From positions 1,922,001 to 1,986,000 of the forward strand of contig NZ_FQZX01000001.1 in assembly GCF_900142175.1 (NCBI RefSeq): DNA of 64,000 bases. The letters are read 5' to 3'. The position numbers were made by a program, and so were the translations under genes. The notes beneath the pieces were generated by a model that made no database searches, was not told the origin of the DNA, and saw only the letters and a list, made by a program, of their open reading frames with translations. Positions 1 through 64,000 of this stretch are shown here, piece after piece (the first letter of the stretch is position 1; the number at the start of each line of letters is the position of its first letter). The DNA is from Maribacter aquivivus (GTDB taxonomy: Bacteria; Bacteroidota; Bacteroidia; Flavobacteriales; Flavobacteriaceae).

Positions 1-1
1 T

Positions 2-475
2 GTTCAATGGGCTTTAGATATGGATAGATCAGGACCCGTTAAGTATGTACCTCCAACAGATAAGAATGCTGTACGAGGATTAAAAATGTATTACGATAAT
101 GGTGTTGAAATGATACATGAAGATTTTGGCAGGGGATGGGGTGTACGTTTTATTGGTTCTGAAGGTACTATGGATGTAAGTAGGTCTTATTTAGAAACTA
201 CACCAGAAAATCTATTGTCTACAGATTTAACCAATGCAAAAGTGAAACTGTATAATACAGAGGGTAATCACTTAAAAGATTGGTTAGATGCTATGAAAAC
301 TAGAACGCAACCTATTTGTGATGTAGAAACAGGACATAGATCTGCAACTGTATGTAATATTGCCAATATTGCATATAATCTAGGAAGACCATTAGAATGG
401 AACCCAACAAAAGAGAAGTTCTTAAAAGATTCAGAAGCTAACAGAATGCGAGGTAGAAAAGCGCGTAAGTTCTAA
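2..475 (+). CDS. Gfo/Idh/MocA-family oxidoreductase, C-terminal part (cut by window edge)
   Basis: The frame is open to the left edge, so the first methionine at base 20 is internal and only the last ~157 residues are present. The fragment has the C-terminal alpha/beta domain typical of Gfo/Idh/MocA NAD(P)-dependent sugar dehydrogenases of Bacteroidota. Visible landmarks are a 'VRFIGSEGTMDVSR' strand-turn-strand, a 'HLKDWLDAMKTRTQPICDVETGHR' helix with the conserved substrate-side segment, and a basic tail (RMRGRKARKF). The Rossmann domain lies outside the window, so cofactor preference cannot be judged. The family oxidises or reduces a sugar hydroxyl. Many members in polysaccharide loci are exported through Tat, but the signal is not visible here. 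It ends 9 bases before the convergent AraC gene. The family call is firm; the substrate is unknown. Confidence 0.85.
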   Translation, partial: VQWALDMDRSGPVKYVPPTDKNAVRGLKMYYDNGVEMIHEDFGRGWGVRFIGSEGTMDVSRSYLETTPENLLSTDLTNAKVKLYNTEGNHLKDWLDAMKTRTQPICDVETGHRSATVCNIANIAYNLGRPLEWNPTKEKFLKDSEANRMRGRKARKF

Positions 476-484
476 ACTATCTAA

Positions 485-1354
485 TTATATATTCACCTGT
501 TCTTTTCTGAAAAAGGCAGGTGTTTTACCTGTATATTTTTTAAATAATCTTGAGAAATAAGAGATATTGTTTAAACCTACTTTTTCAGCTATTTCGTTTA
601 AAGAATCATTGGTTGTAAGAAGTAGTAATTGTGAACGCTCTATTCTTTTTTCTTGAATATATTTACTAGGTCCAGAACCATATAGTTCTTTAAAAAGTTT
701 TGAAAAATGATCCGGACTATAATTGCAGATTGCAGCTAGTTCAACTACTGTAATGGGTAAATGTAAATTTTTATTTATGTAGTTCAATATTTTTTGCATT
801 CCATAATCGGCAATCTGTATATTATTCTGCAGTTTGTAACTGGTTACAAATTTTGAGAAGAGTATGGTGAGTAAACCTTGGGTTTCTAAAAAGTCTTTTG
901 TACTCAATACTTCATTCTGCTTAATGAAATCTTGTAGAGTGGGTTTGTTATCATATGTTTTAGGATCACTATTTATAATTTCTCGATTACTGTTTAAAGC
1001 AAGTAATCGTTCAAAATATTTTTTGTCGTTTTCATCTGCTTCAATTTCATAATTAAAATCTTTTAGACTGTAGATAGATACGCCATTGTTTACTTCTTGT
1101 ATGAAGCTTATGTAAAATTGTTCATGGTAGTTGTCACATGAGTATTTTGCATAACAATAACTTGGTATCAAGTACATATAGCCTGGTTTTAAAGTAAATA
1201 CTTGATTGTTATGGTACACTTTTGCACTCCCTTTAGTGATATAGTACATACGCGTAAACGGGCTAATTACGTTTTCGAAATCCCAAGAACTATTAAGGTT
1301 GGCATAGCCAGTATTTAATAACGTTAAGCGTAAAGACTGCAGAATCTCTATCAT
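485..1354 (-). CDS. AraC-family transcriptional regulator
   Basis: The protein has 289 residues. Residues ~1-110 form a cupin-like sensor domain ('GSAKVYHNNQVFTLKPGYMYLIPS'), followed by a linker. Residues ~185-285 hold the paired helix-turn-helix domain: 'LPITVVELAAICNYSPDHFSKLFKELYGSGPSKYIQEKRIERSQLLL' is cut here by HTH1, and 'SLNEIAEKVGLNNISYFSRLFKKYTGKTPAFFRK' segments are the AraC signature. Such proteins usually sense a small sugar and bind direct repeats spaced about 21 bp. That is exactly the spacing of the tandem boxes found upstream of six genes in this window, so this regulator is a candidate for reading them, although a regulator outside the window is equally possible. It faces away from the operon starting at 1591. 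The family is certain; ligand and targets are inferred. Confidence 0.92.
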   Translation of the reverse strand: MIEILQSLRLTLLNTGYANLNSSWDFENVISPFTRMYYITKGSAKVYHNNQVFTLKPGYMYLIPSYCYAKYSCDNYHEQFYISFIQEVNNGVSIYSLKDFNYEIEADENDKKYFERLLALNSNREIINSDPKTYDNKPTLQDFIKQNEVLSTKDFLETQGLLTILFSKFVTSYKLQNNIQIADYGMQKILNYINKNLHLPITVVELAAICNYSPDHFSKLFKELYGSGPSKYIQEKRIERSQLLLLTTNDSLNEIAEKVGLNNISYFSRLFKKYTGKTPAFFRKEQVNI

Positions 1355-1502
1355 ATATTGGTCGGTAATTTATCTACTCAATAGATTTTTTAAAACTGAA
1401 TATCGTATTATTTAAATTTTCGCTTTTTACAAAAGGTGGACTTCAGGCATTAAAAATAGAGATTTTAGCTCAAAAATTAACTAGATATAATCTGAACATA
1501 TC

Positions 1503-1564
1503 GGAAATGTACAATTTTTGAACTGATTTGTTCTAAGCTTTAGGTTGTTGAAAACATATTTTTG
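1503..1564 (+). promoter_or_regulatory. Promoter of the DUF1553 operon with tandem boxes
   Basis: A -7 box TATTTTTG (1557-1564) matches the Bacteroidota TAnnTTTG element and ends 27 bases before the ATG at 1591. The proximal box TGATTTGTT (1524-1532) starts exactly 40 bp before the G at 1564. A degenerate copy, GGAAATGTA (1503-1511), lies 21 bp further up. This is the weakest member of the shared-box set, because the distal copy matches only 5 of the 8 fixed positions. Confidence 0.55.
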
Positions 1565-1590
1565 ATAGAATATTTATTTTACAATTTTTT

Positions 1591-4500
1591 ATGACAAAAA
1601 TCAGCAAACAAATAATATTTGGGATTTTAATTATGGTATTATCAGCTTGTGGTGGTCCGGAATTACCTGAATTAGTAGAAATAGCGTATGAAAAACTACC
1701 TGAAAACGTTGATTTCAATCAACATGTCAAGCCTATTTTGTCGGATAAGTGTTATTTGTGTCACGGTCCAGATAAAGGAAATATAAAAGGAGGTTTACAA
1801 CTTCATGAAGCATCATTTGCTTTTGGTGAGTTAAGCGAAAGCCCTGGTAAATTTGCAATAACTCCTGGAAATTTGAAGAAAAGTGAATTCTTTCAGCGTA
1901 TTATGACAGATGATCCAGATTTAATCATGCCGGCACCAAGTTCACATTTAACGCTTACAGAATATGAAAAAGCAGTTTTAATTAAATGGATAGAAGATGG
2001 CGCTGAATATAAAGAGCATTGGGCCTTCTTGAAACCTGAAGAATATAAAATCCCTAAAGTAGATATTAATGATTTGGTCGGAAATGAAATTGATAATTTC
2101 GTTTTAGCAAAACTAAAAGAGGTAAATCTATCGGCTTCTAAAAGAGCTGACAAAGAGGTATTATTACGTAGGGCTTCTTTTGATTTAATTGGTTTGCCGC
2201 CTACACCTGAAGAAATTAATACATTTTTAAAAGATACTTCACCCAACGCGTTCGAAAAACAAATAGATAGGCTCTTGGCCTCATCGCACTTTGGGGAGCA
2301 GATGACTTTAGATTGGATGGATGTTTCTCGTTATGCAGATACACATGGGTATAGTAATGATAAGTACAGAGATACATCGCCGTGGAGAGATTGGGTCATA
2401 AAATCTTTTAACGAAAATATGCCCTATGATGAATTTTTGACTTGGCAATTGGCTGGCGATTTATTTGAAAATCCAACTAGGGAACAAAAACTAGCAACAA
2501 CATTTAATCGTTTACATCCTCAGAATTTAGAGGGTGGTATTATAGATGAAGAATTTAGATCAGAATATGTTGCAGATAGAACAGCAACCGTAAGTCAAGG
2601 TATCTTAGGTTTATCTTATGCCTGTGCAAAATGTCATGATCACAAGTACGATCCTATCTCTCAAAAGAACTATTATGAGATGTATAGTTTTTTCAATAAC
2701 ATAGATGAAACAGGATTGATTCCTTGGGATTTGGCAACCCCTGTACCTGCTATGTTATTACCTACAGAAGAACAAGAGGGAGTTTTGGCCTATTTAGATG
2801 AAATTGTTAAAACAAGTGAGAAAAGGTTATCCAATACCGTACTTACAGAGGGTCAAAAAGCTGAAGAATGGTTGGCTAGTAATGCCTATCAAAAAACACC
2901 TTTAAACGTTAAACCTAACGGTTTAGTAGCTGCATTTAATTTTGATAATCAGAATCTAGTAAATACAATTGGCGGTAATGGTAAAAACCATATTAGAATG
3001 CGCCAAGAGTTTGTAGATGACGAAAAAGCGGTGTTCAAAAAAGGAGTATCTGGAAAAGGTTTGTCGATGGACGGAGATACGTGGCTTGATTTGGATAAGA
3101 TTGGAATTTACAAACGAAACCAACCTTTCAGTATTTCAATACAAGTATTCATTCCAAAAGACCTGGAGACCGGTGTTATATTCCATAAAATGAATAGCTC
3201 TGAACTACATGCTTTCAGAGGCTATCACCTAAAAATAAAAGAGAATAAAATAGAGGCTTTACTAGCTCATGTATATCCTGATAATGCTATTGTTATAGAA
3301 TCTTTAAACGATGTGCCTAAAGAAAAATGGATTCAGTTAACAATGACTTATGATGGGTCTAGTAAGGCAGATGGTATAGCTATTTATCAAGATGGTGAAA
3401 AACTAAAGACCAAAACAACATTCGATAATCTTTATAAAGATATCGTATTTAATGGTTTACAATTGTATGGAGATGAGAGTCCTAAACTAGAACCAGGCTT
3501 AAGAGTAGGTGCTATTTGGAGGGATAAAGGTATTCGGGGTGCCGTAATTGATAATTTATTGGTGTTCAATAAAGAAATCTCTGCGATAGAAGTTTTACAG
3601 ATCAGTAATACTGAGAAACTGAAAGAATTGCAGAAAAAGCCATTTTCTAATTTGAATGACATAGAAAAGCAACAGTTAACACAATACTTTTTAAACACGA
3701 AATCTAAAGAATATGCATCTGTACTTAAAGATGTAGAGCTTAAGCGAGAGGCATTGGTAGATAGTGTTGAAGGTGTTAAACAGATTATGGTAATGAAAGA
3801 GCGTAAGACGCCGCGTCAAGCCTATATTTTGGATCGTGGAAATTATGATTCTCCCACCGATTCGGTTTTTCCTAATGTGCCTGAAGACATTTTACCATGG
3901 AAAAAAGAATGGTCTAAAAATAGATTAGGATTAGCTAAGTGGATAACAGATAAAGACAATCCTTTAACGGCAAGAGTAACGGTAAATAGATATTGGCAAA
4001 ATTTATTTGGTAGAGGATTAGTGCTAAGTTCAGAAGATTTTGGAAATCAAGGTGACTTACCTAGCCATCCTAAACTTTTAGACTGGTTGGCTATTCGTTT
4101 TGTAGACTCGGGTTGGGATGTAAAGGCGTTATTGAAAACCATGATGTTGTCAAGAACATACCAACAGAGTTCGGTTATAAGTGAAGAGCTTCTTGCGGTC
4201 GATGGTGAAAATAAGTGGTTGTCTCGCGGACCATCAACACGTCTTTCTGGTGAAATGCTTAGAGATAATGCTTTATATGCTTCTGGTCTTTTAAATGAAA
4301 AAATTGGAGGGGAGAGCGTAAAACCATATCAACCTGACGGTTTATGGAAAGTGAATGGAGACACTTATGTACAAGATGGGGAAGAAGGTCTATATAGAAG
4401 AAGTATGTATACTATTTGGAAGAGAACGGTACCCAACCCAACTATAGCCACTTTTGATGCTCCCACAAGAGACTTATGTTCTTCAAGAAGACAGAAAACC

Positions 4501-4845
4501 AACACACCGCTACAGGCGCTGGTAATTTTGAATGACCCAACGTATATAGAGGCTTCAAGAGTACTGGGCAAACGAATTTCTGAAGCTACTTCTATTGAGA
4601 CGGGTATTCGTTCAGCATTTATAAAACTGACGGGTAGAGAACCTAATCAACAAGAATTATCATTATTGTTGAACCTACAGAAAGAAGAGTATTCGAAATT
4701 TCAGAAGAACATTGATAAAACAAAGGGCTGGATAAATACAGGTGCTTTTAAATTAAGCGAAGCAGATGACAAAGCCCTTATTGCTGCAAATGCAGTAGTG
4801 GCAAGTACTATTATGAATGCAGATGCCACCATCACAAAAAGATAA
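1591..4845 (+). CDS. DUF1549/DUF1553 haem-binding lipoprotein with LamG insert
   Basis: The protein has 1084 residues. A lipoprotein signal ends at 'MVLSACGG' (Cys ~20). The first CxxCH haem motif, CYLCH at ~residue 54, lies in a planctomycete-type cytochrome (PSCyt1) domain. DUF1549 (PSCyt2) follows at ~residues 170-375, with 'RRASFDLIGLPPTPEEI' and a second CxxCH in 'CAKCHDHKYDP'. Residues ~470-680 look like a LamG/concanavalin fold (repeated 'GLSMDGDTWLDLD', 'WIQLTMTYDG'). DUF1553 makes up the C-terminus ('NPLTARVTVNRYWQNLFGRG'). The biochemical role of this family is not established; c-type haem and a lectin-like insert suggest periplasmic electron transfer on a carbohydrate. It heads an operon with the DUF1501 gene 26 bases downstream, the usual pairing for these two families. 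Confidence 0.9.
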   Translation: MTKISKQIIFGILIMVLSACGGPELPELVEIAYEKLPENVDFNQHVKPILSDKCYLCHGPDKGNIKGGLQLHEASFAFGELSESPGKFAITPGNLKKSEFFQRIMTDDPDLIMPAPSSHLTLTEYEKAVLIKWIEDGAEYKEHWAFLKPEEYKIPKVDINDLVGNEIDNFVLAKLKEVNLSASKRADKEVLLRRASFDLIGLPPTPEEINTFLKDTSPNAFEKQIDRLLASSHFGEQMTLDWMDVSRYADTHGYSNDKYRDTSPWRDWVIKSFNENMPYDEFLTWQLAGDLFENPTREQKLATTFNRLHPQNLEGGIIDEEFRSEYVADRTATVSQGILGLSYACAKCHDHKYDPISQKNYYEMYSFFNNIDETGLIPWDLATPVPAMLLPTEEQEGVLAYLDEIVKTSEKRLSNTVLTEGQKAEEWLASNAYQKTPLNVKPNGLVAAFNFDNQNLVNTIGGNGKNHIRMRQEFVDDEKAVFKKGVSGKGLSMDGDTWLDLDKIGIYKRNQPFSISIQVFIPKDLETGVIFHKMNSSELHAFRGYHLKIKENKIEALLAHVYPDNAIVIESLNDVPKEKWIQLTMTYDGSSKADGIAIYQDGEKLKTKTTFDNLYKDIVFNGLQLYGDESPKLEPGLRVGAIWRDKGIRGAVIDNLLVFNKEISAIEVLQISNTEKLKELQKKPFSNLNDIEKQQLTQYFLNTKSKEYASVLKDVELKREALVDSVEGVKQIMVMKERKTPRQAYILDRGNYDSPTDSVFPNVPEDILPWKKEWSKNRLGLAKWITDKDNPLTARVTVNRYWQNLFGRGLVLSSEDFGNQGDLPSHPKLLDWLAIRFVDSGWDVKALLKTMMLSRTYQQSSVISEELLAVDGENKWLSRGPSTRLSGEMLRDNALYASGLLNEKIGGESVKPYQPDGLWKVNGDTYVQDGEEGLYRRSMYTIWKRTVPNPTIATFDAPTRDLCSSRRQKTNTPLQALVILNDPTYIEASRVLGKRISEATSIETGIRSAFIKLTGREPNQQELSLLLNLQKEEYSKFQKNIDKTKGWINTGAFKLSEADDKALIAANAVVASTIMNADATITKR

Positions 4846-4871
4846 ATTGGTAACCTTATAAGTATAAAACT

Positions 4872-6386
4872 ATGTGTAACGATCATCAACATAAATTAAG
4901 GTCTAATAATAAAGATTTACAAAAACTAGAAAGTCAGCTAGACAGAAGACATTTCTTAAAGAGAACTTCTTTGGGTATTGGAGCTCTTGCTTTAGGTAGT
5001 CTTTTGGGTACAGAAAAATTATTTGCCGGTATTGGAAAGGACAGTGCTCCCGAAGATATTTTAAAGGCATACAATAAGAATAGATTAGGATTGCCACATC
5101 ATTTACCAAAGGCGAAGAGAATCATCTACCTTTTTCAAAGTGGCGGACCATCACAAATGGATCTCTTCGATTACAAGCCAAAACTTTCAGATATGTTCGG
5201 TAAAGAACTACCTGATTCTGTAATGAGCGGTCAACGCTTAACTGGTATGAGCGGTAACCAAAGTACCTTACCTATTGCACCATCAACTTTTAATTTTAAA
5301 CAATATGGAGAGTCAAGAGCTTGGGTAAGTGATGCTATGCCATATTTATCTGAGGTGGTAGACGAATTATGTTTTATAAAGGGTATGCAGACCGATCAAA
5401 TTAATCATACACCAGCAATTACTTTTATGCAAACGGGTAATCAGTTACCGGGCAGACCGTCTATTGGTTCTTGGTTAAGTTATGGTCTTGGTTCTGATAA
5501 TGAAAACCTACCTACATTTATTACGTTGGTTTCTAAAAATGGAAAGGGACAACCGTTAAAAGCTAGTTTGTGGGGTAATGGATTTCTGCCAACAGAACAT
5601 CAAGGGGTGCAGTTTAGATCGGGTAAAGATCCGGTTTTATACCTAAGTGACCCCGAAAATTATGATGGTAATGATCGTAGACATATGTTAGATTATTTAG
5701 GAGATTTAAATAATTTACAACATGATGCTTATGGTGATCCAGAAATTCAGGCTAGAATGTCGCAATATGAAATGGCTTTTAAAATGCAAACTTCGGTACC
5801 TGAAGTTTCAGATTTATCAGATGAGTCAGAAAGTACTTTTGAGATGTACGGCAAAGATAGTAGAGACCCAGGTACTTATGCAGCCAACTGCCTAATGGCA
5901 AGAAAACTTTTAGAAAAAGGCGTAAAATTTGTGCAATTATACCATCAAGGTTGGGATCAGCACAACTACTGCCCAGGTGGGGTTAAAAGTCAATCTAAGA
6001 AAACAGATCAGGCAACAGCGGCTCTAATAAAAGATTTAAAGCAACGTGGTATGCTAGACGACACCTTAGTAGTTTGGGGTGGCGAGTTTGGTAGAACTGT
6101 ATATTCACAAGGGCAATTAACTAAAGAAAATTATGGTCGAGATCACCATCCTAAAGCATTTACCATGTGGATGGCGGGTGCTGGCGTAAAACCTGGTTTC
6201 ACTTTTGGCGAGACTGATGATTTTAGTTATAACGTAGTTAAAGATCCAGTGCATGTGCATGATTTTCATGCTACACTTTTACACCTGTTTGGTGTTGATC
6301 ATGAACGGTTAACGTTTAAACACCAAGGTAGACGCTACCGATTAACCGATGTTCATGGTAACGTAGTTAAAGATTTATTAACCTAA
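4872..6386 (+). CDS. DUF1501 family exported protein
   Basis: The protein has 504 residues. It belongs to the DUF1501 family, which shares the alkaline-phosphatase/sulfatase superfamily fold. A twin-arginine type signal is seen at residues ~25-50 ('RRHFLKRTSLGIGALALGS'). Core motifs include 'RIIYLFQSGGPSQMDLFDYKP' near residue 80, 'HTPAITFMQTGNQLPGRPSIGSWLSYGLG', 'LYHQGWDQH' and the C-terminal 'VVWGGEFGRT...GRDHHPKAFTMWMAGAGVKPG', where the His/Asp residues probably bind metal. DUF1501 genes are nearly always found beside DUF1553 genes, as here. The start at 4872 leaves ~24 residues before the Tat motif, a common arrangement in the family. Function is unknown; a metal-dependent periplasmic enzyme working with the preceding cytochrome is the likely role. 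Confidence 0.9.
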   Translation: MCNDHQHKLRSNNKDLQKLESQLDRRHFLKRTSLGIGALALGSLLGTEKLFAGIGKDSAPEDILKAYNKNRLGLPHHLPKAKRIIYLFQSGGPSQMDLFDYKPKLSDMFGKELPDSVMSGQRLTGMSGNQSTLPIAPSTFNFKQYGESRAWVSDAMPYLSEVVDELCFIKGMQTDQINHTPAITFMQTGNQLPGRPSIGSWLSYGLGSDNENLPTFITLVSKNGKGQPLKASLWGNGFLPTEHQGVQFRSGKDPVLYLSDPENYDGNDRRHMLDYLGDLNNLQHDAYGDPEIQARMSQYEMAFKMQTSVPEVSDLSDESESTFEMYGKDSRDPGTYAANCLMARKLLEKGVKFVQLYHQGWDQHNYCPGGVKSQSKKTDQATAALIKDLKQRGMLDDTLVVWGGEFGRTVYSQGQLTKENYGRDHHPKAFTMWMAGAGVKPGFTFGETDDFSYNVVKDPVHVHDFHATLLHLFGVDHERLTFKHQGRRYRLTDVHGNVVKDLLT

Positions 6387-6404
6387 TAATCAACCAATAC
6401 ACTT

Positions 6405-7511
6405 ATGCCAACCAGAAGAAATTTCATAAAAAAAACCTCCATTGCAGGAGCAGCGTTAACGACTGTGCCTTCCTTTGGGTTCAATATTCTAAAGAAAAAT
6501 AAGCCAGAAGAAATTATCTTAGGTCATGGCGATTATAGATACAAGGTGAATAATAATTGGGCTCAAATAAGTTCGGTTAGAACGCCATTGCTTAACTGTC
6601 ATGAAATGCAAATGGATAGTAAAGGGCGTTTAATTATGATTGGGGATCACCCACAGAACAATGTATTGATTTTTGATAAATCTGGAAAATTATTAGACTA
6701 TTGGGGTACAGCATATCCTGGTGGTCATGGTTTAACTATTTCTAACGAAGGAGGCGAAGATTTTTTGTTCTTGGCAGATTCTGGGTGGTACCTAAATAAA
6801 ACAGGAAGCTGGACCAAGCATAATGGTAGAATTTCAAAAACTACGATGGACGGGAAGGTTCTATTTGATATTGGGCACCCTCAAACTATTGGTGTTTATG
6901 AACCAGGATTAAATTTTTGTCCTACTGAAGTTGCCGTTGGTCCTAATGGTGATATCTATGTTGCAGACGGTTATGGGCAAGATTTTATTCTACAGTATAA
7001 TTATAAAGGCGAGTTTATTCGTAAATGGGGCGGCCATGATAATGAAGATGCAAATTATAATCTTCAAAATGCACATGGTGTAGCAATAGATTACAGAGAA
7101 AAAAATAATCCAATGGTTGTTTGTACTTCTAGAAATGAACAATCGTTTAAGTGGTTTACTTTAGAAGGTAAATATGTTAAGACACTTAAACTACCTAATA
7201 TGCAAGTATGTAGACCTGTCTTTGATGATGTTAATTTATACGCAGGGGTATGCTGGTCTCAACCTAAAGTTGGGAAAACAAATTGGAAAGATCATACTGG
7301 TTTTGTTACCATTTTAGAGAATGACAAAGTAGTTTCTAACCCAGGTGGTACAACTCCAGAATATAAAAACGGTGAATTGCAAAAATCATATCAATTAGAG
7401 AATAAACCTATTCTTCATGGTCATGATGTTTGTGTAGATGAAGATAAAAATTTATACATATGTCAATGGAATGCGAATAAGACAGCACCTATTAAATTAG
7501 AACGCGTTTAA
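6405..7511 (+). CDS. Tat-exported NHL/six-bladed beta-propeller protein
   Basis: The protein has 368 residues and begins with a short Tat signal ('TRRNFIKKTSIAGAALTTVPSFGF'). The body consists of NHL-type propeller repeats ('GPNGDIYVADGYGQDFILQYNYKGEFIRKWGG', cut here, and 'DSKGRLIMIGDHPQNNVLIFD'). The C-terminus repeats 'HGHDVCVDEDKNLYICQWNANKTAP', closing the ring. Propellers of this type include peptidyl-hydroxyglycine lyases and sugar-binding or lactonase-like proteins, but no catalytic set can be assigned. It lies 18 bases after the DUF1501 gene and 21 before the DUF2231 gene, so it is co-transcribed with the cytochrome cassette. A Tat route suggests folding, perhaps with a metal, before export. 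Confidence 0.8.
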   Translation: MPTRRNFIKKTSIAGAALTTVPSFGFNILKKNKPEEIILGHGDYRYKVNNNWAQISSVRTPLLNCHEMQMDSKGRLIMIGDHPQNNVLIFDKSGKLLDYWGTAYPGGHGLTISNEGGEDFLFLADSGWYLNKTGSWTKHNGRISKTTMDGKVLFDIGHPQTIGVYEPGLNFCPTEVAVGPNGDIYVADGYGQDFILQYNYKGEFIRKWGGHDNEDANYNLQNAHGVAIDYREKNNPMVVCTSRNEQSFKWFTLEGKYVKTLKLPNMQVCRPVFDDVNLYAGVCWSQPKVGKTNWKDHTGFVTILENDKVVSNPGGTTPEYKNGELQKSYQLENKPILHGHDVCVDEDKNLYICQWNANKTAPIKLERV

Positions 7512-7532
7512 GGTAATTTTGAAAAATTTATT

Positions 7533-8924
7533 ATGGATAATAGTGTTCCAGATTTTGTATTGTTTTTAGGTAGGTTTCATCCGCTTGTTGTGCATTTGCC
7601 AATTGGTTTTTTATTTTTCGCATTTGTTCTAGAAGTTTTTAGCAGATGGAAAAAAAATCCTGTTTTAACCTCTGGTATTCCTTTAGCCTTATTTTTAGGT
7701 GGACTTAGTGGTGTCGTTGCTTGTATATTAGGGTATATGTTGTCTCTAAGTGGCGATTATGAAGAAGCAGCTTTAGATACCCACTTTTGGTTCGGTATTG
7801 CAACTACCGCAATTGCTTTTTTAGCATGGCTCATACGGATTGAAAAAATAAAAATTTCTAGTTTAAAAAAGCTACAGCCAAATATTGCATTTCTTACGCT
7901 ATTGGTAATACTGTTAAGTGTTACCGGTCATTATGGTGGTAACCTTACCCATGGTAGTGATTATTTGGTGAAATATATGCCTTTTGGCGGTGCAGAAGAA
8001 GAGGAGCTTGTTGCGGTAACTAAGGTAGAAGATGCTGAGGTTTTTGGTCATTTGGTTAATCCTATTTTGCAGAATAAATGTGCAAGCTGCCATAATTCAA
8101 GTAAAAAGAAAGGTGGACTTTCTATTGCTGATAGTGTATCTATCCTTGATGGTGGAAAAAACGGGGAGGTAATAATTGCTGGGGATGCCCTGAATTCTGA
8201 AATGCTAAAAAGAGTATTATTAGACCCGCACGATGATGATTTTATGCCTCCAGAAGGTAAAACACCATTGACCGAAGAAGAGATAGCTATATTAACGTAT
8301 TGGATCGATAATGCGCAAGCGAATTTTAAAACTAAAGTTGCTTCTGTAGAAACTGATGAAATTGTAACGGGTATTGCTAGTACTATGTTAGGGTTGTCAG
8401 CGGGTTCTTCAAGTGGTTCAGAAATACCTATACCGAGTGTGAGTTTAGTTTCAGATGATAAAATAATTGAGCTACAGGCAGAAGGTTTTAGGTTACGTGA
8501 ACTTGCATTTGAATCTGGGTTGTATGAAGCTGTATTAGCGCCAAATTCAAATGAAAATGGTACACCCGATGCGATGTCCAAAAAACTCGAAAAATTACTT
8601 TCTATAAAAGAAAATATTCTTTGGTTGTCATTAGAGAATAATCAAATAAAAGATGATCATGTAAAATTGATTTCCCAATTCCCTAATATTCAGAAATTGA
8701 AATTGAACGATAATCCGTTATCAGATAATGCAGTTGAGCAATTGATTAAATTAGAAAATTTGACAAGTGTAAATCTGTTAGGGACTGAAATAACCTCTAA
8801 AAGTATCCCTTCTTTTTCTGAAATGAAGCAGCTTAAATATGCCTATGTTTGGAAAACGAATATTAAAAAAGAGGATATAGTAAAAGTATTGATCAATGAT
8901 TATCCTAAAATTATAATCGATTAA
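7533..8924 (+). CDS. DUF2231 membrane protein with c-type cytochrome and leucine-rich C-terminus
   Basis: The protein has 463 residues. The first ~150 form four hydrophobic helices with 'LGRFHPLVVHLPIGFLFFAF' (DUF2231, conserved His residues) and 'TGHYGGNLTHGSDYLVKYMP', a common haem-b/quinone-type membrane anchor. A PSCyt1-like domain with one CxxCH (CASCH, ~residue 184) and 'DDDFMPPEGKTPLTEEEIAILTYWI' follows. The C-terminal third has leucine-rich repeats ('LSLENNQIKDDHVKLISQFPNIQKLKLNDNPLSDNAV' in pieces). Membrane helices with a haem domain suggest an electron outlet from the DUF1553/DUF1501 proteins into the membrane. This is an inference from architecture and operon position; the family has no established activity. 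Confidence 0.85.
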   Translation: MDNSVPDFVLFLGRFHPLVVHLPIGFLFFAFVLEVFSRWKKNPVLTSGIPLALFLGGLSGVVACILGYMLSLSGDYEEAALDTHFWFGIATTAIAFLAWLIRIEKIKISSLKKLQPNIAFLTLLVILLSVTGHYGGNLTHGSDYLVKYMPFGGAEEEELVAVTKVEDAEVFGHLVNPILQNKCASCHNSSKKKGGLSIADSVSILDGGKNGEVIIAGDALNSEMLKRVLLDPHDDDFMPPEGKTPLTEEEIAILTYWIDNAQANFKTKVASVETDEIVTGIASTMLGLSAGSSSGSEIPIPSVSLVSDDKIIELQAEGFRLRELAFESGLYEAVLAPNSNENGTPDAMSKKLEKLLSIKENILWLSLENNQIKDDHVKLISQFPNIQKLKLNDNPLSDNAVEQLIKLENLTSVNLLGTEITSKSIPSFSEMKQLKYAYVWKTNIKKEDIVKVLINDYPKIIID

Positions 8925-8949
8925 AAATTAAATAGGAGCACTAAATCGC

Positions 8950-10440
8950 ATGAAGAAAGGTATATTTTTTAGTAGTATCATAATTTTAATTTCGCTCGGT
9001 TGTTCTTCGCAAAAAACAATTGTCGATTCAGAAATTAATACGCAAAAATATACTCCAGATTGGGAATCTTTACAGCAATATGAAGTGCCGGAATGGTATA
9101 AAGATTTAAAATTCGGAATCTATTTTCATTGGGGTCCGTACGCTGTTCCTGCTTATGAAAATGAATGGTATTCTCGGTGGATGTATGTAGATGGGCACCA
9201 AATTAATAAACATCATAAAGAAACGTACGGGCCTTTAGATAAATTTGGCTACAAAGATTTTATACCCATGTTTAAGGCAGAAGAGTTTGATGCCGATGTT
9301 TGGGCAGATTTATTCGTAAAAGCTGGGGCTCAGTTTGCAGGACCCATTGCCGAACATGCCGATGGTTTTGCCATGTGGGATAGTCAACTTACCAAATGGG
9401 ATGCAAAAGATATGGGACCCAAAATAGATGTAGTCGGCGCTATGGAAAAAGCCGTAAAATCTCGCGGACTTAAATTTATCACTACCTATCATCGTCATTG
9501 GCTATACGCATGGTACCCAACTTGGGATGAAAATACAGATGCGTCCAACCCATTGTTTGAAGGTCTTTATGGTCCGAAAGTTCCAGAGGGTACATTTGTT
9601 ATGGCAAATAAACCTACAAATCCCTTACCTGATGAAAAATTTAACCAAGATTGGTTAGACAGACTTACAGAATTAACTACTAAGTATGATCCTGATATTG
9701 TTTGGTTCGATAACAAAATGGATATCATAGGTGAAGATTATAGAAAGCAATTTTTAGCCGACTTTTATAATAGAGGCCTTGAAAAAGGAAAAGACGTAGT
9801 CGTTACCTATAAGTTTACCGATTTAGCGGTGGGCTCTGCAGTTTTAGATCTAGAACGCTCTAGAATGAGGGAGAAAAAAGAGTTTACTTGGTTAACTGAC
9901 GATTCTATAGATTGGAAAGCATGGAGCAATATTGAAAATCCTGAATATAAATCTACCAATAGGCTAATAGATTTTTTAGTTGATGTGGTTAGTAAAAATG
10001 GTGCGGTACTTTTAAATATTACGCCGACCGCTGAAGGTAAAATACCAACGGAAGTTGAAGAACGTTTGTTGCAAATGGGGGAGTGGTTGCGTATTAATGG
10101 AGAAGCTATTTATGGAACCAGACCTTGGAAAATTTATGGAGAAGGACCTGCAGAGGTTATTGAAGGTCATTTAAGTGAGCACAAAAATGCTGATAATACG
10201 GCAGCGGATATTAGATTTACTACCAAAGACAATTTATTATATGCTTTTGTTTTAGACCTGCCAGAAGTAGAAATACGTATAAAAGCACTTGGTAAACACG
10301 AAAGAAAAATAAAAAGTGTTCAACTTTTAGGTAATCCTGAGAAAATATCTTGGGATCAAAATGATACTGAACTAATTATTCAACCAACTAAAAATCAACT
10401 TGGTGATTATGCTTTTGCATATAAGATTGAGTTTTATTAA
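8950..10440 (+). CDS. GH29 alpha-L-fucosidase/alpha-L-galactosidase-like lipoprotein (copy 1 of 4)
   Basis: The protein has 496 residues with lipobox 'ISLGCSS'. GH29 is a retaining family; the TIM barrel carries 'YKDLKFGIYFHWGPYAVPAYENEWYSRWMY' (in parts) near the N-terminus. The catalytic nucleophile is the Asp of 'DIVWFDNKMD' (~residue 254). A C-terminal beta-sandwich follows 'GEWLRINGEAIYGTRPW'. GH29 enzymes remove alpha-L-fucose, and a GH29 of the Bacteroides plebeius porphyran locus has been shown to be an alpha-L-galactosidase, which suits a red-algal galactan. The residue after the nucleophile is Asn here, unlike the other copies (Phe, Trp, Ser), suggesting different specificity. It begins 25 bases after the DUF2231 gene and so ends the cytochrome operon. 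Confidence 0.93.
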   Translation: MKKGIFFSSIIILISLGCSSQKTIVDSEINTQKYTPDWESLQQYEVPEWYKDLKFGIYFHWGPYAVPAYENEWYSRWMYVDGHQINKHHKETYGPLDKFGYKDFIPMFKAEEFDADVWADLFVKAGAQFAGPIAEHADGFAMWDSQLTKWDAKDMGPKIDVVGAMEKAVKSRGLKFITTYHRHWLYAWYPTWDENTDASNPLFEGLYGPKVPEGTFVMANKPTNPLPDEKFNQDWLDRLTELTTKYDPDIVWFDNKMDIIGEDYRKQFLADFYNRGLEKGKDVVVTYKFTDLAVGSAVLDLERSRMREKKEFTWLTDDSIDWKAWSNIENPEYKSTNRLIDFLVDVVSKNGAVLLNITPTAEGKIPTEVEERLLQMGEWLRINGEAIYGTRPWKIYGEGPAEVIEGHLSEHKNADNTAADIRFTTKDNLLYAFVLDLPEVEIRIKALGKHERKIKSVQLLGNPEKISWDQNDTELIIQPTKNQLGDYAFAYKIEFY

Positions 10441-10446
10441 ATGATG

Positions 10447-10536
10447 TTAGAAATTTGGTTGTGGTGATTTTTTTACTCTCACGTCCTTTATTTGAAACAT
10501 AGAAACTAATAGTAAAACTAGTATTATTGTTTTCAT
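10447..10536 (-). other. Tiny signal-peptide-like ORF, probably a gene remnant
   Basis: An open frame of 29 codons begins at an ATG (10536) and reads MKTIILVLLLVSMFQIKDVR, then nine more residues to a stop. It looks like the export signal of a secreted protein with nothing after it. The surrounding 297-base gap between the GH29 and GH16 genes otherwise holds only the GH16 promoter. It could be the head of a lost secreted-protein gene, or chance. Low confidence. Confidence 0.2.
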
Positions 10537-10662
10537 CACATAATTTTTACAACTATCATTCCATTTAACCCGAATCCCCAAATATTTGTTCTTCCAGTAA
10601 TATCTTATAGAGTTGTTACTATACGGTACTACCAGAATGTTCTTAAATTCTATGAGGTAAAA

Positions 10663-10724
10663 TCATATGTTGCAGTTTAAAATACATTTGAAAAGTATAC
10701 TTGTTTAGGCGCCGATTAAATTTG
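10663..10724 (+). promoter_or_regulatory. Promoter of the HYR-GH16 gene with tandem boxes
   Basis: The -7 box TAAATTTG (10717-10724) is a perfect TAnnTTTG. The distal box TCATATGTT (10663-10671) is a perfect copy. The proximal copy is ACATTTGAA (10684-10692), 21 bp downstream of the distal one and exactly 40 bp before the G at 10724. The short distance to the ATG at 10738 leaves a very brief leader, which would favour a downstream start at 10765. Confidence 0.65.
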
Positions 10725-10737
10725 TGAAAAAAGATAT

Positions 10738-11925
10738 ATGAAGTTTCACACATTTAGTTATAATATGTTTTTACTATTAATTGCAATAATTTTTACTTCG
10801 TGCAGTAGTGGTGATGATACGGTTAAAGTTGAACAAGATACTATTGCCCCAACAATAGATTGCCTTGAATCGATTACTGTTAATATACCGTCTTATGAAG
10901 ATGGGTCAATTGTATCTTTTGAAACACCTGAGGGTAGCGATAATATAAGTGCGGTTACTTCTCAGATTGCTGGTTTTTCTTCCGGAACAAAATTTCCAAT
11001 AGGTACAACAATCAATACTTTTGAGGCTAGGGATGGTGCAGGAAATAAGGCTACATGTAGTTTTGAGGTTACTGTTATTCAAGATGAACCATCTATAAAT
11101 CTTCCATATTTTGTAAATGCGAACCCCACTCCAGAAGGAAAAAAATGGACTAAGGTAGAAAATATGTCAGATGAGTTTAATGGGACAACCTTTGATGATG
11201 ATAAGTGGCATAGAAGCCCAGCTACAGATGGGTTTAATTGGATAGGTAGACCTCCAGGTTTATTTGAATCAGACAATGTTACTGTTAGCGATGGTAATAT
11301 GAACGTAACTACAGAGAAATTTGAAAGCCCTAAAATGGTAAATGGCATAGAGTTTACCCATGGTGGTGCAATAGTTCGTTCTAAACTAAAAGCACAACAA
11401 GGTCATTATTATGAAAGTAGAATGAAAGCCAACAAAACCATTATGTCTTCTACTTTTTGGATTTCTTTTCAACAGAATTGTAATACTGGTCCTTTAAGAA
11501 AACTAGAATTGGATATACAAGAATGCGTGGGTAGACTAACAACTACAGCTGCTTGGGCGGCAGATTTTGATCACATATATGCATCTAATACTTGGAGACA
11601 TGAAAGGGAATGTGATACCGAAGTAACTGGGTCATTACAAAGCCCGGCTAAAACAGTTTTAGAAAAGAAAAATAATTCTAGGTATTTTGTTTACGGATGC
11701 TGGTGGAAATCACCAACTGAGATTTTATTTTATTTAGATGGGCAGTTGACACATACCATTACAAATCCTCCTGCTGATTTTGATTTAGAGGGTCATTTAA
11801 CCATGGCAATAGAAACTTATGACTGGAACCCGATAGATTCTGAAACTATCTTTGAAACAGGCTCTTTTGATGATTTAACCACAAAATATGATTGGATTAG
11901 GTCTTGGAAATTAGAGGATGAATAA
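10738..11925 (+). CDS. GH16 agarase/porphyranase-like lipoprotein with HYR domain
   Basis: The protein has 395 residues. The lipobox is 'IIFTSCSS' (Cys ~22). A HYR domain spans ~residues 36-118 ('DGSIVSFETPEGSDN', 'FEARDGAGNKATCSFEVTV'). The GH16 jelly-roll starts at 'NPTPEGKKWTKVENMSDEF'. The catalytic signature ELDIQE (~residue 260) carries nucleophile, Asp and acid/base in the E-x-D-x-x-E form. The aromatic segment 'CWWKSPTEILFYLDG' and 'METYDWNP'-like 'AIETYDWNP' are shared with beta-agarases and beta-porphyranases, so an outer-membrane endo-galactanase is likely. The exact product is not decidable by eye. An alternative start at the Met at base 10765 (MFLLLIAIIFTSC) also gives a good lipoprotein signal. 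The gene has its own promoter with tandem boxes and ends before a bidirectional terminator. Confidence 0.88.
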   Translation: MKFHTFSYNMFLLLIAIIFTSCSSGDDTVKVEQDTIAPTIDCLESITVNIPSYEDGSIVSFETPEGSDNISAVTSQIAGFSSGTKFPIGTTINTFEARDGAGNKATCSFEVTVIQDEPSINLPYFVNANPTPEGKKWTKVENMSDEFNGTTFDDDKWHRSPATDGFNWIGRPPGLFESDNVTVSDGNMNVTTEKFESPKMVNGIEFTHGGAIVRSKLKAQQGHYYESRMKANKTIMSSTFWISFQQNCNTGPLRKLELDIQECVGRLTTTAAWAADFDHIYASNTWRHERECDTEVTGSLQSPAKTVLEKKNNSRYFVYGCWWKSPTEILFYLDGQLTHTITNPPADFDLEGHLTMAIETYDWNPIDSETIFETGSFDDLTTKYDWIRSWKLEDE

Positions 11926-11963
11926 GTAAAACCGTAATACATTTTTAGTTCAAAGGACAATCA

Positions 11964-12011
11964 CAATGAAAAAAGACGGAGTTGGTAATTCAACTTCGTC
12001 TTTTTTCATTG
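11964..12011. terminator. Bidirectional hairpin terminator between convergent genes
   Basis: A 21-bp stem with one G-T mismatch (arms 11964-11984 and 11991-12011, loop GTAATT) has A-rich and T-rich ends on its two sides. It lies between the stop of the GH16 gene (11925) and the stop of the minus-strand FG-GAP gene (12047), so it can serve both. Confidence 0.85.
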
Positions 12012-12046
12012 CAAATTTTGAACTATTGGTTAGATGCGATTGTTAT

Positions 12047-15000
12047 TTATTGTTCTGTAAAAAGGCGAAGTTTATCATCATTGATAGCACTTAGAATTCC
12101 AGTTTTATTACCAATATTTATTTTTTCAATTCCTTTGACATTGTATGGAAGTAAAATTCCACTTTCCAAGTAACTTACAGCATTGAAACTTCCTTTGCCT
12201 GTACCAATAAACAGTTGACCTATTGATGCATCTGCTCTTGTAGTTTCAACTTCAACTTCAAACTTGTTTCCCGCTATTAAAATATCAAGAATATCATCCT
12301 TGTTAAAATCATCTACAATAATGCCGTTTATGACCGAAAACTGAGCTTCTTTTGGTAAGGCTTTGATTTGTAATTCACCGTTGTTGTTTTCTAATATGAT
12401 GCTTTCAAAAATTTGAGTTTCATATTTCAAGGCATTTTCAATATCTGGTAAAATATCGTCGATATCTGCTTTTGCAAATTGTTGATAGGTTCTAAATTTT
12501 CGGCTTATTTCTGGCAGTTGTTGAGAAGAACATTCTTTGCCACGCACAGGTACAAGCCTATCTTTATAATGTTTAGTCAGAAAAATATCATTGGTGCCAT
12601 TACGATCAAAATCATTTGCAAAAATGGTAAATGGTTTTTCAACGCTAGCCTTAAATTTGTAGTTAAGACCAAGGTTGCCAATAACAAAATCTGTATCTCC
12701 GTCTTTGTCGATATCCGTGGCAACAATTTTGTTCCACCAACCGCTTGTTTTCGTTAAATTAAATGATGCTGTTGCATTGATGAATTCTTGACCTCGTTTT
12801 TTGAAAATGGTAATAGGCATCCATTCACCAACAATAATAAGCTCTTCTGTAGAATCACCATCAATATCGTTCCAAGTAGCCGAAGTAACCATGCCTATCT
12901 TTGATAATTCAGGGGCTATTTTTTGCGTTACATCTGTAAAAACACCATTATTATTTTCAAGCAAAAAGCTGTTTGGTGCGCTAGGGTAAGAATTAGGAAT
13001 CAGCCTACCGCCAACGAAGAGATCTAAATCACCATCCTTATCAAAATCTAATGTAACAACACATGAACCACTCTCTGTTAGCTTTGGTAAATTGTCAGAT
13101 AATTCAAAATTACCTGCACCGTTATTTAAGTATAATCGATCTTGTAGGGTGGGGGAGTTTTGTGAAAATTCATTACCGCCACTTACAACATACAAATCTA
13201 AATCAAGATCACCATCTGCATCAAAAAACACTGCGCCAACATTTTCGTTTTGGACGTTTGTTTCAAAAGCAGATTGTTCTAGTAATAAAAATTCACCTTT
13301 TATATCTTGTACATATATCGCTGCTTTTTGGCTTGCGGCACCACCTACATAAAAATCTTCTATACCATCGTTATTGACATCACCAACAGTTATACATGGA
13401 CCATTTTGAGATAATTTATGTGGTAATAGAATCTGTTTTTTAAAATCATCATATTCGTTTTCATGATGAACAAAGGGTGAATTAAACTTTGAATCGGTGA
13501 CATCTTTAAAAATAGGTTCACTTATTTTTTCAGGTGTTATTTTACTCTTGGCATCTAAATAGTTTATATTAATTAATTGATTAGCCTTAACATGCTGTAA
13601 AAGCTGCTCTTTGCCGTCTGGCCATACAATAGCAATCTTATCTATAATTGTGGTTGTTCCTAAACCAAAATGATTGACTGGTTCAACAGAAGATAAATAT
13701 CCTCTTACGGTTTTAAACTCATGGTACTGAATTTCATTATTATAGGTTAACGTTATTTTTGTTCCTAAACCTGACGGGTTGTTTTTAGGACCGTCTAATT
13801 TTATTTTCAAGTAATTGTTCTCTAAATCTTCAGCTGTGTTTTTATAAATAAAGGCAGGGCCATCTATATTATTGACTATGATATCTAAATCGCCGTCATT
13901 ATCTAAATCACCCAAAGCTGCACCATTAGAGAAACTTTCTTTATCAATGCCCCATTCTTTTGTTTTCTTAGTGAACGTTAAATCGCCATTGTTTTTGAAG
14001 ATGTAGTTTGCTCTTTTATTTTCTTTAAATTGACTTACAATGTATGCTACATTCTCCTGGGTAGTCTTTTTACTGGCTTCAATACTACGCATATATTGAC
14101 CTATTTTAGCATTGGTATCTTTATCCCAAATATCTCGTTTAAAGCCATTGGTGATGAAAAGATCATTGAAGCCATCATTGTCAAAATCGCTGCCAAGGCA
14201 AGCCCAGCTCCAATCTGTTTTTTCTACACCTGCATACGCACTAATCTCACTATAGATACCATTTCCTCTATTTAAATGGAGCATGTTATGCATGTATTGG
14301 TAATGAAAACCGTTCGTGGTCATATCACTGAATAATTTTGTATTCATTGAAGCCATTGTTGTTTTTGAACGCTCATAATCTTCTGGTAGCATTTCTAACT
14401 GAATGATATCTTCAAAACCATCATTGTTAAAATCTACAATATCTACACCCATAGCGTAAAATGGAACATGATTAAAACGTTTGGTTAATTCGTCACTAAA
14501 GGTGTTGTTACCTTTATTGATATAGGCATAATCTCTTTCTAAATAGTCGTTTGAAACATAGATATCTATTTTACCGTCACTATTTAAGTCTGATGTAGCC
14601 AAACCTAAACCGTATCCGTAATTATTTTTTATACCGGCATTGAGCCCTTCTTCTTTATAATTACCATTATCGTTAATGTATAATTTATCTCTATAGATAT
14701 CATCTTCGTTTGCTTTACCTTGTAGTACTTGAGTGTAGTTTTGAAAGAATTTTTCAGGTCTATTGGTAAGGTACATGTCTAAATCATTATCATTATCGGC
14801 ATCAAAGAATGAAGCCATTATCGAGTAGCCATTATCATTTAAACCAAATGATGCTGCATCTTCTTTGAAGGTCAAATCTCCTTGATTGATAAATAGTAAA
14901 TTTTCTCTGTCTTCTTTTTTATTTCTAAATCCACCTCGGCATACATAAATATCTAATAGATTATCTCCATTGATATCGACCATGACTACACCGTTATGCC

Positions 15001-15352
15001 ATCCTTTATTTTGATCAATATTCGCCTTAGCGGTGATATCTTCAAATTTAAAATCACCTTTGTTTAAGTATAGTTTATTTTCAACTTCGTTACCAACAAA
15101 AAAAATATCTGATAAGCCATCATTGTTAATATCGCCAACGGCAACCCCTGCACCGTTATATACATAATTGAAAAATTCATAAAAGTGTTCGAAATTTTCT
15201 TCAATTTGATTATTAAAATTTATTCCACTTGTTTCGGATGAAACGAATTCAAATAATGGGCTTTCATCTTCAGTTGAGACTTGCTCTTTCGAATCTTTAT
15301 TGCAACCACATATTGTTAAGAATGCTAAGATTAAAAAAGTAGAATATTTCAT
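12047..15352 (-). CDS. FG-GAP/VCBS repeat lipoprotein with ASPIC/UnbV domain (CRTAC1-like)
   Basis: The protein has 1101 residues and is anchored by a lipobox ('LTICGCNK'). It is made of many calcium-binding FG-GAP repeats of the form D-x-[DN]-x-D-G, for example 'DINNDGLSD', 'DADNDNDLD', 'DLNSDGKID', 'DFDNDGFND', 'DLDNDGDLD'. An ASPIC/UnbV segment occurs in the middle ('VEPVNHFGLGTTTIIDKIAIVWPDGKEQLL' in parts), then a second propeller. Proteins of this size and composition are repeatedly found beside SusC/SusD genes of marine Bacteroidota and are thought to be cell-surface glycan- or adhesion-related, but no activity is established. It follows the PKD gene in the same direction with a terminator hairpin between, so read-through or a separate promoter is possible. 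Confidence 0.88.
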   Translation of the reverse strand: MKYSTFLILAFLTICGCNKDSKEQVSTEDESPLFEFVSSETSGINFNNQIEENFEHFYEFFNYVYNGAGVAVGDINNDGLSDIFFVGNEVENKLYLNKGDFKFEDITAKANIDQNKGWHNGVVMVDINGDNLLDIYVCRGGFRNKKEDRENLLFINQGDLTFKEDAASFGLNDNGYSIMASFFDADNDNDLDMYLTNRPEKFFQNYTQVLQGKANEDDIYRDKLYINDNGNYKEEGLNAGIKNNYGYGLGLATSDLNSDGKIDIYVSNDYLERDYAYINKGNNTFSDELTKRFNHVPFYAMGVDIVDFNNDGFEDIIQLEMLPEDYERSKTTMASMNTKLFSDMTTNGFHYQYMHNMLHLNRGNGIYSEISAYAGVEKTDWSWACLGSDFDNDGFNDLFITNGFKRDIWDKDTNAKIGQYMRSIEASKKTTQENVAYIVSQFKENKRANYIFKNNGDLTFTKKTKEWGIDKESFSNGAALGDLDNDGDLDIIVNNIDGPAFIYKNTAEDLENNYLKIKLDGPKNNPSGLGTKITLTYNNEIQYHEFKTVRGYLSSVEPVNHFGLGTTTIIDKIAIVWPDGKEQLLQHVKANQLININYLDAKSKITPEKISEPIFKDVTDSKFNSPFVHHENEYDDFKKQILLPHKLSQNGPCITVGDVNNDGIEDFYVGGAASQKAAIYVQDIKGEFLLLEQSAFETNVQNENVGAVFFDADGDLDLDLYVVSGGNEFSQNSPTLQDRLYLNNGAGNFELSDNLPKLTESGSCVVTLDFDKDGDLDLFVGGRLIPNSYPSAPNSFLLENNNGVFTDVTQKIAPELSKIGMVTSATWNDIDGDSTEELIIVGEWMPITIFKKRGQEFINATASFNLTKTSGWWNKIVATDIDKDGDTDFVIGNLGLNYKFKASVEKPFTIFANDFDRNGTNDIFLTKHYKDRLVPVRGKECSSQQLPEISRKFRTYQQFAKADIDDILPDIENALKYETQIFESIILENNNGELQIKALPKEAQFSVINGIIVDDFNKDDILDILIAGNKFEVEVETTRADASIGQLFIGTGKGSFNAVSYLESGILLPYNVKGIEKINIGNKTGILSAINDDKLRLFTEQ

Positions 15353-15433
15353 ACTGATAGTATCTTTTAGGTTTTAAAATTTAGTAAGTCAGAAGGAAAC
15401 CATATTATTAATACGGTCAAATATGATAAATAA

Positions 15434-15470
15434 GAAAGAGGCTGACTAAGAATTATAGACAGCCTCTTTC
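15434..15470. terminator. Hairpin after the SusC-SusD-PKD operon
   Basis: The perfect 11-bp arms GAAAGAGGCTG (15434-15444) and CAGCCTCTTTC (15460-15470) surround a 15-base loop. The hairpin begins 29 bases past the PKD gene stop on the minus strand, before the FG-GAP gene. On the minus strand it is followed by an AT-rich, T-containing tract, so it probably ends or attenuates the SusCD transcript. Confidence 0.75.
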
Positions 15471-15498
15471 AAGCTTAAATTAATCTGAAAATATGATC

Positions 15499-16941
15499 TT
15501 AATTTTTGATCACACTTACATTGTCCATATATAAATCAATATTTTGCCCTATACTAAACCCTGGATTGAATATAGCTAGTCTTACATAGTATTTGCCTAC
15601 CGGTAAATTTACCGTAGCAGATGCGGTATTCCAAGTATCTGCTGCAAATCTACCTTGAAATGCTCTTAATGGTGTTTCAAAAGCGCCTAGGTTTTCTGTA
15701 TTTACGAAACCTAAATTAAAGACATATTCGGCACCACCTGTAATGTCGCCAAAATGGTCTAATGCAACAGTATAAGAACCAGCTTCGGTAACATTAATTT
15801 CAACTAAATAATCAATATTGATGTCAGTAAATCCTGGTACGCCAGGACCAGCTTCGTTATAGCTATATAAAATACTGCCAGATCCACCGCTAGGTGCAAA
15901 TATGGTATTCGATACCGATAGATTTTCAGATCTGTCTGTTACAAAATCTTCAAATACTGCAGTCCATTGCGATAAATCATCTGATTCACCATCATTATTA
16001 CCTCCTGCAACAATATTTGAATCTACGGTAATATAATCTGTTTTAGTTATAGTCTCTGAGGCATTATCGCCAGTTCTAGTTGCTTCCAATGTAACATCGT
16101 AGCTACCTAATTCATTATAAACAACCGTTGGGTTTTGTTCTGTTGATGTCGCTGGTAACCCACCAGGAAATGTCCATAACCACGCATCTACTGCACCAGA
16201 CGTTTCATCTGTATATGTGACTGTTGACGTAATCCCTGTTACTTGAGCATTAGCAGTAAACTCAGGAACTACAGGAATTGGTTCAACTACAGTTATATAA
16301 CCTTCAACACTCTTAGAATCTTCACTTAATGGTGATTCTCTATGAGCGGTTAAGGTTACTTTGTAAGTACCTAAGGTATTATATGTTATAATTGGGTTAT
16401 CTGAAGTTGATGTGGCAGGTGTACCTCCTTCAAATGTCCATTCCAAAAGATCATCTTCTCTAGATTCTAAAAATAAAGATTGAAGATTTTCAACTTCGGC
16501 AGTAAATGTTGAAGCAGTTCCTACGATTACCTCTGTTTCCGAGGCAGAAAATTCTACATTGACTTTTTTATAGACACCTACTAAAAACTCTCCCTTTTCA
16601 ATAGTACCATCATCATGCGTTACTTCTAATGTTGTAAGATAGCCAGGTAACTTACCTTCTTCATTTAAACTTTGCCCAGTAGGGTAGTTAACATCTACCG
16701 TTGCTTGGTCAGAAGTAGGAATGCTACCTTCTACAAATGTCCATAATCTACTTGTAACATTAGATGAAGAATCAATATAGGTTATAGTACCACCTTCTGT
16801 TATATTTCTGTTTTTTGCTGTGGCTTTAAAGCTCACATCTCTTATGCCATCTCTAACATCACCATCTTCTTCACAACTTATAAATGTTGCTACAAGTGCT
16901 AGTGTTAAAACCCATAAGCTATAATATTTTTTATTTTTCAT
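15499..16941 (-). CDS. PKD-domain surface glycan-binding lipoprotein
   Basis: The protein has 480 residues with lipobox 'ATFISCEE'. Three PKD-type Ig-like domains follow, each with the 'W-T-F-x-G-G-x-P-A-T-S...NP...Y..LGSYDVTL' pattern: a degenerate one at ~35-125, then ~130-225 and ~230-310. The C-terminal ~160 residues form a jelly-roll, carbohydrate-binding-like domain ending 'NIDLYMDNVSVIKN'. Its position 17 bases after susD, in the SusC-SusD-X order, marks it as the surface glycan-binding protein that captures polysaccharide alongside SusD. No catalytic motif is seen. Binding specificity would be for the galactan of this locus, which is inferred. Confidence 0.85.
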   Translation of the reverse strand: MKNKKYYSLWVLTLALVATFISCEEDGDVRDGIRDVSFKATAKNRNITEGGTITYIDSSSNVTSRLWTFVEGSIPTSDQATVDVNYPTGQSLNEEGKLPGYLTTLEVTHDDGTIEKGEFLVGVYKKVNVEFSASETEVIVGTASTFTAEVENLQSLFLESREDDLLEWTFEGGTPATSTSDNPIITYNTLGTYKVTLTAHRESPLSEDSKSVEGYITVVEPIPVVPEFTANAQVTGITSTVTYTDETSGAVDAWLWTFPGGLPATSTEQNPTVVYNELGSYDVTLEATRTGDNASETITKTDYITVDSNIVAGGNNDGESDDLSQWTAVFEDFVTDRSENLSVSNTIFAPSGGSGSILYSYNEAGPGVPGFTDINIDYLVEINVTEAGSYTVALDHFGDITGGAEYVFNLGFVNTENLGAFETPLRAFQGRFAADTWNTASATVNLPVGKYYVRLAIFNPGFSIGQNIDLYMDNVSVIKN

Positions 16942-16958
16942 TTTTATAATGTTTTTAT

Positions 16959-18506
16959 TTAGTAACCTGGGTTTTGAACTAGGTTAGGGTTTAATTGCAT
17001 TTGAGCATCTGGTATTGGCCATCTAATTTCAAAATCTTCATATTGAGTAATAGGATCGCCAGCATTTGGTCCTCCTTGGGTAATGCCTGAGATAGACTCT
17101 TTATATTTTCCAAATCTGATTAAATCATTACGTCTCCAACCTTCAAAACACAATTCTTTTCTCCTTTCAGACAATAACTCGGTGGCATTATCTTCTTGAG
17201 AACCTAATGTCATCATACCTGCTGGTGAAAGTCCGGCTCTTGTTCTTAAACGATTTACCGTATTATCAATAACACCTTGGGTCAATTTGTTCTGACCGTT
17301 CAAAGCCTCTGCATACAATAATAAAACATCTGCATACCTGATGTACGGATAATCGAACGGTGAATCATTTGCATACCCATTTGGACTTTCTGCATGCCAT
17401 TTCCAGCCTCTCCAAGTATTTTTGCCAACAGTCCATGAAGTTTCATCTGTTACTGCAGTCTCTGGGTCTGTATTATTGGCATTATGTCTAGCTATGTTGT
17501 TGATCATACGAACATCAGTATCAATATCATAGCTATCGGCAAAACTGTGGTTAATGTGACATGTTCCCCAGCCACCGCCGTTTTGTACACTACCTTGTGG
17601 ACCAAAAAAGAAACCTAACAATCCACCTTCACCTAGTGCAGGACCGTCAAGACTAATGGCAAAAACCATTTCTTGACTTTGTTCGTTATCTAAATCGAAA
17701 ATAGATGCATAATCTGGTAAAAGATCATATACACCACTGTCCATAACCTTTTTTAAAGCCTGTTCTGCCAATGGAAATTTATCCGTCTGGTTTAAAGGAA
17801 AACCGGTCATTTGAAGATAAATTTTGCCAAGTAATGCATTAGCGGCACCAGCAGTTACACGACCACCACCCTGCTCGGTAGGTAAGTATGGTAGGGCAGA
17901 AATTAAATCTGCAACCATAAAGTCATATACTTCTGAAGGAGCAGCTTGCGTTACATTAATATTTTCTAATGTAATAACCTCATTCTTCATTAACGGTATA
18001 TTTTCCCATGAACTTACCAAAGCAAAATTAACGGTAGTTCTAAGAAATTTTGCCTCGGCTACATATTGGTTTTTTAAATCACTATCTATTTGATCAGAAG
18101 ACATTGCGCCAACTCTGTCAACAACACTGTTTATTCTATTTAAAGATTCATAGTATTTAACCCATGCTTGATTAATTGCCCCAGTGGTAGGCGTAACCTG
18201 ATGTAAGTAAATTAATTTACGCTCGCCGCCCCAGTTAGGAAATACTACTTCGTCAGCTGCTGTTGTACCCCAATAAATGGACCAAGGTGCTGGGTTGCTG
18301 CCACCAGTTGGTGCTATTGATTGTTGTACGGCATCATACGCACCGTTAAGGTATGTTTGTGCTCCAGCTTCATTAACTAATAATAATGGTGGTGATACAA
18401 ATGTATCTGGATCTTCTGATAAAAATGATTCACTACAAGAAGTTATCGTTAGTATAGCTCCGAGTAAGAAAAATGATTTTAAGTAATTTTTTTTATAATT
18501 TTTCAT
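16959..18506 (-). CDS. susD: SusD/RagB-family nutrient-binding lipoprotein
   Basis: The protein has 515 residues. The lipobox 'LTITSCSE' is followed by SusD-family landmarks: 'FLSEDPDTFVSPP', 'AGAQTYLNGAYDAVQ', TPR-like helices, 'YIRYADVLLLYAEALNGQ' and 'ERRKELCFEGWRRNDLIRFG', ending in the RagB-type C-terminus 'LNPNLVQNPGY'. SusD sits as a lid over the SusC channel and hands oligosaccharides to it. The gene lies 11 bases after the susC stop, the standard order. The gene symbol is used in the family sense only. Confidence 0.95.
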   Translation of the reverse strand: MKNYKKNYLKSFFLLGAILTITSCSESFLSEDPDTFVSPPLLLVNEAGAQTYLNGAYDAVQQSIAPTGGSNPAPWSIYWGTTAADEVVFPNWGGERKLIYLHQVTPTTGAINQAWVKYYESLNRINSVVDRVGAMSSDQIDSDLKNQYVAEAKFLRTTVNFALVSSWENIPLMKNEVITLENINVTQAAPSEVYDFMVADLISALPYLPTEQGGGRVTAGAANALLGKIYLQMTGFPLNQTDKFPLAEQALKKVMDSGVYDLLPDYASIFDLDNEQSQEMVFAISLDGPALGEGGLLGFFFGPQGSVQNGGGWGTCHINHSFADSYDIDTDVRMINNIARHNANNTDPETAVTDETSWTVGKNTWRGWKWHAESPNGYANDSPFDYPYIRYADVLLLYAEALNGQNKLTQGVIDNTVNRLRTRAGLSPAGMMTLGSQEDNATELLSERRKELCFEGWRRNDLIRFGKYKESISGITQGGPNAGDPITQYEDFEIRWPIPDAQMQLNPNLVQNPGY

Positions 18507-18517
18507 AATAGTTTTTT

Positions 18518-21500
18518 TTAAAATCCAATATTAAGTCCAACTCTAAAAGTTCTAGCTCTAGGGTAAGAATCAGAATCTAGACCGGGCGTTAGTTGGTTAT
18601 TGCCAACACTTACCTCAGGGTCATATCCTGAGTAATTGGTCCATACATATAAGTTATCTGCGGCAGCGTAAAGTCTAAAGGTTTTAACACCTAAGCTTTG
18701 TGTTACCTTACTTGGTAATTTATAACCAATTGTAATATTGCTCAGTCTTAAGAAAGAACCATCTTCAACATAATCTGAATATGCGTTACCACTTACACCT
18801 GCATCACCAAAACCATTTATTATAGGCACGTTGGTATCCGTATTTAATGGTGTCCACCTATCTCTTATAGAACCATATTTGTTGAAGAACGGAATGTTTT
18901 GACTAGTTCCTCTAACAAGGTTTTTATTGTAAACATCATTACCATAAGACCATGATGTTAGCACAGATAAATCGAGGTTTTTATATGTAAAATTATTAGT
19001 AAATCCTCCAAAATGCTTTGGTACCGTACGTCCAATTATAGTTCTATCATCTGAATTTACAATACCATCACTACTATCTGGTATACCATCACCATCAGTA
19101 TCTACGGTTATTTGATCTTTAAGCTTAGGTAGCCCTGGTCTATATGTTGCAGTATCCGTTCTACCAGAAGATACAACTACACCATCTTTTAGTTGGTAAT
19201 TGAGTGCATAAAGAGGTAACCCTGTATCAGATGCATCTTGCGCCATTTTTTGAGCAGCTTCAGCGTCTGTTAATCCGTCAAAATCAACAAAATCAGAATA
19301 TTGGTATAAACCATCATTTTCTATACCGTAAATAGAACCAACTGGCTCTCCTACACGAGTAACATAATCGATTGGAATTTGATTATCACCAATAGCTCTT
19401 GTAAAGAATTCTGTTGCTCCTCCTAAATCTGTAACCTCATTGTCGTTGAAACTAATATTGAAACTGGAGTTCCATGAAAAGTTTTCATTATCGACGTTTA
19501 CCGTATTAACCACAAATTCAAGCCCTTGGTTAACTAAGGTCCCAACATTTGTAAATACAGTTTCAAAACCAGAAGTTCCAGGTACAGGCTTATCTAGTAA
19601 TAAATTAGTGGTTTCTTTCTTGTAGTACTCGGCATCAATAGATATTCTATTTTTAAAAAGACCTAATGAGATACCACCATCAAACTGAGAAGTAGTTTCC
19701 CATGTTAACCCATCAACCACAAGATTTCCAATAGCTACACCTATAGCCAATTGATTGCCATTAAAAATAGAAGATGCAGTTGCTGTTTGTGGTAAAGATC
19801 TATAGGAACCTATGGCCGTGTTACCGGTTTCACCATAACTGGCTTTTAATTTTAAGTTACTTATAGTTTGGTTATCCTTTAAAAAATTCTCGTTAGATAC
19901 TTTCCAAGCTACACCAGCTGAAGGAAAGAACCCCCACTTATAACCTTCTGCAAATCTTGATGAACCATCACTACGAGCACTTAAGTTTAATACATACCTA
20001 TCATCAAAATCATATTGTACACGACCTAATACCGATCTTAAAGAATTATCTACAAAACCAGATCTAGTTGCTAAAGTCTCTTGTGCAGTGGCCAAGTTAT
20101 TTAAGTTTACACCAGGTAAATCAAAACCAGTTGAGCTAGAATTAGTAAATTCAAAAGAAGTTTCTTGTTGTTCATATACCGCGGTTGCACTTAATCTATG
20201 CTTACCATACGTTTTATTGAACGATAGGTTTTGCTCCGTGGTAATACCTACATTGGTGCTGTTATTTGTAAAAGCCCTTCCACCAACAGATTGTCCATAA
20301 CCAAATTTCTCTGAGAAATATGCCTGACCTTTACTAGAACCAAAATTACCTCTAAGTGAAGATGTAAATTTTAAACCGTCTGCTATTTGATATTCTAAAT
20401 AAACGTTTCCAAAAGAGTTGAAACGTAAAGAACGATTTGTATTTCCTTCTAAAAGCCTATTAGGGTTTATTACATCTCCAGAACGTAATGATAAAATTCT
20501 ACCATCTTCATCATATTCAGCATCGTCATAACGGGTTAAACCTTGAACAGGACTAAACAAAACCGAATTGGTTATAATACCCGACTGACCATTGGCGTTT
20601 GAACTTGCCGAAGTAACCACACCCGTAGATTGTGTGAAACCCATATTAAGATTTACACCTGCTCTTAATTTTTTCGAGATATTTTGATTTAATCTCAAAC
20701 TCGCATTATATCTTTCAAAATCTGTAGTCTTTATAACCCCTTCACTATTTAAATATGAAAACGATGCGGCATAAGAATTGGTTTCAGATCCACCTGTCAT
20801 TGAAAGATTATAGTTGCTTGTTATTGCAGTTCTAGCTATCTCATCTTGCCAATCGGTAAGAATTACTCTTGGGTCATTTAGATTTATATCATTGCCAAAT
20901 TCATCTCTATATGCTAATATTTGAGGTTGAGTTGTGTTGTTAGGATCCCATGGAAAATACTCGTTCCACCAATCAACAAATTCTTGTCCCTTTAATAAAT
21001 CTATTTTTCTTGCTAACGTACCAACAGATGTATACGTTTCAAAGTTTAAGGTAGACCTTCCTTTTTTTCCGCCTTTAGTTGTAATTATGATAACTCCATT
21101 AGCTCCTCTAGAACCATATATGGCTGTAGCAGATGCATCTTTTAAAACCTCAATAGATTCAATTGTACTTGGGTCAATTGAAGATAAAGGGCTTGTAGTC
21201 GAATTACCAAGTCCAACACCTGTACTTTGGTTGTCGCCCTGTAGCGCAAATCCATCAATTACATAAAGTGGATCGCTACTTGCATTAATTGATGTTCCAC
21301 CACGTACACGTACTTTAAAACCTGCATCCGGACCACCTTCTGAGGCAACTATTTGAACACCCGCAGCCTTACCTGCAATACCGCCTTCAAAGGAAACAGG
21401 TTTTATCCTATTTAATTCGTCCGCTTTTATAGATACAATAGATCCAGTAAGGTCTTTTCGTCTTGCAGAACCATAACCTATAACAACTACTTCATCAAGA

Positions 21501-21820
21501 GCAGATACATCTTCAGATAAACTTACATTTATGGTTGATTTTCCGTTTACCGCGATTTCTTTTTTTGTATACCCAATGTAAGTAAAGACCAAAATATCAT
21601 CGCTGTCGCCATTAATGGTATAAAGACCGTCAAAATCAGTAACTGTACCGTTAGTAGTACCTTTGATAACTACACTAACGCCTGGTAATGGGCCATCTTC
21701 TGCAGTTACCGTTCCTTGAATTTTACTCGATTGAGCATTTATGGTTCCCGTGCCCAATAGCAATAGAAATGCTATCAGTAAGGTTCCTGATTTCCGTTTA
21801 AGCATGATTTTCATTTTCAT
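18518..21820 (-). CDS. susC: SusC/RagA-family TonB-dependent outer-membrane transporter
   Basis: The protein has 1100 residues. A signal peptide ending 'TGTINAQ' precedes a carboxypeptidase-D-like N-terminal domain ('GTVTAEDGPLPGVSVVIKGT'). The Ton box region is 'DEVVVIGYG', followed by the plug ('VRVRGGTSINASSDPLYVIDG' in parts and 'IESIEVLKDASATAIYGSRGANGVI' in parts). The 22-strand barrel ends with the terminal aromatic 'FRVGLNIGF'. It has no STN domain, so signalling to an anti-sigma factor is not expected. It imports oligosaccharides bound by SusD, using TonB energy. It is the first gene of a susC-susD-PKD operon, driven by a promoter with tandem boxes and divergent from the sulfatase at 22361. 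Confidence 0.96.
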   Translation of the reverse strand: MKMKIMLKRKSGTLLIAFLLLLGTGTINAQSSKIQGTVTAEDGPLPGVSVVIKGTTNGTVTDFDGLYTINGDSDDILVFTYIGYTKKEIAVNGKSTINVSLSEDVSALDEVVVIGYGSARRKDLTGSIVSIKADELNRIKPVSFEGGIAGKAAGVQIVASEGGPDAGFKVRVRGGTSINASSDPLYVIDGFALQGDNQSTGVGLGNSTTSPLSSIDPSTIESIEVLKDASATAIYGSRGANGVIIITTKGGKKGRSTLNFETYTSVGTLARKIDLLKGQEFVDWWNEYFPWDPNNTTQPQILAYRDEFGNDINLNDPRVILTDWQDEIARTAITSNYNLSMTGGSETNSYAASFSYLNSEGVIKTTDFERYNASLRLNQNISKKLRAGVNLNMGFTQSTGVVTSASSNANGQSGIITNSVLFSPVQGLTRYDDAEYDEDGRILSLRSGDVINPNRLLEGNTNRSLRFNSFGNVYLEYQIADGLKFTSSLRGNFGSSKGQAYFSEKFGYGQSVGGRAFTNNSTNVGITTEQNLSFNKTYGKHRLSATAVYEQQETSFEFTNSSSTGFDLPGVNLNNLATAQETLATRSGFVDNSLRSVLGRVQYDFDDRYVLNLSARSDGSSRFAEGYKWGFFPSAGVAWKVSNENFLKDNQTISNLKLKASYGETGNTAIGSYRSLPQTATASSIFNGNQLAIGVAIGNLVVDGLTWETTSQFDGGISLGLFKNRISIDAEYYKKETTNLLLDKPVPGTSGFETVFTNVGTLVNQGLEFVVNTVNVDNENFSWNSSFNISFNDNEVTDLGGATEFFTRAIGDNQIPIDYVTRVGEPVGSIYGIENDGLYQYSDFVDFDGLTDAEAAQKMAQDASDTGLPLYALNYQLKDGVVVSSGRTDTATYRPGLPKLKDQITVDTDGDGIPDSSDGIVNSDDRTIIGRTVPKHFGGFTNNFTYKNLDLSVLTSWSYGNDVYNKNLVRGTSQNIPFFNKYGSIRDRWTPLNTDTNVPIINGFGDAGVSGNAYSDYVEDGSFLRLSNITIGYKLPSKVTQSLGVKTFRLYAAADNLYVWTNYSGYDPEVSVGNNQLTPGLDSDSYPRARTFRVGLNIGF

Positions 21821-21849
21821 AAGTTGTGAATCTAATTAAGTTAGTTCAG

Positions 21850-21930
21850 CAAATATTTAATTATTCAGCTTATCGTGGGATAACAAATGTTTTTAAAAGA
21901 GTAACAAATGTGTTTATCTAAAATAAATGT
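21850..21930 (-). promoter_or_regulatory. susC promoter with three tandem boxes
   Basis: Read on the minus strand, a near-consensus -7 box AATATTTG ends at base 21850, 30 bases before the susC start. The proximal box ACATTTGTT begins at 21890, exactly 40 bp before that G. An identical ACATTTGTT begins at 21911 (21 bp spacing), and a third, ACATTTATT, begins at 21930. The same geometry is found at five other promoters in the window. This is one side of the 540-base divergent region 21821-22360, which holds no gene. Confidence 0.75.
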
Positions 21931-22221
21931 TAAAATGTACGAACTCTTTAAAATCTAATAGGTTTTATTTTTAATTCATTAGTAATAACTATTAAATATT
22001 ATCAGATGTGTTTATGATGCTTTTTCTTAAGCTAAGATTTATTTAAATGAAGAGTATGCATTTAAAAGTACACTGAGAAAGATGTTCTTGCAGTTTGTGA
22101 AATTGGAATTGTTTTATAGATAAAATGGATAGTTTTTGTTAATTACTTCATTACTAATAAAATATAGATTTCTGTATTCAGAATAATAAGCCTCCCCTTC
22201 AATAAAAGACTTTTTAAAAAT

Positions 22222-22303
22222 TCATATGTACTTGGCTTTAATCATATGTGTTGTTCATAAAATCATATGTTATTAGGTATTCTTAAAAAATAGCTAACTT
22301 TTG
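22222..22303 (+). promoter_or_regulatory. Sulfatase promoter with three tandem boxes
   Basis: Three copies, TCATATGTA (22222-22230), TCATATGTG (22242-22250) and TCATATGTT (22263-22271), lie 20 and 21 bp apart on one face of the helix. A -7-like element TAACTTTTG ends at 22303, exactly 40 bp after the start of the proximal box. The sulfatase ATG is at 22361. This is the clearest member of the box family. Confidence 0.8.
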
Positions 22304-22360
22304 TATAGCGCTTACAGTGCTTTATTTTATTCAAATTCAGACTTTATAAATTCTAGTTAA

Positions 22361-24022
22361 ATGTTTAAAAAACTCTTTTTCCTTTTTCTTGTAGTCGTAT
22401 GTTTTTCATCTTGTGAAAAGGTTGCTAAAGAACCTATAGTTACCAAAAAACCAAATATCATTTATATAATGGCCGATGATCATACAACACAGGCTTTTGG
22501 TATTTATGGTAGTAGATTGGCGAGTTTAAACCCTACTCCGGCATTAGATCAATTGGCAAATGAGGGGATGATTTTTGACAACTGCTTTGTTACCAATGCT
22601 ATTTGTACACCTAGTAGAGCTACCATTATTACAGGGCAATATAGCCAAGCAAACGGTGTGTTGGATCTAGAAGGTCATATACCACCAGAAAGGCAATATC
22701 TGCCTCAAGAAATGAAGAAATTAGGGTATGAATCTGCTATTGTGGGTAAATGGCATTTAGAAAATGAACCTGCTTCATTTGATTATTATGCAGTTTTACC
22801 TGGTCAAGGTAAATATCATAATCCAGAGTTTATTGTACAAGGTGAAAACGAATGGCCAGAAAATAGAATACAAACAACGGGACACTCTAGTGATAATATT
22901 ACTGATTTAACCATAGAATGGCTAAAGGACAAACGAAATAAAGACAAGCCATTTTTCTTAATGCATCATTATAAAGCGCCACATGATGACTTTGAGTATG
23001 CGCCCAGATATAAAGATTATTTAGAAGACGAGTATATACCAGAGCCAGTAAGTTTATATGTAAATGGTAATAACGGATCTATTGCAACAAGAGGAAATAA
23101 TGATTCACTGTTAAATGTAATTGGCTCATCTGTGTCTAAACGAAATACAATAAGAGGTATGGGCATGCGTATCTGGAGTGATGAGTATACTAAGATTTCT
23201 AATCCAGATTTTGATGCTTCTATCAAAACTAAATTAGACTTAAGCGATAATGGGTATACACATGCAACCTATCAAGAATATCTAAAAAGATATTTGCGTT
23301 GCGTAAAAGGTGTTGACGATAACATTGCCCGATTAATTAAATTCTTAAAGGAAGAAGGACTTTATGATAATACCATTATAGTATACACCGGTGATCAAGG
23401 TTTTATGCTTGGAGAGCATGATTACATTGATAAAAGATGGATGTATGAAGAATCTATGCGTATGCCATTCTTTGTTCGTTACCCAGAAAAAATTAAAGCT
23501 GGATCAAGAACTGATGCTATTATCAATAACACCGATTTTGCACCTACTTTAATTGATATGGCTGGTGGTACAGCACCTGAACAAATGCAGGGACATAGTT
23601 TTAAAACTATTCTAGAAACGGGAGAGGAGCCAGAGGGCTGGCAACAATCTACCTACTATAGATATTGGATGCATATGGCGCATGCGCATGCTAACCCAGC
23701 GCATTTTGGTATTCGTACAAAACAATATAAACTAATCTTCTTCTATGGCAAATATTGGGTAGATACAAAAGACCCGAAGGCAACGTGGAATAAAAAAAGT
23801 TGGGGTAATAGGTTTGAGATGGATACACCTGTTGCGTGGGAGTTTTATGATTTAGGTAAGGATTCTCAAGAAATGAACAATGCATATAATAACCCTGTTT
23901 ACAAAGATGTAATTGCAGATTTAAAAAATCAACTTTTACAAAAGCGAAAGAGTTTAAATGAAGAGGATGGCGATAAGTATCCACATATTCAAAAGGTAAT
24001 AGATGAGCACTGGAATGATTAA
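22361..24022 (+). CDS. S1 formylglycine sulfatase, lipoprotein
   Basis: The protein has 553 residues. The lipobox is 'VVCFSSCEK'. The metal-binding start is 'KPNIIYIMADDHTTQAFG'. The sulfatase signature C-T-P-S-R (Cys ~82) is converted to formylglycine by a maturase not in this window. Further S1 landmarks are 'GKWHLENEPASFDYYAVLPGQG', 'HHYKAPHDD', 'VYTGDQGFMLGEHDYIDKRWMYEESMRMP' (in parts) and 'DFAPTLIDMAG'. The 'GKWHL...VLPGQG' layout recalls exo-acting 6-O-sulfatases of the S1_11 type, but this is only a resemblance. It would remove sulfate from galactan oligosaccharides in the periplasm or at a membrane surface. It is first in a plus-strand group and divergent from susC. Confidence 0.92.
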   Translation: MFKKLFFLFLVVVCFSSCEKVAKEPIVTKKPNIIYIMADDHTTQAFGIYGSRLASLNPTPALDQLANEGMIFDNCFVTNAICTPSRATIITGQYSQANGVLDLEGHIPPERQYLPQEMKKLGYESAIVGKWHLENEPASFDYYAVLPGQGKYHNPEFIVQGENEWPENRIQTTGHSSDNITDLTIEWLKDKRNKDKPFFLMHHYKAPHDDFEYAPRYKDYLEDEYIPEPVSLYVNGNNGSIATRGNNDSLLNVIGSSVSKRNTIRGMGMRIWSDEYTKISNPDFDASIKTKLDLSDNGYTHATYQEYLKRYLRCVKGVDDNIARLIKFLKEEGLYDNTIIVYTGDQGFMLGEHDYIDKRWMYEESMRMPFFVRYPEKIKAGSRTDAIINNTDFAPTLIDMAGGTAPEQMQGHSFKTILETGEEPEGWQQSTYYRYWMHMAHAHANPAHFGIRTKQYKLIFFYGKYWVDTKDPKATWNKKSWGNRFEMDTPVAWEFYDLGKDSQEMNNAYNNPVYKDVIADLKNQLLQKRKSLNEEDGDKYPHIQKVIDEHWND

Positions 24023-24060
24023 ACGGTACTTCTTTTAAACTAATTATAATTCAATTTTGT

Positions 24061-25677
24061 ATGAAAGTCATTTTTAGAACAGTAGTGTTTTTATGTATTA
24101 TCGTATCAACTAATGGCTTTGCCCAATTAAAAAAGCAGAACTATAGCGCAAAAGCTATCTCTGTTCAAAAATGGGAAGTTCTGGATATTAACTTTCAAGC
24201 TAAATCAAAAAATACATCTCCTTTTACGGCTGAATTTTCGGCCGTTTTCACTCATGAAAATGGTAAGCAGCAGAAGGTGCCTGGTTTTTTTAATGGAAAA
24301 AATGATTGGATTCTTAGGTTCTCAAGCGCTGCAGAAGGTAATTATACATATATAACTTCTTCAGAAATAAAGGCATTAAACAATAAAAGGGGTAAGGTTA
24401 CGGTAACGGCTGCCCAGATCAATAACCACGGTGGTATTGTCGTTAACGATGATGATCCCCAACATTTTTATTATGAAGATGGTACGCCATATTTTTTATT
24501 GGCATTTGAGTGCGATTGGTTGTATGCCTTAGATTACCATAATGAAAAAGGCTTGCCAAAAACCGAACATTTATTAAACCTTATTTCAGAAAATGGCTTT
24601 AACCAGATTGTAATGAACGTCTTTTCTTATGATGTAAGTTGGCAAAAGGATGAAAAGCTAAAACAATACCCTGAGCATGAATTTGGAGGACCAGATGATA
24701 TTTTTCCTTTTTTAGGTAACAATGAGAATCCAGATTACTCTGCTTTGAACCCTATTTTCTTTCAAAGATTAGATCGTACTATAAGTATGATGCATGACAA
24801 ACGTATTGCCTCTCACCTAATGATTTATGTTTGGAATAAATTGGTCGCTTGGCCAGATATGAATAGTGATGCCGATAATATGTATTTCGATTATGTGGTA
24901 AAACGTTATCAGGCTTTCCCGAATATGGTTTGGGACATTTCTAAAGAGGCGCTTTATTATGGTAGGGCAGATGAAGATTATATTCATGGTAGAATTGAAA
25001 GAATACGCGAAAACGACCAGTTTAATAGGTTGGTTTCTGTTCACGATTTTAAATACTGCTCAAATTTTCCAGAAAAAGTAGATTTTATTTCCACTCAAAA
25101 TTGGTCGCATAATATCTATGATAAAATGCTTGATGCCAAGACTAAGTTTAAAGACAAACCTATTTTTAATATTGAACATGGTGGTTATGAGGAGTCCCCA
25201 TATACTGTCTTTACTGGAGATTATATAAATGCCGAAACTTGCTTACGAAGAAATTATATGTGTTTGTTTGCAGGTGTTTACACTACTTATTATTGGCAAG
25301 GCGCTTCATGGAATGTTATCATTTATAACCCTTTTGAACAGCCAGAAGATTTCATAAAACCAAAGTTTGAATATTTTGAACATATGCAAAAGTTGTTTAA
25401 AGAATTCGACTTTGCCAAGTTAAAACCAACTCCTTGGCAAAATGGCAGCGCATACAATCTAACCGATAACAATGAAACTGTTCTGTTGTATATGCACAAA
25501 GAAAATTACGGTATTGATGCGGCTTTTCTTAAAAAAGAAAGCTCAAAAAGGTCATTACAATGGTTCAATACATTAACGGGAGAATTTAGCCAAACTATAG
25601 GATTGCCAAATTCTGGAAAATTAATTTCACCATGGCAAGGAAAAGCCGATGCAGTATTGATTTCCAGGCTTAAATAG
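24061..25677 (+). CDS. DUF5060/DUF4038-type TIM-barrel putative glycoside hydrolase
   Basis: The protein has 538 residues with signal peptide 'VSTNGFAQ'. The N-terminal ~95 residues form a beta-sandwich of DUF5060 type ('VQKWEVLDINFQA', 'TAEFSAVFTHENGKQQKVPGFFNG', 'WILRFSSAAEGNYTY' in parts). The barrel begins at 'DDDPQHFYYEDGTPYFLLAFECDWLYALD', the pattern of DUF4038 barrels. Acidic candidates include 'MVWDISKEALYYG' and 'PIFNIEHGGYEESPY', either of which could supply catalytic Glu. A short C-terminal beta domain closes the protein. The family is related to apiosidase-like enzymes, but its substrate in red-algal loci is unknown to me. It lies 38 bases after the sulfatase and is probably co-transcribed. 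Confidence 0.78.
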   Translation: MKVIFRTVVFLCIIVSTNGFAQLKKQNYSAKAISVQKWEVLDINFQAKSKNTSPFTAEFSAVFTHENGKQQKVPGFFNGKNDWILRFSSAAEGNYTYITSSEIKALNNKRGKVTVTAAQINNHGGIVVNDDDPQHFYYEDGTPYFLLAFECDWLYALDYHNEKGLPKTEHLLNLISENGFNQIVMNVFSYDVSWQKDEKLKQYPEHEFGGPDDIFPFLGNNENPDYSALNPIFFQRLDRTISMMHDKRIASHLMIYVWNKLVAWPDMNSDADNMYFDYVVKRYQAFPNMVWDISKEALYYGRADEDYIHGRIERIRENDQFNRLVSVHDFKYCSNFPEKVDFISTQNWSHNIYDKMLDAKTKFKDKPIFNIEHGGYEESPYTVFTGDYINAETCLRRNYMCLFAGVYTTYYWQGASWNVIIYNPFEQPEDFIKPKFEYFEHMQKLFKEFDFAKLKPTPWQNGSAYNLTDNNETVLLYMHKENYGIDAAFLKKESSKRSLQWFNTLTGEFSQTIGLPNSGKLISPWQGKADAVLISRLK

Positions 25678-25698
25678 GAATAAAAAGGAACATATTAA

Positions 25699-25760
25699 TC
25701 ATTTGGTCTATTATAAAAGACATACGTTTTAATCGTTTCAATGAGATAATTAGAATTTAG
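25699..25760 (+). promoter_or_regulatory. GH29 promoter with tandem boxes
   Basis: The distal box is TCATTTGGT (25699-25707) and the proximal box ACATACGTT (25720-25728), 21 bp apart. The G at 25760 ends a poor -7-like sequence TAGAATTTAG, 40 bp after the proximal box start. The ATG follows at 25798. The boxes are good but the -7 element is degenerate, so the promoter is less certain than its neighbours. Confidence 0.5.
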
Positions 25761-25797
25761 CGATATCAAAACCAATGAAACTAATAAGACATTTTAC

Positions 25798-27345
25798 ATG
25801 AATTTTAAAAGATATAAGTTATTCGCCTTTTTGATTTGCACCACCGTACTTTTTTCTTGTGGCGATCAAAAAGAAAAGAAAGAAGTTGTTGAGCAAACGA
25901 AACCTGTTTATGAAGCAAATTGGGAATCTATAAAAGCTAATTACAAAGATCCTGCATGGTTTAATAAACAAAAATTCGGAATTTTTATTCATTGGGGTGC
26001 TTATAGTGTACCTGCTTATAGTTCTGAGTGGTATCCTAGAAAAATGTATATGGATTCGGCAACCTTCTCTGCACAATTAGAACTAGGACAAAAAGGACCT
26101 TCAGATGTATTTTTACATCACAAAGAAAAATGGGGCGATCAGAAAGAGTTCGGTTATAAAGATTTTATTCCAATGTTTAAAGGAGAAAACTTCGATGCAA
26201 ACGAATGGATCGATATTTTCGAGAAAGCTGGGGCTAAGTATGTAATACCTGTAGCAGAACATCATGATGGTTTTGCAATGTACAAGTCTAATGTAACACG
26301 ATGGAATTCTGTAGACATGGGTCCTAAGAAAGATATTTTAGGAGAATTGTTCAAAGCAGGTAGAGAAAAAGGTATGATTATGGGGGCTTCTTCACATTTC
26401 GCCTTCAACTGGTCATTCTATAATAAGAAAGATAAATTCGATACTACAGATCCTAAAAATTCAGACCTGTATTCTACAAAAGGTAAAGACTTAAATGAAC
26501 CGGTATCTGATGAGTTCAAAGAATTATGGTGGGCGAGAACAAAAGATATTATCGATAACTATCAACCAGATATTTTATGGTTCGATTTTTACCTAGATAT
26601 ACCAGATTTTGCCGATCAAAGACCTAAGCTAGCGGCTTATTATTATAATAAGGGTATTGAATGGGATAAAGAAGTGGTCTTACAAGATAAAAATTTCTCT
26701 CATGAAGCATTTCCAGAAGGTACGGTAGTATACGATTTAGAAAGAGGTAAGCTGCCAGGTATTCGAAAATTGCCATGGCAAACAGATACATCAATAGGTA
26801 AAAACTCTTGGAGTCATGTTACAAATTGGGAGTCTAAAACAGCCAATGAAATTGTAGATGATTTAGTAGATATTGTAAGTAAAAATGGAAACCTATTATT
26901 AAATGTGGGTCCCAAATCTGACGGTACTATTCCAGAAGATCAGCAGGCTATATTATTTGAAATAGGAGATTGGCTAAAGATTAATGGCGATGCCATTTAT
27001 GATACCACATATTGGAAAACTTTTGGGGAAGGCCCAACTGAGGTAAAAAAAGGACATCATTCTGAAGGGGATAATGAAGGTTTGTCTTCAAAAGATATCA
27101 GGTTTACCATAAAAGATAATAAGTTGTTTGCCATTGTTCTAGATTGGCCAGAAGACGGTATGGTAAATATTGAGTCTTTAGCTAAAGATTCTGAATATGT
27201 AAAAGATTTAGAAATTGCCAATGCAAAAGTATTGGGTAGTACAGATAAAATTAAATGGAGTCAAGAGACTGACGGTTTAAAGGTTACTATGCCTAAAGAA
27301 AAACCAGGTGACTTTGCATATGTTATTCAGTTCGATTTACGATAG
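25798..27345 (+). CDS. GH29 alpha-L-fucosidase/alpha-L-galactosidase-like lipoprotein (copy 2 of 4)
   Basis: The protein has 515 residues with lipobox 'VLFSCGD'. The GH29 barrel begins 'FNKQKFGIFIHWGAYSVPAYSSEWYPRKMY' (in parts). Conserved 'VAEHHDGFAMYKSNVTRWN' and 'FAFNWSFYNKKDKFD' line the active site. The nucleophile Asp is in 'ILWFDFYLDI' (~residue 263). The barrel ends near 'GDWLKINGDAIYDTTYWKTFGEGP' and is followed by a C-terminal sandwich. Unlike copy 1 it has an insert around residues 90-115 ('SAQLELGQKGPSDVFLHHKEK'), which would alter the entrance of the pocket. It has its own boxed promoter and is followed by a strong terminator, so it is probably monocistronic. Specificity for L-fucose or L-galactose cannot be separated by eye. 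Confidence 0.93.
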   Translation: MNFKRYKLFAFLICTTVLFSCGDQKEKKEVVEQTKPVYEANWESIKANYKDPAWFNKQKFGIFIHWGAYSVPAYSSEWYPRKMYMDSATFSAQLELGQKGPSDVFLHHKEKWGDQKEFGYKDFIPMFKGENFDANEWIDIFEKAGAKYVIPVAEHHDGFAMYKSNVTRWNSVDMGPKKDILGELFKAGREKGMIMGASSHFAFNWSFYNKKDKFDTTDPKNSDLYSTKGKDLNEPVSDEFKELWWARTKDIIDNYQPDILWFDFYLDIPDFADQRPKLAAYYYNKGIEWDKEVVLQDKNFSHEAFPEGTVVYDLERGKLPGIRKLPWQTDTSIGKNSWSHVTNWESKTANEIVDDLVDIVSKNGNLLLNVGPKSDGTIPEDQQAILFEIGDWLKINGDAIYDTTYWKTFGEGPTEVKKGHHSEGDNEGLSSKDIRFTIKDNKLFAIVLDWPEDGMVNIESLAKDSEYVKDLEIANAKVLGSTDKIKWSQETDGLKVTMPKEKPGDFAYVIQFDLR

Positions 27346-27369
27346 TTTGTTAGTTTAATTTAATTGTTC

Positions 27370-27406
27370 GCCAAGACTTTTGTTGTTAGAGGTCTTGGCT
27401 TTTTTT
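27370..27406 (+). terminator. Intrinsic terminator after GH29 copy 2
   Basis: The arms GCCAAGAC (27370-27377) and GTCTTGGC (27392-27399) form a perfect 8-bp stem followed by a run of seven T (27400-27406), 25 bases after the GH29 stop. The rest of the 367-base gap to 27712 holds the next sulfatase promoter and no gene that I can see. Confidence 0.9.
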
Positions 27407-27609
27407 ATGCAAACTTTTAATATTAAGATATAAGTAAATACCTATTTTCATCTTCATTTTGTTTCGGTTAAGTAAAATGATATAGTTAGTGAAATGCCCT
27501 AATACCCCTATTGTTCAAGTAGTGAAAGTAGGCAATATTATTAATCGAAAGTTGCTTATAGCAATAATTGCACTGTTCTGCAAAATACGCTGATTTTTAG
27601 CCCCTAAAA

Positions 27610-27671
27610 TCATCCGTTCTAGTTTCAAAATCATACGTTATTAACTAAAGGGGGCTATTGAATTATTTTTG
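27610..27671 (+). promoter_or_regulatory. Sulfatase promoter with tandem boxes
   Basis: Boxes TCATCCGTT (27610-27618) and TCATACGTT (27631-27639) are 21 bp apart, each preceded by AAAA. A perfect -7 box TATTTTTG (27664-27671) ends exactly 40 bp after the start of the proximal box. The ATG is at 27713. Confidence 0.75.
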
Positions 27672-27712
27672 AGTGCATTGCTGTTCTAGTAATAATTCTA
27701 TAAAATAATTGA

Positions 27713-29221
27713 ATGAAAAATTTTACTACAGGTTGCCTTTTTGCAATAACTGCATTTTTATCGGCTCAAGAAAAGCCAAATGTTATTGTTGTTTTGGCCG
27801 ATGATATAGGTGTAGGCGATGTCTCGTATTATAGAAGAATGCATTCCAATGAAATTATAGTTGAAACCCCTGGCTTAGATCAATTGGCTAAAGAAGGTAT
27901 GGTTTTTACAGATGCACACTCACCTGCCGCACTTTGCGCACCTTCGCGTTACGCTATAATGACGGGTAATAATTGTTACCGAAGCTATGCGCCTTGGGGT
28001 GTTTGGGGCGCATACCAACCTTCTCCTATTGAACCTGATCAATTGACCTTAGGTAAGTTGATGAAAAACGCTGGTTACCAAACTGCTTTTTTAGGCAAAT
28101 GGGGATTTGGAATGGACTTCTATAAAAAAGGAGATTCAACACAAATACATGAAGGGCCTCGTAAACGTGTGGAGCTTGATGTAGATGTACGACAAATAGC
28201 GGGTAAAGGTCCACTGCAAAACGGATTTGATTATAGTTTGACCTTCCCTGCCGGAATTCAGAACGTGCCCTACGCAGTTTATGAAAATGAAAAGTGGATG
28301 CCTTTAAGTGAGGATTCTGAAATAGGTTACATTTCTCAAGAGAAAATGACCAAACTCGATGTCAAGCTTGATAAAGACGAAGGTTTAGGTGACACTGCTT
28401 GGGATCCTCATAACATGGGGCCACTGCTAGTAAATAAGGCAATAGATTATATAGAGAATACTAATGAAGATCAACCCTTCTTTATGTATTACTGCTCTCT
28501 AGCGGTGCATTTGCCACATACACCTACTAAAGAACTTAATAATATTAAAATAGCGGAAACGACACCATCGCACCATTTAGATTTGGTTAAAGAACTAGAT
28601 ATACAAATGGCGATGCTAATAAAGTCGCTTAAAAAGAAAGGTATTTACGAGAATACATTAATCATTTTTACTTCTGATAATGGTGGTCTCCAAAGGAAGG
28701 AAACCATGGCCTCTGGGCACCAATCTAATGATATTTATCGTGGTGGTAAAAATCAACCTTATGAAGGTGGTCAACGAGTGCCATTTATTGCTTCTTGGGC
28801 AGGTAAAATTAAACCAGGCTCTATTTCTAATACACCTGTTTTAGGTCTTGATGTTTTAGGAACTCTTGCTGCAATTACGAACCAAGAAGTTGAAGAAAAC
28901 CAAGCGAACGATTCGGCTAATTTATTACCTACGTTATTAGGGCAAACGTCAAGTGAGGTACATCCATATCTAATTAATCAATCAGGTACTAGTCGAGAAG
29001 CTATGATTGTTAAAGATGGTTATAAATTGATAATTGCTTTCGATAAAAAAGATAAAACCGACAATACAAGGAAGCCCTTAGCATTATTTAATTTGAAAGA
29101 TAATGCTGAAGAAAATGAAAAATTCAATTTAGTAGACAAACCTAATTATAAGGAAAAGGTTGCAGAGCTTTTTAATGCTTACAATACATTTCGATCTAGT
29201 GGTAACCATACAAAAATTTAA
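27713..29221 (+). CDS. S1 formylglycine sulfatase (arylsulfatase A-like)
   Basis: The protein has 502 residues with a short signal peptide ending 'ITAFLSAQ'. The start 'KPNVIVVLADDIGVGDVSYY' gives the metal ligands. The signature C-A-P-S-R (Cys ~75) is the formylglycine site. Other S1 motifs are 'LGKWGFGMDF', 'SLAVHLPHTP', 'IIFTSDNGGLQRKE' and 'GGKNQPYEGGQRVPFIASW'. 'Asp-Asn' in TSDNGG is the second metal pair. The 'NNCYRSYAPWGVWGAYQ' loop after the signature is distinctive and probably shapes substrate choice. It is followed closely by a GH29 gene (84 bases to its ATG), so a sulfate-removal then alpha-sugar-removal pair is likely. Subfamily is not assigned. Confidence 0.92.
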   Translation: MKNFTTGCLFAITAFLSAQEKPNVIVVLADDIGVGDVSYYRRMHSNEIIVETPGLDQLAKEGMVFTDAHSPAALCAPSRYAIMTGNNCYRSYAPWGVWGAYQPSPIEPDQLTLGKLMKNAGYQTAFLGKWGFGMDFYKKGDSTQIHEGPRKRVELDVDVRQIAGKGPLQNGFDYSLTFPAGIQNVPYAVYENEKWMPLSEDSEIGYISQEKMTKLDVKLDKDEGLGDTAWDPHNMGPLLVNKAIDYIENTNEDQPFFMYYCSLAVHLPHTPTKELNNIKIAETTPSHHLDLVKELDIQMAMLIKSLKKKGIYENTLIIFTSDNGGLQRKETMASGHQSNDIYRGGKNQPYEGGQRVPFIASWAGKIKPGSISNTPVLGLDVLGTLAAITNQEVEENQANDSANLLPTLLGQTSSEVHPYLINQSGTSREAMIVKDGYKLIIAFDKKDKTDNTRKPLALFNLKDNAEENEKFNLVDKPNYKEKVAELFNAYNTFRSSGNHTKI

Positions 29222-29305
29222 GTGTTAGATACTATTAAACTTGGTGATCTATCTAATTCAATAAGCAGTTTTGATAACGTACCAACCATAATTCAATTTT
29301 TAAAT

Positions 29306-30874
29306 ATGAAAAAAGTAAAATTAACATTAGTCTTGGCTTTGATGTTCACCATTGGTTATGGTCAACAAAGCAATAAAATAGAAGATAACAAGAGTCAGAT
29401 GTTCGAAGAGAGCTGGCAATCTTTAGAAAAAGTGAATGCTAGTCCTAATTGGTTTCAAGATGCCAAATTTGGCATTTATGCCCATTGGGGTCCCGTTTCT
29501 TCAGCATTTGAAGGCTCAGATCCTGATACATTCTACGCAGGTTGGCATGGCATGAAAATGTATGAAGATGGTAAAAAAGTACCTACTAAAAGTGGTAAAC
29601 CTACTTCTAACTTTGTACATCATTCAAAAAAATATGGAAATCCTAAAAAGTATGGCTACAAATATATTATAGAGCAATTTGATCCATCGGCTTTTGATGC
29701 AAAACAATGGGCAGAGCTGTTTGTAAAATCGGGAGCTAAATTTGCAGGGCCTGTTGCCATGCATCATGATAATTTTGCAATGTGGGATAGTAAGAGTACT
29801 AGATGGAATTCTAAAAACTATGGTGGTATTGACCCATCGGCAGAACTAAAGAAAGAAATAGAAGCAACAGGTTTAAAATTCATGGCATCTTTTCATCATG
29901 CTTTTACGTGGCAATATTATGCTCCCGCACATAAACATGGTGGCGTGGCTCCAGAAGATTATGATTTATATACCAATCCGCATGAGTTGAATTCAGAAAC
30001 TCCCGATGATCAATTCTATGCAGATTGGTGGGCAAAACTTAAAGAATATATTGATGTGTATCAGCCAGATTTAATTTGGTTCGATTGGTGGTTAGAAAAT
30101 ATGAATGAAGAAACAAGGTTAAAATTCTTGGCGTATTACTACAATAAAGGGCTAGAATGGAACAAAGAGGTGGTGGTTTCTTATAAAGAATCAACGTTTC
30201 CGGAAACAGTGGCAATTAAAGATTATGAACGTGGTAGACCTAACCAGCCAAAATCGCCAACATGGTTAACTGATACTTCACCTGGTGCTTGGTTTTATAG
30301 ACCTAATGCAAAGTTTAAAACACCAAATGAACTTGTTGATATTTTGGTGGATATTGTTTCTAAAAATGGATTGATGCTTTTGAACGTTCCTCCAAATCCA
30401 GATGGGTCTATTCCTCAAGAGATGCAAGATTTATTAATAAATATGGGTGAGTGGTTAGCGATTAACGGTGATGCTATTTACGCAACCCGACCATGGACTA
30501 TTTTTGGAGAAGGACCAACGCGTTTACCAGAGGGTGGGCATAAAGTTGAAAAATTTAAAATAGAATATAAGAGCACAGATATTAGATTCACCAAAAAATC
30601 TGATAAAGAGTTTTACATTATTGTGTTAGATACACCCACAAATGAGATTATAGTAAAGTCATTATCTACCGAAATAGGAGTATTAAATTCCAAAATAAAG
30701 AATATTACTCTTTTAGGAAGTAACGAAAAAATCAATTGGGTAAAAGACGATAGAGGTTTGGTTATAAAAACTCCTTCTAAATTACCTTCTAATTATGCAC
30801 ATGCTTTTAAAGTTGTGTTAGAAGGGTATAAAGAAAATAATATTGGGGGTAATATTGATGCTCATGTAGATTAA
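29306..30874 (+). CDS. GH29 alpha-L-fucosidase/alpha-L-galactosidase-like exported enzyme (copy 3 of 4)
   Basis: The frame is open from a GTG at 29222, but the ATG at 29306 begins a clean signal peptide (MKKVKLTLVLALMFTIGYGQ) and is the better start, giving 522 residues. There is no lipobox, so this copy is probably soluble in the periplasm, unlike copies 1, 2 and 4. Barrel motifs are 'FQDAKFGIYAHWGPVSSAFEGSDP' (in parts), 'VAMHHDNFAMWDS' and the nucleophile Asp in 'LIWFDWWLEN' (~residue 260). An Asn replaces the usual Gly in 'HHDGFAM', and 'CYAPAH'-like 'YYAPAHKHGGVAPEDYDLY' is unique to it. It follows the sulfatase and ends before a terminator shared with copy 4. Confidence 0.93.
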   Translation: MKKVKLTLVLALMFTIGYGQQSNKIEDNKSQMFEESWQSLEKVNASPNWFQDAKFGIYAHWGPVSSAFEGSDPDTFYAGWHGMKMYEDGKKVPTKSGKPTSNFVHHSKKYGNPKKYGYKYIIEQFDPSAFDAKQWAELFVKSGAKFAGPVAMHHDNFAMWDSKSTRWNSKNYGGIDPSAELKKEIEATGLKFMASFHHAFTWQYYAPAHKHGGVAPEDYDLYTNPHELNSETPDDQFYADWWAKLKEYIDVYQPDLIWFDWWLENMNEETRLKFLAYYYNKGLEWNKEVVVSYKESTFPETVAIKDYERGRPNQPKSPTWLTDTSPGAWFYRPNAKFKTPNELVDILVDIVSKNGLMLLNVPPNPDGSIPQEMQDLLINMGEWLAINGDAIYATRPWTIFGEGPTRLPEGGHKVEKFKIEYKSTDIRFTKKSDKEFYIIVLDTPTNEIIVKSLSTEIGVLNSKIKNITLLGSNEKINWVKDDRGLVIKTPSKLPSNYAHAFKVVLEGYKENNIGGNIDAHVD

Positions 30875-30895
30875 ACTCAAGATTTGTAATCCATT

Positions 30896-30940
30896 AAAAA
30901 AACACAAACACTATAATTTTATTAGTATTTGTGTTTTTTT
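30896..30940. terminator. Bidirectional terminator between two convergent GH29 genes
   Basis: The arms 30896-30913 and 30923-30940 pair over 18 bp with one mismatch, leaving A7 on one end and T7 on the other. It lies between GH29 stops at 30874 (plus) and 30946 (minus). Confidence 0.88.
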
Positions 30941-30945
30941 AATTG

Positions 30946-32469
30946 TTACTCTAATTCAAATTTAAAAACTGTGGCTAAATCGTTCATTTTAGCATTGGGC
31001 ATGGTTAAATAAAAACTCTCTGAAGTAAGTTCCCAATCCACAGAAATATCAGAACCTAATAAGCGTACGTTTTTTATTGGGGTAGGAGGTATGTTTCTAT
31101 GATACCCGCCAATAGCGCGCATTTCTATTTTCTTTCCTGCTTCTGGTTTGCCTAGAAAGAATACGTACATCGCCTTTTTATCTTTCGCAATGGTAAAACG
31201 TACGTCATCTGCGGTGTATTTTATTTTGGATGATTGGCCACCGTGAGAGCCATCTACCGCTTTCGCAGGGCCATAGCCAAAAATGGTATGTGTTCTGGTA
31301 CCATAAACAGCTTCACCATGTATTTTTAGCCAAGCGCCAATTTCTTTTAGAATGTATCTTTGTTCTTGATTGATGACCCCATCCGCTCTTGGAGAAACGT
31401 TTAGTAATACAATTCCATTTTTACTCCAAACATCGATCATATTTCTAATGACTAAATCAGCTGTTTTGTACGGATGCCCTTCAACATACATCCATTTACT
31501 TTCACCCAAGGTAATATCTGTTAACCAAGGCAAAGGGTGTATATCTCTTCTTCCTCCTTGTTCAAAATCTAGCACGCTATAGTCTAAGGGTAGATCATCT
31601 TGTTTATGTGCTGTAACTACTTCTTTGTTTTGTTTTAGCCCATTATTAAAATGATGTGCAGCCATTTCCATTCTTTTATCTTCAGGAATTAAATTCAGCC
31701 AAGAGTCATACCATAGAATATCTGGATGGTATTTGTCAACGACTTCATTTACTTGATCTAACCAATATTGATTGAATTCTTCTATGGTATCAAAATTTCC
31801 GAACAGTTTACGCAATTTTGGGTCTGTAGTGGCGGTCGGTAGATCAGGATGATATACATAATGACTATCATATGCTGTTTTCCAAGCCTCAGGGTTATGA
31901 GCATTTCGTTGCCCATTTCTAGCATGATGAAAAGTGGCAATGGTTTTCATGTTTCTTTTCTCTAAAGAGGTAAATAGTTCACCGAGTATATCTCTTTTCG
32001 GCCCCATATCTGCTACATTCCATGGGTTTACGTCACTATCCCACATGGCAAAGCCATCATGATGTTGTGCTACAGGGCCAGCGAATTTAGCACCTGCCAT
32101 TTCAAACAAGTCGGCCCAATCTTCTGGATCAAAATGTACTGCTTTAAACATGGGTATGAAATCTTCGTATCCGAAGTCATGAATACAACCATAAGTCTTT
32201 TCATGATGTTTACGAATATCTCCCTGGTCTTTATACATGTTATGAGGATACCATGCACTACCATATGCTGGTACGCTGTATGGTCCCCAATGAAAATAGA
32301 TACCTAATTTAGAGTCTTGAAACCATTCTGGTGCGGCATCGTGGTTTTTTAAAGATTCAAAAACAGGTTTATATGTAATTTTCTTGTCAGTTTTACAGCC
32401 AACCAGGAGGATAAAAGTTGAAACCATTAAAAACTTAGCTACGTGCATTTTTGTTTTTTTAAAATTCAA
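30946..32469 (-). CDS. GH29 alpha-L-fucosidase/alpha-L-galactosidase-like lipoprotein (copy 4 of 4)
   Basis: The protein has 507 residues with lipobox 'ILLVGCKT'. The barrel motif 'FQDSKLGIYFHWGPYSVPAYGSAWYPHNMY' (in parts) and 'VAQHHDGFAMWDSDVNPWN' are clear. The nucleophile Asp is in 'DILWYDSWLNL' (~residue 255), with Tyr where the others have Phe. The insert 'HHARNGQRNAHNPEAWKTAYDSHY' after barrel strand 4 is specific to this copy. The start at 32469 overlaps the GH2 stop by 11 bases; a second Met at 32448 would give 10-base spacing and also keeps the lipobox. It is the last gene of the minus operon GH117-GH2-GH29, which together would remove anhydro-galactose, beta-galactose and an alpha-linked 6-deoxy or L-galactose sugar. 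Confidence 0.93.
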   Translation of the reverse strand: MNFKKTKMHVAKFLMVSTFILLVGCKTDKKITYKPVFESLKNHDAAPEWFQDSKLGIYFHWGPYSVPAYGSAWYPHNMYKDQGDIRKHHEKTYGCIHDFGYEDFIPMFKAVHFDPEDWADLFEMAGAKFAGPVAQHHDGFAMWDSDVNPWNVADMGPKRDILGELFTSLEKRNMKTIATFHHARNGQRNAHNPEAWKTAYDSHYVYHPDLPTATTDPKLRKLFGNFDTIEEFNQYWLDQVNEVVDKYHPDILWYDSWLNLIPEDKRMEMAAHHFNNGLKQNKEVVTAHKQDDLPLDYSVLDFEQGGRRDIHPLPWLTDITLGESKWMYVEGHPYKTADLVIRNMIDVWSKNGIVLLNVSPRADGVINQEQRYILKEIGAWLKIHGEAVYGTRTHTIFGYGPAKAVDGSHGGQSSKIKYTADDVRFTIAKDKKAMYVFFLGKPEAGKKIEMRAIGGYHRNIPPTPIKNVRLLGSDISVDWELTSESFYLTMPNAKMNDLATVFKFELE

Positions 32470-35287
32470 AAGTCAATGCTATTTGTATGGGTTCGTCTGA
32501 ATTACCAAAATAATTTTCAGAATTTCCCTGTGGACCCATAGTATCTGGTTTTTGAAATTTGGTGCCAATACCAGGTATGTTTTTTACAAAAGAAATGTCA
32601 CCTTCAGGATATTCAATACTTACTCTTTTGTTAGGGTCTTCTGATGGATTTTCGGGAGTTAGCATACGTAGAAATGTGTATTCAGAGTTGCAATAGACGG
32701 TAAAACCATTGTCATTTTTCCCTTTAACTTTCACCCAATATAAGCTGGAGAAAAACCCTTTAAATTCAGGATAAACATATTCGGTTTCACCTGTGATGGT
32801 ATTGTTGTAATCATTCTCCCAAACCTTAAATTGGGTACCTTTCATTCTATTTCTCCAAACCCGATACGGACCATCGCCCAACCATTTCATACCACTTACC
32901 TCAGACTCAGGAAAAGAGAATGAAATGCCCTTGTATCCTGTTATAACTCTCTTGGCTTTAAAATCTACGGCCAAATCAAGTAAACCGTTAGAATGAATGG
33001 TCCATTTGATGATGTCTGACGATAATTCTTTGTGACTTGCCCATGCAGGTGATTTATCTTTTAGCTCAAAAATAGTCGTAATCTCTATACTGTTTTTTAA
33101 GCTTTTAACAGCTACCGAGATTATGCTATCATACTGTGCTAAAATGATGGGTCCGTTATTAAAAGGAATCACTTTTCCGTTCTTGATGACCTCTTTTAAT
33201 AAACCCGTCTTTGCTGAAAATGTATAGTGAATGCCATTGGCTTCTACGGCAATACTATTATCTTTTATGGTTTTCTTGAGTTTACTTTTTTCAGAAGAAT
33301 TTATATAGGCAGAATTTAGTGCTTTGGGTGTTTTTACGGGATAGCTCCAAGTAAATATTTCCATGCCTTTAGCATCTACAGCAGTCAGATAAAGTGCATC
33401 GGCCGATTGCCAATTGTCTGGTTTGGTAACCGAAAACGTTCCCTTAGTATTCGGATCTAAAGCAGGTAATTCAATTATTGATTCGGAGAGTATCTTACAA
33501 TAATCGTTTTCATCAGGACCATTAAATTGAACCCATTTTGCGGTCATTTTAATTTCATTCAAATTCGTAAAATGATACCTATTTTCAATCTTGAAAGTTC
33601 CATTAAAGTTTGGTGTTATGTATCGATCTTCAATATATATAGGTGACCAAACTTCTTTTATGGTGAAATAACTGGCTTCTTTTTCTCCATATGGGCCTAC
33701 AATGCCATCGGCAGCATGGTTGCCATCCGTGTCAAGCGTGTTATTTTTATCGGTACGAACGATGGCTTCATCTGCAAAATCCCAAAGAAAACCTCCTGCA
33801 GAAAGTGGCATGTTCCACATTTTATCCCAGTAATCGTCCAAGCCTGCACCATGCCCACCGTCATATAAGCCATGTAAAAATTCTGTAGGGAAAAGTATTT
33901 TATCTTTCGAATAGGCGTCATTGGCTAATGCATGATATTGAAAATAATGTAGCGTATTCGTTTTGTTGAAGATATTCCATGGGTGAATGACTTCTCTTTT
34001 TTGAATATCCCACAGGGCATAATCATCATCTAAATCGGTATTCCACCCTGTTTCATTTCCATTTGCCCATAATAAAATAGAGGGGTGGTTAACATCTCTA
34101 ACCACAGTTTCTTTCACTATTTTTTCTCCAACTTTCGTATCTAAATGTGGCGAATGCCAGGTACAGACTTCGTCAATAACAAATAGCCCCAAAGAATCAC
34201 AGGCATTTAAAAAATGAACATCGGGCGGGTAATGAGACATGCGTACCGCGTTCATGTTCATATCTTTCATCATTTTAATATGCTCAATACTCAGAGTTTT
34301 AGAAGTAGTTCTACCTGATGAAGGGTGAAAAGAATGCCTGTTTACCCCTTTAAATTTAATTTGTTTTCCGTTAACATATATTCCATCGCGTTCGCGAACT
34401 TCAACCGTTCTAAAACCAATACGATTGCTGGTGGTATGGAGCACTTTTTTCATTGCGTCTAAGACCTCAATAGTTAATAGATAAAGGTTCGGCTTTTCAG
34501 GATTCCAAGTTTTAATGTCATTTGCTGTTGTAGTTACATGCCATTTTCCTTCTTCTTGATTATTTTCGGTTATAACTAAATCTTGAATTTTGTTATTATC
34601 CAAGTCAGATAGAAACATGTTTATAGATTTAACCTTTCTTGATGAAGAGAAAATATCGGCATTAATGCTACCATCTGCCTGTGAATCTATGGCAACCCGT
34701 TCTATATGTTCTTTCGGAGAAATTTTTAAATATACAGGTCTAAATATTCCGCCAAAAACCCAAAAATCTGCTTTTCGTTCGGCATGATTGATAGATTCAT
34801 TTGCCGAAACTTTATTGACTTTAACTTCTAATAAATTAGATTCTCCAAACTTTAATAGGTCTGTTATGTCATATTTGAATTCATAAAAAGCACCTTGGTG
34901 AATCTCCCCTGCTAACTTTCCATTAATTTTCACTTCGGCGTCGGTCATGACACCTTCAAAAACAATCTCGATCGTTTTATTTTCCCATTCTTCAGTAGCC
35001 AGAAATTCATGTTTATAAAGACCGAATTCTTTATGGCGTGTAGCAAGATTATCTTGCCCATAATTGTAGCCTCCAAAACCTTTTTGTTCCCAGCAAGAGG
35101 GTACGCCAATGGTGGTCCAGACACCACTGTTCATTCCTTCAGAGCAATAGAATTGCCAATCTACAGTAGTATCTTTTCCGGTACCCGATAGGTATTGTAT
35201 TTCTGATTTGGCGCTTGAGGTTTGCCCAATGACCAAATGCTGTATGAGAACAAAGAAGCTAGCGACGAGATATTTAAATTTTGTCAT
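32459..35287 (-). CDS. GH2 beta-galactosidase-like enzyme
   Basis: The protein has 942 residues with signal peptide 'IQHLVIGQ'. Domain order is: sugar-binding sandwich (~40-190, 'IGVPSCWEQKGFGGYNYG'), immunoglobulin-like domain (~195-300), TIM barrel (~300-600), and C-terminal sandwiches including a Bgal small-chain-like domain. The acid/base is Glu ~411 in 'HPSILLWANGNETGW', and the nucleophile is probably Glu ~469 in 'ILFPTEFLHGLYDGG'. 'KGVNRHSFHPSSGRT' and 'VRMSHYPPDVHFL' are standard GH2 motifs. It should release beta-linked galactose from the non-reducing end of agar/porphyran oligosaccharides after sulfate and anhydro-sugar removal. The stop-start overlap with GH117 upstream (base 35287) implies translational coupling. 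Confidence 0.92.
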   Translation of the reverse strand: MTKFKYLVASFFVLIQHLVIGQTSSAKSEIQYLSGTGKDTTVDWQFYCSEGMNSGVWTTIGVPSCWEQKGFGGYNYGQDNLATRHKEFGLYKHEFLATEEWENKTIEIVFEGVMTDAEVKINGKLAGEIHQGAFYEFKYDITDLLKFGESNLLEVKVNKVSANESINHAERKADFWVFGGIFRPVYLKISPKEHIERVAIDSQADGSINADIFSSSRKVKSINMFLSDLDNNKIQDLVITENNQEEGKWHVTTTANDIKTWNPEKPNLYLLTIEVLDAMKKVLHTTSNRIGFRTVEVRERDGIYVNGKQIKFKGVNRHSFHPSSGRTTSKTLSIEHIKMMKDMNMNAVRMSHYPPDVHFLNACDSLGLFVIDEVCTWHSPHLDTKVGEKIVKETVVRDVNHPSILLWANGNETGWNTDLDDDYALWDIQKREVIHPWNIFNKTNTLHYFQYHALANDAYSKDKILFPTEFLHGLYDGGHGAGLDDYWDKMWNMPLSAGGFLWDFADEAIVRTDKNNTLDTDGNHAADGIVGPYGEKEASYFTIKEVWSPIYIEDRYITPNFNGTFKIENRYHFTNLNEIKMTAKWVQFNGPDENDYCKILSESIIELPALDPNTKGTFSVTKPDNWQSADALYLTAVDAKGMEIFTWSYPVKTPKALNSAYINSSEKSKLKKTIKDNSIAVEANGIHYTFSAKTGLLKEVIKNGKVIPFNNGPIILAQYDSIISVAVKSLKNSIEITTIFELKDKSPAWASHKELSSDIIKWTIHSNGLLDLAVDFKAKRVITGYKGISFSFPESEVSGMKWLGDGPYRVWRNRMKGTQFKVWENDYNNTITGETEYVYPEFKGFFSSLYWVKVKGKNDNGFTVYCNSEYTFLRMLTPENPSEDPNKRVSIEYPEGDISFVKNIPGIGTKFQKPDTMGPQGNSENYFGNSDEPIQIALTFEF

Positions 35288-36528
35288 TACTCTTTTTCTT
35301 TTAATGCTTCATTTTCCAAACGAATACGTTCTTGCTGCTCTTTGTTTAAGCCCTGCTTATAATAAAATTCGGGACTGTGGTAGACATGCGCTTTTTTCAT
35401 GCCTTGATCATCTATATCTAAGCTCAAATCACAATCAAATCGAGTTAAAATAGCGTGATTTGTTTCCCAGCCATTTACCCTTGTAAAATGTGATATACCC
35501 CAAGTAATACCTCTGCCATTTTTTGTATCTGTAAAAGCATCAGGAATAAAAGGACCTGCTGCATCTGGCATTAATTCTGTAATAGCTGCAATATTAAAAT
35601 TGATGCCGTCTTCTGAATATTGTATGGTATTGTGTTCATTTCCATCTCTTATACTTAGGGCCGCAATACCGGTTTTAAAAGGAAAAAGGGTAGTCTCGTG
35701 CCCAGAATTCAATACTGGGTTTAATGGATTTTTAGTAAACGGGCCAAGAGGATCTTCGGCAGTAGCTAGACCTTGCATACGTACTAAGTTTGGTCTGCCT
35801 ACAAAATCAGATTTATAGTACAAGTAAATCTTGCCTTTATAGACCAGTGGATAGGGGTCATGAATAGAGTATTGATCCCACGTATCTTTTGCTCCATTAG
35901 GGATAACAATTTTGTTGGTGGCGGTCCAAGGTCCATCTGGTGAAGTAGCATATGACATTAGAACGGGGCAATCATCACCTCTTGTTCCACTAGGCTCACT
36001 AAAACCTTGGTAATACATATAGTATTTGCCTTTCCATTTAAGAATGTCGGCTGTTGATACGGAACGGTGGCCTAAATTAGGTTTTGGAGGTCTAGGTATA
36101 GCAACACCTTGCTCTTTCCAAGTAAAGCCATCTTGGCTCGTTGCATACCAGATTTCAGCCAAATCCCAATCGGCAGAAGGGATTGTTTCTGTTGCAGATG
36201 CTGCACCTTTGGGTGAGGTAACGGTATTTCGATAGGTATACCAAACATAATATTTTCCGTTTTCAAAAATCACTTTAGAAGGATCTCTTCTACTAATAGT
36301 ACCATCATGATTATTATAGTCTAAGCCTTTTAATTCGGTATATTTAAACTGGGAATAAAGTTCATTATATTTTGGTTCTGGTGCTAGATAACTATCATAA
36401 TTACGCTCCATTGAAGTACTTAACGGTATAGATGGTTTTTCTTTAGGTAAGTCATAGGGGAAAGATTGTGCGCTTGCGCTACACACAATTAAAAAAAACA
36501 AAGCGATAAAGGGAGCGTGTATTTTCAT
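35287..36528 (-). CDS. GH117 alpha-1,3-(3,6-anhydro-L-galactosidase)-like enzyme
   Basis: The protein has 413 residues with signal peptide 'VCSASAQ'. GH117 is a five-bladed beta-propeller family that frees 3,6-anhydro-L-galactose from the non-reducing end of neoagaro-oligosaccharides. The N-terminal arm that swaps between monomers reads 'LPKEKPSIPLSTSMERNYD'. The catalytic base lies in 'ISRRDPSKVIFENGKYYVWY' (Asp ~82). Later blades show 'TADILKWKGKYYMYYQGFSEPSG', 'SIHDPYPLVYKGKIYLYYK' and 'VLNSGHETTLFPF', whose His fits the acid role reported for the family. It is first of GH117-GH2-GH29. The 173-base gap upstream (36529-36701) holds no recognisable -7 box or shared box. Confidence 0.94.
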   Translation of the reverse strand: MKIHAPFIALFFLIVCSASAQSFPYDLPKEKPSIPLSTSMERNYDSYLAPEPKYNELYSQFKYTELKGLDYNNHDGTISRRDPSKVIFENGKYYVWYTYRNTVTSPKGAASATETIPSADWDLAEIWYATSQDGFTWKEQGVAIPRPPKPNLGHRSVSTADILKWKGKYYMYYQGFSEPSGTRGDDCPVLMSYATSPDGPWTATNKIVIPNGAKDTWDQYSIHDPYPLVYKGKIYLYYKSDFVGRPNLVRMQGLATAEDPLGPFTKNPLNPVLNSGHETTLFPFKTGIAALSIRDGNEHNTIQYSEDGINFNIAAITELMPDAAGPFIPDAFTDTKNGRGITWGISHFTRVNGWETNHAILTRFDCDLSLDIDDQGMKKAHVYHSPEFYYKQGLNKEQQERIRLENEALKEKE

Positions 36529-36701
36529 AGTATTTAATCTTTAATTAGTGTTTCTGTTCGTTGTTCTAAAATTGTCTATTAAAGGCATTTCTTTATTTTT
36601 ATAAACCTCTTCTATATTATCTATCCTACATTTTTAATGAATTGACTGTAATGTTTTTACAGCATAAATAGAATTATGATTTAATTACTATGGGGTGTAG
36701 T

Positions 36702-37592
36702 TTATTTACTTTCTACTAATTCCCATGATCTTACCCAATTGTAAGTAGTCGTTCTTTCTTCTTCAGTACCGCTCATTCCGCCATCTTCTGGTACCGGATT
36801 CCAGTTGTACGTTTCTACCACCATTCTTAAATACATTTCAATGTCATAATCTGCAGGAGGGGTTACTTTTGCAAGAAATTTACCATCTAAAAAGAACTGT
36901 ACTTCATCTTTAGATTTCCACCATACACCATATACATGAAAATCATCATACACTTTTCTGCCAAGCTGTGCTCCAGATTTATTGGAGCCTTTTTTATACT
37001 CACAGCCTTCTGGAATGTTTCTGCTGTGTGTATTTGAATTCATAGATTGATCAAAATTTTTCATCCACTCGGCATCATTAGTAATTTGACCAACACTTTC
37101 TTGAATATCTAACTCTGTAGTTCTTTTATCACAACCTTCTAATTCTTTAGACTCGTTTATGAGCCAAAAAGTTGAGGACATGAAGGTTTTATTTGCTTTC
37201 ATTTCGCATTCATAGTAGCCATAGGTCATACCATTTTTAGAACCAACATAACCGCCGCCGTGGGTGTATTCTTTACCTTGTTTTATTACTGGTTGCGGTA
37301 ATAGTTTTGTAGTTATTTTTAAGCCTCCATCTTCCACTTTTATATTTTCTGATTGAAATAAGCCTGGCGCTCTACCGATCCAACCTTGACCTGAAATTTG
37401 CCATTTTTTCTCGTCTACCTTTTTGCCCTCAAATTCATCGGACATATTTTTAACGATTTTCCATTTTTGGGTAGTTGGTTTAGGATCTTCACCATCATTA
37501 AAGTGTGGTGATTTTTGAGCAACCATGGTGCCGACGGATAAAAACAATCCTGTAAAAAGCAGTTGCTTTAATGTGATATATTTTGATTTCAT
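36702..37592 (-). CDS. GH16 agarase/porphyranase-like secreted enzyme
   Basis: The protein has 296 residues with signal peptide 'SVGTMVAQ' and no lipobox, so it may be periplasmic or released. It is a single GH16 domain without the HYR module of the 10738 gene. The active-site strand is ELDIQE (~residue 155-160) in 'TTELDIQESVGQITN'. Surface motifs 'GWIGRAPGLFQSENIKV', 'EYTHGGGYVGSKNGM', 'WWKSKDEVQFFLDGKFLAKV' and 'MVVETYNWNPVPEDGG' match the beta-agarase/beta-porphyranase branch rather than laminarinases or kappa-carrageenases. It ends in 'TYNWVRSWELVES'. It is 31 bases after the sulfatase gene in the minus operon. Agarase versus porphyranase cannot be settled by eye. Confidence 0.9.
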   Translation of the reverse strand: MKSKYITLKQLLFTGLFLSVGTMVAQKSPHFNDGEDPKPTTQKWKIVKNMSDEFEGKKVDEKKWQISGQGWIGRAPGLFQSENIKVEDGGLKITTKLLPQPVIKQGKEYTHGGGYVGSKNGMTYGYYECEMKANKTFMSSTFWLINESKELEGCDKRTTELDIQESVGQITNDAEWMKNFDQSMNSNTHSRNIPEGCEYKKGSNKSGAQLGRKVYDDFHVYGVWWKSKDEVQFFLDGKFLAKVTPPADYDIEMYLRMVVETYNWNPVPEDGGMSGTEEERTTTYNWVRSWELVESK

Positions 37593-37623
37593 TCGTATAG
37601 GTTTTAAAGGTTTTTATAAGGGT

Positions 37624-39462
37624 CTAATTGTTTAAATAGGTGATTCTTTCTTGAATAAGTTCGTTTTCAAATACAGCCTGATCTAATTTTTTGCTATCAA
37701 TATTGAATTCGTATTTCTGATAATAATCTTTTAGTAGCACAATGGTATTTAGAATTAATAGCGCCTGTTTTTTATTAGTAGATGCATACAAAATATCTTT
37801 TAAATAATTCGAGCTATCTAATGCCCCGGTAATGCCTAAAAATTCTGCAGCGCGCATTCTATTGATCAACAAAGGGTCAGATTTCATTATTTGCTGTATT
37901 TGATTCGAAAATGCACCTGCTTGTGTACCAAAACTAGAACAGGTTATCAATGCCCAATAGCGATCTAATTCATCTGTAGATTTTAAATACTTTTTCAATT
38001 TAGGTAGAGCTTTATGAAAAGGTATTACCTGTAGATTAGCAATCTTCAAGTATCTTGAAATTTCTGTTTTATGTGCTTGTCCAAATTCAATAGGATTATT
38101 GAAAGCCTTATCAATAATATAATTTTCAGGATATAGTGACAGGTCGGGCATAGATGTCATCCAAGAATTCAGATTGTTTCTAAGCTGTTTTAAGCTTTTT
38201 TGATATTCAGGATTGTTCGCAAGATTGATTGTTTCATATGGATCATTTTCAACATCATATAATTCTTCTGGAGTTTTAGGTTTAAAAAATTGTGATTGTA
38301 TTTCGTTCAGTTTTCCATTGTCGAAAAGGTTTTTCCATTCCTTGTACGCCAATTGTCTATATCTATATTCATTCATTAAGGCATTTACAGTAAAAGGTTG
38401 AAAATTCCGTATGTATTTTAAGTTGTCTATACGCAGGCTTCTAACCATATCATACTTTTCGTCAAACCTATCTGCATAGCCATAGGTTTCATTATTCTGG
38501 AGGGTAGATTTTGAGATATTTGCACCTAAAAAAGGAGTTCCATCTATAGTTTTAGGAATATTTATACCAGCTAAGTGTAATACGGTAGCACTAAAATCGA
38601 TAAAACTAACAAAAGTGTTTGTTGAGGTTCCGGCACTAAAAGGAGATAAATTTTTGAACTTTTTCGGAACATACACTACTAGGGGAACATGTAGTCCTGT
38701 TTCTTTTAAATACCCTTTACTATTTGGTAAAACTCCACCGTGATCTCCATAATAGAAAATAACGGTGTTCTCTAGCAGATGATCATTTTTTAATTGGCTG
38801 ATGAGTTCACCAACTTGCCCATCCATTTTTACGATTAGATCACGATAAAAGGCATTGGTGTATTTAAAGATTTTTGTTTGAGGATGATTGGGCTGTACAA
38901 AGACTGTCTCTACATCGGTTTCCGTTTTAATAGAATTTATATCCATTTCAGAAAAATGTAGTTGTCCTTCATGTGTAGTTCCTATGTTGTATACATGAAA
39001 AAATGGTTGTCCATTTTTACGATTTCGCCAACTTGCCTTATTAGAAGAATCATCCCATACATTATCATTTTTTATGATATTGTAATCTTCCTTCGCATTG
39101 TTGGTGGTGTAATATCCGGCATCACGTAGATATTCAGGGAACATTTTTATATTTTTAGGTAGCGATATTTTTTGCTCCGATCTATGGTAATGTGTTGCTA
39201 GTTTCGGACCAAAAACACCTGTAATAATACTAGACCTTGCAGCACTGCAAACAGCGGCATTTGAAAATGCTCTGTTAAATTGAACCCCTTTTTCAGCTAG
39301 TTTTTCGATGTTGGGTGTTGGTACACCGTTTTCATCAAAAAGCTTCATGTAGTGTTTGGAGTTATCTTCTGATACGATCCAAACTATATTGGGTTTTTCT
39401 TGAGCTTTTAAATATGTGGAAAGTCCAATAATTATGATTAAAACAATAGATTTAAACTTCAT
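37624..39462 (-). CDS. S1 formylglycine sulfatase with helical-repeat C-terminus
   Basis: The protein has 612 residues with signal peptide 'GLSTYLKAQ'. The S1 domain begins 'KPNIVWIVSEDNSKHYMKLF'. The signature is C-S-A-A-R (Cys ~72), with Ala in place of the common Pro, which the family allows. Other motifs: 'HYHRSEQKISLPKNIKMFPEYLRDAGYYT' (in parts), 'IFYYGDHGGVLPNSKGYLKETGLHVPLVVY' (in parts), 'FSATVLHLAGI'. This layout recalls heparan-N-sulfatase-like S1_8 members. The last ~110 residues are helical and HEAT-like ('LDRYWALITCSSFGTQ', 'LINRMRAAEFLGITGALDSSNYLKDIL' in parts), a less usual extension. It lies 2 bases after the GH28 remnant and is co-transcribed with it and the GH16. Confidence 0.9.
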   Translation of the reverse strand: MKFKSIVLIIIIGLSTYLKAQEKPNIVWIVSEDNSKHYMKLFDENGVPTPNIEKLAEKGVQFNRAFSNAAVCSAARSSIITGVFGPKLATHYHRSEQKISLPKNIKMFPEYLRDAGYYTTNNAKEDYNIIKNDNVWDDSSNKASWRNRKNGQPFFHVYNIGTTHEGQLHFSEMDINSIKTETDVETVFVQPNHPQTKIFKYTNAFYRDLIVKMDGQVGELISQLKNDHLLENTVIFYYGDHGGVLPNSKGYLKETGLHVPLVVYVPKKFKNLSPFSAGTSTNTFVSFIDFSATVLHLAGINIPKTIDGTPFLGANISKSTLQNNETYGYADRFDEKYDMVRSLRIDNLKYIRNFQPFTVNALMNEYRYRQLAYKEWKNLFDNGKLNEIQSQFFKPKTPEELYDVENDPYETINLANNPEYQKSLKQLRNNLNSWMTSMPDLSLYPENYIIDKAFNNPIEFGQAHKTEISRYLKIANLQVIPFHKALPKLKKYLKSTDELDRYWALITCSSFGTQAGAFSNQIQQIMKSDPLLINRMRAAEFLGITGALDSSNYLKDILYASTNKKQALLILNTIVLLKDYYQKYEFNIDSKKLDQAVFENELIQERITYLNN

Positions 39463-39464
39463 AA

Positions 39465-40852
39465 CTAGTGCTGTATTATTTTGGTTGAGGTAATTTCTTT
39501 TTTATTTAGAAATGTAGATTTTTGATTAAAATGTAAAACATCATCTAAAACTATTGGTTTGCGTTTATCACTAGAAATAGTGGTAAGTTGAAAGTTGTTG
39601 ATATATAAACCATCAATATGTCTGGCATAAATACCTGAAGCGGGCAATGTGCCTACCTTACTAAATTCGGGCCACCAACCATCAAGCGTCTTTAAAGTGT
39701 ATTCTTTAATGTTTTTGTTATCTGAATTTTCTTGGGTACCGCCACCTGCTACTGTCATTTGAATATTGTTCAATTGAATATCTGTTATATAGTGTTCTGG
39801 CATTCCTGTTAAAAAGATGACTGAATTTTCATCTAGTTCACGATTGTCTATAATCATATTGTTAAATGAAAAACCATGCATTGCTTTCATAGGTAGCATT
39901 TCTATGGGCGAATCTACGCCCGCGCGTTGTTGACAAAAGGTCATGAAAATAGGTCTAGGTACATTCTTCATAATGATATTGGAGAAAATCATATTTTTCA
40001 TTTCCCACCTTCATTCATCTGTATTTTTAAACCCGAATCTTGAATGTCATGAAAGGTGCAATTACTGACCGTTATCGACTCAAAATCTCCTCTAGATGCC
40101 AAGCCAATACGCATGGCAGCCCATTTACTGGTAAATACACAGTTGGTTATAACAATATCTTTACACGGTCTGTCTGGTCTTGATGTTTGTAGGCATATAG
40201 AGTCATCACTAGTATCAAATGAAGAATTGGAAACACGTACATTGGTACATCCATCAAAATCTAATCCATCTCCGTTATGGTTGACACGGCTAGTTATTTT
40301 AATACCGTCTACAACAATTTCATTGCAATACAACCAAGCAGAGGTCCATGCCGCAGGATTTATCAAAGTAATATCTTTCAAATGAATGTCATTGCAATTA
40401 AGAAAGCGCATCATCATAGGTCTTCCTCCTTTTGCTTTGGTAAAGTTTTCTTGGTGACCGTTAGCATCGATTGTTCCTTTCCCTTCGATAGAGAATGACT
40501 TTGCATCGTTTGCGAAAATTAAACAACGATCCATATGTGGTTCGTTTTTATAGGTGTTTTTGTGGGTGTCGGTGGTATAATCTTCGTAGTTAGGGCTTCC
40601 TAATAAAATAGCTCCATTTTCAATATAAAGTGTTACGAAGTCTTTCAGATAAATGGTGCCGATCAATACTGTTTTACCAGAAGGTATAATTACTTTTCCG
40701 CCACCTTCTTTAGTACATAGGTCGATAGCTTTTTGTACCGCCTTGGTATCTAAAGTTATACCATCAGCCTTTGCTCCATAGTCTAAAACATTATAGTCCT
40801 TGGCATTTATGGTAATGGTAAAAAATAATAATAGCAGTAATATGTGTTTCAT
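39465..40852 (-). pseudogene. GH28-family right-handed beta-helix enzyme, broken by a frameshift
   Basis: Two abutting frames (39998-40852, 284 residues, and 39465-40001, 178 residues) together give one GH28 protein of about 462 residues, a normal length. Part one has signal peptide 'TITINAK', then 'DYNVLDYGAKADGITLDTKAVQKAID' (in parts), 'NHNGDGLDFDGCTNV', 'DTSDDSICLQT' and 'DSGLKIQMNEGGK', then a TGA. Part two resumes at 'MKNMIFSNIIMKNVPRPIFMTFCQQRAG', the expected next beta-helix turn. One missing base in the GGGAAATG stretch explains the break. The catalytic Asp pair is kept, but the usual GHG motif appears as 'GLASRGD'. It may be a real mutation, a sequencing error or, less likely, a translational shift. 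GH28 enzymes normally cut pectins, so its role here is unclear. It starts one base past the sulfatase stop. Confidence 0.85.
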
Positions 40853-40853
40853 T

Positions 40854-42158
40854 CTATATGCTGAATTTTAAATAGATGTCGCTTAAATCTGTTTTGTCTA
40901 AAGTTTTCAATTGCCATTCTTTAAGTTGAGTCAAAAGATAGGTTATGGTAGATTTTGATATCTTTTTAGTACTTAAGTTCTTTGTTTCCCAAGGATCATC
41001 GGTCAAATCATATAATTCTAGATTTCCTGTTTTTGGATAAACAATCAGTTTTTTATTTTTTGAAATGATGCCTCGTTGATCATCGAACATCGCCAAATAA
41101 ATAGATGATCTGGTTTCTTTATCTTCAGCTAAGAGTGGAACTAAACTTTCAAAATCTATAGTGTCGGTTGTTTCTAAATCAATTAAATCAAATAGGGTAG
41201 GTACTACATCTTGTAAATACACACGAGATGTAATTTTGGTGTTTGGCTTTGCCGAGGGAGCTTTAATAATTAATGGAGCGGTAACACTGGGTTCATAGAG
41301 ACAAACCTTACCTGCGACTCCGTTTTCGCCAAAATTAATACCGTGGTCAGAAGTAAAAACAATAATCGTATTGTCATAAATGTTTTTATCTTTTAGGGCC
41401 TGTATAATGTCGCCAATGTGTGCATCCATATGTGTTACCATTGCATTGTTTTGCTGTACACGTTGCTGCATTTTTTTAATTCTTAACGGGTCTGGCGCAT
41501 ATTGGTATTTTACATTTTTGTTTAGAGGCATTTTATCAGAAAAACTAGCTGGTAATTTTATGTTATCTGCAGGATACAAATCATAATATTTTTGCTTGGT
41601 CTGTCTTGGTACATGTGGTGCATTAAAAGCTACATAAGCAAAAAATGGCTTGTCGTTCTTGTAAGTCTTCACAAAGGAAACTGCTTCACTTGCCGTAATA
41701 TCGGTAATGTGACCTGCAGGCGAATTATAGGTTTTTAACTGACCAGGCTGTATGCTTCCGGTTTCATCGAAAATTTCTTTTACATTTTTTCCCATGGCAT
41801 GCCACTTACCTGTCATAAAAGTATAATAGCCACTATCATGTAATTTCTCTGGCAATGACTTTGGGGCATTTTGCTTATTTATTTCTTGAGATTCCCATAG
41901 ATATTTGCCGTAGATAAGCATTGTTCTACTTGGAATACAAACTGCAGGAGACCAGCACCCCATGTTGTATGCAGCCGTAAATGACGAACCTTCTTTTGCC
42001 AGTCTATCAATATTAGGCGTGATCATTGCTGGGTTACCATACGCACCTAAGGCTTGATTGCTCTGATCATCAGATTCTATGAACAGAATATTCATTTGCG
42101 CATAGGAGCTTATTGTAAAACCAAAAAAAAGTATAGTAAGAAGAAATGTTTTTTTCAT
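40854..42158 (-). CDS. S1 formylglycine sulfatase (short form)
   Basis: The protein has 434 residues, short for the family, with signal peptide 'TISSYAQ'. Metal-site start 'MNILFIESDDQSNQALGAYGN'; signature C-I-P-S-R (Cys ~74) in 'CWSPAVCIPSRTMLIYGK'. Other S1 motifs: 'MTGKWHAMGKNVKEIFD', 'VAFNAPHVPRQT', 'IVFTSDHGINFGENGVAGK', 'LYEPSVTAPLIIK' and 'DVVPTLFDLI'. The 'GNPAMITPNIDRLAKEGSSF' segment resembles choline-sulfatase/iduronate-sulfatase-like exo-sulfatases. It is the first gene of a minus operon (sulfatase, GH28, sulfatase, GH16) with near-zero spacing. The 213-base gap upstream (42159-42371) contains single box-like sequences but not the fixed promoter geometry found further left. Confidence 0.92.
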   Translation of the reverse strand: MKKTFLLTILFFGFTISSYAQMNILFIESDDQSNQALGAYGNPAMITPNIDRLAKEGSSFTAAYNMGCWSPAVCIPSRTMLIYGKYLWESQEINKQNAPKSLPEKLHDSGYYTFMTGKWHAMGKNVKEIFDETGSIQPGQLKTYNSPAGHITDITASEAVSFVKTYKNDKPFFAYVAFNAPHVPRQTKQKYYDLYPADNIKLPASFSDKMPLNKNVKYQYAPDPLRIKKMQQRVQQNNAMVTHMDAHIGDIIQALKDKNIYDNTIIVFTSDHGINFGENGVAGKVCLYEPSVTAPLIIKAPSAKPNTKITSRVYLQDVVPTLFDLIDLETTDTIDFESLVPLLAEDKETRSSIYLAMFDDQRGIISKNKKLIVYPKTGNLELYDLTDDPWETKNLSTKKISKSTITYLLTQLKEWQLKTLDKTDLSDIYLKFSI

Positions 42159-42371
42159 TTATCGTATTCTTTTAACCGACCAAAAACATATAGTTCTCAA
42201 AACATGTAATTGGCTATTCTTTAAAAAAATAAATATATCAATTGATAAATGGGAAGAGGGTAATGGATTAGTAGAATACTACCATATATGATTTATTTTT
42301 AAATTCTGAGGAATTTGGTTTGAATGTAAGTAATTGAAAATCAGAACGTAACTAGAAGTGTTATGATTTTT

Positions 42372-43382
42372 CTATTTTATGATAACTGAAGATTCTCTAA
42401 TATTCAATCGTCCATTAAGTATGATAGTTTGTGGTACAAATATTCCTTTATTATTAATTTGATCTAATAATAATTTAGCTGCTGTTTGCCCAATATCATG
42501 TGTAGGCTGCTCAACAGATGTTAATGAAGGTGCTGTATGCTTTGCAAGAGATGATTCTGTAAAACCAACAATGGCAATATCATTGGGAATTTGATAACCA
42601 TGCTTTTTAAAAACTGTCATGGCGCCAATAGCACAAGAATCATTTGCTGCAAAAATAGCCCTAGGTATGGTATTATTATCAATCATTTTTTGAGCTATTC
42701 GTTCACCATCTTCCATTTTAAAACCACATGAAATTATTTTACCTACTGGGCGTTTGTGTTTTTTATGGGCATCTTCAAAACCTCTTTGTCTGTTTTTTGT
42801 TAGGGTCAAATTTATGGTGCCCGTTAAGTGAACAATATCATTGTACCCTTGTACAATTAAATGCTCGGTAGCAAAAAGTGCCCATTTATAATCATCAAAA
42901 AGCACTTTTGATGCTTTGATTTCGTCCACAGCTCTATTAAAGAAAACAATAGGTATATCAGATTTTAATAAACTGGTGTAGTATTCATTATTATCTATTT
43001 CTGATGTTAACGAAACAATTAGTCCATCGACCATGTTATCTACCAAAGTTTCAACATTTTTTCTCTCAATTTCCCATGAATAGTTAGACTGCATTATCAG
43101 TACTTGATACCCCTTTTCGTGCAATATTTGTTGGGCTCCGAGCATTACTTCAGGAAAAAAATTGGTACTAAATTCAGGTACAACAATACCAATATTGAAA
43201 GAACGCTGCTGACTTAATTTTCTAGCGATTGGGTTTGGTCTGTAGCCTAATTCTTTTGCGGTTTTGAGAATTAATTTTTTGGTTTCTTCATTAATATCGT
43301 ACTTATCGTTGAAAGCTCTGGATACTGTAGAAATAGAAACGTTTAATTTTTTTGCGACGTCTTTTATGGTAACGTGTTTCAT
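42372..43382 (-). CDS. LacI-family transcriptional regulator
   Basis: The protein has 336 residues. The N-terminal helix-turn-helix and hinge read 'VTIKDVAKKLNVSISTVSRAFNDKYDINEETKKLIL' (in parts) and 'ELGYRPNPIARKLSQQ', the LacI/GalR signature. A periplasmic-binding-protein fold follows from ~residue 60 ('FNIGIVVPEFSTNFFPEVMLGAQQI' in parts, 'GLIVSLTSE', 'VFFNRAVDEI', 'IPNDIAIVGFTESSLAKHTAPSLTSV' in parts). The family represses or activates by sensing a sugar or sugar phosphate. The gene is divergent from the symporter operon, with two strong palindromes between, so it probably controls that operon and itself. The effector may be a galactan-derived monosaccharide; this is inferred. Confidence 0.95.
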   Translation of the reverse strand: MKHVTIKDVAKKLNVSISTVSRAFNDKYDINEETKKLILKTAKELGYRPNPIARKLSQQRSFNIGIVVPEFSTNFFPEVMLGAQQILHEKGYQVLIMQSNYSWEIERKNVETLVDNMVDGLIVSLTSEIDNNEYYTSLLKSDIPIVFFNRAVDEIKASKVLFDDYKWALFATEHLIVQGYNDIVHLTGTINLTLTKNRQRGFEDAHKKHKRPVGKIISCGFKMEDGERIAQKMIDNNTIPRAIFAANDSCAIGAMTVFKKHGYQIPNDIAIVGFTESSLAKHTAPSLTSVEQPTHDIGQTAAKLLLDQINNKGIFVPQTIILNGRLNIRESSVIIK

Positions 43383-43383
43383 G

Positions 43384-43466
43384 TGGTAATGTTACCAAAA
43401 TATTAATGTTTCGGCAAATTTCGGAAACGTTTCCGGAAATAAAATGTGTTTCGGTAACGTTTCCGA
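43384..43466. promoter_or_regulatory. LacI-type palindromic operators between divergent genes
   Basis: Three palindromes lie between lacI and the symporter. CGGAAACGTTTCCG (43422-43435) is perfect. TCGGTAACGTTTCCGA (43451-43466) has the same core with one mismatched pair. TGGTAATGTTACCA (43384-43397) is weaker and touches the lacI start, fitting autorepression. AACGTT centres are typical of LacI/GalR operators. The two main sites are 29 bp apart, nearly three helical turns. Confidence 0.85.
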
Positions 43467-43538
43467 AGGCTTATTTCTCAAGATGGATTAAAAAATATAA
43501 AGTTTTAATCTACTTTAACAATCAATCTATTTCTAGTT

Positions 43539-45191
43539 ATGGGGAATATCGATATTTCGGTAATATTAATTTTTGTTGCTCTTATTTTTGTCTGCGGAAT
43601 CAGTTTTTCCAAATCAGGTAAGAACATGAAGTCTTATTTTTCTGCCGGGGGCGCATTGCCTTGGTGGATGAGCGGACTGTCATTATTCATGAGTTTCTTC
43701 TCTGCCGGTACTTTCGTGGTCTGGGGAGCAATTGCCTACCAAAGTGGGTGGGTGGCAATATCCATTCAATGGACCATGTGCATATCTGGAATTATTATTG
43801 GTTTTGTTATTGCACCAAAATGGCAAAAAACAAAAGCCATGACGGCTGCTGAGTTTATAACAGATCGGCTTGGGTATAAAACACAAAGAAACTATACCTA
43901 CCTATTTTTGTTGATTTCTATTTTCACCATGGGAGCATTTTTATATCCTGTGGCAAAAATTGTAGAGGTTTCTACTTCAATACCTATTACAACAAGTATA
44001 ATTGGTTTGGGTATTTTAATTCTTATCTATACTTCTGTAGGCGGCTTATGGGCTGTTATAGTTACAGATGTGCTTCAATTTGTTGTTTTAACCGCTGTGG
44101 TATTAATTGTAGTACCCCTTTCTTTTGATAAAATTGGAGGTATCGATAATTTCATTGACAAAGCTCCAGATAATTTTTTTCAGTTCGTAAATGAAGAGTA
44201 TTCGCCTTTGTTTTTAGTTGCTTTCGGCTTGTATAATTTATTTTTCATAGCAGGTAATTGGGCTTATGTACAACGTTACACTAGTGTAGCTACACCAAAA
44301 GATGCCAAAAAAGTAGGATGGCTTTTTGCTGCCCTGTATGCGGTTAGCCCTTTAGTTTGGATGTTACCACCAATGATATATCGCATTCTAAATCCGGAAT
44401 TAAGTGGCTTAGCCAATGAGGGTGCTTATCTATTAATGTGCAAAGAGGTATTGCCTGTTGGTATGCTGGGCTTAATGCTTGGGGGAATGATTTTTGCAAC
44501 ATCAAGTTCTGTAAATACCACTTTGAATATTTCTGCAGGCGTTTTGGCTAATGATGTTTACAAACATTTTAGACCTAAAACAAGTGATGAAAGTTTGGTG
44601 AAGGTAGGTAAACTGGCAACTATTATACTAGGTGTTATTACCATTCTCATTGCTTTAATGGTACCTTATTTTGGGGGAATAGTAGAGGTGGTGATGACAT
44701 TGGCCGCACTTACTGGTGGTGCTATGTTCTTGCCACCAATTTGGGCATTGTTCTCTCAAAAACAAACTGGTGCAAGTATACTTTCTGTTACCCTGATTTC
44801 TCTTTCTATTAATGCGTTTTTTAAATTTTTAAGTCCGGCGGTATTTTATTTAAAATTAGATAGAGCTACTGAAATGGGTCTTGGGGTTGGTGTACCTATA
44901 GTTTTACTGGTCATTTTTGAACTCTATTTTTCTTATCAACAAAAAGGCAATAATCAGTACACGGTTTACTTAGAGAAAATGAAGCATAAGTCTGGTGTCG
45001 TTATTGACGATACTAGTGAAGACAATAAAAAAGGTGCCCGTGTTATTGGCATTGGAGTAGCAGCTACAGGATTAATAATATTGGTGCTTTCGTTCATTGC
45101 AGAATCAGGTGCGCTATTGGTAGGTTCAATGGGTTTACTTGTGAGTATTCTTGGTTGTTTTATTATTTATAAAAGTTTAAATAATCGGTAG
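43539..45191 (+). CDS. Sodium/solute symporter (SSS family)
   Basis: The protein has 550 residues and about 13-14 hydrophobic helices with no cleaved signal. SSS-family motifs are 'MKSYFSAGGALPWWMSGLSLFMSFFSAGTFV' (in parts), 'AITA'-like 'KAMTAAEFITDRLGYKTQRN', 'YTSVGGLWAVIVTDVLQFVVL' and 'MLGGMIFATSSSVNTTLNISAGVLANDVY' (in parts), the last forming part of the sodium site. SSS transporters carry sugars such as galactose, sialic acid or organic acids with Na+. As first gene of the LacI-linked operon, it would bring a monosaccharide released by the periplasmic glycosidases into the cytoplasm. L-galactose, D-galactose or 3,6-anhydro-L-galactose are possible cargoes; none can be chosen by sequence inspection. 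Confidence 0.92.
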   Translation: MGNIDISVILIFVALIFVCGISFSKSGKNMKSYFSAGGALPWWMSGLSLFMSFFSAGTFVVWGAIAYQSGWVAISIQWTMCISGIIIGFVIAPKWQKTKAMTAAEFITDRLGYKTQRNYTYLFLLISIFTMGAFLYPVAKIVEVSTSIPITTSIIGLGILILIYTSVGGLWAVIVTDVLQFVVLTAVVLIVVPLSFDKIGGIDNFIDKAPDNFFQFVNEEYSPLFLVAFGLYNLFFIAGNWAYVQRYTSVATPKDAKKVGWLFAALYAVSPLVWMLPPMIYRILNPELSGLANEGAYLLMCKEVLPVGMLGLMLGGMIFATSSSVNTTLNISAGVLANDVYKHFRPKTSDESLVKVGKLATIILGVITILIALMVPYFGGIVEVVMTLAALTGGAMFLPPIWALFSQKQTGASILSVTLISLSINAFFKFLSPAVFYLKLDRATEMGLGVGVPIVLLVIFELYFSYQQKGNNQYTVYLEKMKHKSGVVIDDTSEDNKKGARVIGIGVAATGLIILVLSFIAESGALLVGSMGLLVSILGCFIIYKSLNNR

Positions 45192-45194
45192 TAA

Positions 45195-47474
45195 ATGTTA
45201 GTAGAAAAATACAGCACTAAAGAAAGAAGAAATAAGACCCTTGAAATTTCTACTGATTTTGTCATCATTGGTGGTGGAATAGCGGGAGTATGTGCGGCAA
45301 TAACTGCTGCGAGAGAAGGCATAAAAACGGTACTTATTCAAGATCGACCAGTATTGGGGGGTAATGCTTCTTCTGAAGTTAGACTATGGATTTTAGGCGC
45401 TACTTCGCATATGGGCAACAATAATCGTTGGGCTCGTGAAGGAGGCGTTATTGATGAAATTCTAGTTGAGAATATGTATCGTAATAAAGAAGGTAACGCG
45501 GTAATTTTTGATACGGTTTTATTAGAAAAAATTTTGAACGAAACCAACATCACATTATTACTTAACACTAGTGTCTATGATGTTGAGAAATCTAATGATA
45601 GCAACATCAAATCTGTAACAGCATTTAATTCTCAAAATTCAACTACCTATATTGTTAATGCACCCTTATTTTGTGATGCTTCTGGCGATGGTATTGTTGC
45701 TTTTAAAGCAGGTGCGTCTTTTAGAATGGGTGCTGAAACTAAAGAAGAATTTGGCGAGTTATTTGCTCCAGATACAGCATATGGAGAGTTACTTGGGCAC
45801 TCTATGTACTTTTATAGTAAACGAGAGAATCATCCTGTAACCTATAGACCTCCTGCTTTTGCACTTAAAGATATTACCGAAATACCAAGGTATAAATCAA
45901 TTGGTAAAGATGATAAAGGGTGTAGGTTTTGGTGGTTTGAATATGGAGGTAGAAAAGATACCATTCACGATTCCGAAGAAATAAAATATGAACTGTGGAA
46001 AGTCATATATGGTGTATGGGATTATATTAAAAATTCTGGTGAATTTGATGATGTAGATAACCATACACTTGAATGGGTAGGTACAGTACCGGGCAAACGT
46101 GAAAGTAGGCGTTTTGATGGGTTGTATATGATAAAGCAACAAGATGTAATTGAACAAAAAACGTTTTATGATGCCATTGCTTTTGGGGGCTGGGCAATAG
46201 ATTTACACCCTGCAGATGGTGTTTATAGTAAGCTTTCTGGGTGTACGCAATGGCACTCTAAAGGCATTTATCAAATTCCGTATCGTTCTTTTGTAAGTAA
46301 GGATATTGATAATCTTTTTTATGCAGGTAGAATTATTAGCGCAACACATGTAGCATTTGGCTCTACCAGAGTAATGGCTACAACGGGTTTCTGTGCGCAG
46401 GCAGTAGGTATGGCCGCAGCTGTATGTTCCAAAAACAATATACTACCAAAAGAGGTTCTTGATGAAAAGTATTTAGAATTATTACAGAATAAGTTGAATA
46501 TTAACGGACAGAGTATTCCTGATATTCCCATTAAATTATCATCAAATTTGATTACTTCTGGTGCCGTTTCTGCATCTTCAGAGTTGAATTTAAGTAAAAT
46601 CCCGTTTGACGGTGGGTGGACAAATTTAGGCACTGCCGCTGCTCAATTGCTCCCGTTAACAGCACATACAAAATATGAATTTACCGTATGTGTCAATGCT
46701 GATGAAGATACCAATTTAGATGTGCAGCTACGAAGCTCAGCAAATGCTAAAAGTTATACACCAGATGTACTTTTAGAAACTTCGATGATTAAATTAAAAA
46801 AAGGAGAACAACATGTTTCTTTTTCATTTAATGAAAGTGTGAATGAAATGCAGTATGCTTTTGTAACCTTTTTGAAAAATGAAAAGATAAATTTAAAGAA
46901 TTCTACCAAGCGCTATTCCGGGGTGCTATCCGTTTTTAATGGGGTGAATAAGGCAGTTTCTAATAACGGAAAACAAACTCCGCCTGAAGGTTTAGGAGTT
47001 GACACTTTTGAGTTTTGGATACCCCAGCGTAGACCAGAAGGGCATAATATTGCTATGGAAATTTCCCCTGCAATAGCAGCATTTGACGCTGCCAATATTG
47101 GTAATGGGTATGTACGACCTTGGGGAGCAACAAATGCTTGGGTTGCAGATTTGGAAGATGAAAACCCGAAGCTTACCATATCTTGGAAAGAGGAAGTAGC
47201 ACTGCAAGAAATTAAAATTTTCTTTGATACGGATTATGATCATCCTATGGAATCTACGTTAATGGGACATCCAGAAGATGTTACTCCGTTTTGTGTACGC
47301 AATTATACTATAAAGGATAGTCACGGGAATGTATTGGCAGAAAAAGAAGATAACTATCAAACTATCAATTCTTACAGATTTGATACTCCTATTAAAACAA
47401 AGGAATTGGTTATAGAAGTATCTCATCCATCTAAAAATGTACCTGCTTCCATATTTGAAATTTTATGTGTGTAA
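45195..47474 (+). CDS. FAD-dependent oxidoreductase fused to carbohydrate-binding-like domains
   Basis: The protein has 759 residues and no signal peptide, so it is probably cytoplasmic. Residues ~20-430 are an FAD_oxidored (PF12831-type) domain: Rossmann 'DFVIIGGGIAGVCAAITAAREG', 'VLGGNASSEVRLWI', 'CDASGDGIVAFKAGASFRMG' (in parts) and the late FAD motif 'NLFYAGRIISATHVAFGSTRVMATTGFCAQAVG' (in parts). Residues ~450-600 and ~610-759 are two beta-sandwich modules; the last contains 'GYVRPWGATNAWVAD' and ends like F5/8-type domains ('PIKTKELVIEVSHPSKNVPASIFEI' in parts). Such enzymes recur in polysaccharide loci, but substrate and reaction are unknown. A role oxidising an unusual galactan sugar is inferred from the operon. 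It starts 3 bases after the symporter stop. Confidence 0.85.
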   Translation: MLVEKYSTKERRNKTLEISTDFVIIGGGIAGVCAAITAAREGIKTVLIQDRPVLGGNASSEVRLWILGATSHMGNNNRWAREGGVIDEILVENMYRNKEGNAVIFDTVLLEKILNETNITLLLNTSVYDVEKSNDSNIKSVTAFNSQNSTTYIVNAPLFCDASGDGIVAFKAGASFRMGAETKEEFGELFAPDTAYGELLGHSMYFYSKRENHPVTYRPPAFALKDITEIPRYKSIGKDDKGCRFWWFEYGGRKDTIHDSEEIKYELWKVIYGVWDYIKNSGEFDDVDNHTLEWVGTVPGKRESRRFDGLYMIKQQDVIEQKTFYDAIAFGGWAIDLHPADGVYSKLSGCTQWHSKGIYQIPYRSFVSKDIDNLFYAGRIISATHVAFGSTRVMATTGFCAQAVGMAAAVCSKNNILPKEVLDEKYLELLQNKLNINGQSIPDIPIKLSSNLITSGAVSASSELNLSKIPFDGGWTNLGTAAAQLLPLTAHTKYEFTVCVNADEDTNLDVQLRSSANAKSYTPDVLLETSMIKLKKGEQHVSFSFNESVNEMQYAFVTFLKNEKINLKNSTKRYSGVLSVFNGVNKAVSNNGKQTPPEGLGVDTFEFWIPQRRPEGHNIAMEISPAIAAFDAANIGNGYVRPWGATNAWVADLEDENPKLTISWKEEVALQEIKIFFDTDYDHPMESTLMGHPEDVTPFCVRNYTIKDSHGNVLAEKEDNYQTINSYRFDTPIKTKELVIEVSHPSKNVPASIFEILCV

Positions 47475-47476
47475 TT

Positions 47477-50476
47477 ATGAAAAACAGCTATCTATTATTG
47501 TTTTTTCTTGTTGGTGTATTTGGCTATGCACAGAAAAATACAGGCTTGAAAGCTGGGGAAGAAAGACTGGATTTAAATGGCAATTGGAAATTTAATGCTA
47601 TTTATGGCGATGGATCAAACTACAATAATATCAAGGCTGAGGAAGAAGACATAGTTATTGATAATACTGATAAAAATCAAATTGAAATTAAAGGAGATTG
47701 GGTTGTTTCTACAGTAGGAGAGAGGGAGTCTCGGTTTTATGGAGCATCATATTTAAAACATCACTTTAGTAGTTTACAAGATGATGCCAGTGTATCATAT
47801 GTACCCAAATTGCCTGCATCCGGATATTATGAGGCTTTTGTGCGGTTTCCTTTTGCTATAAATTTAAATACAAAAATAAATATACATCATACTGATGGAA
47901 CAGATGTACAGTTTTTTAATCAGCGTACACGTTGCGACGAATGGTTGAGTTTAGGCATTTTTACTTTTGAAAAAGATAAACGCTCTGCTATAGAAATTAC
48001 TTCAGATATAGCCGGTGTGGGTGTATCTGCGGATGCTGTATTATTTAGACCTGTATCCAACGAAAAGATAGCGCAAGCTAATTTGGAGAAAAAGACTATT
48101 TTTTTAAGTGATTTTGATGATTCGCAATGGGATAACTTGAAAGTTCCTGGGCATTACGGAATGATTAATGAATTCTCTAATTACACTGGTAAGGCATGGT
48201 ATAGAAGAACATTTGAAACTCCTGCAGCTTGGCAAACTTCTCCTCAAAAAAGAATTCGATTAAAATTTGATGGCGTTTGCCATATAGCTAAAGTGTATTT
48301 AAATGGAGCGTTTGTCGGCACACATCAAGGCGGGTTTACGCCTTTCGAAATAGATGTTACGGAAAATATAAGTTTAGACAACCATAACGTATTGGCTGTT
48401 GAAACTGACAATAATGCTTTGGTAGGTGCTACGTGGAATTGGGGTGGTATTATTAGAGATGTTAACCTTGTAAGAAATAATCAGGTACGCATTAAGCATC
48501 AATACATACATGCAGATCCAGATTTAAAAACAGGTACAGCAGGGTTACATTTAAAAATTAAGATAGAGAATAGTGGTACTACGGCTAGAACATTAACGGT
48601 GAGTAGTCAAATTTTAAATGAAACTAAGGTAAAACAGTTTATTCAAAAAGTAACAGTACCAGCAAATTCTATGAGTGAAGTTGTTTTCACTGGTGAGTTG
48701 TCTTCAGCTGATGTTGAGCTTTGGCATTTTGATAATCCGCACTTATACCAAATAGCAAGTACTATTTCAGAAAACGAGAAAGTAGTACATGAATTGAAAG
48801 ATAGATTCGGGATTAGGAAAGTAACATTGACCAAAGATAATTTGATTTTAAATGGTGAGCCCGTTCGGTTGTCAGGCTATAATAGAGTTAGTGATCACCG
48901 TTATTGGGGGTCTTCAGAGCCCCCAGAGCTTATTGATCAAGATGTAGATTTAATGAAAAATGCAGGAGCAAACTTTATGCGTATCATGCATGGAACTCAG
49001 AATAAAAAATTGATTGAGCGTTGCGACGAAAAGGGAATTTTACTGTTTGAAGAAGTCAATGTTCGCGATTTGGATAATGCAGAATTTACAGCTCCAGAAT
49101 ATCCTTTGATAAAATCATGGATTAAAGGAATGGTAGAAAGAGATAGCAATAGCCCTAGTATTATTGGGTGGAGCGTTGGTAATGAATTGGATGACCATTA
49201 TGACTATGCTACAATGATGATGGATTATGTGAGAGTCTTAGATCCTCATAGGTTAGTGACTTGTGTAAGCAATACTGGTGGGCGTGAAGATGCAACAAGA
49301 ACTACAGATCCAAATTCTAATGTAGATATCATAATGCATAATTTGTATCCGTTTCAAGGAACACCACAAGAAGTAATTTCTAGTATTAGAAACAAATGGC
49401 CTAACAAACCTGTTTTTATTTCAGAATATGGCGTAAAGTTAAATGGGATTACATTAGATGAGGACAGAGAAGAAAATTCTACTTGGAACGAAAACTTTAG
49501 GGGACAGAATGATTTTGTTATTGGAACTTCATTATGGACGTTTAATGATTACAGAAGTGCATACATAGGAACCAATGTGGAAGAAAATAGAACATGGGGA
49601 ATTGTAAATGCATGGAGGCAAAAACGAAAGTTTTATTCTCGATTACAAAAAGAAACCAGTCCTGTAAAAGGGATTGATGTTGTCTTTCATAAAAGGAAAG
49701 CGACAATAACGATTCCTATAAGAGCAAGAAATGACTTTCCTAGTTTTACCATGAAAGACTATCAAATGGTTTGGGAATTTATAAATGATGAAGGAGAAAT
49801 AAGTGTTAGACAAACGCAAGATTTACCTGTGTTATTTCCTGAAGATGGTGTGTGGATAGGAGATATTCCTATAACTGTAAAAAACAAAAAAGCTGTAGCC
49901 ATGCATATTGCTTTATTAAGCCCGAATGGGTACACACGGTTTAAAAAAAATATTGACCTAAAAAAACCTGTAGCTCCTAAAGTTACAGCAATAGTTGGGG
50001 GTAAAAATTCAGCCAGGGTATATTTTGAAGAAATGGCAGGGGCAAAGGAATATTTTATACAATACCAAAACTTAAAAGGCGAAACGGTTACAACTGCTAA
50101 AACGATATCCAATTATATTACTGTTGATAGTCTACCCAACTCTTCTGTAAAAGCAGACCTAATAGCAGTAAATGGTAAGGGATCTGAGTCTGTCATGGTC
50201 AACTTAACAAGGAGTGAGCAAGAATTACCACCTGTTATTTGGGATGCTTTTATACGAGATAATCGTATTGTGGTTGGCTATTCTGGAGAATTAAATGATG
50301 AAGCGTATACCGTACGTTACGGAACTTCGCCATTAAACTTAAATCAGGAAATTACAACGTACACTAAAGGGATGATGACCATCCCCATTAAAGAAAGTGG
50401 TACATACTACCTGCAAATACAAAAAAAGGATAGTAACGGATTGAGCAATTGGTCTCCTGTTAAAAAAATAAATTAA
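47477..50476 (+). CDS. GH2 beta-galactosidase-like enzyme with inserted and C-terminal accessory domains
   Basis: The frame opens at an ATG (47465) overlapping the previous gene, but the ATG at 47477 starts a proper signal peptide (MKNSYLLLFFLVGVFGYAQ) 2 bases past that stop and gives 999 residues. After 'RLDLNGNWKFNAIYGDGS' a ~150-residue golvesin/xanthan-lyase-like domain is inserted in the GH2 N-terminus ('YVPKLPASGYYEAFVRFPF', 'SADAVLFRP'). GH2 sandwich, Ig and TIM-barrel domains follow. The acid/base is Glu ~570 in 'SPSIIGWSVGNELDDHY' and the nucleophile Glu ~650 in 'KPVFISEYGVK'. The C-terminal ~180 residues are fibronectin-III-like. It probably removes beta-galactose from substituted oligosaccharides. 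It lies within the LacI-linked operon. Confidence 0.9.
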   Translation: MKNSYLLLFFLVGVFGYAQKNTGLKAGEERLDLNGNWKFNAIYGDGSNYNNIKAEEEDIVIDNTDKNQIEIKGDWVVSTVGERESRFYGASYLKHHFSSLQDDASVSYVPKLPASGYYEAFVRFPFAINLNTKINIHHTDGTDVQFFNQRTRCDEWLSLGIFTFEKDKRSAIEITSDIAGVGVSADAVLFRPVSNEKIAQANLEKKTIFLSDFDDSQWDNLKVPGHYGMINEFSNYTGKAWYRRTFETPAAWQTSPQKRIRLKFDGVCHIAKVYLNGAFVGTHQGGFTPFEIDVTENISLDNHNVLAVETDNNALVGATWNWGGIIRDVNLVRNNQVRIKHQYIHADPDLKTGTAGLHLKIKIENSGTTARTLTVSSQILNETKVKQFIQKVTVPANSMSEVVFTGELSSADVELWHFDNPHLYQIASTISENEKVVHELKDRFGIRKVTLTKDNLILNGEPVRLSGYNRVSDHRYWGSSEPPELIDQDVDLMKNAGANFMRIMHGTQNKKLIERCDEKGILLFEEVNVRDLDNAEFTAPEYPLIKSWIKGMVERDSNSPSIIGWSVGNELDDHYDYATMMMDYVRVLDPHRLVTCVSNTGGREDATRTTDPNSNVDIIMHNLYPFQGTPQEVISSIRNKWPNKPVFISEYGVKLNGITLDEDREENSTWNENFRGQNDFVIGTSLWTFNDYRSAYIGTNVEENRTWGIVNAWRQKRKFYSRLQKETSPVKGIDVVFHKRKATITIPIRARNDFPSFTMKDYQMVWEFINDEGEISVRQTQDLPVLFPEDGVWIGDIPITVKNKKAVAMHIALLSPNGYTRFKKNIDLKKPVAPKVTAIVGGKNSARVYFEEMAGAKEYFIQYQNLKGETVTTAKTISNYITVDSLPNSSVKADLIAVNGKGSESVMVNLTRSEQELPPVIWDAFIRDNRIVVGYSGELNDEAYTVRYGTSPLNLNQEITTYTKGMMTIPIKESGTYYLQIQKKDSNGLSNWSPVKKIN

Positions 50477-50483
50477 TCCTTAA

Positions 50484-51596
50484 ATGAAAAATAAAGTTTC
50501 CATAGTATTATTCATTGTCTTGTTTGGGTCTTGTGCTCAAAAACCAAAACAGAAAGCATCAGAAAAGGTAGAAAATTATAAGATTGTATTAGGGAAAGTA
50601 TCTAAATCTTCTGTCTTTGAAGAAGCAGGAAAAAGTGTTTGGGGAGGTACATTAACCAAAGGTGAAGACGGCTTATACCATATGTTCTACTCTAGATGGC
50701 CAAAAGAGATTGGTTGGGAATGGGTTAATTATTCTGAAATAGCGCATGCTACGGCTACTAGTCCATTTGGACCGTTTTCTTTTCAAGATGTGGCTTTGGG
50801 TGATAGGGGTAAAGAATACTGGGACGGAGCTACTACGCATAACCCTACCATTCTTAAAATTAAAGGCAAGTACTACTTATATTATATGGGTAACACTGGA
50901 AATAAAGAAATTGTAAGTACTCCCGGAAACCCTAAATTAAATTGGGAACATAGAAACAATCAAAGAATAGGAGTTGCTGTTGCTGATAGTCCTAACGGGC
51001 CTTGGAAAAGATTTGACACACCTGTTTTAGATATTACACATGGAGATGATAAGGCATATGATGCCTTGATGACTTCGAACCCATCTGTATGTGAAATGCC
51101 AGATGGCAAAATATTAATGGTATACAAGGCGGTAGGGAAAGCATTTAAATTACCTGCTGGTGGTCCTGTAGTACATATGGTGGCTATTGCAGATTCGCCA
51201 ACCGGACCTTTTAAAAAGTATCCTGATCCAATATTTGTGTTTGAAGGAGAAACATTTCCTGCGGAAGACCCTTACATCTGGTACCAAGATGGTAAATATC
51301 GCGCTATAGTAAAACGAATGAAGCATGAAGGAAATAAGCGTTTATTCTCATTAGTCCATTATGAATCTGAAGATGGAATTAAATGGGACAAAGCAAAATA
51401 TTTTGAAGTTTCAGATAGAACGGTTACTTGGGAAGATGGTACCCGTACCAAGTTTAATCATTTAGAGCGTCCACAAGTTTTTATGGAAAATGGAGCTCCT
51501 GTTGCTTTGTTATGTGCAGCAGATACTATTGATGTGAATAATGTGAGACACTCCTTCAATATTCAAATTCCATTACAGATCACTAAAGAAAAATAA
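50484..51596 (+). CDS. Five-bladed beta-propeller glycosidase-like lipoprotein (GH43/GH117-like fold, unclassified)
   Basis: The protein has 370 residues with lipobox 'VLFGSCAQ'. Repeated strand patterns of the GH43/GH32/GH117 propeller type are clear: 'DGLYHMFYSRWPK', 'HNPTILKIKGKYYLYYMGNTG', 'IGVAVADSPNGPWKRFDTPVLD' (in parts), 'SNPSVCEMPDGKILMVYKAVG', 'DPYIWYQDGKYRAIVKRM'. Acidic residues in 'WGGTLTKGEDG', 'YDALMTSNPSV' and 'PAEDPYIW' are at places where such enzymes have catalytic Asp/Glu, but the canonical GH43 WxD start is not obvious. It could be a hydrolase of an anhydro- or methylated galactose, or a member of an unnamed family. It sits 7 bases after one GH2 and 3 before another, so it is co-expressed with exo-galactan enzymes. 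Confidence 0.8.
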   Translation: MKNKVSIVLFIVLFGSCAQKPKQKASEKVENYKIVLGKVSKSSVFEEAGKSVWGGTLTKGEDGLYHMFYSRWPKEIGWEWVNYSEIAHATATSPFGPFSFQDVALGDRGKEYWDGATTHNPTILKIKGKYYLYYMGNTGNKEIVSTPGNPKLNWEHRNNQRIGVAVADSPNGPWKRFDTPVLDITHGDDKAYDALMTSNPSVCEMPDGKILMVYKAVGKAFKLPAGGPVVHMVAIADSPTGPFKKYPDPIFVFEGETFPAEDPYIWYQDGKYRAIVKRMKHEGNKRLFSLVHYESEDGIKWDKAKYFEVSDRTVTWEDGTRTKFNHLERPQVFMENGAPVALLCAADTIDVNNVRHSFNIQIPLQITKEK

Positions 51597-51599
51597 AGT

Positions 51600-53336
51600 A
51601 TGCATAAGAAGCTCTTTTTACTGTTTTCTATTATTGTTTTATGGGGTGTTTCCTGTAAAAAAGTAAGCCCCCTAAACGATTTTAATACCTATGAGAAGAA
51701 TAAATCTTTAGATGGTACTTGGCAATTTTTAGCATCAAATACTATAGCAGAAATAGCAGTGTTGTCGCAAACAGACCAGCAATGGGATACCATTACTGTT
51801 CCTGGCAATTGGGATACTAGAGAAAAATACGGCACTTATGTGGGCAAAGGTTATTATAAGAAAAGCTTCACGCTTCCTGAAAATTGGGAAGACAAGCACA
51901 TTAGATTAAAATTTGGGGCAGTATATCAAACGGCAAAGGTTTGGTTAAATGGAAATTTATTAGGAACCAACGTTGGAGGCTATTTACCTTTTGATTATGA
52001 TATAACACCTTATATACATAAAACTGGAACAAATGATGTGGTAGTAATGGCAGATAACACCATTAAACGAGGTGCATGGTGGGCTTGGGGCGGTATAAGT
52101 AGAGCAGTGGTTTTAGAAGCTAATGAACCTGTAAGGTTGGTTTACCAGCATATTAGTTCGGTACCCGATTTTGAGAATGAAGTTGTGAATTTCAGCATCA
52201 AGTATAAAATCGAAAACAATGAAGAATCTTCTGTAAATGTTACCATTAATTCAACAATTAAAGAAAAAGAAAAGCTGCCTAAAACTGCATTAACCTTAGA
52301 TGCCGGAGAAGTAGAAGAAGTAACCGTAACATTTAAGAGAAAGTTATCTGACTTTGATTTATGGCATTTTAATTCGCCTAATTTATATCAATTAGCTACA
52401 GATGTAGAAGTAGATGGTAAGTTGCAGGATCAAACAGTTGATAATTTTGGGATTAGAAAATTTGAGGTTAGAGGAGAACAGTTTTATTTAAATAATAGTG
52501 CTGTACGAATGAACGGTGTCAATCGTGTACACGATCATCCTAACTACGGTAATACAGAACCAGATCAGTTAATAGAACAAGATATCTTGGATATAAAGTC
52601 TTTGGGGTGTAATTTTTCAAGACTAATGCATGCCCCTTTATCTAAAAATCTGTTAGATTTTTGTGACAAGAACGGATTCTTATTAGTGGAAGAAATTCCG
52701 GTTTGGGGAGATGAAGACCCTAATTCTTTTCCAAATAATCCACTAACAAAACAATGGTTGAATACCATGATTGAAAGAGATTTTAATCATCCTTCTGTAG
52801 TAGCCTGGAGTGTAGGTAATGAACTAAGAAATCCAGATGGTGATTGGGATGATAAGGCGCTAACTAAAGAACAATATGGTTACGTAGATTCTATGTTAGA
52901 TTATGTAGCAACATTAGATAGCACACGGTTAAAAACTTATGTTAGTATTACTGCTTATAGAAAAGGAGAAATAGGAACGGAACCTTATGATAAAGTAGAT
53001 TTTATATCAATGAACAGCTACGGAAATGCACCTGTTTTGGCAGAAAAAACACATGAGAAATTTCCAGGAAAACCCATTTTTATTTCTGAAATAGGAATAG
53101 GTCAAATAGGTCCTGCACCAGAAGGTGCTTTGAGCGATGAATTGGTGGGCTATTTAAATGAATTGAAAAAGTACCCTTGGGTAACAGGCGTTTCTATTTG
53201 GAGTTATAATGATTACAGAAGTAATTATAAAGGTACACCCGCTTCGGGTTTTAGAGAATGGGGCATAGTTGATGAACATCGAAATAAAAAGAAAGCCTAC
53301 CATCAATTAAAAGAAATTTACAAAGAGTGGGAATAA
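51600..53336 (+). CDS. GH2 beta-galactosidase/beta-glucuronidase-like lipoprotein (compact)
   Basis: The protein has 578 residues with lipobox 'LWGVSCKK'. It contains only the three core GH2 domains: sandwich (~35-190, 'SLDGTWQFLASNT', 'VPGNWDTREKYG'), Ig-like (~195-300) and TIM barrel (~300-575), the size of beta-glucuronidases. The acid/base is Glu ~408 in 'HPSVVAWSVGNELRN' and the nucleophile Glu ~497 in 'KPIFISEIGIG'. 'MNGVNRVHDHPNYGNTEPDQL' parallels 'LSGYNRVSDHRYWGSSEPPEL' in the GH2 two genes upstream, so the two are related paralogues. A beta-galactosidase role is inferred from the locus; glucuronidase activity cannot be excluded. Confidence 0.9.
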   Translation: MHKKLFLLFSIIVLWGVSCKKVSPLNDFNTYEKNKSLDGTWQFLASNTIAEIAVLSQTDQQWDTITVPGNWDTREKYGTYVGKGYYKKSFTLPENWEDKHIRLKFGAVYQTAKVWLNGNLLGTNVGGYLPFDYDITPYIHKTGTNDVVVMADNTIKRGAWWAWGGISRAVVLEANEPVRLVYQHISSVPDFENEVVNFSIKYKIENNEESSVNVTINSTIKEKEKLPKTALTLDAGEVEEVTVTFKRKLSDFDLWHFNSPNLYQLATDVEVDGKLQDQTVDNFGIRKFEVRGEQFYLNNSAVRMNGVNRVHDHPNYGNTEPDQLIEQDILDIKSLGCNFSRLMHAPLSKNLLDFCDKNGFLLVEEIPVWGDEDPNSFPNNPLTKQWLNTMIERDFNHPSVVAWSVGNELRNPDGDWDDKALTKEQYGYVDSMLDYVATLDSTRLKTYVSITAYRKGEIGTEPYDKVDFISMNSYGNAPVLAEKTHEKFPGKPIFISEIGIGQIGPAPEGALSDELVGYLNELKKYPWVTGVSIWSYNDYRSNYKGTPASGFREWGIVDEHRNKKKAYHQLKEIYKEWE

Positions 53337-53374
53337 TTTAAAATTGTAAAATTCACATCAAACAACATATAACT

Positions 53375-54682
53375 ATGAAGTTTTCACATAACTTGAAGAT
53401 AAGTACTCTTTTACTGGTAGTGCTCTCGGCAATATCTTGTACTCAGAAAGAAGCTAAGGTTGTAGACAATGTCATAATCGATACTTTACAGATTTTTCCT
53501 TTTAAAATGCCTATTGAAAAGCCAAATATTCCGCTTAGTGCTTCTTCAGAGCGAATGTTTAATTACCCAACACCAAGAGTTCAAGACAACGAACTTTTCT
53601 CGCAATTTAAGTATACGCGTTTAAATGGTTTTGATTATAATAATGGTGATGGTACTATTTCTAGAAGAGATCCTTCTAGACCAATCTTGGTAAATGATAC
53701 TTATTATGTTTGGTACACTAAAAGGCATACAGTAGTACCTCCTATTGGTTGGAATCGTGCGGCAGAGGCTACCGATGTAATACCTTCTACCGATTGGGAT
53801 TTATGTGATATTTGGTATGCAACTAGTAAAGACGGAGTTACTTGGGAAGAAAAAGGGGTGGCTATTTCACGTCCTGAAAAGCTAAAGTCAGGATGGCGTT
53901 CTGTGGCTACGCCCGATATTCTTGTTTGGAAGAATAAATACTATCTGTACTACCAAGCTTTTGATGAACCTAGTGGGTTAAAAGGCGATTTATGCCCTGT
54001 CTCTATTTCATATGCCGACTCGCCCGATGGTCCTTGGATTCATGGAGGCGATAAGGTAATTCCGTTTGGTAAAGAGGGAGAGTGGGATTACAAAGCTACA
54101 CATGACCCGCAACCTATAGTTCATGATGGAAAAATTTATGTATACTATAAAGCAGCCTATAATAAATGGCCAGATAATAGAACTAACTATGCAGTAGGGC
54201 ATGGTTTGGCAATAGCAGAAGATCCTTTAGGACCTTATAAAAAACACTATTTAAATCCGGTTATGCAATCAGGTCATGAGACCACATATTGGCCCTATAA
54301 AGGAGGTGTAGCCACCTTGGCAATCAAAGATGGAAATGAACGTGAAACCATACAGTATGCTGAAGACGGAGTAAATTTTAAAATAGCATCGAGTGTTTCT
54401 TTAACTCCATCAGCGGCCGCACCTTTTGTTGCAGATGCATTTACAGACACTAAAGATGGTAGAGGTTTTACTTGGGGTCTATCTCATTTCATAAATGCGG
54501 GTACACCAGGAAAAGGATATTCAATTTTAGGGAGATTTGATTGCGATTTGAGTTTGGATTATGATGAGCCAGCTTTTAAGAATACCGGTGTTTGGCATAA
54601 GCCGGAAGTTTATTTTGCACAAGGTATGGGTTCTATTAACAAACACCCGGAGGGTAGAGCTGTAAAGAAAAATAATGATTGA
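53375..54682 (+). CDS. GH117 alpha-1,3-(3,6-anhydro-L-galactosidase)-like lipoprotein
   Basis: The protein has 435 residues with lipobox 'LSAISCTQ', so unlike the other GH117 (35287) it is lipid-anchored. The swapping N-terminal arm 'MPIEKPNIPLSASSERMFN' and the propeller start 'YTRLNGFDYNNGDGTISRRDPS' (in parts) are diagnostic; the base is Asp ~99. Further blades carry 'TPDILVWKNKYYLYYQAFDEPSG', 'THDPQPIVHDGKIYVYYKAAYNKW' and 'VMQSGHETTYWPYKGG', with the His of GHET the likely acid. It has the longer 'KRHTVVPPIGWNRAAEATDV' loop, which differs between the two paralogues and may separate agar from porphyran fragments. It is the last gene of the LacI-linked operon; its start is 38 bases after the GH2 stop. 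Confidence 0.94.
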   Translation: MKFSHNLKISTLLLVVLSAISCTQKEAKVVDNVIIDTLQIFPFKMPIEKPNIPLSASSERMFNYPTPRVQDNELFSQFKYTRLNGFDYNNGDGTISRRDPSRPILVNDTYYVWYTKRHTVVPPIGWNRAAEATDVIPSTDWDLCDIWYATSKDGVTWEEKGVAISRPEKLKSGWRSVATPDILVWKNKYYLYYQAFDEPSGLKGDLCPVSISYADSPDGPWIHGGDKVIPFGKEGEWDYKATHDPQPIVHDGKIYVYYKAAYNKWPDNRTNYAVGHGLAIAEDPLGPYKKHYLNPVMQSGHETTYWPYKGGVATLAIKDGNERETIQYAEDGVNFKIASSVSLTPSAAAPFVADAFTDTKDGRGFTWGLSHFINAGTPGKGYSILGRFDCDLSLDYDEPAFKNTGVWHKPEVYFAQGMGSINKHPEGRAVKKNND

Positions 54683-54814
54683 TTTTATACGGGATTTTAA
54701 AATGAATTTGGAAGTGAATTGCAGTATTTACTAAATGTACTAGTACAAAGTTTAATAGAGCGACGACCAATGCAACTACTATTAGTGATTAGATATAATA
54801 TGTTTTTGAGTTTA

Positions 54815-55180
54815 CTATATATCTTCAAGCTTCCAAACTCTGATCCAATCAAATTTAGTGTAGCGATTTTCTAAAGGCTGTTCAAACCCCATTTTCTGTG
54901 ATGAGGTCTCTTCTATCCAATCATTTGTTAGCATCTAACCCGTTACAATCAAATTCATCAGATAGTCCATCAACACTTACCCATTTTTCACCACTAGGAT
55001 TAGGATCTTGATTTGCTAAAAAAATATAGGTTTCGGGTTAGAATCTGGTTCGTTTTCATTAACAGGAGTTTCAATTTGGTTTCCTTCTGGTGACACATCC
55101 ATAATGCTATTACTAGAATTACTGCAGGAAAATACGGCAATCAATAAAATGAGCTATACTGCTTTAACTGTTTTGATCAT
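54815..55180 (-). pseudogene. Decayed GH16 gene with the catalytic core deleted
   Basis: Read on the minus strand from an ATG at 55180, a lipoprotein start (MIKTVKAV, amber stop, then LILLIAVFSCSNSSNS) leads to 'NPSGEKWVSVDGLSDEFD' and 'NGLDANK', the beginning of a GH16 domain as in the gene at 10738. A one-base shift lies near 55030. Near 54930 the frame changes abruptly into 'NDWIEETSSQKMGFEQ' and ends 'YTKFDWIRVWKLEDI', the very end of a GH16. The ~200 residues that carry the active site are absent. This is a dead copy of an agarase/porphyranase-like lipoprotein. The rest of the 659-base gap (54683-54814 and 55181-55341) shows no gene. Confidence 0.85.
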
Positions 55181-55341
55181 TAGTTTTAATTTTTAATAAG
55201 GCTAATTCCTATTGAATTTAGTCAATGCGTTAAATGTTTAGAAGTATAACACGTATAGTTTTAAAGATATTCTAGTGCTGTTATAAGGTATTTTAATAGT
55301 AGCTATATTACATTTATCAATTGACTGATAAATTATTAATC

Positions 55342-56991
55342 TCAATGTTTAGCTTTTGGAAAAGCATCATTGGTATATCTTAAAACCTGTGCTTTTCCTG
55401 TTCCTCTGGCTGCTGTTATTTCTACTTTCCATTGCGTTCTCAAATCCTCTAAAACTGTAGCATATTTAAGATTTTCAGCTAAATTATTAAGCTCGGCTGA
55501 ATCTTCTTTGAGGTTGTACAATTCTTCATAAACTGGTTGTTCTCCATGTAAAGGTGAGTCTATATAATCACGATATGTTGCGATTTGAGGGTCATGCATA
55601 CTATATAACATTTCATTAATCGGAATGCCAATTTGCTTTGCATATTTAATTTCTTTAGTGGCAGAAAAGTTATTGTTCTTATAATATCTTATGTATTTCC
55701 ATTCTTTATCCTGAACAGACTCACATCTAGGATTCCCAAAATGGGTAGACCATAAATTTTCGGTATATACATAGTCTCTTACTTCGGTATTTGAGCCTTC
55801 AATTAAATCTGATATATCTTTACCTTGAAAGGTATCTGGAACTTTAATATCAGCATACGCTAGCATTGTTGGGGCAATATCTATAGTCTGTACCAAGGCA
55901 TCACTTTTTAAACCTTTTTGCTTCTTATGCGCATTGGGATTATAAACAATGATAGGCACATGGGTAGTCTGCTCATAACAAAGTGCTTTGCCGCCTAAAC
56001 CTTGTTGACCACCAAAGAGACCATGGTCAGAGGTGAAAATGATAATGGTGTTTTTATCTAATTTTAAATCTTTGAGTTTTTTTCGAAGATTACCTACCAA
56101 GCGGTCAATGCCTGTCATTGCTTCTAACTCTCTTATGTAGCGTTCTTTTAATGATTCTGGGGTGTCTACATAATTATAACCTACTTGTCTATCTTCTACT
56201 TTAAGTAAATCTGCAGGTAATTTTGGGGAAGTTATATCTGCCTTGGCAATATAATTTTCAGGTAGCGAAAGGTCTACATCACGATACATGTTTTTATAAA
56301 TCGCATCGTCTGTTTCTTTTAATTTCATTGAGCTGGTTCCTGCTCCATGTGGTAAATTAAAATTAATGGATAGCATAAAAGGTTTGTCTTTAGGCCTGTT
56401 CTCTAAAAAGTGTAATGCTCCCGTTAATTTTCTAGCATTCGGGTCTAAAAAATCATCGACACCTTCGTTAATGATTTCTGGTTGCGTAAAGGCAATAGCG
56501 TCATTAAAAATACTATGATTGTCTTTCAGGTAAAAGCCTAAATGGCCATGACCTGCATACCAATAATCAAAACTTTGTTCCATTAAGCCACTATTGTAAC
56601 CACCTTTACCAACTGGAGCATGGTTCTTGCCAACCCAACCCGTATAATAACCGTTATTACGCATAATTACCGGATAAGAGTTTGCCCATGCAGTATCTGA
56701 AACACTAGTGCCAGAATTAAAGTTGACACCGTGTTTACGCTCATACTGACTTAATAAAATAGATATTCTACTAGGGGTACAAATGGCGCTGGTAACATGT
56801 GCGTTGGTAAAAAGAATACCTTGCTTAGCTATCTCGTCTATATTCGGAGTTTGAACAATTGGGTTGCCTGTGCAGCCTAATAGATCATATGATTGGTCAT
56901 CGGTTAAAATAAAAACAATATTTGGGCGGTCTTGTGCCTTAACTATGGTGGCTAAAAGGAAAAGGAATAGAAACGTTTTTTTCATTTTCAT
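55342..56991 (-). CDS. S1 formylglycine sulfatase
   Basis: The protein has 549 residues with signal peptide 'LLATIVKAQ'. Metal start 'RPNIVFILTDDQSYDLLGCTGN'; signature C-T-P-S-R (Cys ~71) in 'SAICTPSRISILL'. Motifs 'WVGKNHAPVGKGGYNSGLMEQSFDYWYAGHG' (in parts), 'NFNLPHGAGT', 'IIFTSDHGLFGGQQGLGGKALCYEQTTHVPIIVY' (in parts) and 'IDIAPTMLAYA' are typical S1. The loop 'YAGHGHLGFYLKDNHSIF' is distinctive and suggests a large-substrate pocket. It is the last minus-strand gene of the right-hand part and has its own -7 element at 57038-57045. The weak 8-bp AT-rich hairpin at 55312-55333 may end it. Position of the sulfate it removes is not predictable here. Confidence 0.92.
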   Translation of the reverse strand: MKMKKTFLFLFLLATIVKAQDRPNIVFILTDDQSYDLLGCTGNPIVQTPNIDEIAKQGILFTNAHVTSAICTPSRISILLSQYERKHGVNFNSGTSVSDTAWANSYPVIMRNNGYYTGWVGKNHAPVGKGGYNSGLMEQSFDYWYAGHGHLGFYLKDNHSIFNDAIAFTQPEIINEGVDDFLDPNARKLTGALHFLENRPKDKPFMLSINFNLPHGAGTSSMKLKETDDAIYKNMYRDVDLSLPENYIAKADITSPKLPADLLKVEDRQVGYNYVDTPESLKERYIRELEAMTGIDRLVGNLRKKLKDLKLDKNTIIIFTSDHGLFGGQQGLGGKALCYEQTTHVPIIVYNPNAHKKQKGLKSDALVQTIDIAPTMLAYADIKVPDTFQGKDISDLIEGSNTEVRDYVYTENLWSTHFGNPRCESVQDKEWKYIRYYKNNNFSATKEIKYAKQIGIPINEMLYSMHDPQIATYRDYIDSPLHGEQPVYEELYNLKEDSAELNNLAENLKYATVLEDLRTQWKVEITAARGTGKAQVLRYTNDAFPKAKH

Positions 56992-57037
56992 TCTTTTGTT
57001 GGATGATTATTATATAAGAAATTGGTTAAGTAATTGT

Positions 57038-57045
57038 CAAAATTA
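57038..57045 (-). promoter_or_regulatory. -7 box of the sulfatase at 55342
   Basis: Minus-strand TAATTTTG is a perfect TAnnTTTG, 47 bases before the sulfatase ATG at 56991. It lies in the 81-base gap after the SDR gene. The shared tandem boxes are absent at the expected distance, so this sulfatase is probably outside that regulon. Confidence 0.55.
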
Positions 57046-57072
57046 TTTAACCAATACTATGTTGCAATTATT

Positions 57073-57792
57073 TTAAGGATTCGTAGACCATAAAGCAGCA
57101 CTTTTCAGCATTGCCCTTCTAGGAAGTTTTAAACCGGCAAGAATCAATTCCGCAAAATCTTCGGGTTGTAACACGCTATCTGCAGAACCCTTTTCTGCAA
57201 TACCTGCTTCAATTGACATATCAGACTCTATAGTGCTTGGGGTCAATGTAACAACCCTAATATTGTTTTTACGAACTTCCTTCATCAAGGATTCAGACAT
57301 GCCAATAACTGCAAATTTTGACGCTGAATATGCCGATGTAGTTGCATTTCCATTTAATCCTGCTGTAGAAGAGACATTAATAATATCACCTTCATTTTTA
57401 GCAATTAAATATGGCAAAACTTCTTTAGTCACATGATATATACCCATAAGATTGGTTTGTATAATTTGAGTCCATTGTTCAACCGGCATGTCATTAAATG
57501 AACCAAAGCTTCCTATACCCGCATTATTAACTAAAATATCTATTCCGCCAAGTGTATCGATAATAGCTTTTATACTGTTTTTAACCTCTTCATAATTACC
57601 TACATCAAAAACAGCATAGATAGCTTTTATGCCTAAGTTTTCAAGTTCGGTAACTGTTTCTTTTAAAATATTTTCATTTCTGCCGGTAATGGCAACATCG
57701 ATACCTTCTTTAGCAAATGCTATTGCAGTGGCTTTACCAAGACCTCTGCCACCGCCTGTAATGATTGCTTTTTTGTTTTTTAAATTTTCCAT
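57073..57792 (-). CDS. Short-chain dehydrogenase/reductase (FabG-like)
   Basis: The protein has 239 residues, no signal, cytoplasmic. Cofactor motif 'AIITGGGRGLGKATA' (T-G-x3-G-x-G), 'DILVNNAG', catalytic Ser in 'INVSSTAG' and Y-x-x-x-K in 'SAYSASK' define the classical SDR set, closest in style to 3-oxoacyl-ACP reductases. 'AITGRNE' with Arg after the second strand favours NADPH. Many SDRs of this form reduce quinones, ketones or sugars. It is last in the GlcG-propeller-SDR operon, 13 bases after the propeller gene, which points to a redox or detoxification role rather than glycan breakdown. Confidence 0.93.
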   Translation of the reverse strand: MENLKNKKAIITGGGRGLGKATAIAFAKEGIDVAITGRNENILKETVTELENLGIKAIYAVFDVGNYEEVKNSIKAIIDTLGGIDILVNNAGIGSFGSFNDMPVEQWTQIIQTNLMGIYHVTKEVLPYLIAKNEGDIINVSSTAGLNGNATTSAYSASKFAVIGMSESLMKEVRKNNIRVVTLTPSTIESDMSIEAGIAEKGSADSVLQPEDFAELILAGLKLPRRAMLKSAALWSTNP

Positions 57793-57805
57793 TTCTCTTT
57801 CAAAA

Positions 57806-59332
57806 TTAATTTATAGTTGTCCAATAGTCCATTACAAAAACATCACCAATAATCGGTCCTACCTTTTTAACTAAGTCTAAATGGGCTTTATGAAATAGAT
57901 ATATTTCTCTAGCATGTTCATCTTTAAAGGTGATTGTAAACGTATGAGTGAAACCTTTACTGGCACCTTCTGTACTATCGTTCTCTCCCCATTCAATGTT
58001 GGTAATTTCTGGAATTTCATTTTTAAGATTCACAAAAGTTTTAACAGCTTCATTTACTTGATCCTCAGTAGCATTATCTTTATATTTCAGATTTACGATA
58101 TGCCTTAACACTTTACCTTCTCTGTTAATTTTTGGCGCAATTTTATAGGTTGCTATCTTTCCTAAATCAAAACGAAAAGAACCAGCAATTAAGAAATTGT
58201 CTTCTCCAATTTTATGAGATCGTAGCCCATAATATATAGAATATCCTGTTTCTAAATAATTGATAGGACTTAGAATACCATTTTCATTTAGTTTTAATAG
58301 TTGTATACTGGCATCATCTCTTGTGCCAACTGCTAAAACAGCTTCATTACTATCTACTGAAACTATTTCAATTCGAGTTTGACCTTGTAATTTGGTGCTT
58401 TCATCATCTTTAAGAACAAAATGTGGTACTAAAGCTCCTTTTTTATTCACTTTAAATACGCTTACACCATCACCATGATATTCAAAGTCTGTTTTTTTAA
58501 TAAAGCCATTTCGTTCGTAATATTTGTGATGTCTATGACCTACAATTACATATTTGTTTTCCCCTAAAGTTACTCCTGTTACTGGGTAAGCTCCTGTTAA
58601 ATATCTATCTGTATTGTTATCGCTAATATTATTTATGTTCTTGAAAGTTCCGTCATCATAGACTCTGAAACTACTTACACCATTGTCTTGAAAACCGCCA
58701 GTGTATAAATAGGTCTTTCCTTTAATGTTATGCACAAACATGCCTATAATACCATCTGTATGAATAGTTTGGTCGTCTTTCATAGACTGCACATGGGTTA
58801 GCTTCCCATCATTATGTATTTTAAAACTACTTAACCCAGGAGTTTCTTCTAAACCGCCTATGAAAAGGTACGATGCTTTTTTCATGTGAACGACCTGTAA
58901 CGTAATAGCTGTTCCTAAATATGTTTTATCGGTGTCTTCTACTAAAGCAACACGTTCTAAAGATCCGTTGGTTAAAATTTTAAATGTTTCAATGACATTG
59001 CCGTGCTTGTTAGCCACAAAAAGAAAATCTGTTCCATTAATACGGTCTGCAACCATACCTCGAGCAGGTCCTTTTTTCATATGAAGTTCATGATTGCTTA
59101 TTGGGGTTAGAATACCTTCTTTATCTAAACTATAGACATCAATATTACCTACGCCACCTGCAAATACATAATGAGAGCCGTCTTTCTCGTAACTGGTTAC
59201 AGAAACTGTGTTTTTTCCAGATATACTTTTGAAGTCTTTTCTGTAAAGCATTGCGTCATCAGAAACTTGCGAGAAGCTTATTTGCGATAAAACTAAAAAG
59301 CATAAAAGGAGTATGTTTTTTAAAAGATTCAT
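57806..59332 (-). CDS. Secreted beta-propeller protein with C-terminal Dabb domain
   Basis: The protein has 508 residues with signal peptide 'LVLSQISFSQ'. Residues ~20-395 form a lactonase-like seven-bladed propeller with regular 'K-x-x-x-Y-L-F-x-G-G' edges ('HYVFAGGVGNIDVYSLDKEG', 'KKASYLFIGGLEETPGLSSF', 'KTYLYTGGFQDNGVSSFRV'). Residues ~405-508 are a Dabb (stress-responsive A/B barrel) domain starting 'KVLRHIVNLKYKDNATEDQV' and ending 'IIGDVFVMDYWTTI'. The fusion of these two folds is uncommon. Dabb domains dimerise and occur in stress proteins and in some monooxygenase-like or cyclase enzymes. Function is unknown. It follows the GlcG gene by 4 bases. Confidence 0.82.
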   Translation of the reverse strand: MNLLKNILLLCFLVLSQISFSQVSDDAMLYRKDFKSISGKNTVSVTSYEKDGSHYVFAGGVGNIDVYSLDKEGILTPISNHELHMKKGPARGMVADRINGTDFLFVANKHGNVIETFKILTNGSLERVALVEDTDKTYLGTAITLQVVHMKKASYLFIGGLEETPGLSSFKIHNDGKLTHVQSMKDDQTIHTDGIIGMFVHNIKGKTYLYTGGFQDNGVSSFRVYDDGTFKNINNISDNNTDRYLTGAYPVTGVTLGENKYVIVGHRHHKYYERNGFIKKTDFEYHGDGVSVFKVNKKGALVPHFVLKDDESTKLQGQTRIEIVSVDSNEAVLAVGTRDDASIQLLKLNENGILSPINYLETGYSIYYGLRSHKIGEDNFLIAGSFRFDLGKIATYKIAPKINREGKVLRHIVNLKYKDNATEDQVNEAVKTFVNLKNEIPEITNIEWGENDSTEGASKGFTHTFTITFKDEHAREIYLFHKAHLDLVKKVGPIIGDVFVMDYWTTIN

Positions 59333-59336
59333 GTTT

Positions 59337-59837
59337 TTAGTTTTTTAATTGATTTAAAATAGCATTTGCTCCTGCAATGGCAATATCACGATCTTGTTCT
59401 ATAGTGCCACCACTAACACCAATGGCTCCAATAATATTTTTATTTTGATTTATTATAGGGATCCCTCCGGGGAATGTAATTAAGCCACCATTAGAATGTT
59501 CAATGTTATAAATAATTCCTCCTGGTTGACTAAGCTTTCCTAAATCGCCTGTAGCTATATTGAAGTAGCGTGATGTTTTTGCTTTTTTTATAGCAATGTC
59601 AATACTACCAAGAAACGATTCGTCCATTCTTATAAACGATTTTAGGTTTGCGCCAGCATCAACTATTGCAATGTTTACAACAACATTTAATTCTTCTGCT
59701 TTTTGTTTTGCTGTTAAAAGCGCTTTTAAGGCATCATTATGTGTAATATCATTTGATATTTGGGCATTTGCCAAACTTGATGTTAATGAGACCATAATTA
59801 GAATGACACAAATTTTAAAATGTTTTAATGAATTCAT
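59337..59837 (-). CDS. GlcG/HbpS-family haem-binding-like protein, exported
   Basis: The protein has 166 residues. A signal peptide ends 'TSSLANAQ' and the rest is a complete GlcG/HbpS (DUF336) domain: 'ALLTAKQKAEELNVVVNIAIVDAGANL' (in parts), 'DIAIKKAKTSRYFNI', 'GGLITFPGGIPIINQNKNIIGAIGVSGGTIEQDRDIA' (in parts). HbpS of Streptomyces binds haem and senses oxidative stress, while other members are linked to glycolate or aromatic use. Here it is the first gene of an operon whose promoter carries a Crp/Fnr-type palindrome. A periplasmic small-molecule or haem-binding role is likely. Confidence 0.9.
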   Translation of the reverse strand: MNSLKHFKICVILIMVSLTSSLANAQISNDITHNDALKALLTAKQKAEELNVVVNIAIVDAGANLKSFIRMDESFLGSIDIAIKKAKTSRYFNIATGDLGKLSQPGGIIYNIEHSNGGLITFPGGIPIINQNKNIIGAIGVSGGTIEQDRDIAIAGANAILNQLKN

Positions 59838-59859
59838 TTTTCTGATTTTTTATGAATTA

Positions 59860-59905
59860 CAAAAATTAGAAACCATTAAGAGAAAACAGTTGAACTAGTT
59901 CAACT
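59860..59905 (-). promoter_or_regulatory. GlcG promoter with Crp/Fnr-type palindrome
   Basis: AGTTGAACTAGTTCAACT (59888-59905) is a perfect 18-bp palindrome containing TTGA-N6-TCAA, the half-site pattern of Fnr-like regulators. On the minus strand a -7-like TAATTTTTG ends at 59860. The palindrome centre is ~36 bp upstream of that end, close to the position used by class II activators. The Crp/Fnr-family gene lies directly upstream (stop at 59926). Confidence 0.75.
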
Positions 59906-59925
59906 CGTAAAAAAATATTATTAAA

Positions 59926-60498
59926 TTATGATTGCCTTTTTATTTTACTTAAAAATTCGTGCCGAATACCAAGGTAACCTGCTATTTGTTTATCAGTTAG
60001 TTTTGAGGCAATGTCTGGATACTTTTCAATAAAATGGAAATATCTCTCTTTTGCTGTGAATGAATGATTATTTATTAATCGCCTTTGCCATGAAACCAAA
60101 GCTTTTTGAGACATAATTCTAAAAAGTTTTTCAACCTTCGGAAACCTATCGTATAGCGCTATTTTATCTTGCTTATTAATTAAAAGTACCTTACTATCTT
60201 CTAAAGCTTGCATATTTAAGTTAGAAGGAATTTGGTTCATAAAACTATCAATATCCATTAGCCACCAATCTTTAGCGGCAAAGTATAAAGTGTTCTCATT
60301 ACCTTTTTTATCGATAATGAATATTCTGAAACAACCTTCTAAAACAAAACCTTCAAATTTGCATATTTCACCTTGGGTTAACAAGAATTCCTTTTTTTTA
60401 ATGGATTTGGAGTGAAATAGTTCGGTGAATTCTTCTAATTCTGTTTTAGAAAAAGCTACATTTTTAGTTATATTTTTTATTAATAAATCGTTTGTCAT
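59926..60498 (-). CDS. Crp/Fnr-family transcriptional regulator
   Basis: The protein has 190 residues. A cyclic-nucleotide-binding-like barrel spans ~15-120 ('KKKEFLLTQGEICKFEGFVLEGCFRIF' in parts, 'NENTLYFAAKDWWLMDIDSF'), but the phosphate-binding GE...RSA motif of true cAMP receptors is absent, so the ligand is not cAMP as far as can be seen. The C-terminal HTH 'KLTDKQIAGYLGIRHEFLSKIKR' is short. No cysteine cluster for an iron-sulfur centre is seen, unlike Fnr. Such regulators are abundant in Bacteroidota and often control one neighbouring operon; the palindrome before GlcG is the likely target. It is 42 bases before the sulfatase stop. Confidence 0.92.
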   Translation of the reverse strand: MTNDLLIKNITKNVAFSKTELEEFTELFHSKSIKKKEFLLTQGEICKFEGFVLEGCFRIFIIDKKGNENTLYFAAKDWWLMDIDSFMNQIPSNLNMQALEDSKVLLINKQDKIALYDRFPKVEKLFRIMSQKALVSWQRRLINNHSFTAKERYFHFIEKYPDIASKLTDKQIAGYLGIRHEFLSKIKRQS

Positions 60499-60540
60499 TA
60501 AAAGCGTAGTTCTAAATTTTTATATCACTATGTATTCATG

Positions 60541-62370
60541 TTATATTTTTTTGATGTACGCATAGTATACTGTGTTATTTTGTTCTGCGTCATCTAAAAA
60601 ATTAGCTGTAAACTTAGTTTTTCCTGCTTTTAATGAAACGGTGAATGTGGTTGATAGATCAGTTTCATTCACAACCTTTTCTAATTTAAGTTGATTTTCA
60701 AACTCAATGGTAGCTTTTACAAAACTCAAGTTTTTTCCTTCCGGAATATCGTTTTCCAAACCAGGTAGGTTTTCTTTTGTTATAGCAGGTGTTGTTGCAT
60801 TTATAGCTAAATTTGATTCTATAGGATAACGTCTTAAAGACACCTCGTAATTACCGCTTTCTAAAATATCTACACTCCAGTACCCATTACCAATTACACC
60901 TTCTCTAATATAAATTTGGTTCCAAGGATAAGCGCCCGATTCTGCATGAATATCATGCGCAGTAAGTGTTATTGGGTTTTCATGTTCTGAACCTAGTTTA
61001 AAGTAAACATCTTTATCAAAATCTTTAGAAACTTGCGTCCACCAGTTTTCATAGAAGGCTTTCATTTCATTCACTTTTTCAGGACGTTCTACTGCAATAT
61101 CATTTTGCTGTCCTTGATCTTTAGAAATGTTATACAGTTCTTTTCCGTTTATCAATCTCCAGTTTTCTTGCATAACGGCAGAGTTTTTCCATTTTTTAGG
61201 ATGTTGAATACGTTGTGAATCTGTTACTAGCATTCTATTTTTCAAGGTATCCTTTCCTCTTAAAAGCGGCACTAAACTTTGTCCGTCTAAAGGCTGATGG
61301 TTTTTTGGCAAATCAATGCCACACAAATCTGCTAAAGTGGGCATGATATCTATCTGTGCTGTTAGAGTATTAATGTCTGTGGCTGTACTAATTTTTCCGT
61401 CTTTCCAATAGATAAAAAACGGAACTCTATGGCCACCTTCATATTCGCTTCCTTTGGTACCACGCATACCAGCATTAAAGCCTGTAATCTTGCCTTTTTT
61501 ATTATAGTAACCCGCAGATGTACCATTATCGGTCATGAAAATTAGAATGGTATTATCGGCTACATTTAATTCTTTCAGTTTGTTTCTTAGTTTACCAAAA
61601 TTGTCATCGATATTCGTAATCATTCCGTAGAAACGTTTTTGGGTATCTGCCAAAACATCTTTACCTAAATCTTTATATAAATTGTAATATTCCATGGGTA
61701 CATTGTATGGACCATGAGGAGCATTGGGCGCTATATAGCAGAAAAAAGGATTGTCTTTATTAGTCTGTATAAATTTTATAGCTTCATTAAAAAAGACATC
61801 TGTACAATACCCTTCGTATTTCTCTGGTTTTCCGTTATGAAAATAAGTGTCGTTAAAATAGGTGTTGTTCCAATAATCTGGTGTTTGTTGTACGCCACCA
61901 CCACCGTGCATTACGGTTTCTTGAAACCCACGGTCCTCTGGTCTAAACGGATAATTATCACCTAAGTGCCATTTTCCAAATCCACCAGTTTTGTAACCGG
62001 CCTCAGAAAACATATTGGCTAAAGTTTTCTCATTTTCTCGTAATAAAGACCAGCCGCCAACGGTATGCCAAACACCAGTGCTGTTTGCATATCTGCCGGT
62101 CATTAAACCAGCTCGTGTTGGTGCGCAAGTTGGTCCTACATGAAAATTGGTTAAATGTGTACTTTCTGTGTAAAAAGCATCCATATTAGGTGTTTTGATT
62201 ATTGAATTACCATGTGCACCTACATCACCATATCCCTGGTCATCTGTAATAACTAAGATTACGTTTGGCTTAATAATTTCACCAATATTGCTTTTATTTT
62301 CCTGTTTGCCAACACAGGCTATTAACAGAATAAAACTTAAAAATAAATGGAGTTTTGAGTTAGTAGACAT
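60541..62370 (-). CDS. S1 formylglycine sulfatase with C-terminal beta-sandwich, lipoprotein
   Basis: The protein has 609 residues with lipobox 'ILLIACVG'. S1 motifs: 'KPNVILVITDDQGYGDVGAHGN', signature C-A-P-T-R (Cys ~82) in 'PTCAPTRAGLMTGRY', 'FGKWHLGDNYPFRPEDRGF', 'YIAPNAPHGPYNVP', 'LIFMTDNGTSAGYYNKKG' and 'GGHRVPFFIYW'. Residues ~475-609 form an extra beta-sandwich ('GYWSVDILESGNYEVSLRRYPIES' in parts, ending 'VYYAYIKKI') often attached to arylsulfatases of marine Bacteroidota. It follows the partial GH2 by 22 bases, so sulfatase and GH2 form an operon. The sulfated position removed is unknown. Confidence 0.92.
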   Translation of the reverse strand: MSTNSKLHLFLSFILLIACVGKQENKSNIGEIIKPNVILVITDDQGYGDVGAHGNSIIKTPNMDAFYTESTHLTNFHVGPTCAPTRAGLMTGRYANSTGVWHTVGGWSLLRENEKTLANMFSEAGYKTGGFGKWHLGDNYPFRPEDRGFQETVMHGGGGVQQTPDYWNNTYFNDTYFHNGKPEKYEGYCTDVFFNEAIKFIQTNKDNPFFCYIAPNAPHGPYNVPMEYYNLYKDLGKDVLADTQKRFYGMITNIDDNFGKLRNKLKELNVADNTILIFMTDNGTSAGYYNKKGKITGFNAGMRGTKGSEYEGGHRVPFFIYWKDGKISTATDINTLTAQIDIMPTLADLCGIDLPKNHQPLDGQSLVPLLRGKDTLKNRMLVTDSQRIQHPKKWKNSAVMQENWRLINGKELYNISKDQGQQNDIAVERPEKVNEMKAFYENWWTQVSKDFDKDVYFKLGSEHENPITLTAHDIHAESGAYPWNQIYIREGVIGNGYWSVDILESGNYEVSLRRYPIESNLAINATTPAITKENLPGLENDIPEGKNLSFVKATIEFENQLKLEKVVNETDLSTTFTVSLKAGKTKFTANFLDDAEQNNTVYYAYIKKI

Positions 62371-62392
62371 TTTTTTTTAAAGTTAAATTGAG

Positions 62393-64000
62393 TTATTTAA
62401 TCTGTTTTAAAATCAAGCCATTTAACCAAAGGCTGCCTTTTTCGTTTTTACTTTTAAATTTTAAAGTTACAGGATTGGAACCATCGGATATTATCATTGA
62501 TTTTATTGAAATTGGTCTGCGTTCACCACTACTACTATTGTCATAGTAATTAACAATATGGTCGTCAGAAGTTCTAGTAAATTTACCGTCAGCATCTTCA
62601 ACAGTTACTTCTATATCGTTTGTTAATTTAATATCTGTTTTTCGTGCATGATGAAAAGTTTCTAAAGTATACTTACCTGCATTTAAATTTGTCAATTTCA
62701 TTTGAACTTCACCTTTTTCAACAAATACACCATCTGTGCCTACAAAACTTAAATCGCCTAACATGCTAGTACCATCACCTAACCAATTAATTTTTTGGCT
62801 ACTACTTATTGCTATGTTTGTATTTGTTTCTTTGATAGAATAACTTAATTGCTGATCAGAATTTCCTGTCCATTCTTCCCATTCAAATTGTACTAATTGC
62901 TTCTCTCCTCCAATATCGACCCTAGTAATCGGATAATCGTAAATGGGTGTCGCATTATTGGCAATTTCATTAGTGTTAAATTTTACGGTTTTAATAGATG
63001 CTTTTCCAGATTTGATGCCTGCTGCTTTTGCAGTAACGGTTATTGATCCAAAATCAGAAGTACCTTTTACGTAAATAGCTGCTACGCCATTATATGCTAA
63101 TGCAGGATTAGCATAAATTTTTCCATTGTCTATTAATTCACCTGCGCCAGAAACTGAAAACTGAATTTCTTTTTTAGCAGCGGTAACTACTTCGTTGTTT
63201 TCGTCTAAAATAGAGGCGTAAACTAATCTTATATCTGACCCACCTGCATAAAAAGGTTGATCGGTTATATTATATTCTACATGTAAATGATGTGGTTTTC
63301 CTTCTTTCTCTCTGATAAATTCTATGACTTTTTCTCCATTGGAATACCCTATGGCCTTTAAAGTGCCTTCTTTCCAATTGTGCTTAAATGTAAAAGAAGG
63401 ATGATTTAAATTGAGTTTGGTAAGTTCATTATCTGGTAATTGTCTCGCGATTAATTCGTTGTTATAGTATAAGGCGACTTCTTGGCAATTACTGAAAACA
63501 CGAACTTTTCCATCTTTAGATACCGTTTCATCAGCAATGTGAACAATAGGCTTTTCAACCAATTCTGATTGATACCAATAATACACAGGTTTAGGTACTC
63601 TATAAGGTGATAAAACACCGTACGTGGTCATAAAATCTCGTGACCATTGGTCATCCACAATATCGGGTTGTAAATGGTTGTAATCAGCACCTAGCCATGT
63701 AATGGCGGCAAAATTATTTTTATTACCCTTGTACCTGGATATATGAAATTGATTTACTTCTGAATTTGGAGAACTACCATGTTCCATAACCATGGTAAAA
63801 GCACTCTCTGGAAATTCTGTTCTTCTATAATCCATAGTTGCATGTACATCTGTAATGCCTTCATTTTTTGGTCCGTCCCATGGGGCAGAGGCAGAGGCGG
63901 TTAATCTAAAAGGATCTTCTTCTTTTGCCACGGTTTGCATTCTAGGAACAGGACCTCTATGGTTAATACCAGCTCCCCAAACAATTATTGATGGGTGATT
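62393..64000 (-). CDS. GH2-like enzyme, C-terminal part (cut by window edge)
   Basis: The frame is open to the right edge, so the Met at 63940 is internal; ~535 residues are present. The segment begins in the GH2 TIM barrel with 'NHPSIIVWGAGINHRGPVPR'. GH2 enzymes normally read G-N-E at this place, with Glu as acid/base; here the Glu is missing. 'FTMVMEHGSSPNSE' could supply the nucleophile Glu, and 'AAITWLGADYNHLQPD' and 'YWYQSELVEKPIVHI' lead into two Ig-like domains and a C-terminal carbohydrate-binding-like sandwich ('GSLWLNGLILKQIK'). It may be an atypical GH2 using another acid, or a binding protein. It is upstream of and probably co-transcribed with the sulfatase. Confidence 0.85.
   Translation of the reverse strand, partial: NHPSIIVWGAGINHRGPVPRMQTVAKEEDPFRLTASASAPWDGPKNEGITDVHATMDYRRTEFPESAFTMVMEHGSSPNSEVNQFHISRYKGNKNNFAAITWLGADYNHLQPDIVDDQWSRDFMTTYGVLSPYRVPKPVYYWYQSELVEKPIVHIADETVSKDGKVRVFSNCQEVALYYNNELIARQLPDNELTKLNLNHPSFTFKHNWKEGTLKAIGYSNGEKVIEFIREKEGKPHHLHVEYNITDQPFYAGGSDIRLVYASILDENNEVVTAAKKEIQFSVSGAGELIDNGKIYANPALAYNGVAAIYVKGTSDFGSITVTAKAAGIKSGKASIKTVKFNTNEIANNATPIYDYPITRVDIGGEKQLVQFEWEEWTGNSDQQLSYSIKETNTNIAISSSQKINWLGDGTSMLGDLSFVGTDGVFVEKGEVQMKLTNLNAGKYTLETFHHARKTDIKLTNDIEVTVEDADGKFTRTSDDHIVNYYDNSSSGERRPISIKSMIISDGSNPVTLKFKSKNEKGSLWLNGLILKQIK

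Follow-up and report, generated by a model that had tools for sequence, protein, structure and literature searches.

In AraC/XylS one-component activators, the I1 and I2 half-sites of AraC lie 21 bp apart, with the proximal one beside the polymerase. For the hybrid two-component systems (HTCSs) of Bacteroides thetaiotaomicron, comparative genomics has been used to predict operators near the regulated PUL operons, consisting of two direct conserved sites at an average distance of 21 bp (Ravcheev et al., 2013, PMC3878776). The carrageenan regulon of Zobellia galactanivorans has an AraC-family regulator, CgrA, a one-component protein for which the relevant sections of the source describe no operator boxes (PMC5698469). 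Among the other sources, the consulted sections of PMC12125979 concern a Vibrio XylR-type regulator and those of PMC5613140 give no operator; a targeted literature search for HTCS operators in flavobacteria returned the Bacteroides work and no paper so titled.

The locus considered here, a window of 64,000 nucleotides from Maribacter aquivivus, contains paired WCATNYGTT boxes that very probably serve as the operator of one HTCS encoded past the window end (Table 1). Like the Bacteroides operators, they are two direct sites 21 bp apart, and since direct repeats averaging 21 bp have been published for Bacteroides HTCSs, such an operator is of an already known kind. The likeness drawn here is one of arrangement and spacing; the host is a marine member of the Flavobacteriaceae, and a fixed distance to the -7 element can be given here, whereas the sections of PMC3878776 on these operators give none. 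With the AraC/XylS activators the locus shares the AraC-type domain and direct half-sites two turns apart, but the likely reader is a membrane HTCS, and the free AraC protein encoded at 485 appears to act on a target of its own. Marine flavobacterial galactan catabolism and an AraC-type activator are the features shared with the CgrA system, as far as the consulted part of PMC5698469 describes it.

Paired boxes in the gene cluster

A sequence-only reading of the window had proposed tandem boxes 21 bp apart at six promoters. Two WCATNYGTT boxes at exactly this spacing, with 0-2 mismatches, are present at five of them (proximal boxes at 10684, 21890 on the minus strand, 22263, 25720 and 27631), where the -7 element ends 40 bp past the proximal box. 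The sixth promoter, that of gene 1591, does not belong with them: its proximal box has one mismatch, its distal stretch (1503, GGAAATGTA) differs at four of nine positions, and this stretch belongs to a different motif. Counted from the proximal box's first base, the expected G lies at exactly +40 in 6/6 places, but the element at 25720 is GAATTTAG and not TAnnTTTG, a form that is exact at 10724, 27671 and 1564 and deviates at 21850, 22303 and 25760. The occasional spacings of 19-20 bp reported earlier come down to possible third boxes beyond two of the pairs, one at 21930 (minus strand), 19 bp upstream of the 21911/21890 pair, and one at 22222, 20 bp upstream of the 22242/22263 pair; a weak third box at 27589 precedes the 27610/27631 pair by 21 bp. 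Over the whole window, box pairs with at most one mismatch number four at 21 bp, two at 19 bp (the third box at 21930 and the 22242 pair read in a shifted register) and one at 33 bp, with none at the remaining 23 spacings within 10-35 bp.

Table 1. Regulatory features and genes of the cluster, in window positions (those of the HTCS gene are counted past the window end)
Feature	Position	Strand	-7 element	Mismatches (genome scan)	Matrix score	Context
AraC-family one-component regulator gene	485..1354	-				Pfam HTH_18, HTH_AraC; divergent from 1591
Separate 21-bp direct repeat CGGAAATGTACA-N9-CTGATTTGT (consensus CGGAAATGTACA-N9-CTGATTTRT)	1502..1531	+				putative AraC-485 site
-7 element	1557..1564	+	TATTTTTG			1591 promoter
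Operon-like run PSCyt1/DUF1549/DUF1553, DUF1501, NHL, DUF2231, GH29	1591..10440	+				divergent from AraC gene
Tandem boxes 10663 + 10684	10663..10724	+	TAAATTTG, ending 10724	2	30.2	upstream of GH16 gene 10738
Tandem boxes 21911 + 21890	21850..21911	-	AATATTTG	0	35.6	upstream of susC 21820 (susCD-PKD operon)
Tandem boxes 22242 + 22263	22242..22303	+	AACTTTTG	1	35.4	upstream of sulfatase 22361 (and 24061)
Tandem boxes 25699 + 25720	25699..25760	+	GAATTTAG	2	27.8	upstream of GH29 25798
Tandem boxes 27610 + 27631	27610..27671	+	TATTTTTG	0	33.1	upstream of sulfatase 27713 and GH29 29222
Weaker candidate site 42291 + 42270	42230..42291	-	TATATTTA		11.7 (inside background when taken alone)	upstream of 42158-to-30946 sulfatase/GH genes
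HTCS gene (G000 C1:1995538-1999827)	73538..77827	-				Pfam

A genome-wide search, as suggested with that reading, showed these sites to be concentrated at the cluster. The 4.58-Mb genome has 10 places where two boxes are followed by TTTG with at most two mismatches, and 7 of these fall within one 67-kb stretch around the gene cluster (five already named and two new ones beyond the window end); at one mismatch or fewer, all four places in the genome lie inside this stretch, and at up to three there are 54 places vs 23 for the reversed pattern. Two of the seven places flank the HTCS gene; the pattern that first revealed them had been derived from the sites in the window. The corresponding binomial figures (1.7e-11 for 7/10 in the region and 1e-5 for 2/5 beside the HTCS gene) are descriptive, because they were set up after the hits had been seen and five of the seven places defined the pattern. 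A loose three-mismatch pattern, with 950 places vs 839 for its reversed control, was discarded as useless on its own.

A position matrix was also built from the loci of other species, using only intergenic pairs at most 400 bp from an ORF start and keeping 29 of 36 sites after removal of near-identical ones; its box seed was derived from this window, which introduces a seed bias, and some of the training sites are probably GH29 promoters. The five named sites score 27.8-35.6 with this matrix, whereas 20 simulated versions of the region reach 16.8 at best, and together with three promoters past the window end they outrank everything else in 124 kb. The set of box pairs is thus larger than first noted. 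The sites at 73515 and 77992 are not independent, as their likely counterparts were contributed by near relatives (Maribacter, HTCS 91% identical).

Boxes in related genomes

Orthologues of the HTCS gene were sought in other genomes, and 47 of 60 loci (50-91% identity) were used, 13 distant or partial ones having been excluded before counting. These loci hold 45 box pairs with at most one mismatch at 21 bp, vs 1 in the reversed control, and 0-11 pairs at the other 32 spacings (10-42 bp) except for 39 at 42 bp. The 42-bp peak was considered as a triple-box signal and rejected in favour of coding sequence, since 8 of the 14 pairs inspected (out of 39) share a single fixed position within the HTCS gene. 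Intergenic pairs with at most one mismatch occur in only 28/47 loci. Of 44 pairs at 21 bp with at most one mismatch, 20 have a TTTG ending at +40, and no other offset accounts for more than two; a seedless count of repeats in the intergenic DNA of the same loci gave 342 at 21 bp vs 88-231 at 54 other spacings. The spacing and the +40 phase therefore recur in other species, which supports the earlier proposal of one activator on direct repeats two helical turns apart, but not its choice of the AraC protein at 485.

The boxes are also kept at orthologous promoters, an outcome that the earlier reading had named as supportive for related strains: the GH29 site is present in 20/22 orthologue loci of at least 69% identity and in 0/7 distant ones, and the SusC site in both orthologues of at least 63% identity (65% and 63%), the regulator status being known for part of these genomes. 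One locus with a GH29 of 72% identity (G184) has no site. For the 22361 site, G061 holds a weaker divergent pair with three mismatches, and two of five 42158 orthologue loci have a site in a comparable position (scores 19.7 and 21.5).

Across 149 genomes, an exact box pair was found in 9 of the 12 that have a close HTCS (20 places in total, vs 3 for the reversed control), being missing from the other 3, and in 39/137 without one (50 places, vs 34 places in 16 genomes for the reversed control); the contrast is noisy and rests on counts compiled by hand (Fisher p 0.002). 'Close' here means a full-length match of at least 50% identity for the HTCS and at least 45% for AraC, with absence judged on 4 or 16 scored candidates per genome. 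Box pairs in genomes without a close HTCS are somewhat above the control, and this excess counts against the HTCS explanation. Each of the 12 close-HTCS genomes also has the GH29 orthologue.

Candidate regulators

It had been stated that the window holds no hybrid two-component regulator, and this is true of the 39 of 47 ORFs (at least 100 aa) scanned; the remaining 8 overlap longer ones. An HTCS gene lies 9.5 kb past the window end. Its product, of 1429 aa, combines a Reg_prop/Y_Y_Y sensor, a histidine kinase, a receiver and an AraC-type HTH in one chain (Pfam order Reg_prop, Y_Y_Y, HisKA, HATPase, Response_reg, HTH_18), its nearest solved chains include HTCS sensor and receiver-HTH parts, and the gene is linked to PUL genes (susCD, GHs, sulfatases). 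The genome has at least two more HTCS matches, whose products could in principle read the boxes too.

In the first alternative both regulators serve the cluster: eight or nine box promoters would answer to the HTCS and 1591 to the AraC protein, with cross-binding that would arise from the alike half-site cores (ATNTGT). Both genes do lie at one cluster, and both motifs coincide in register and phase at 1524. We nevertheless regard this reading as unlikely: the distal half-sites are unlike (CGGAAATGT vs WCATNYGTT), and the 1524 site is absent from the top 24 of the HTCS matrix.

Far less credible is the AraC protein as single activator of all six promoters, although its gene is inside the cluster, the protein carries an AraC-type domain, and the site assigned to it likewise repeats at 21 bp, resembles the boxes in its core and has almost the same phase relative to the -7 element. 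That site is distinct, occurs at a single exact place in the genome, and follows the AraC orthologues, being found at 15/18 loci with an adjacent one (its own included) vs 0/12 without, where one locus (L224) was scored AraC-negative solely because its AraC sits more than 1,500 bp away. WCATNYGTT pairs, in contrast, did not track the orthologues. No excess of 21-bp pairs was seen in 20-kb stretches around 8 of 9 of them (the ninth, L190, was excluded as it also holds an HTCS orthologue); exact pairs occur in 3/4 genomes with the HTCS and without AraC, and in 0/2 with AraC and without a close HTCS. Boxes are present in G134, G061 and G072, where no close AraC was found, and G050, with AraC and GH29 orthologues and no close HTCS found, has a GH29 promoter score of only 5.1. 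The AraC protein was thus rejected as reader of the boxes, and the 1591..10440 run is probably its target and not that of the HTCS.

AT-rich DNA and the fixed elements of Bacteroidota promoters could lead one to see in the boxes a promoter feature (e.g., a UP-like or -33 element) or chance repeats with no operator function; this is highly improbable given that the pairs are concentrated at this cluster genome-wide, that simulated regions score far lower, and that the boxes persist at close orthologues but were missing from distant paralogues. The LacI-family protein at 42372, whose gene is inside the cluster, can be practically discounted, as LacI proteins generally bind inverted repeats and the boxes are direct.

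A working model of regulation

Alongside the observed boxes, with their spacing, phase, conservation and association with an HTCS gene, the following course of events can be envisaged for the HTCS. It would sense a periplasmic saccharide, most likely a porphyran fragment, and would phosphorylate its own receiver domain; its two C-terminal AraC-type domains would then occupy the two direct half-sites, 21 bp corresponding to two turns. As the proximal half-site starts 40 bp ahead of the final base of the -7 element (about -45 when -12 to -5 is assigned to this element), the bound HTCS could contact RNA polymerase and activate transcription. Its targets are probably eight promoters, or nine with that of 42158. 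In the window they would comprise GH16 10738, susCD, sulfatase 22361, GH29 25798, sulfatase-GH29 27713 and probably the 42158 genes, and past its end three more, namely a GH16, an operon with a sulfatase and a GH2, and an operon for the catabolism of sugar acids. Among solved relatives, porphyranase B ranks first for GH16 10738, and for GH29 25798 an entry named alpha-L-fucosidase comes first and an exo-alpha-L-galactosidase second; the whole is probably a porphyran regulon of a marine flavobacterium.

Perspectives

Two AraC-type putative operators that look alike by eye can now be told apart. The HTCS and AraC sites of this one cluster use different half-sites in the same geometry, both 21 bp apart and with a distance from the proximal half-site to the -7 element that is equal within 1 bp, and it is tempting, if still tentative, to ask whether this is a general activation rule for AraC-type domains at Bacteroidota sigma-A promoters. 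If it were, uncharacterised HTCS operators could be found by geometry alone. The fixed -7 phase offers a rule by which further HTCS regulons can be sought. For the marine Flavobacteriaceae, a probable porphyran cluster is thereby given a testable regulon and regulator, with putative operators defined at base level and conserved over many genera.

Tandem boxes at the promoters of the window

Five promoters of the window carry a pair of WCATNYGTT boxes whose spacing is exactly 21 bp, each pair departing from the consensus at 0-2 positions. The sequence-only reading had proposed a shared tandem-box architecture at six; it holds at these five and fails at the promoter of the gene at 1591, where the distal stretch carries 4 mismatches in 9 positions. 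Its arithmetic is borne out, a G lying exactly 40 bp past the first base of every proximal box it named, and the occasional spacings of 19-20 bp that it mentioned are seen as well, as possible third boxes at 21930 (19 bp, susC) and 22222 (20 bp, sulfatase 22361). A further possible third box upstream of a pair lies at 27589 (21 bp, sulfatase 27713). When spacings of 10-35 bp are compared across the window, allowing one mismatch, four pairs stand at 21 bp, two at 19 bp (both at the same box promoters), one at 33 bp and none at the 23 others.

Tandem-box sites by first base of the proximal box (the numbering runs on past the window end at 64000; L064 is the stretch beyond it)
Proximal box	Strand	Boxes	Downstream gene	Matrix score
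10684	plus	21 bp, WCATNYGTT x2	GH16 10738	
21890	minus	21 bp, WCATNYGTT x2	susC 21820	
22263	plus	21 bp, WCATNYGTT x2	sulfatase 22361	
25720	plus	21 bp, WCATNYGTT x2	GH29 25798	
27631	plus	21 bp, WCATNYGTT x2	sulfatase 27713	
66206 (L064:2206)	minus	new HTCS-type site	just upstream of GH16 L064:1278-2141, beyond the window	20.3

In the whole 4.58-Mb genome, box pairs at 21 bp followed by an AAAA tract (at most two mismatches) occur at 11 places, with 5 in the reversed control, and six of the 11 fall between contig positions C1:1943882 and 2000000. The genome-wide search proposed in the sequence-only reading, with TTTG ending at +40 from the first base of the proximal box in place of the tract, returned 10 places at the same tolerance, and these cluster: one 67-kb stretch holds seven, including all four with at most one mismatch.

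A hybrid two-component regulator beyond the window

Two places of that 67-kb stretch lie beyond the window, C1:1995535 (minus) and C1:1999972 (plus), one on each side of a 1429-aa gene whose domains (Reg_prop, Y_Y_Y, HisKA, HATPase, receiver, HTH_18) mark it as a hybrid two-component regulator (HTCS). One of these sites stands before a sulfatase/GH2 gene run, and the other heads a run of alcohol dehydrogenase, altronate/galactarate-type dehydratase, mannitol-dehydrogenase-like protein, amidohydrolase and short-chain dehydrogenase genes. Among the 39 window ORFs scanned, the DNA-binding regulators are the AraC protein at 485 and a LacI protein at 42372, and 59926 has a cNMP-binding domain. The LacI-family gene (42372-43382) diverges from a sodium:solute symporter gene.

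A box matrix built from 29 sites of HTCS-orthologue loci in other species was applied to 124 kb around the window, where eight sites score above 20, namely 73515 (minus), 77992 and the six of the table, followed by a gap down to 11.9; the top of 20 simulated regions was 16.8. Sites 73515 and 77992 are not independent of the matrix, because its training set includes their likely Maribacter counterparts. The site claimed at 1524 is absent from the top 24 in the 124 kb.

HTCS relatives were found in 60 loci, of which the 47 with 50-91% identity were counted, all Flavobacteriaceae by title (Maribacter, Cellulophaga, Algibacter, Zobellia, Polaribacter, Aquimarina and others). Over spacings of 10-42 bp and with up to one mismatch, these loci hold 45 pairs at 21 bp (some being one place counted on both strands), 39 at 42 bp and 0-11 at each remaining spacing; eight of the 14 42-bp pairs listed share one place within the HTCS gene, and 41 of the 45 21-bp pairs are intergenic, spread over 28 loci. 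Of 44 distinct 21-bp pairs, 20 have a TTTG whose last base is at exactly +40, as against none of 15 at control spacings of 18, 20, 23 and 24 bp, and with up to two mismatches the counts are 30/164 and 0/279. A seedless count of repeated 7-mers in intergenic DNA of the HTCS loci gave 342 at spacing 21 versus 88-231 at 54 other spacings, led by CATTTGT and CATATGT, with some added by an AAACCTT array. In some intergenic pieces of the HTCS-orthologue loci, AAACCTT/TTAAACC words form a tandem array of their own, likewise repeated at 21 bp.

Conservation at orthologous promoters, for which the sequence-only reading had called, is found at close loci. For GH29 25798, a site scoring at least 10.6 lies no more than 211 bp from the matched start in 20 of 22 other loci with at least 69% identity (19 genomes), with p at its floor of 0.005, in a test that is not fully independent because the training sites probably include GH29 promoters. 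The two lacking it are in genomes G184 (-8.3) and G050 (5.1, p 0.045), and none of seven distant loci (49-55% identity) reaches 10.6 (best 2.7, p 0.02). SusC orthologues with at least 63% identity have the site in both cases (32.0, and 23.7 without TTTG at +40), more distant ones in none of three. A candidate site at 42270 scores only 11.7, with counterparts of 19.7 and 21.5 in two of five orthologues of the 42158 gene.

HTCS or AraC as the reader of the boxes

The AraC protein at 485 had been put forward as a candidate for the activator, and the comparisons speak against it. The 20-kb stretches around eight AraC orthologues contain two pairs at 21 bp with up to one mismatch, versus 0-3 at each spacing of 15-20 and 22-27 bp. 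Among 149 genomes of the family, with absence of a close HTCS or AraC judged on 4 or 16 scored candidates per genome, respectively, exact box pairs turn up at 20 places in 9 of the 12 genomes that have a close HTCS (3 places in the reversed control) and at 50 places in 39 of the 137 without one (34 in the reversed control), the latter excess possibly coming from intragenic repeats or operators of other HTCSs. Genomes with a close HTCS and no close AraC have exact pairs in three of four cases (4, 3, 2 and 0 places); those with AraC and no close HTCS, in neither of two. A GH29 orthologue is present in all 12 genomes with a close HTCS, and in G050, which has GH29 and AraC and where no close HTCS was found, the GH29 promoter scores only 5.1.

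The promoter at 1591 instead carries a separate conserved repeat, CGGAAATGTACA-N9-CTGATTTRT, with half-sites likewise 21 bp apart. Allowing four mismatches, it is present at 15 of the 18 loci, this one included, that have an AraC orthologue within 1,500 bp upstream and at none of the 12 that do not; the motif was drawn by eye from some of these loci, its association with AraC not being built in. Its only exact place in this genome is 1502-1531, with one more at three mismatches (reversed control 1). In 15/15 cases the last base of TTTG is 41 or 42 bp away from the start of the proximal half-site, a phase equal to that of the HTCS boxes or one off. This distinct, AraC-tracking repeat in nearly the same phase argues that two putative operators with alike cores and geometry had been merged into one.

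The repeat at 1502-1531 is specific to the AraC-1591 divergent pair and kept across many genera. In 11/11 loci with at least 67% identity, the 1591 orthologue has an AraC relative upstream, and in three genera (G017:C7, G019:C12, G084:C44) two adjacent AraC copies adjoin this orthologue. Planctomycete-type cytochrome and DUF1549/1553/1501 genes (1591-8924) stand here in a flavobacterial run adjoining GH29 8950.

Substrate and relation to published systems

Among solved structures, GH16 10738 has porphyranase B as its first relative, and GH29 25798 has an entry under the name alpha-L-fucosidase followed by an exo-alpha-L-galactosidase. These relatives, together with many sulfatases, point to porphyran as the probable substrate. 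In Ravcheev et al. 2013 (PMC3878776), the predicted motifs of 16 Bacteroides HTCSs are all direct repeats at an average distance of 21 bp, with dimers proposed to sit on one DNA face two turns apart; the WCATNYGTT pairs resemble them in both arrangement and approximate spacing. HTCS response-regulator parts bind DNA dependent on phosphorylation, according to PMC11253607. In a flavobacterium, TAnnTTTG spans -12 to -5 according to PMC9723704, and the proximal box would therefore start near -45. Among the matches listed in the literature searched, no title dealt with flavobacterial HTCS operators. The spacing class was already known, and what is new here is the regulon member and its assignment to a regulator. 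The conserved regulon is real and very probably that of the HTCS, for which DNA binding, activation and ligand are inferred.
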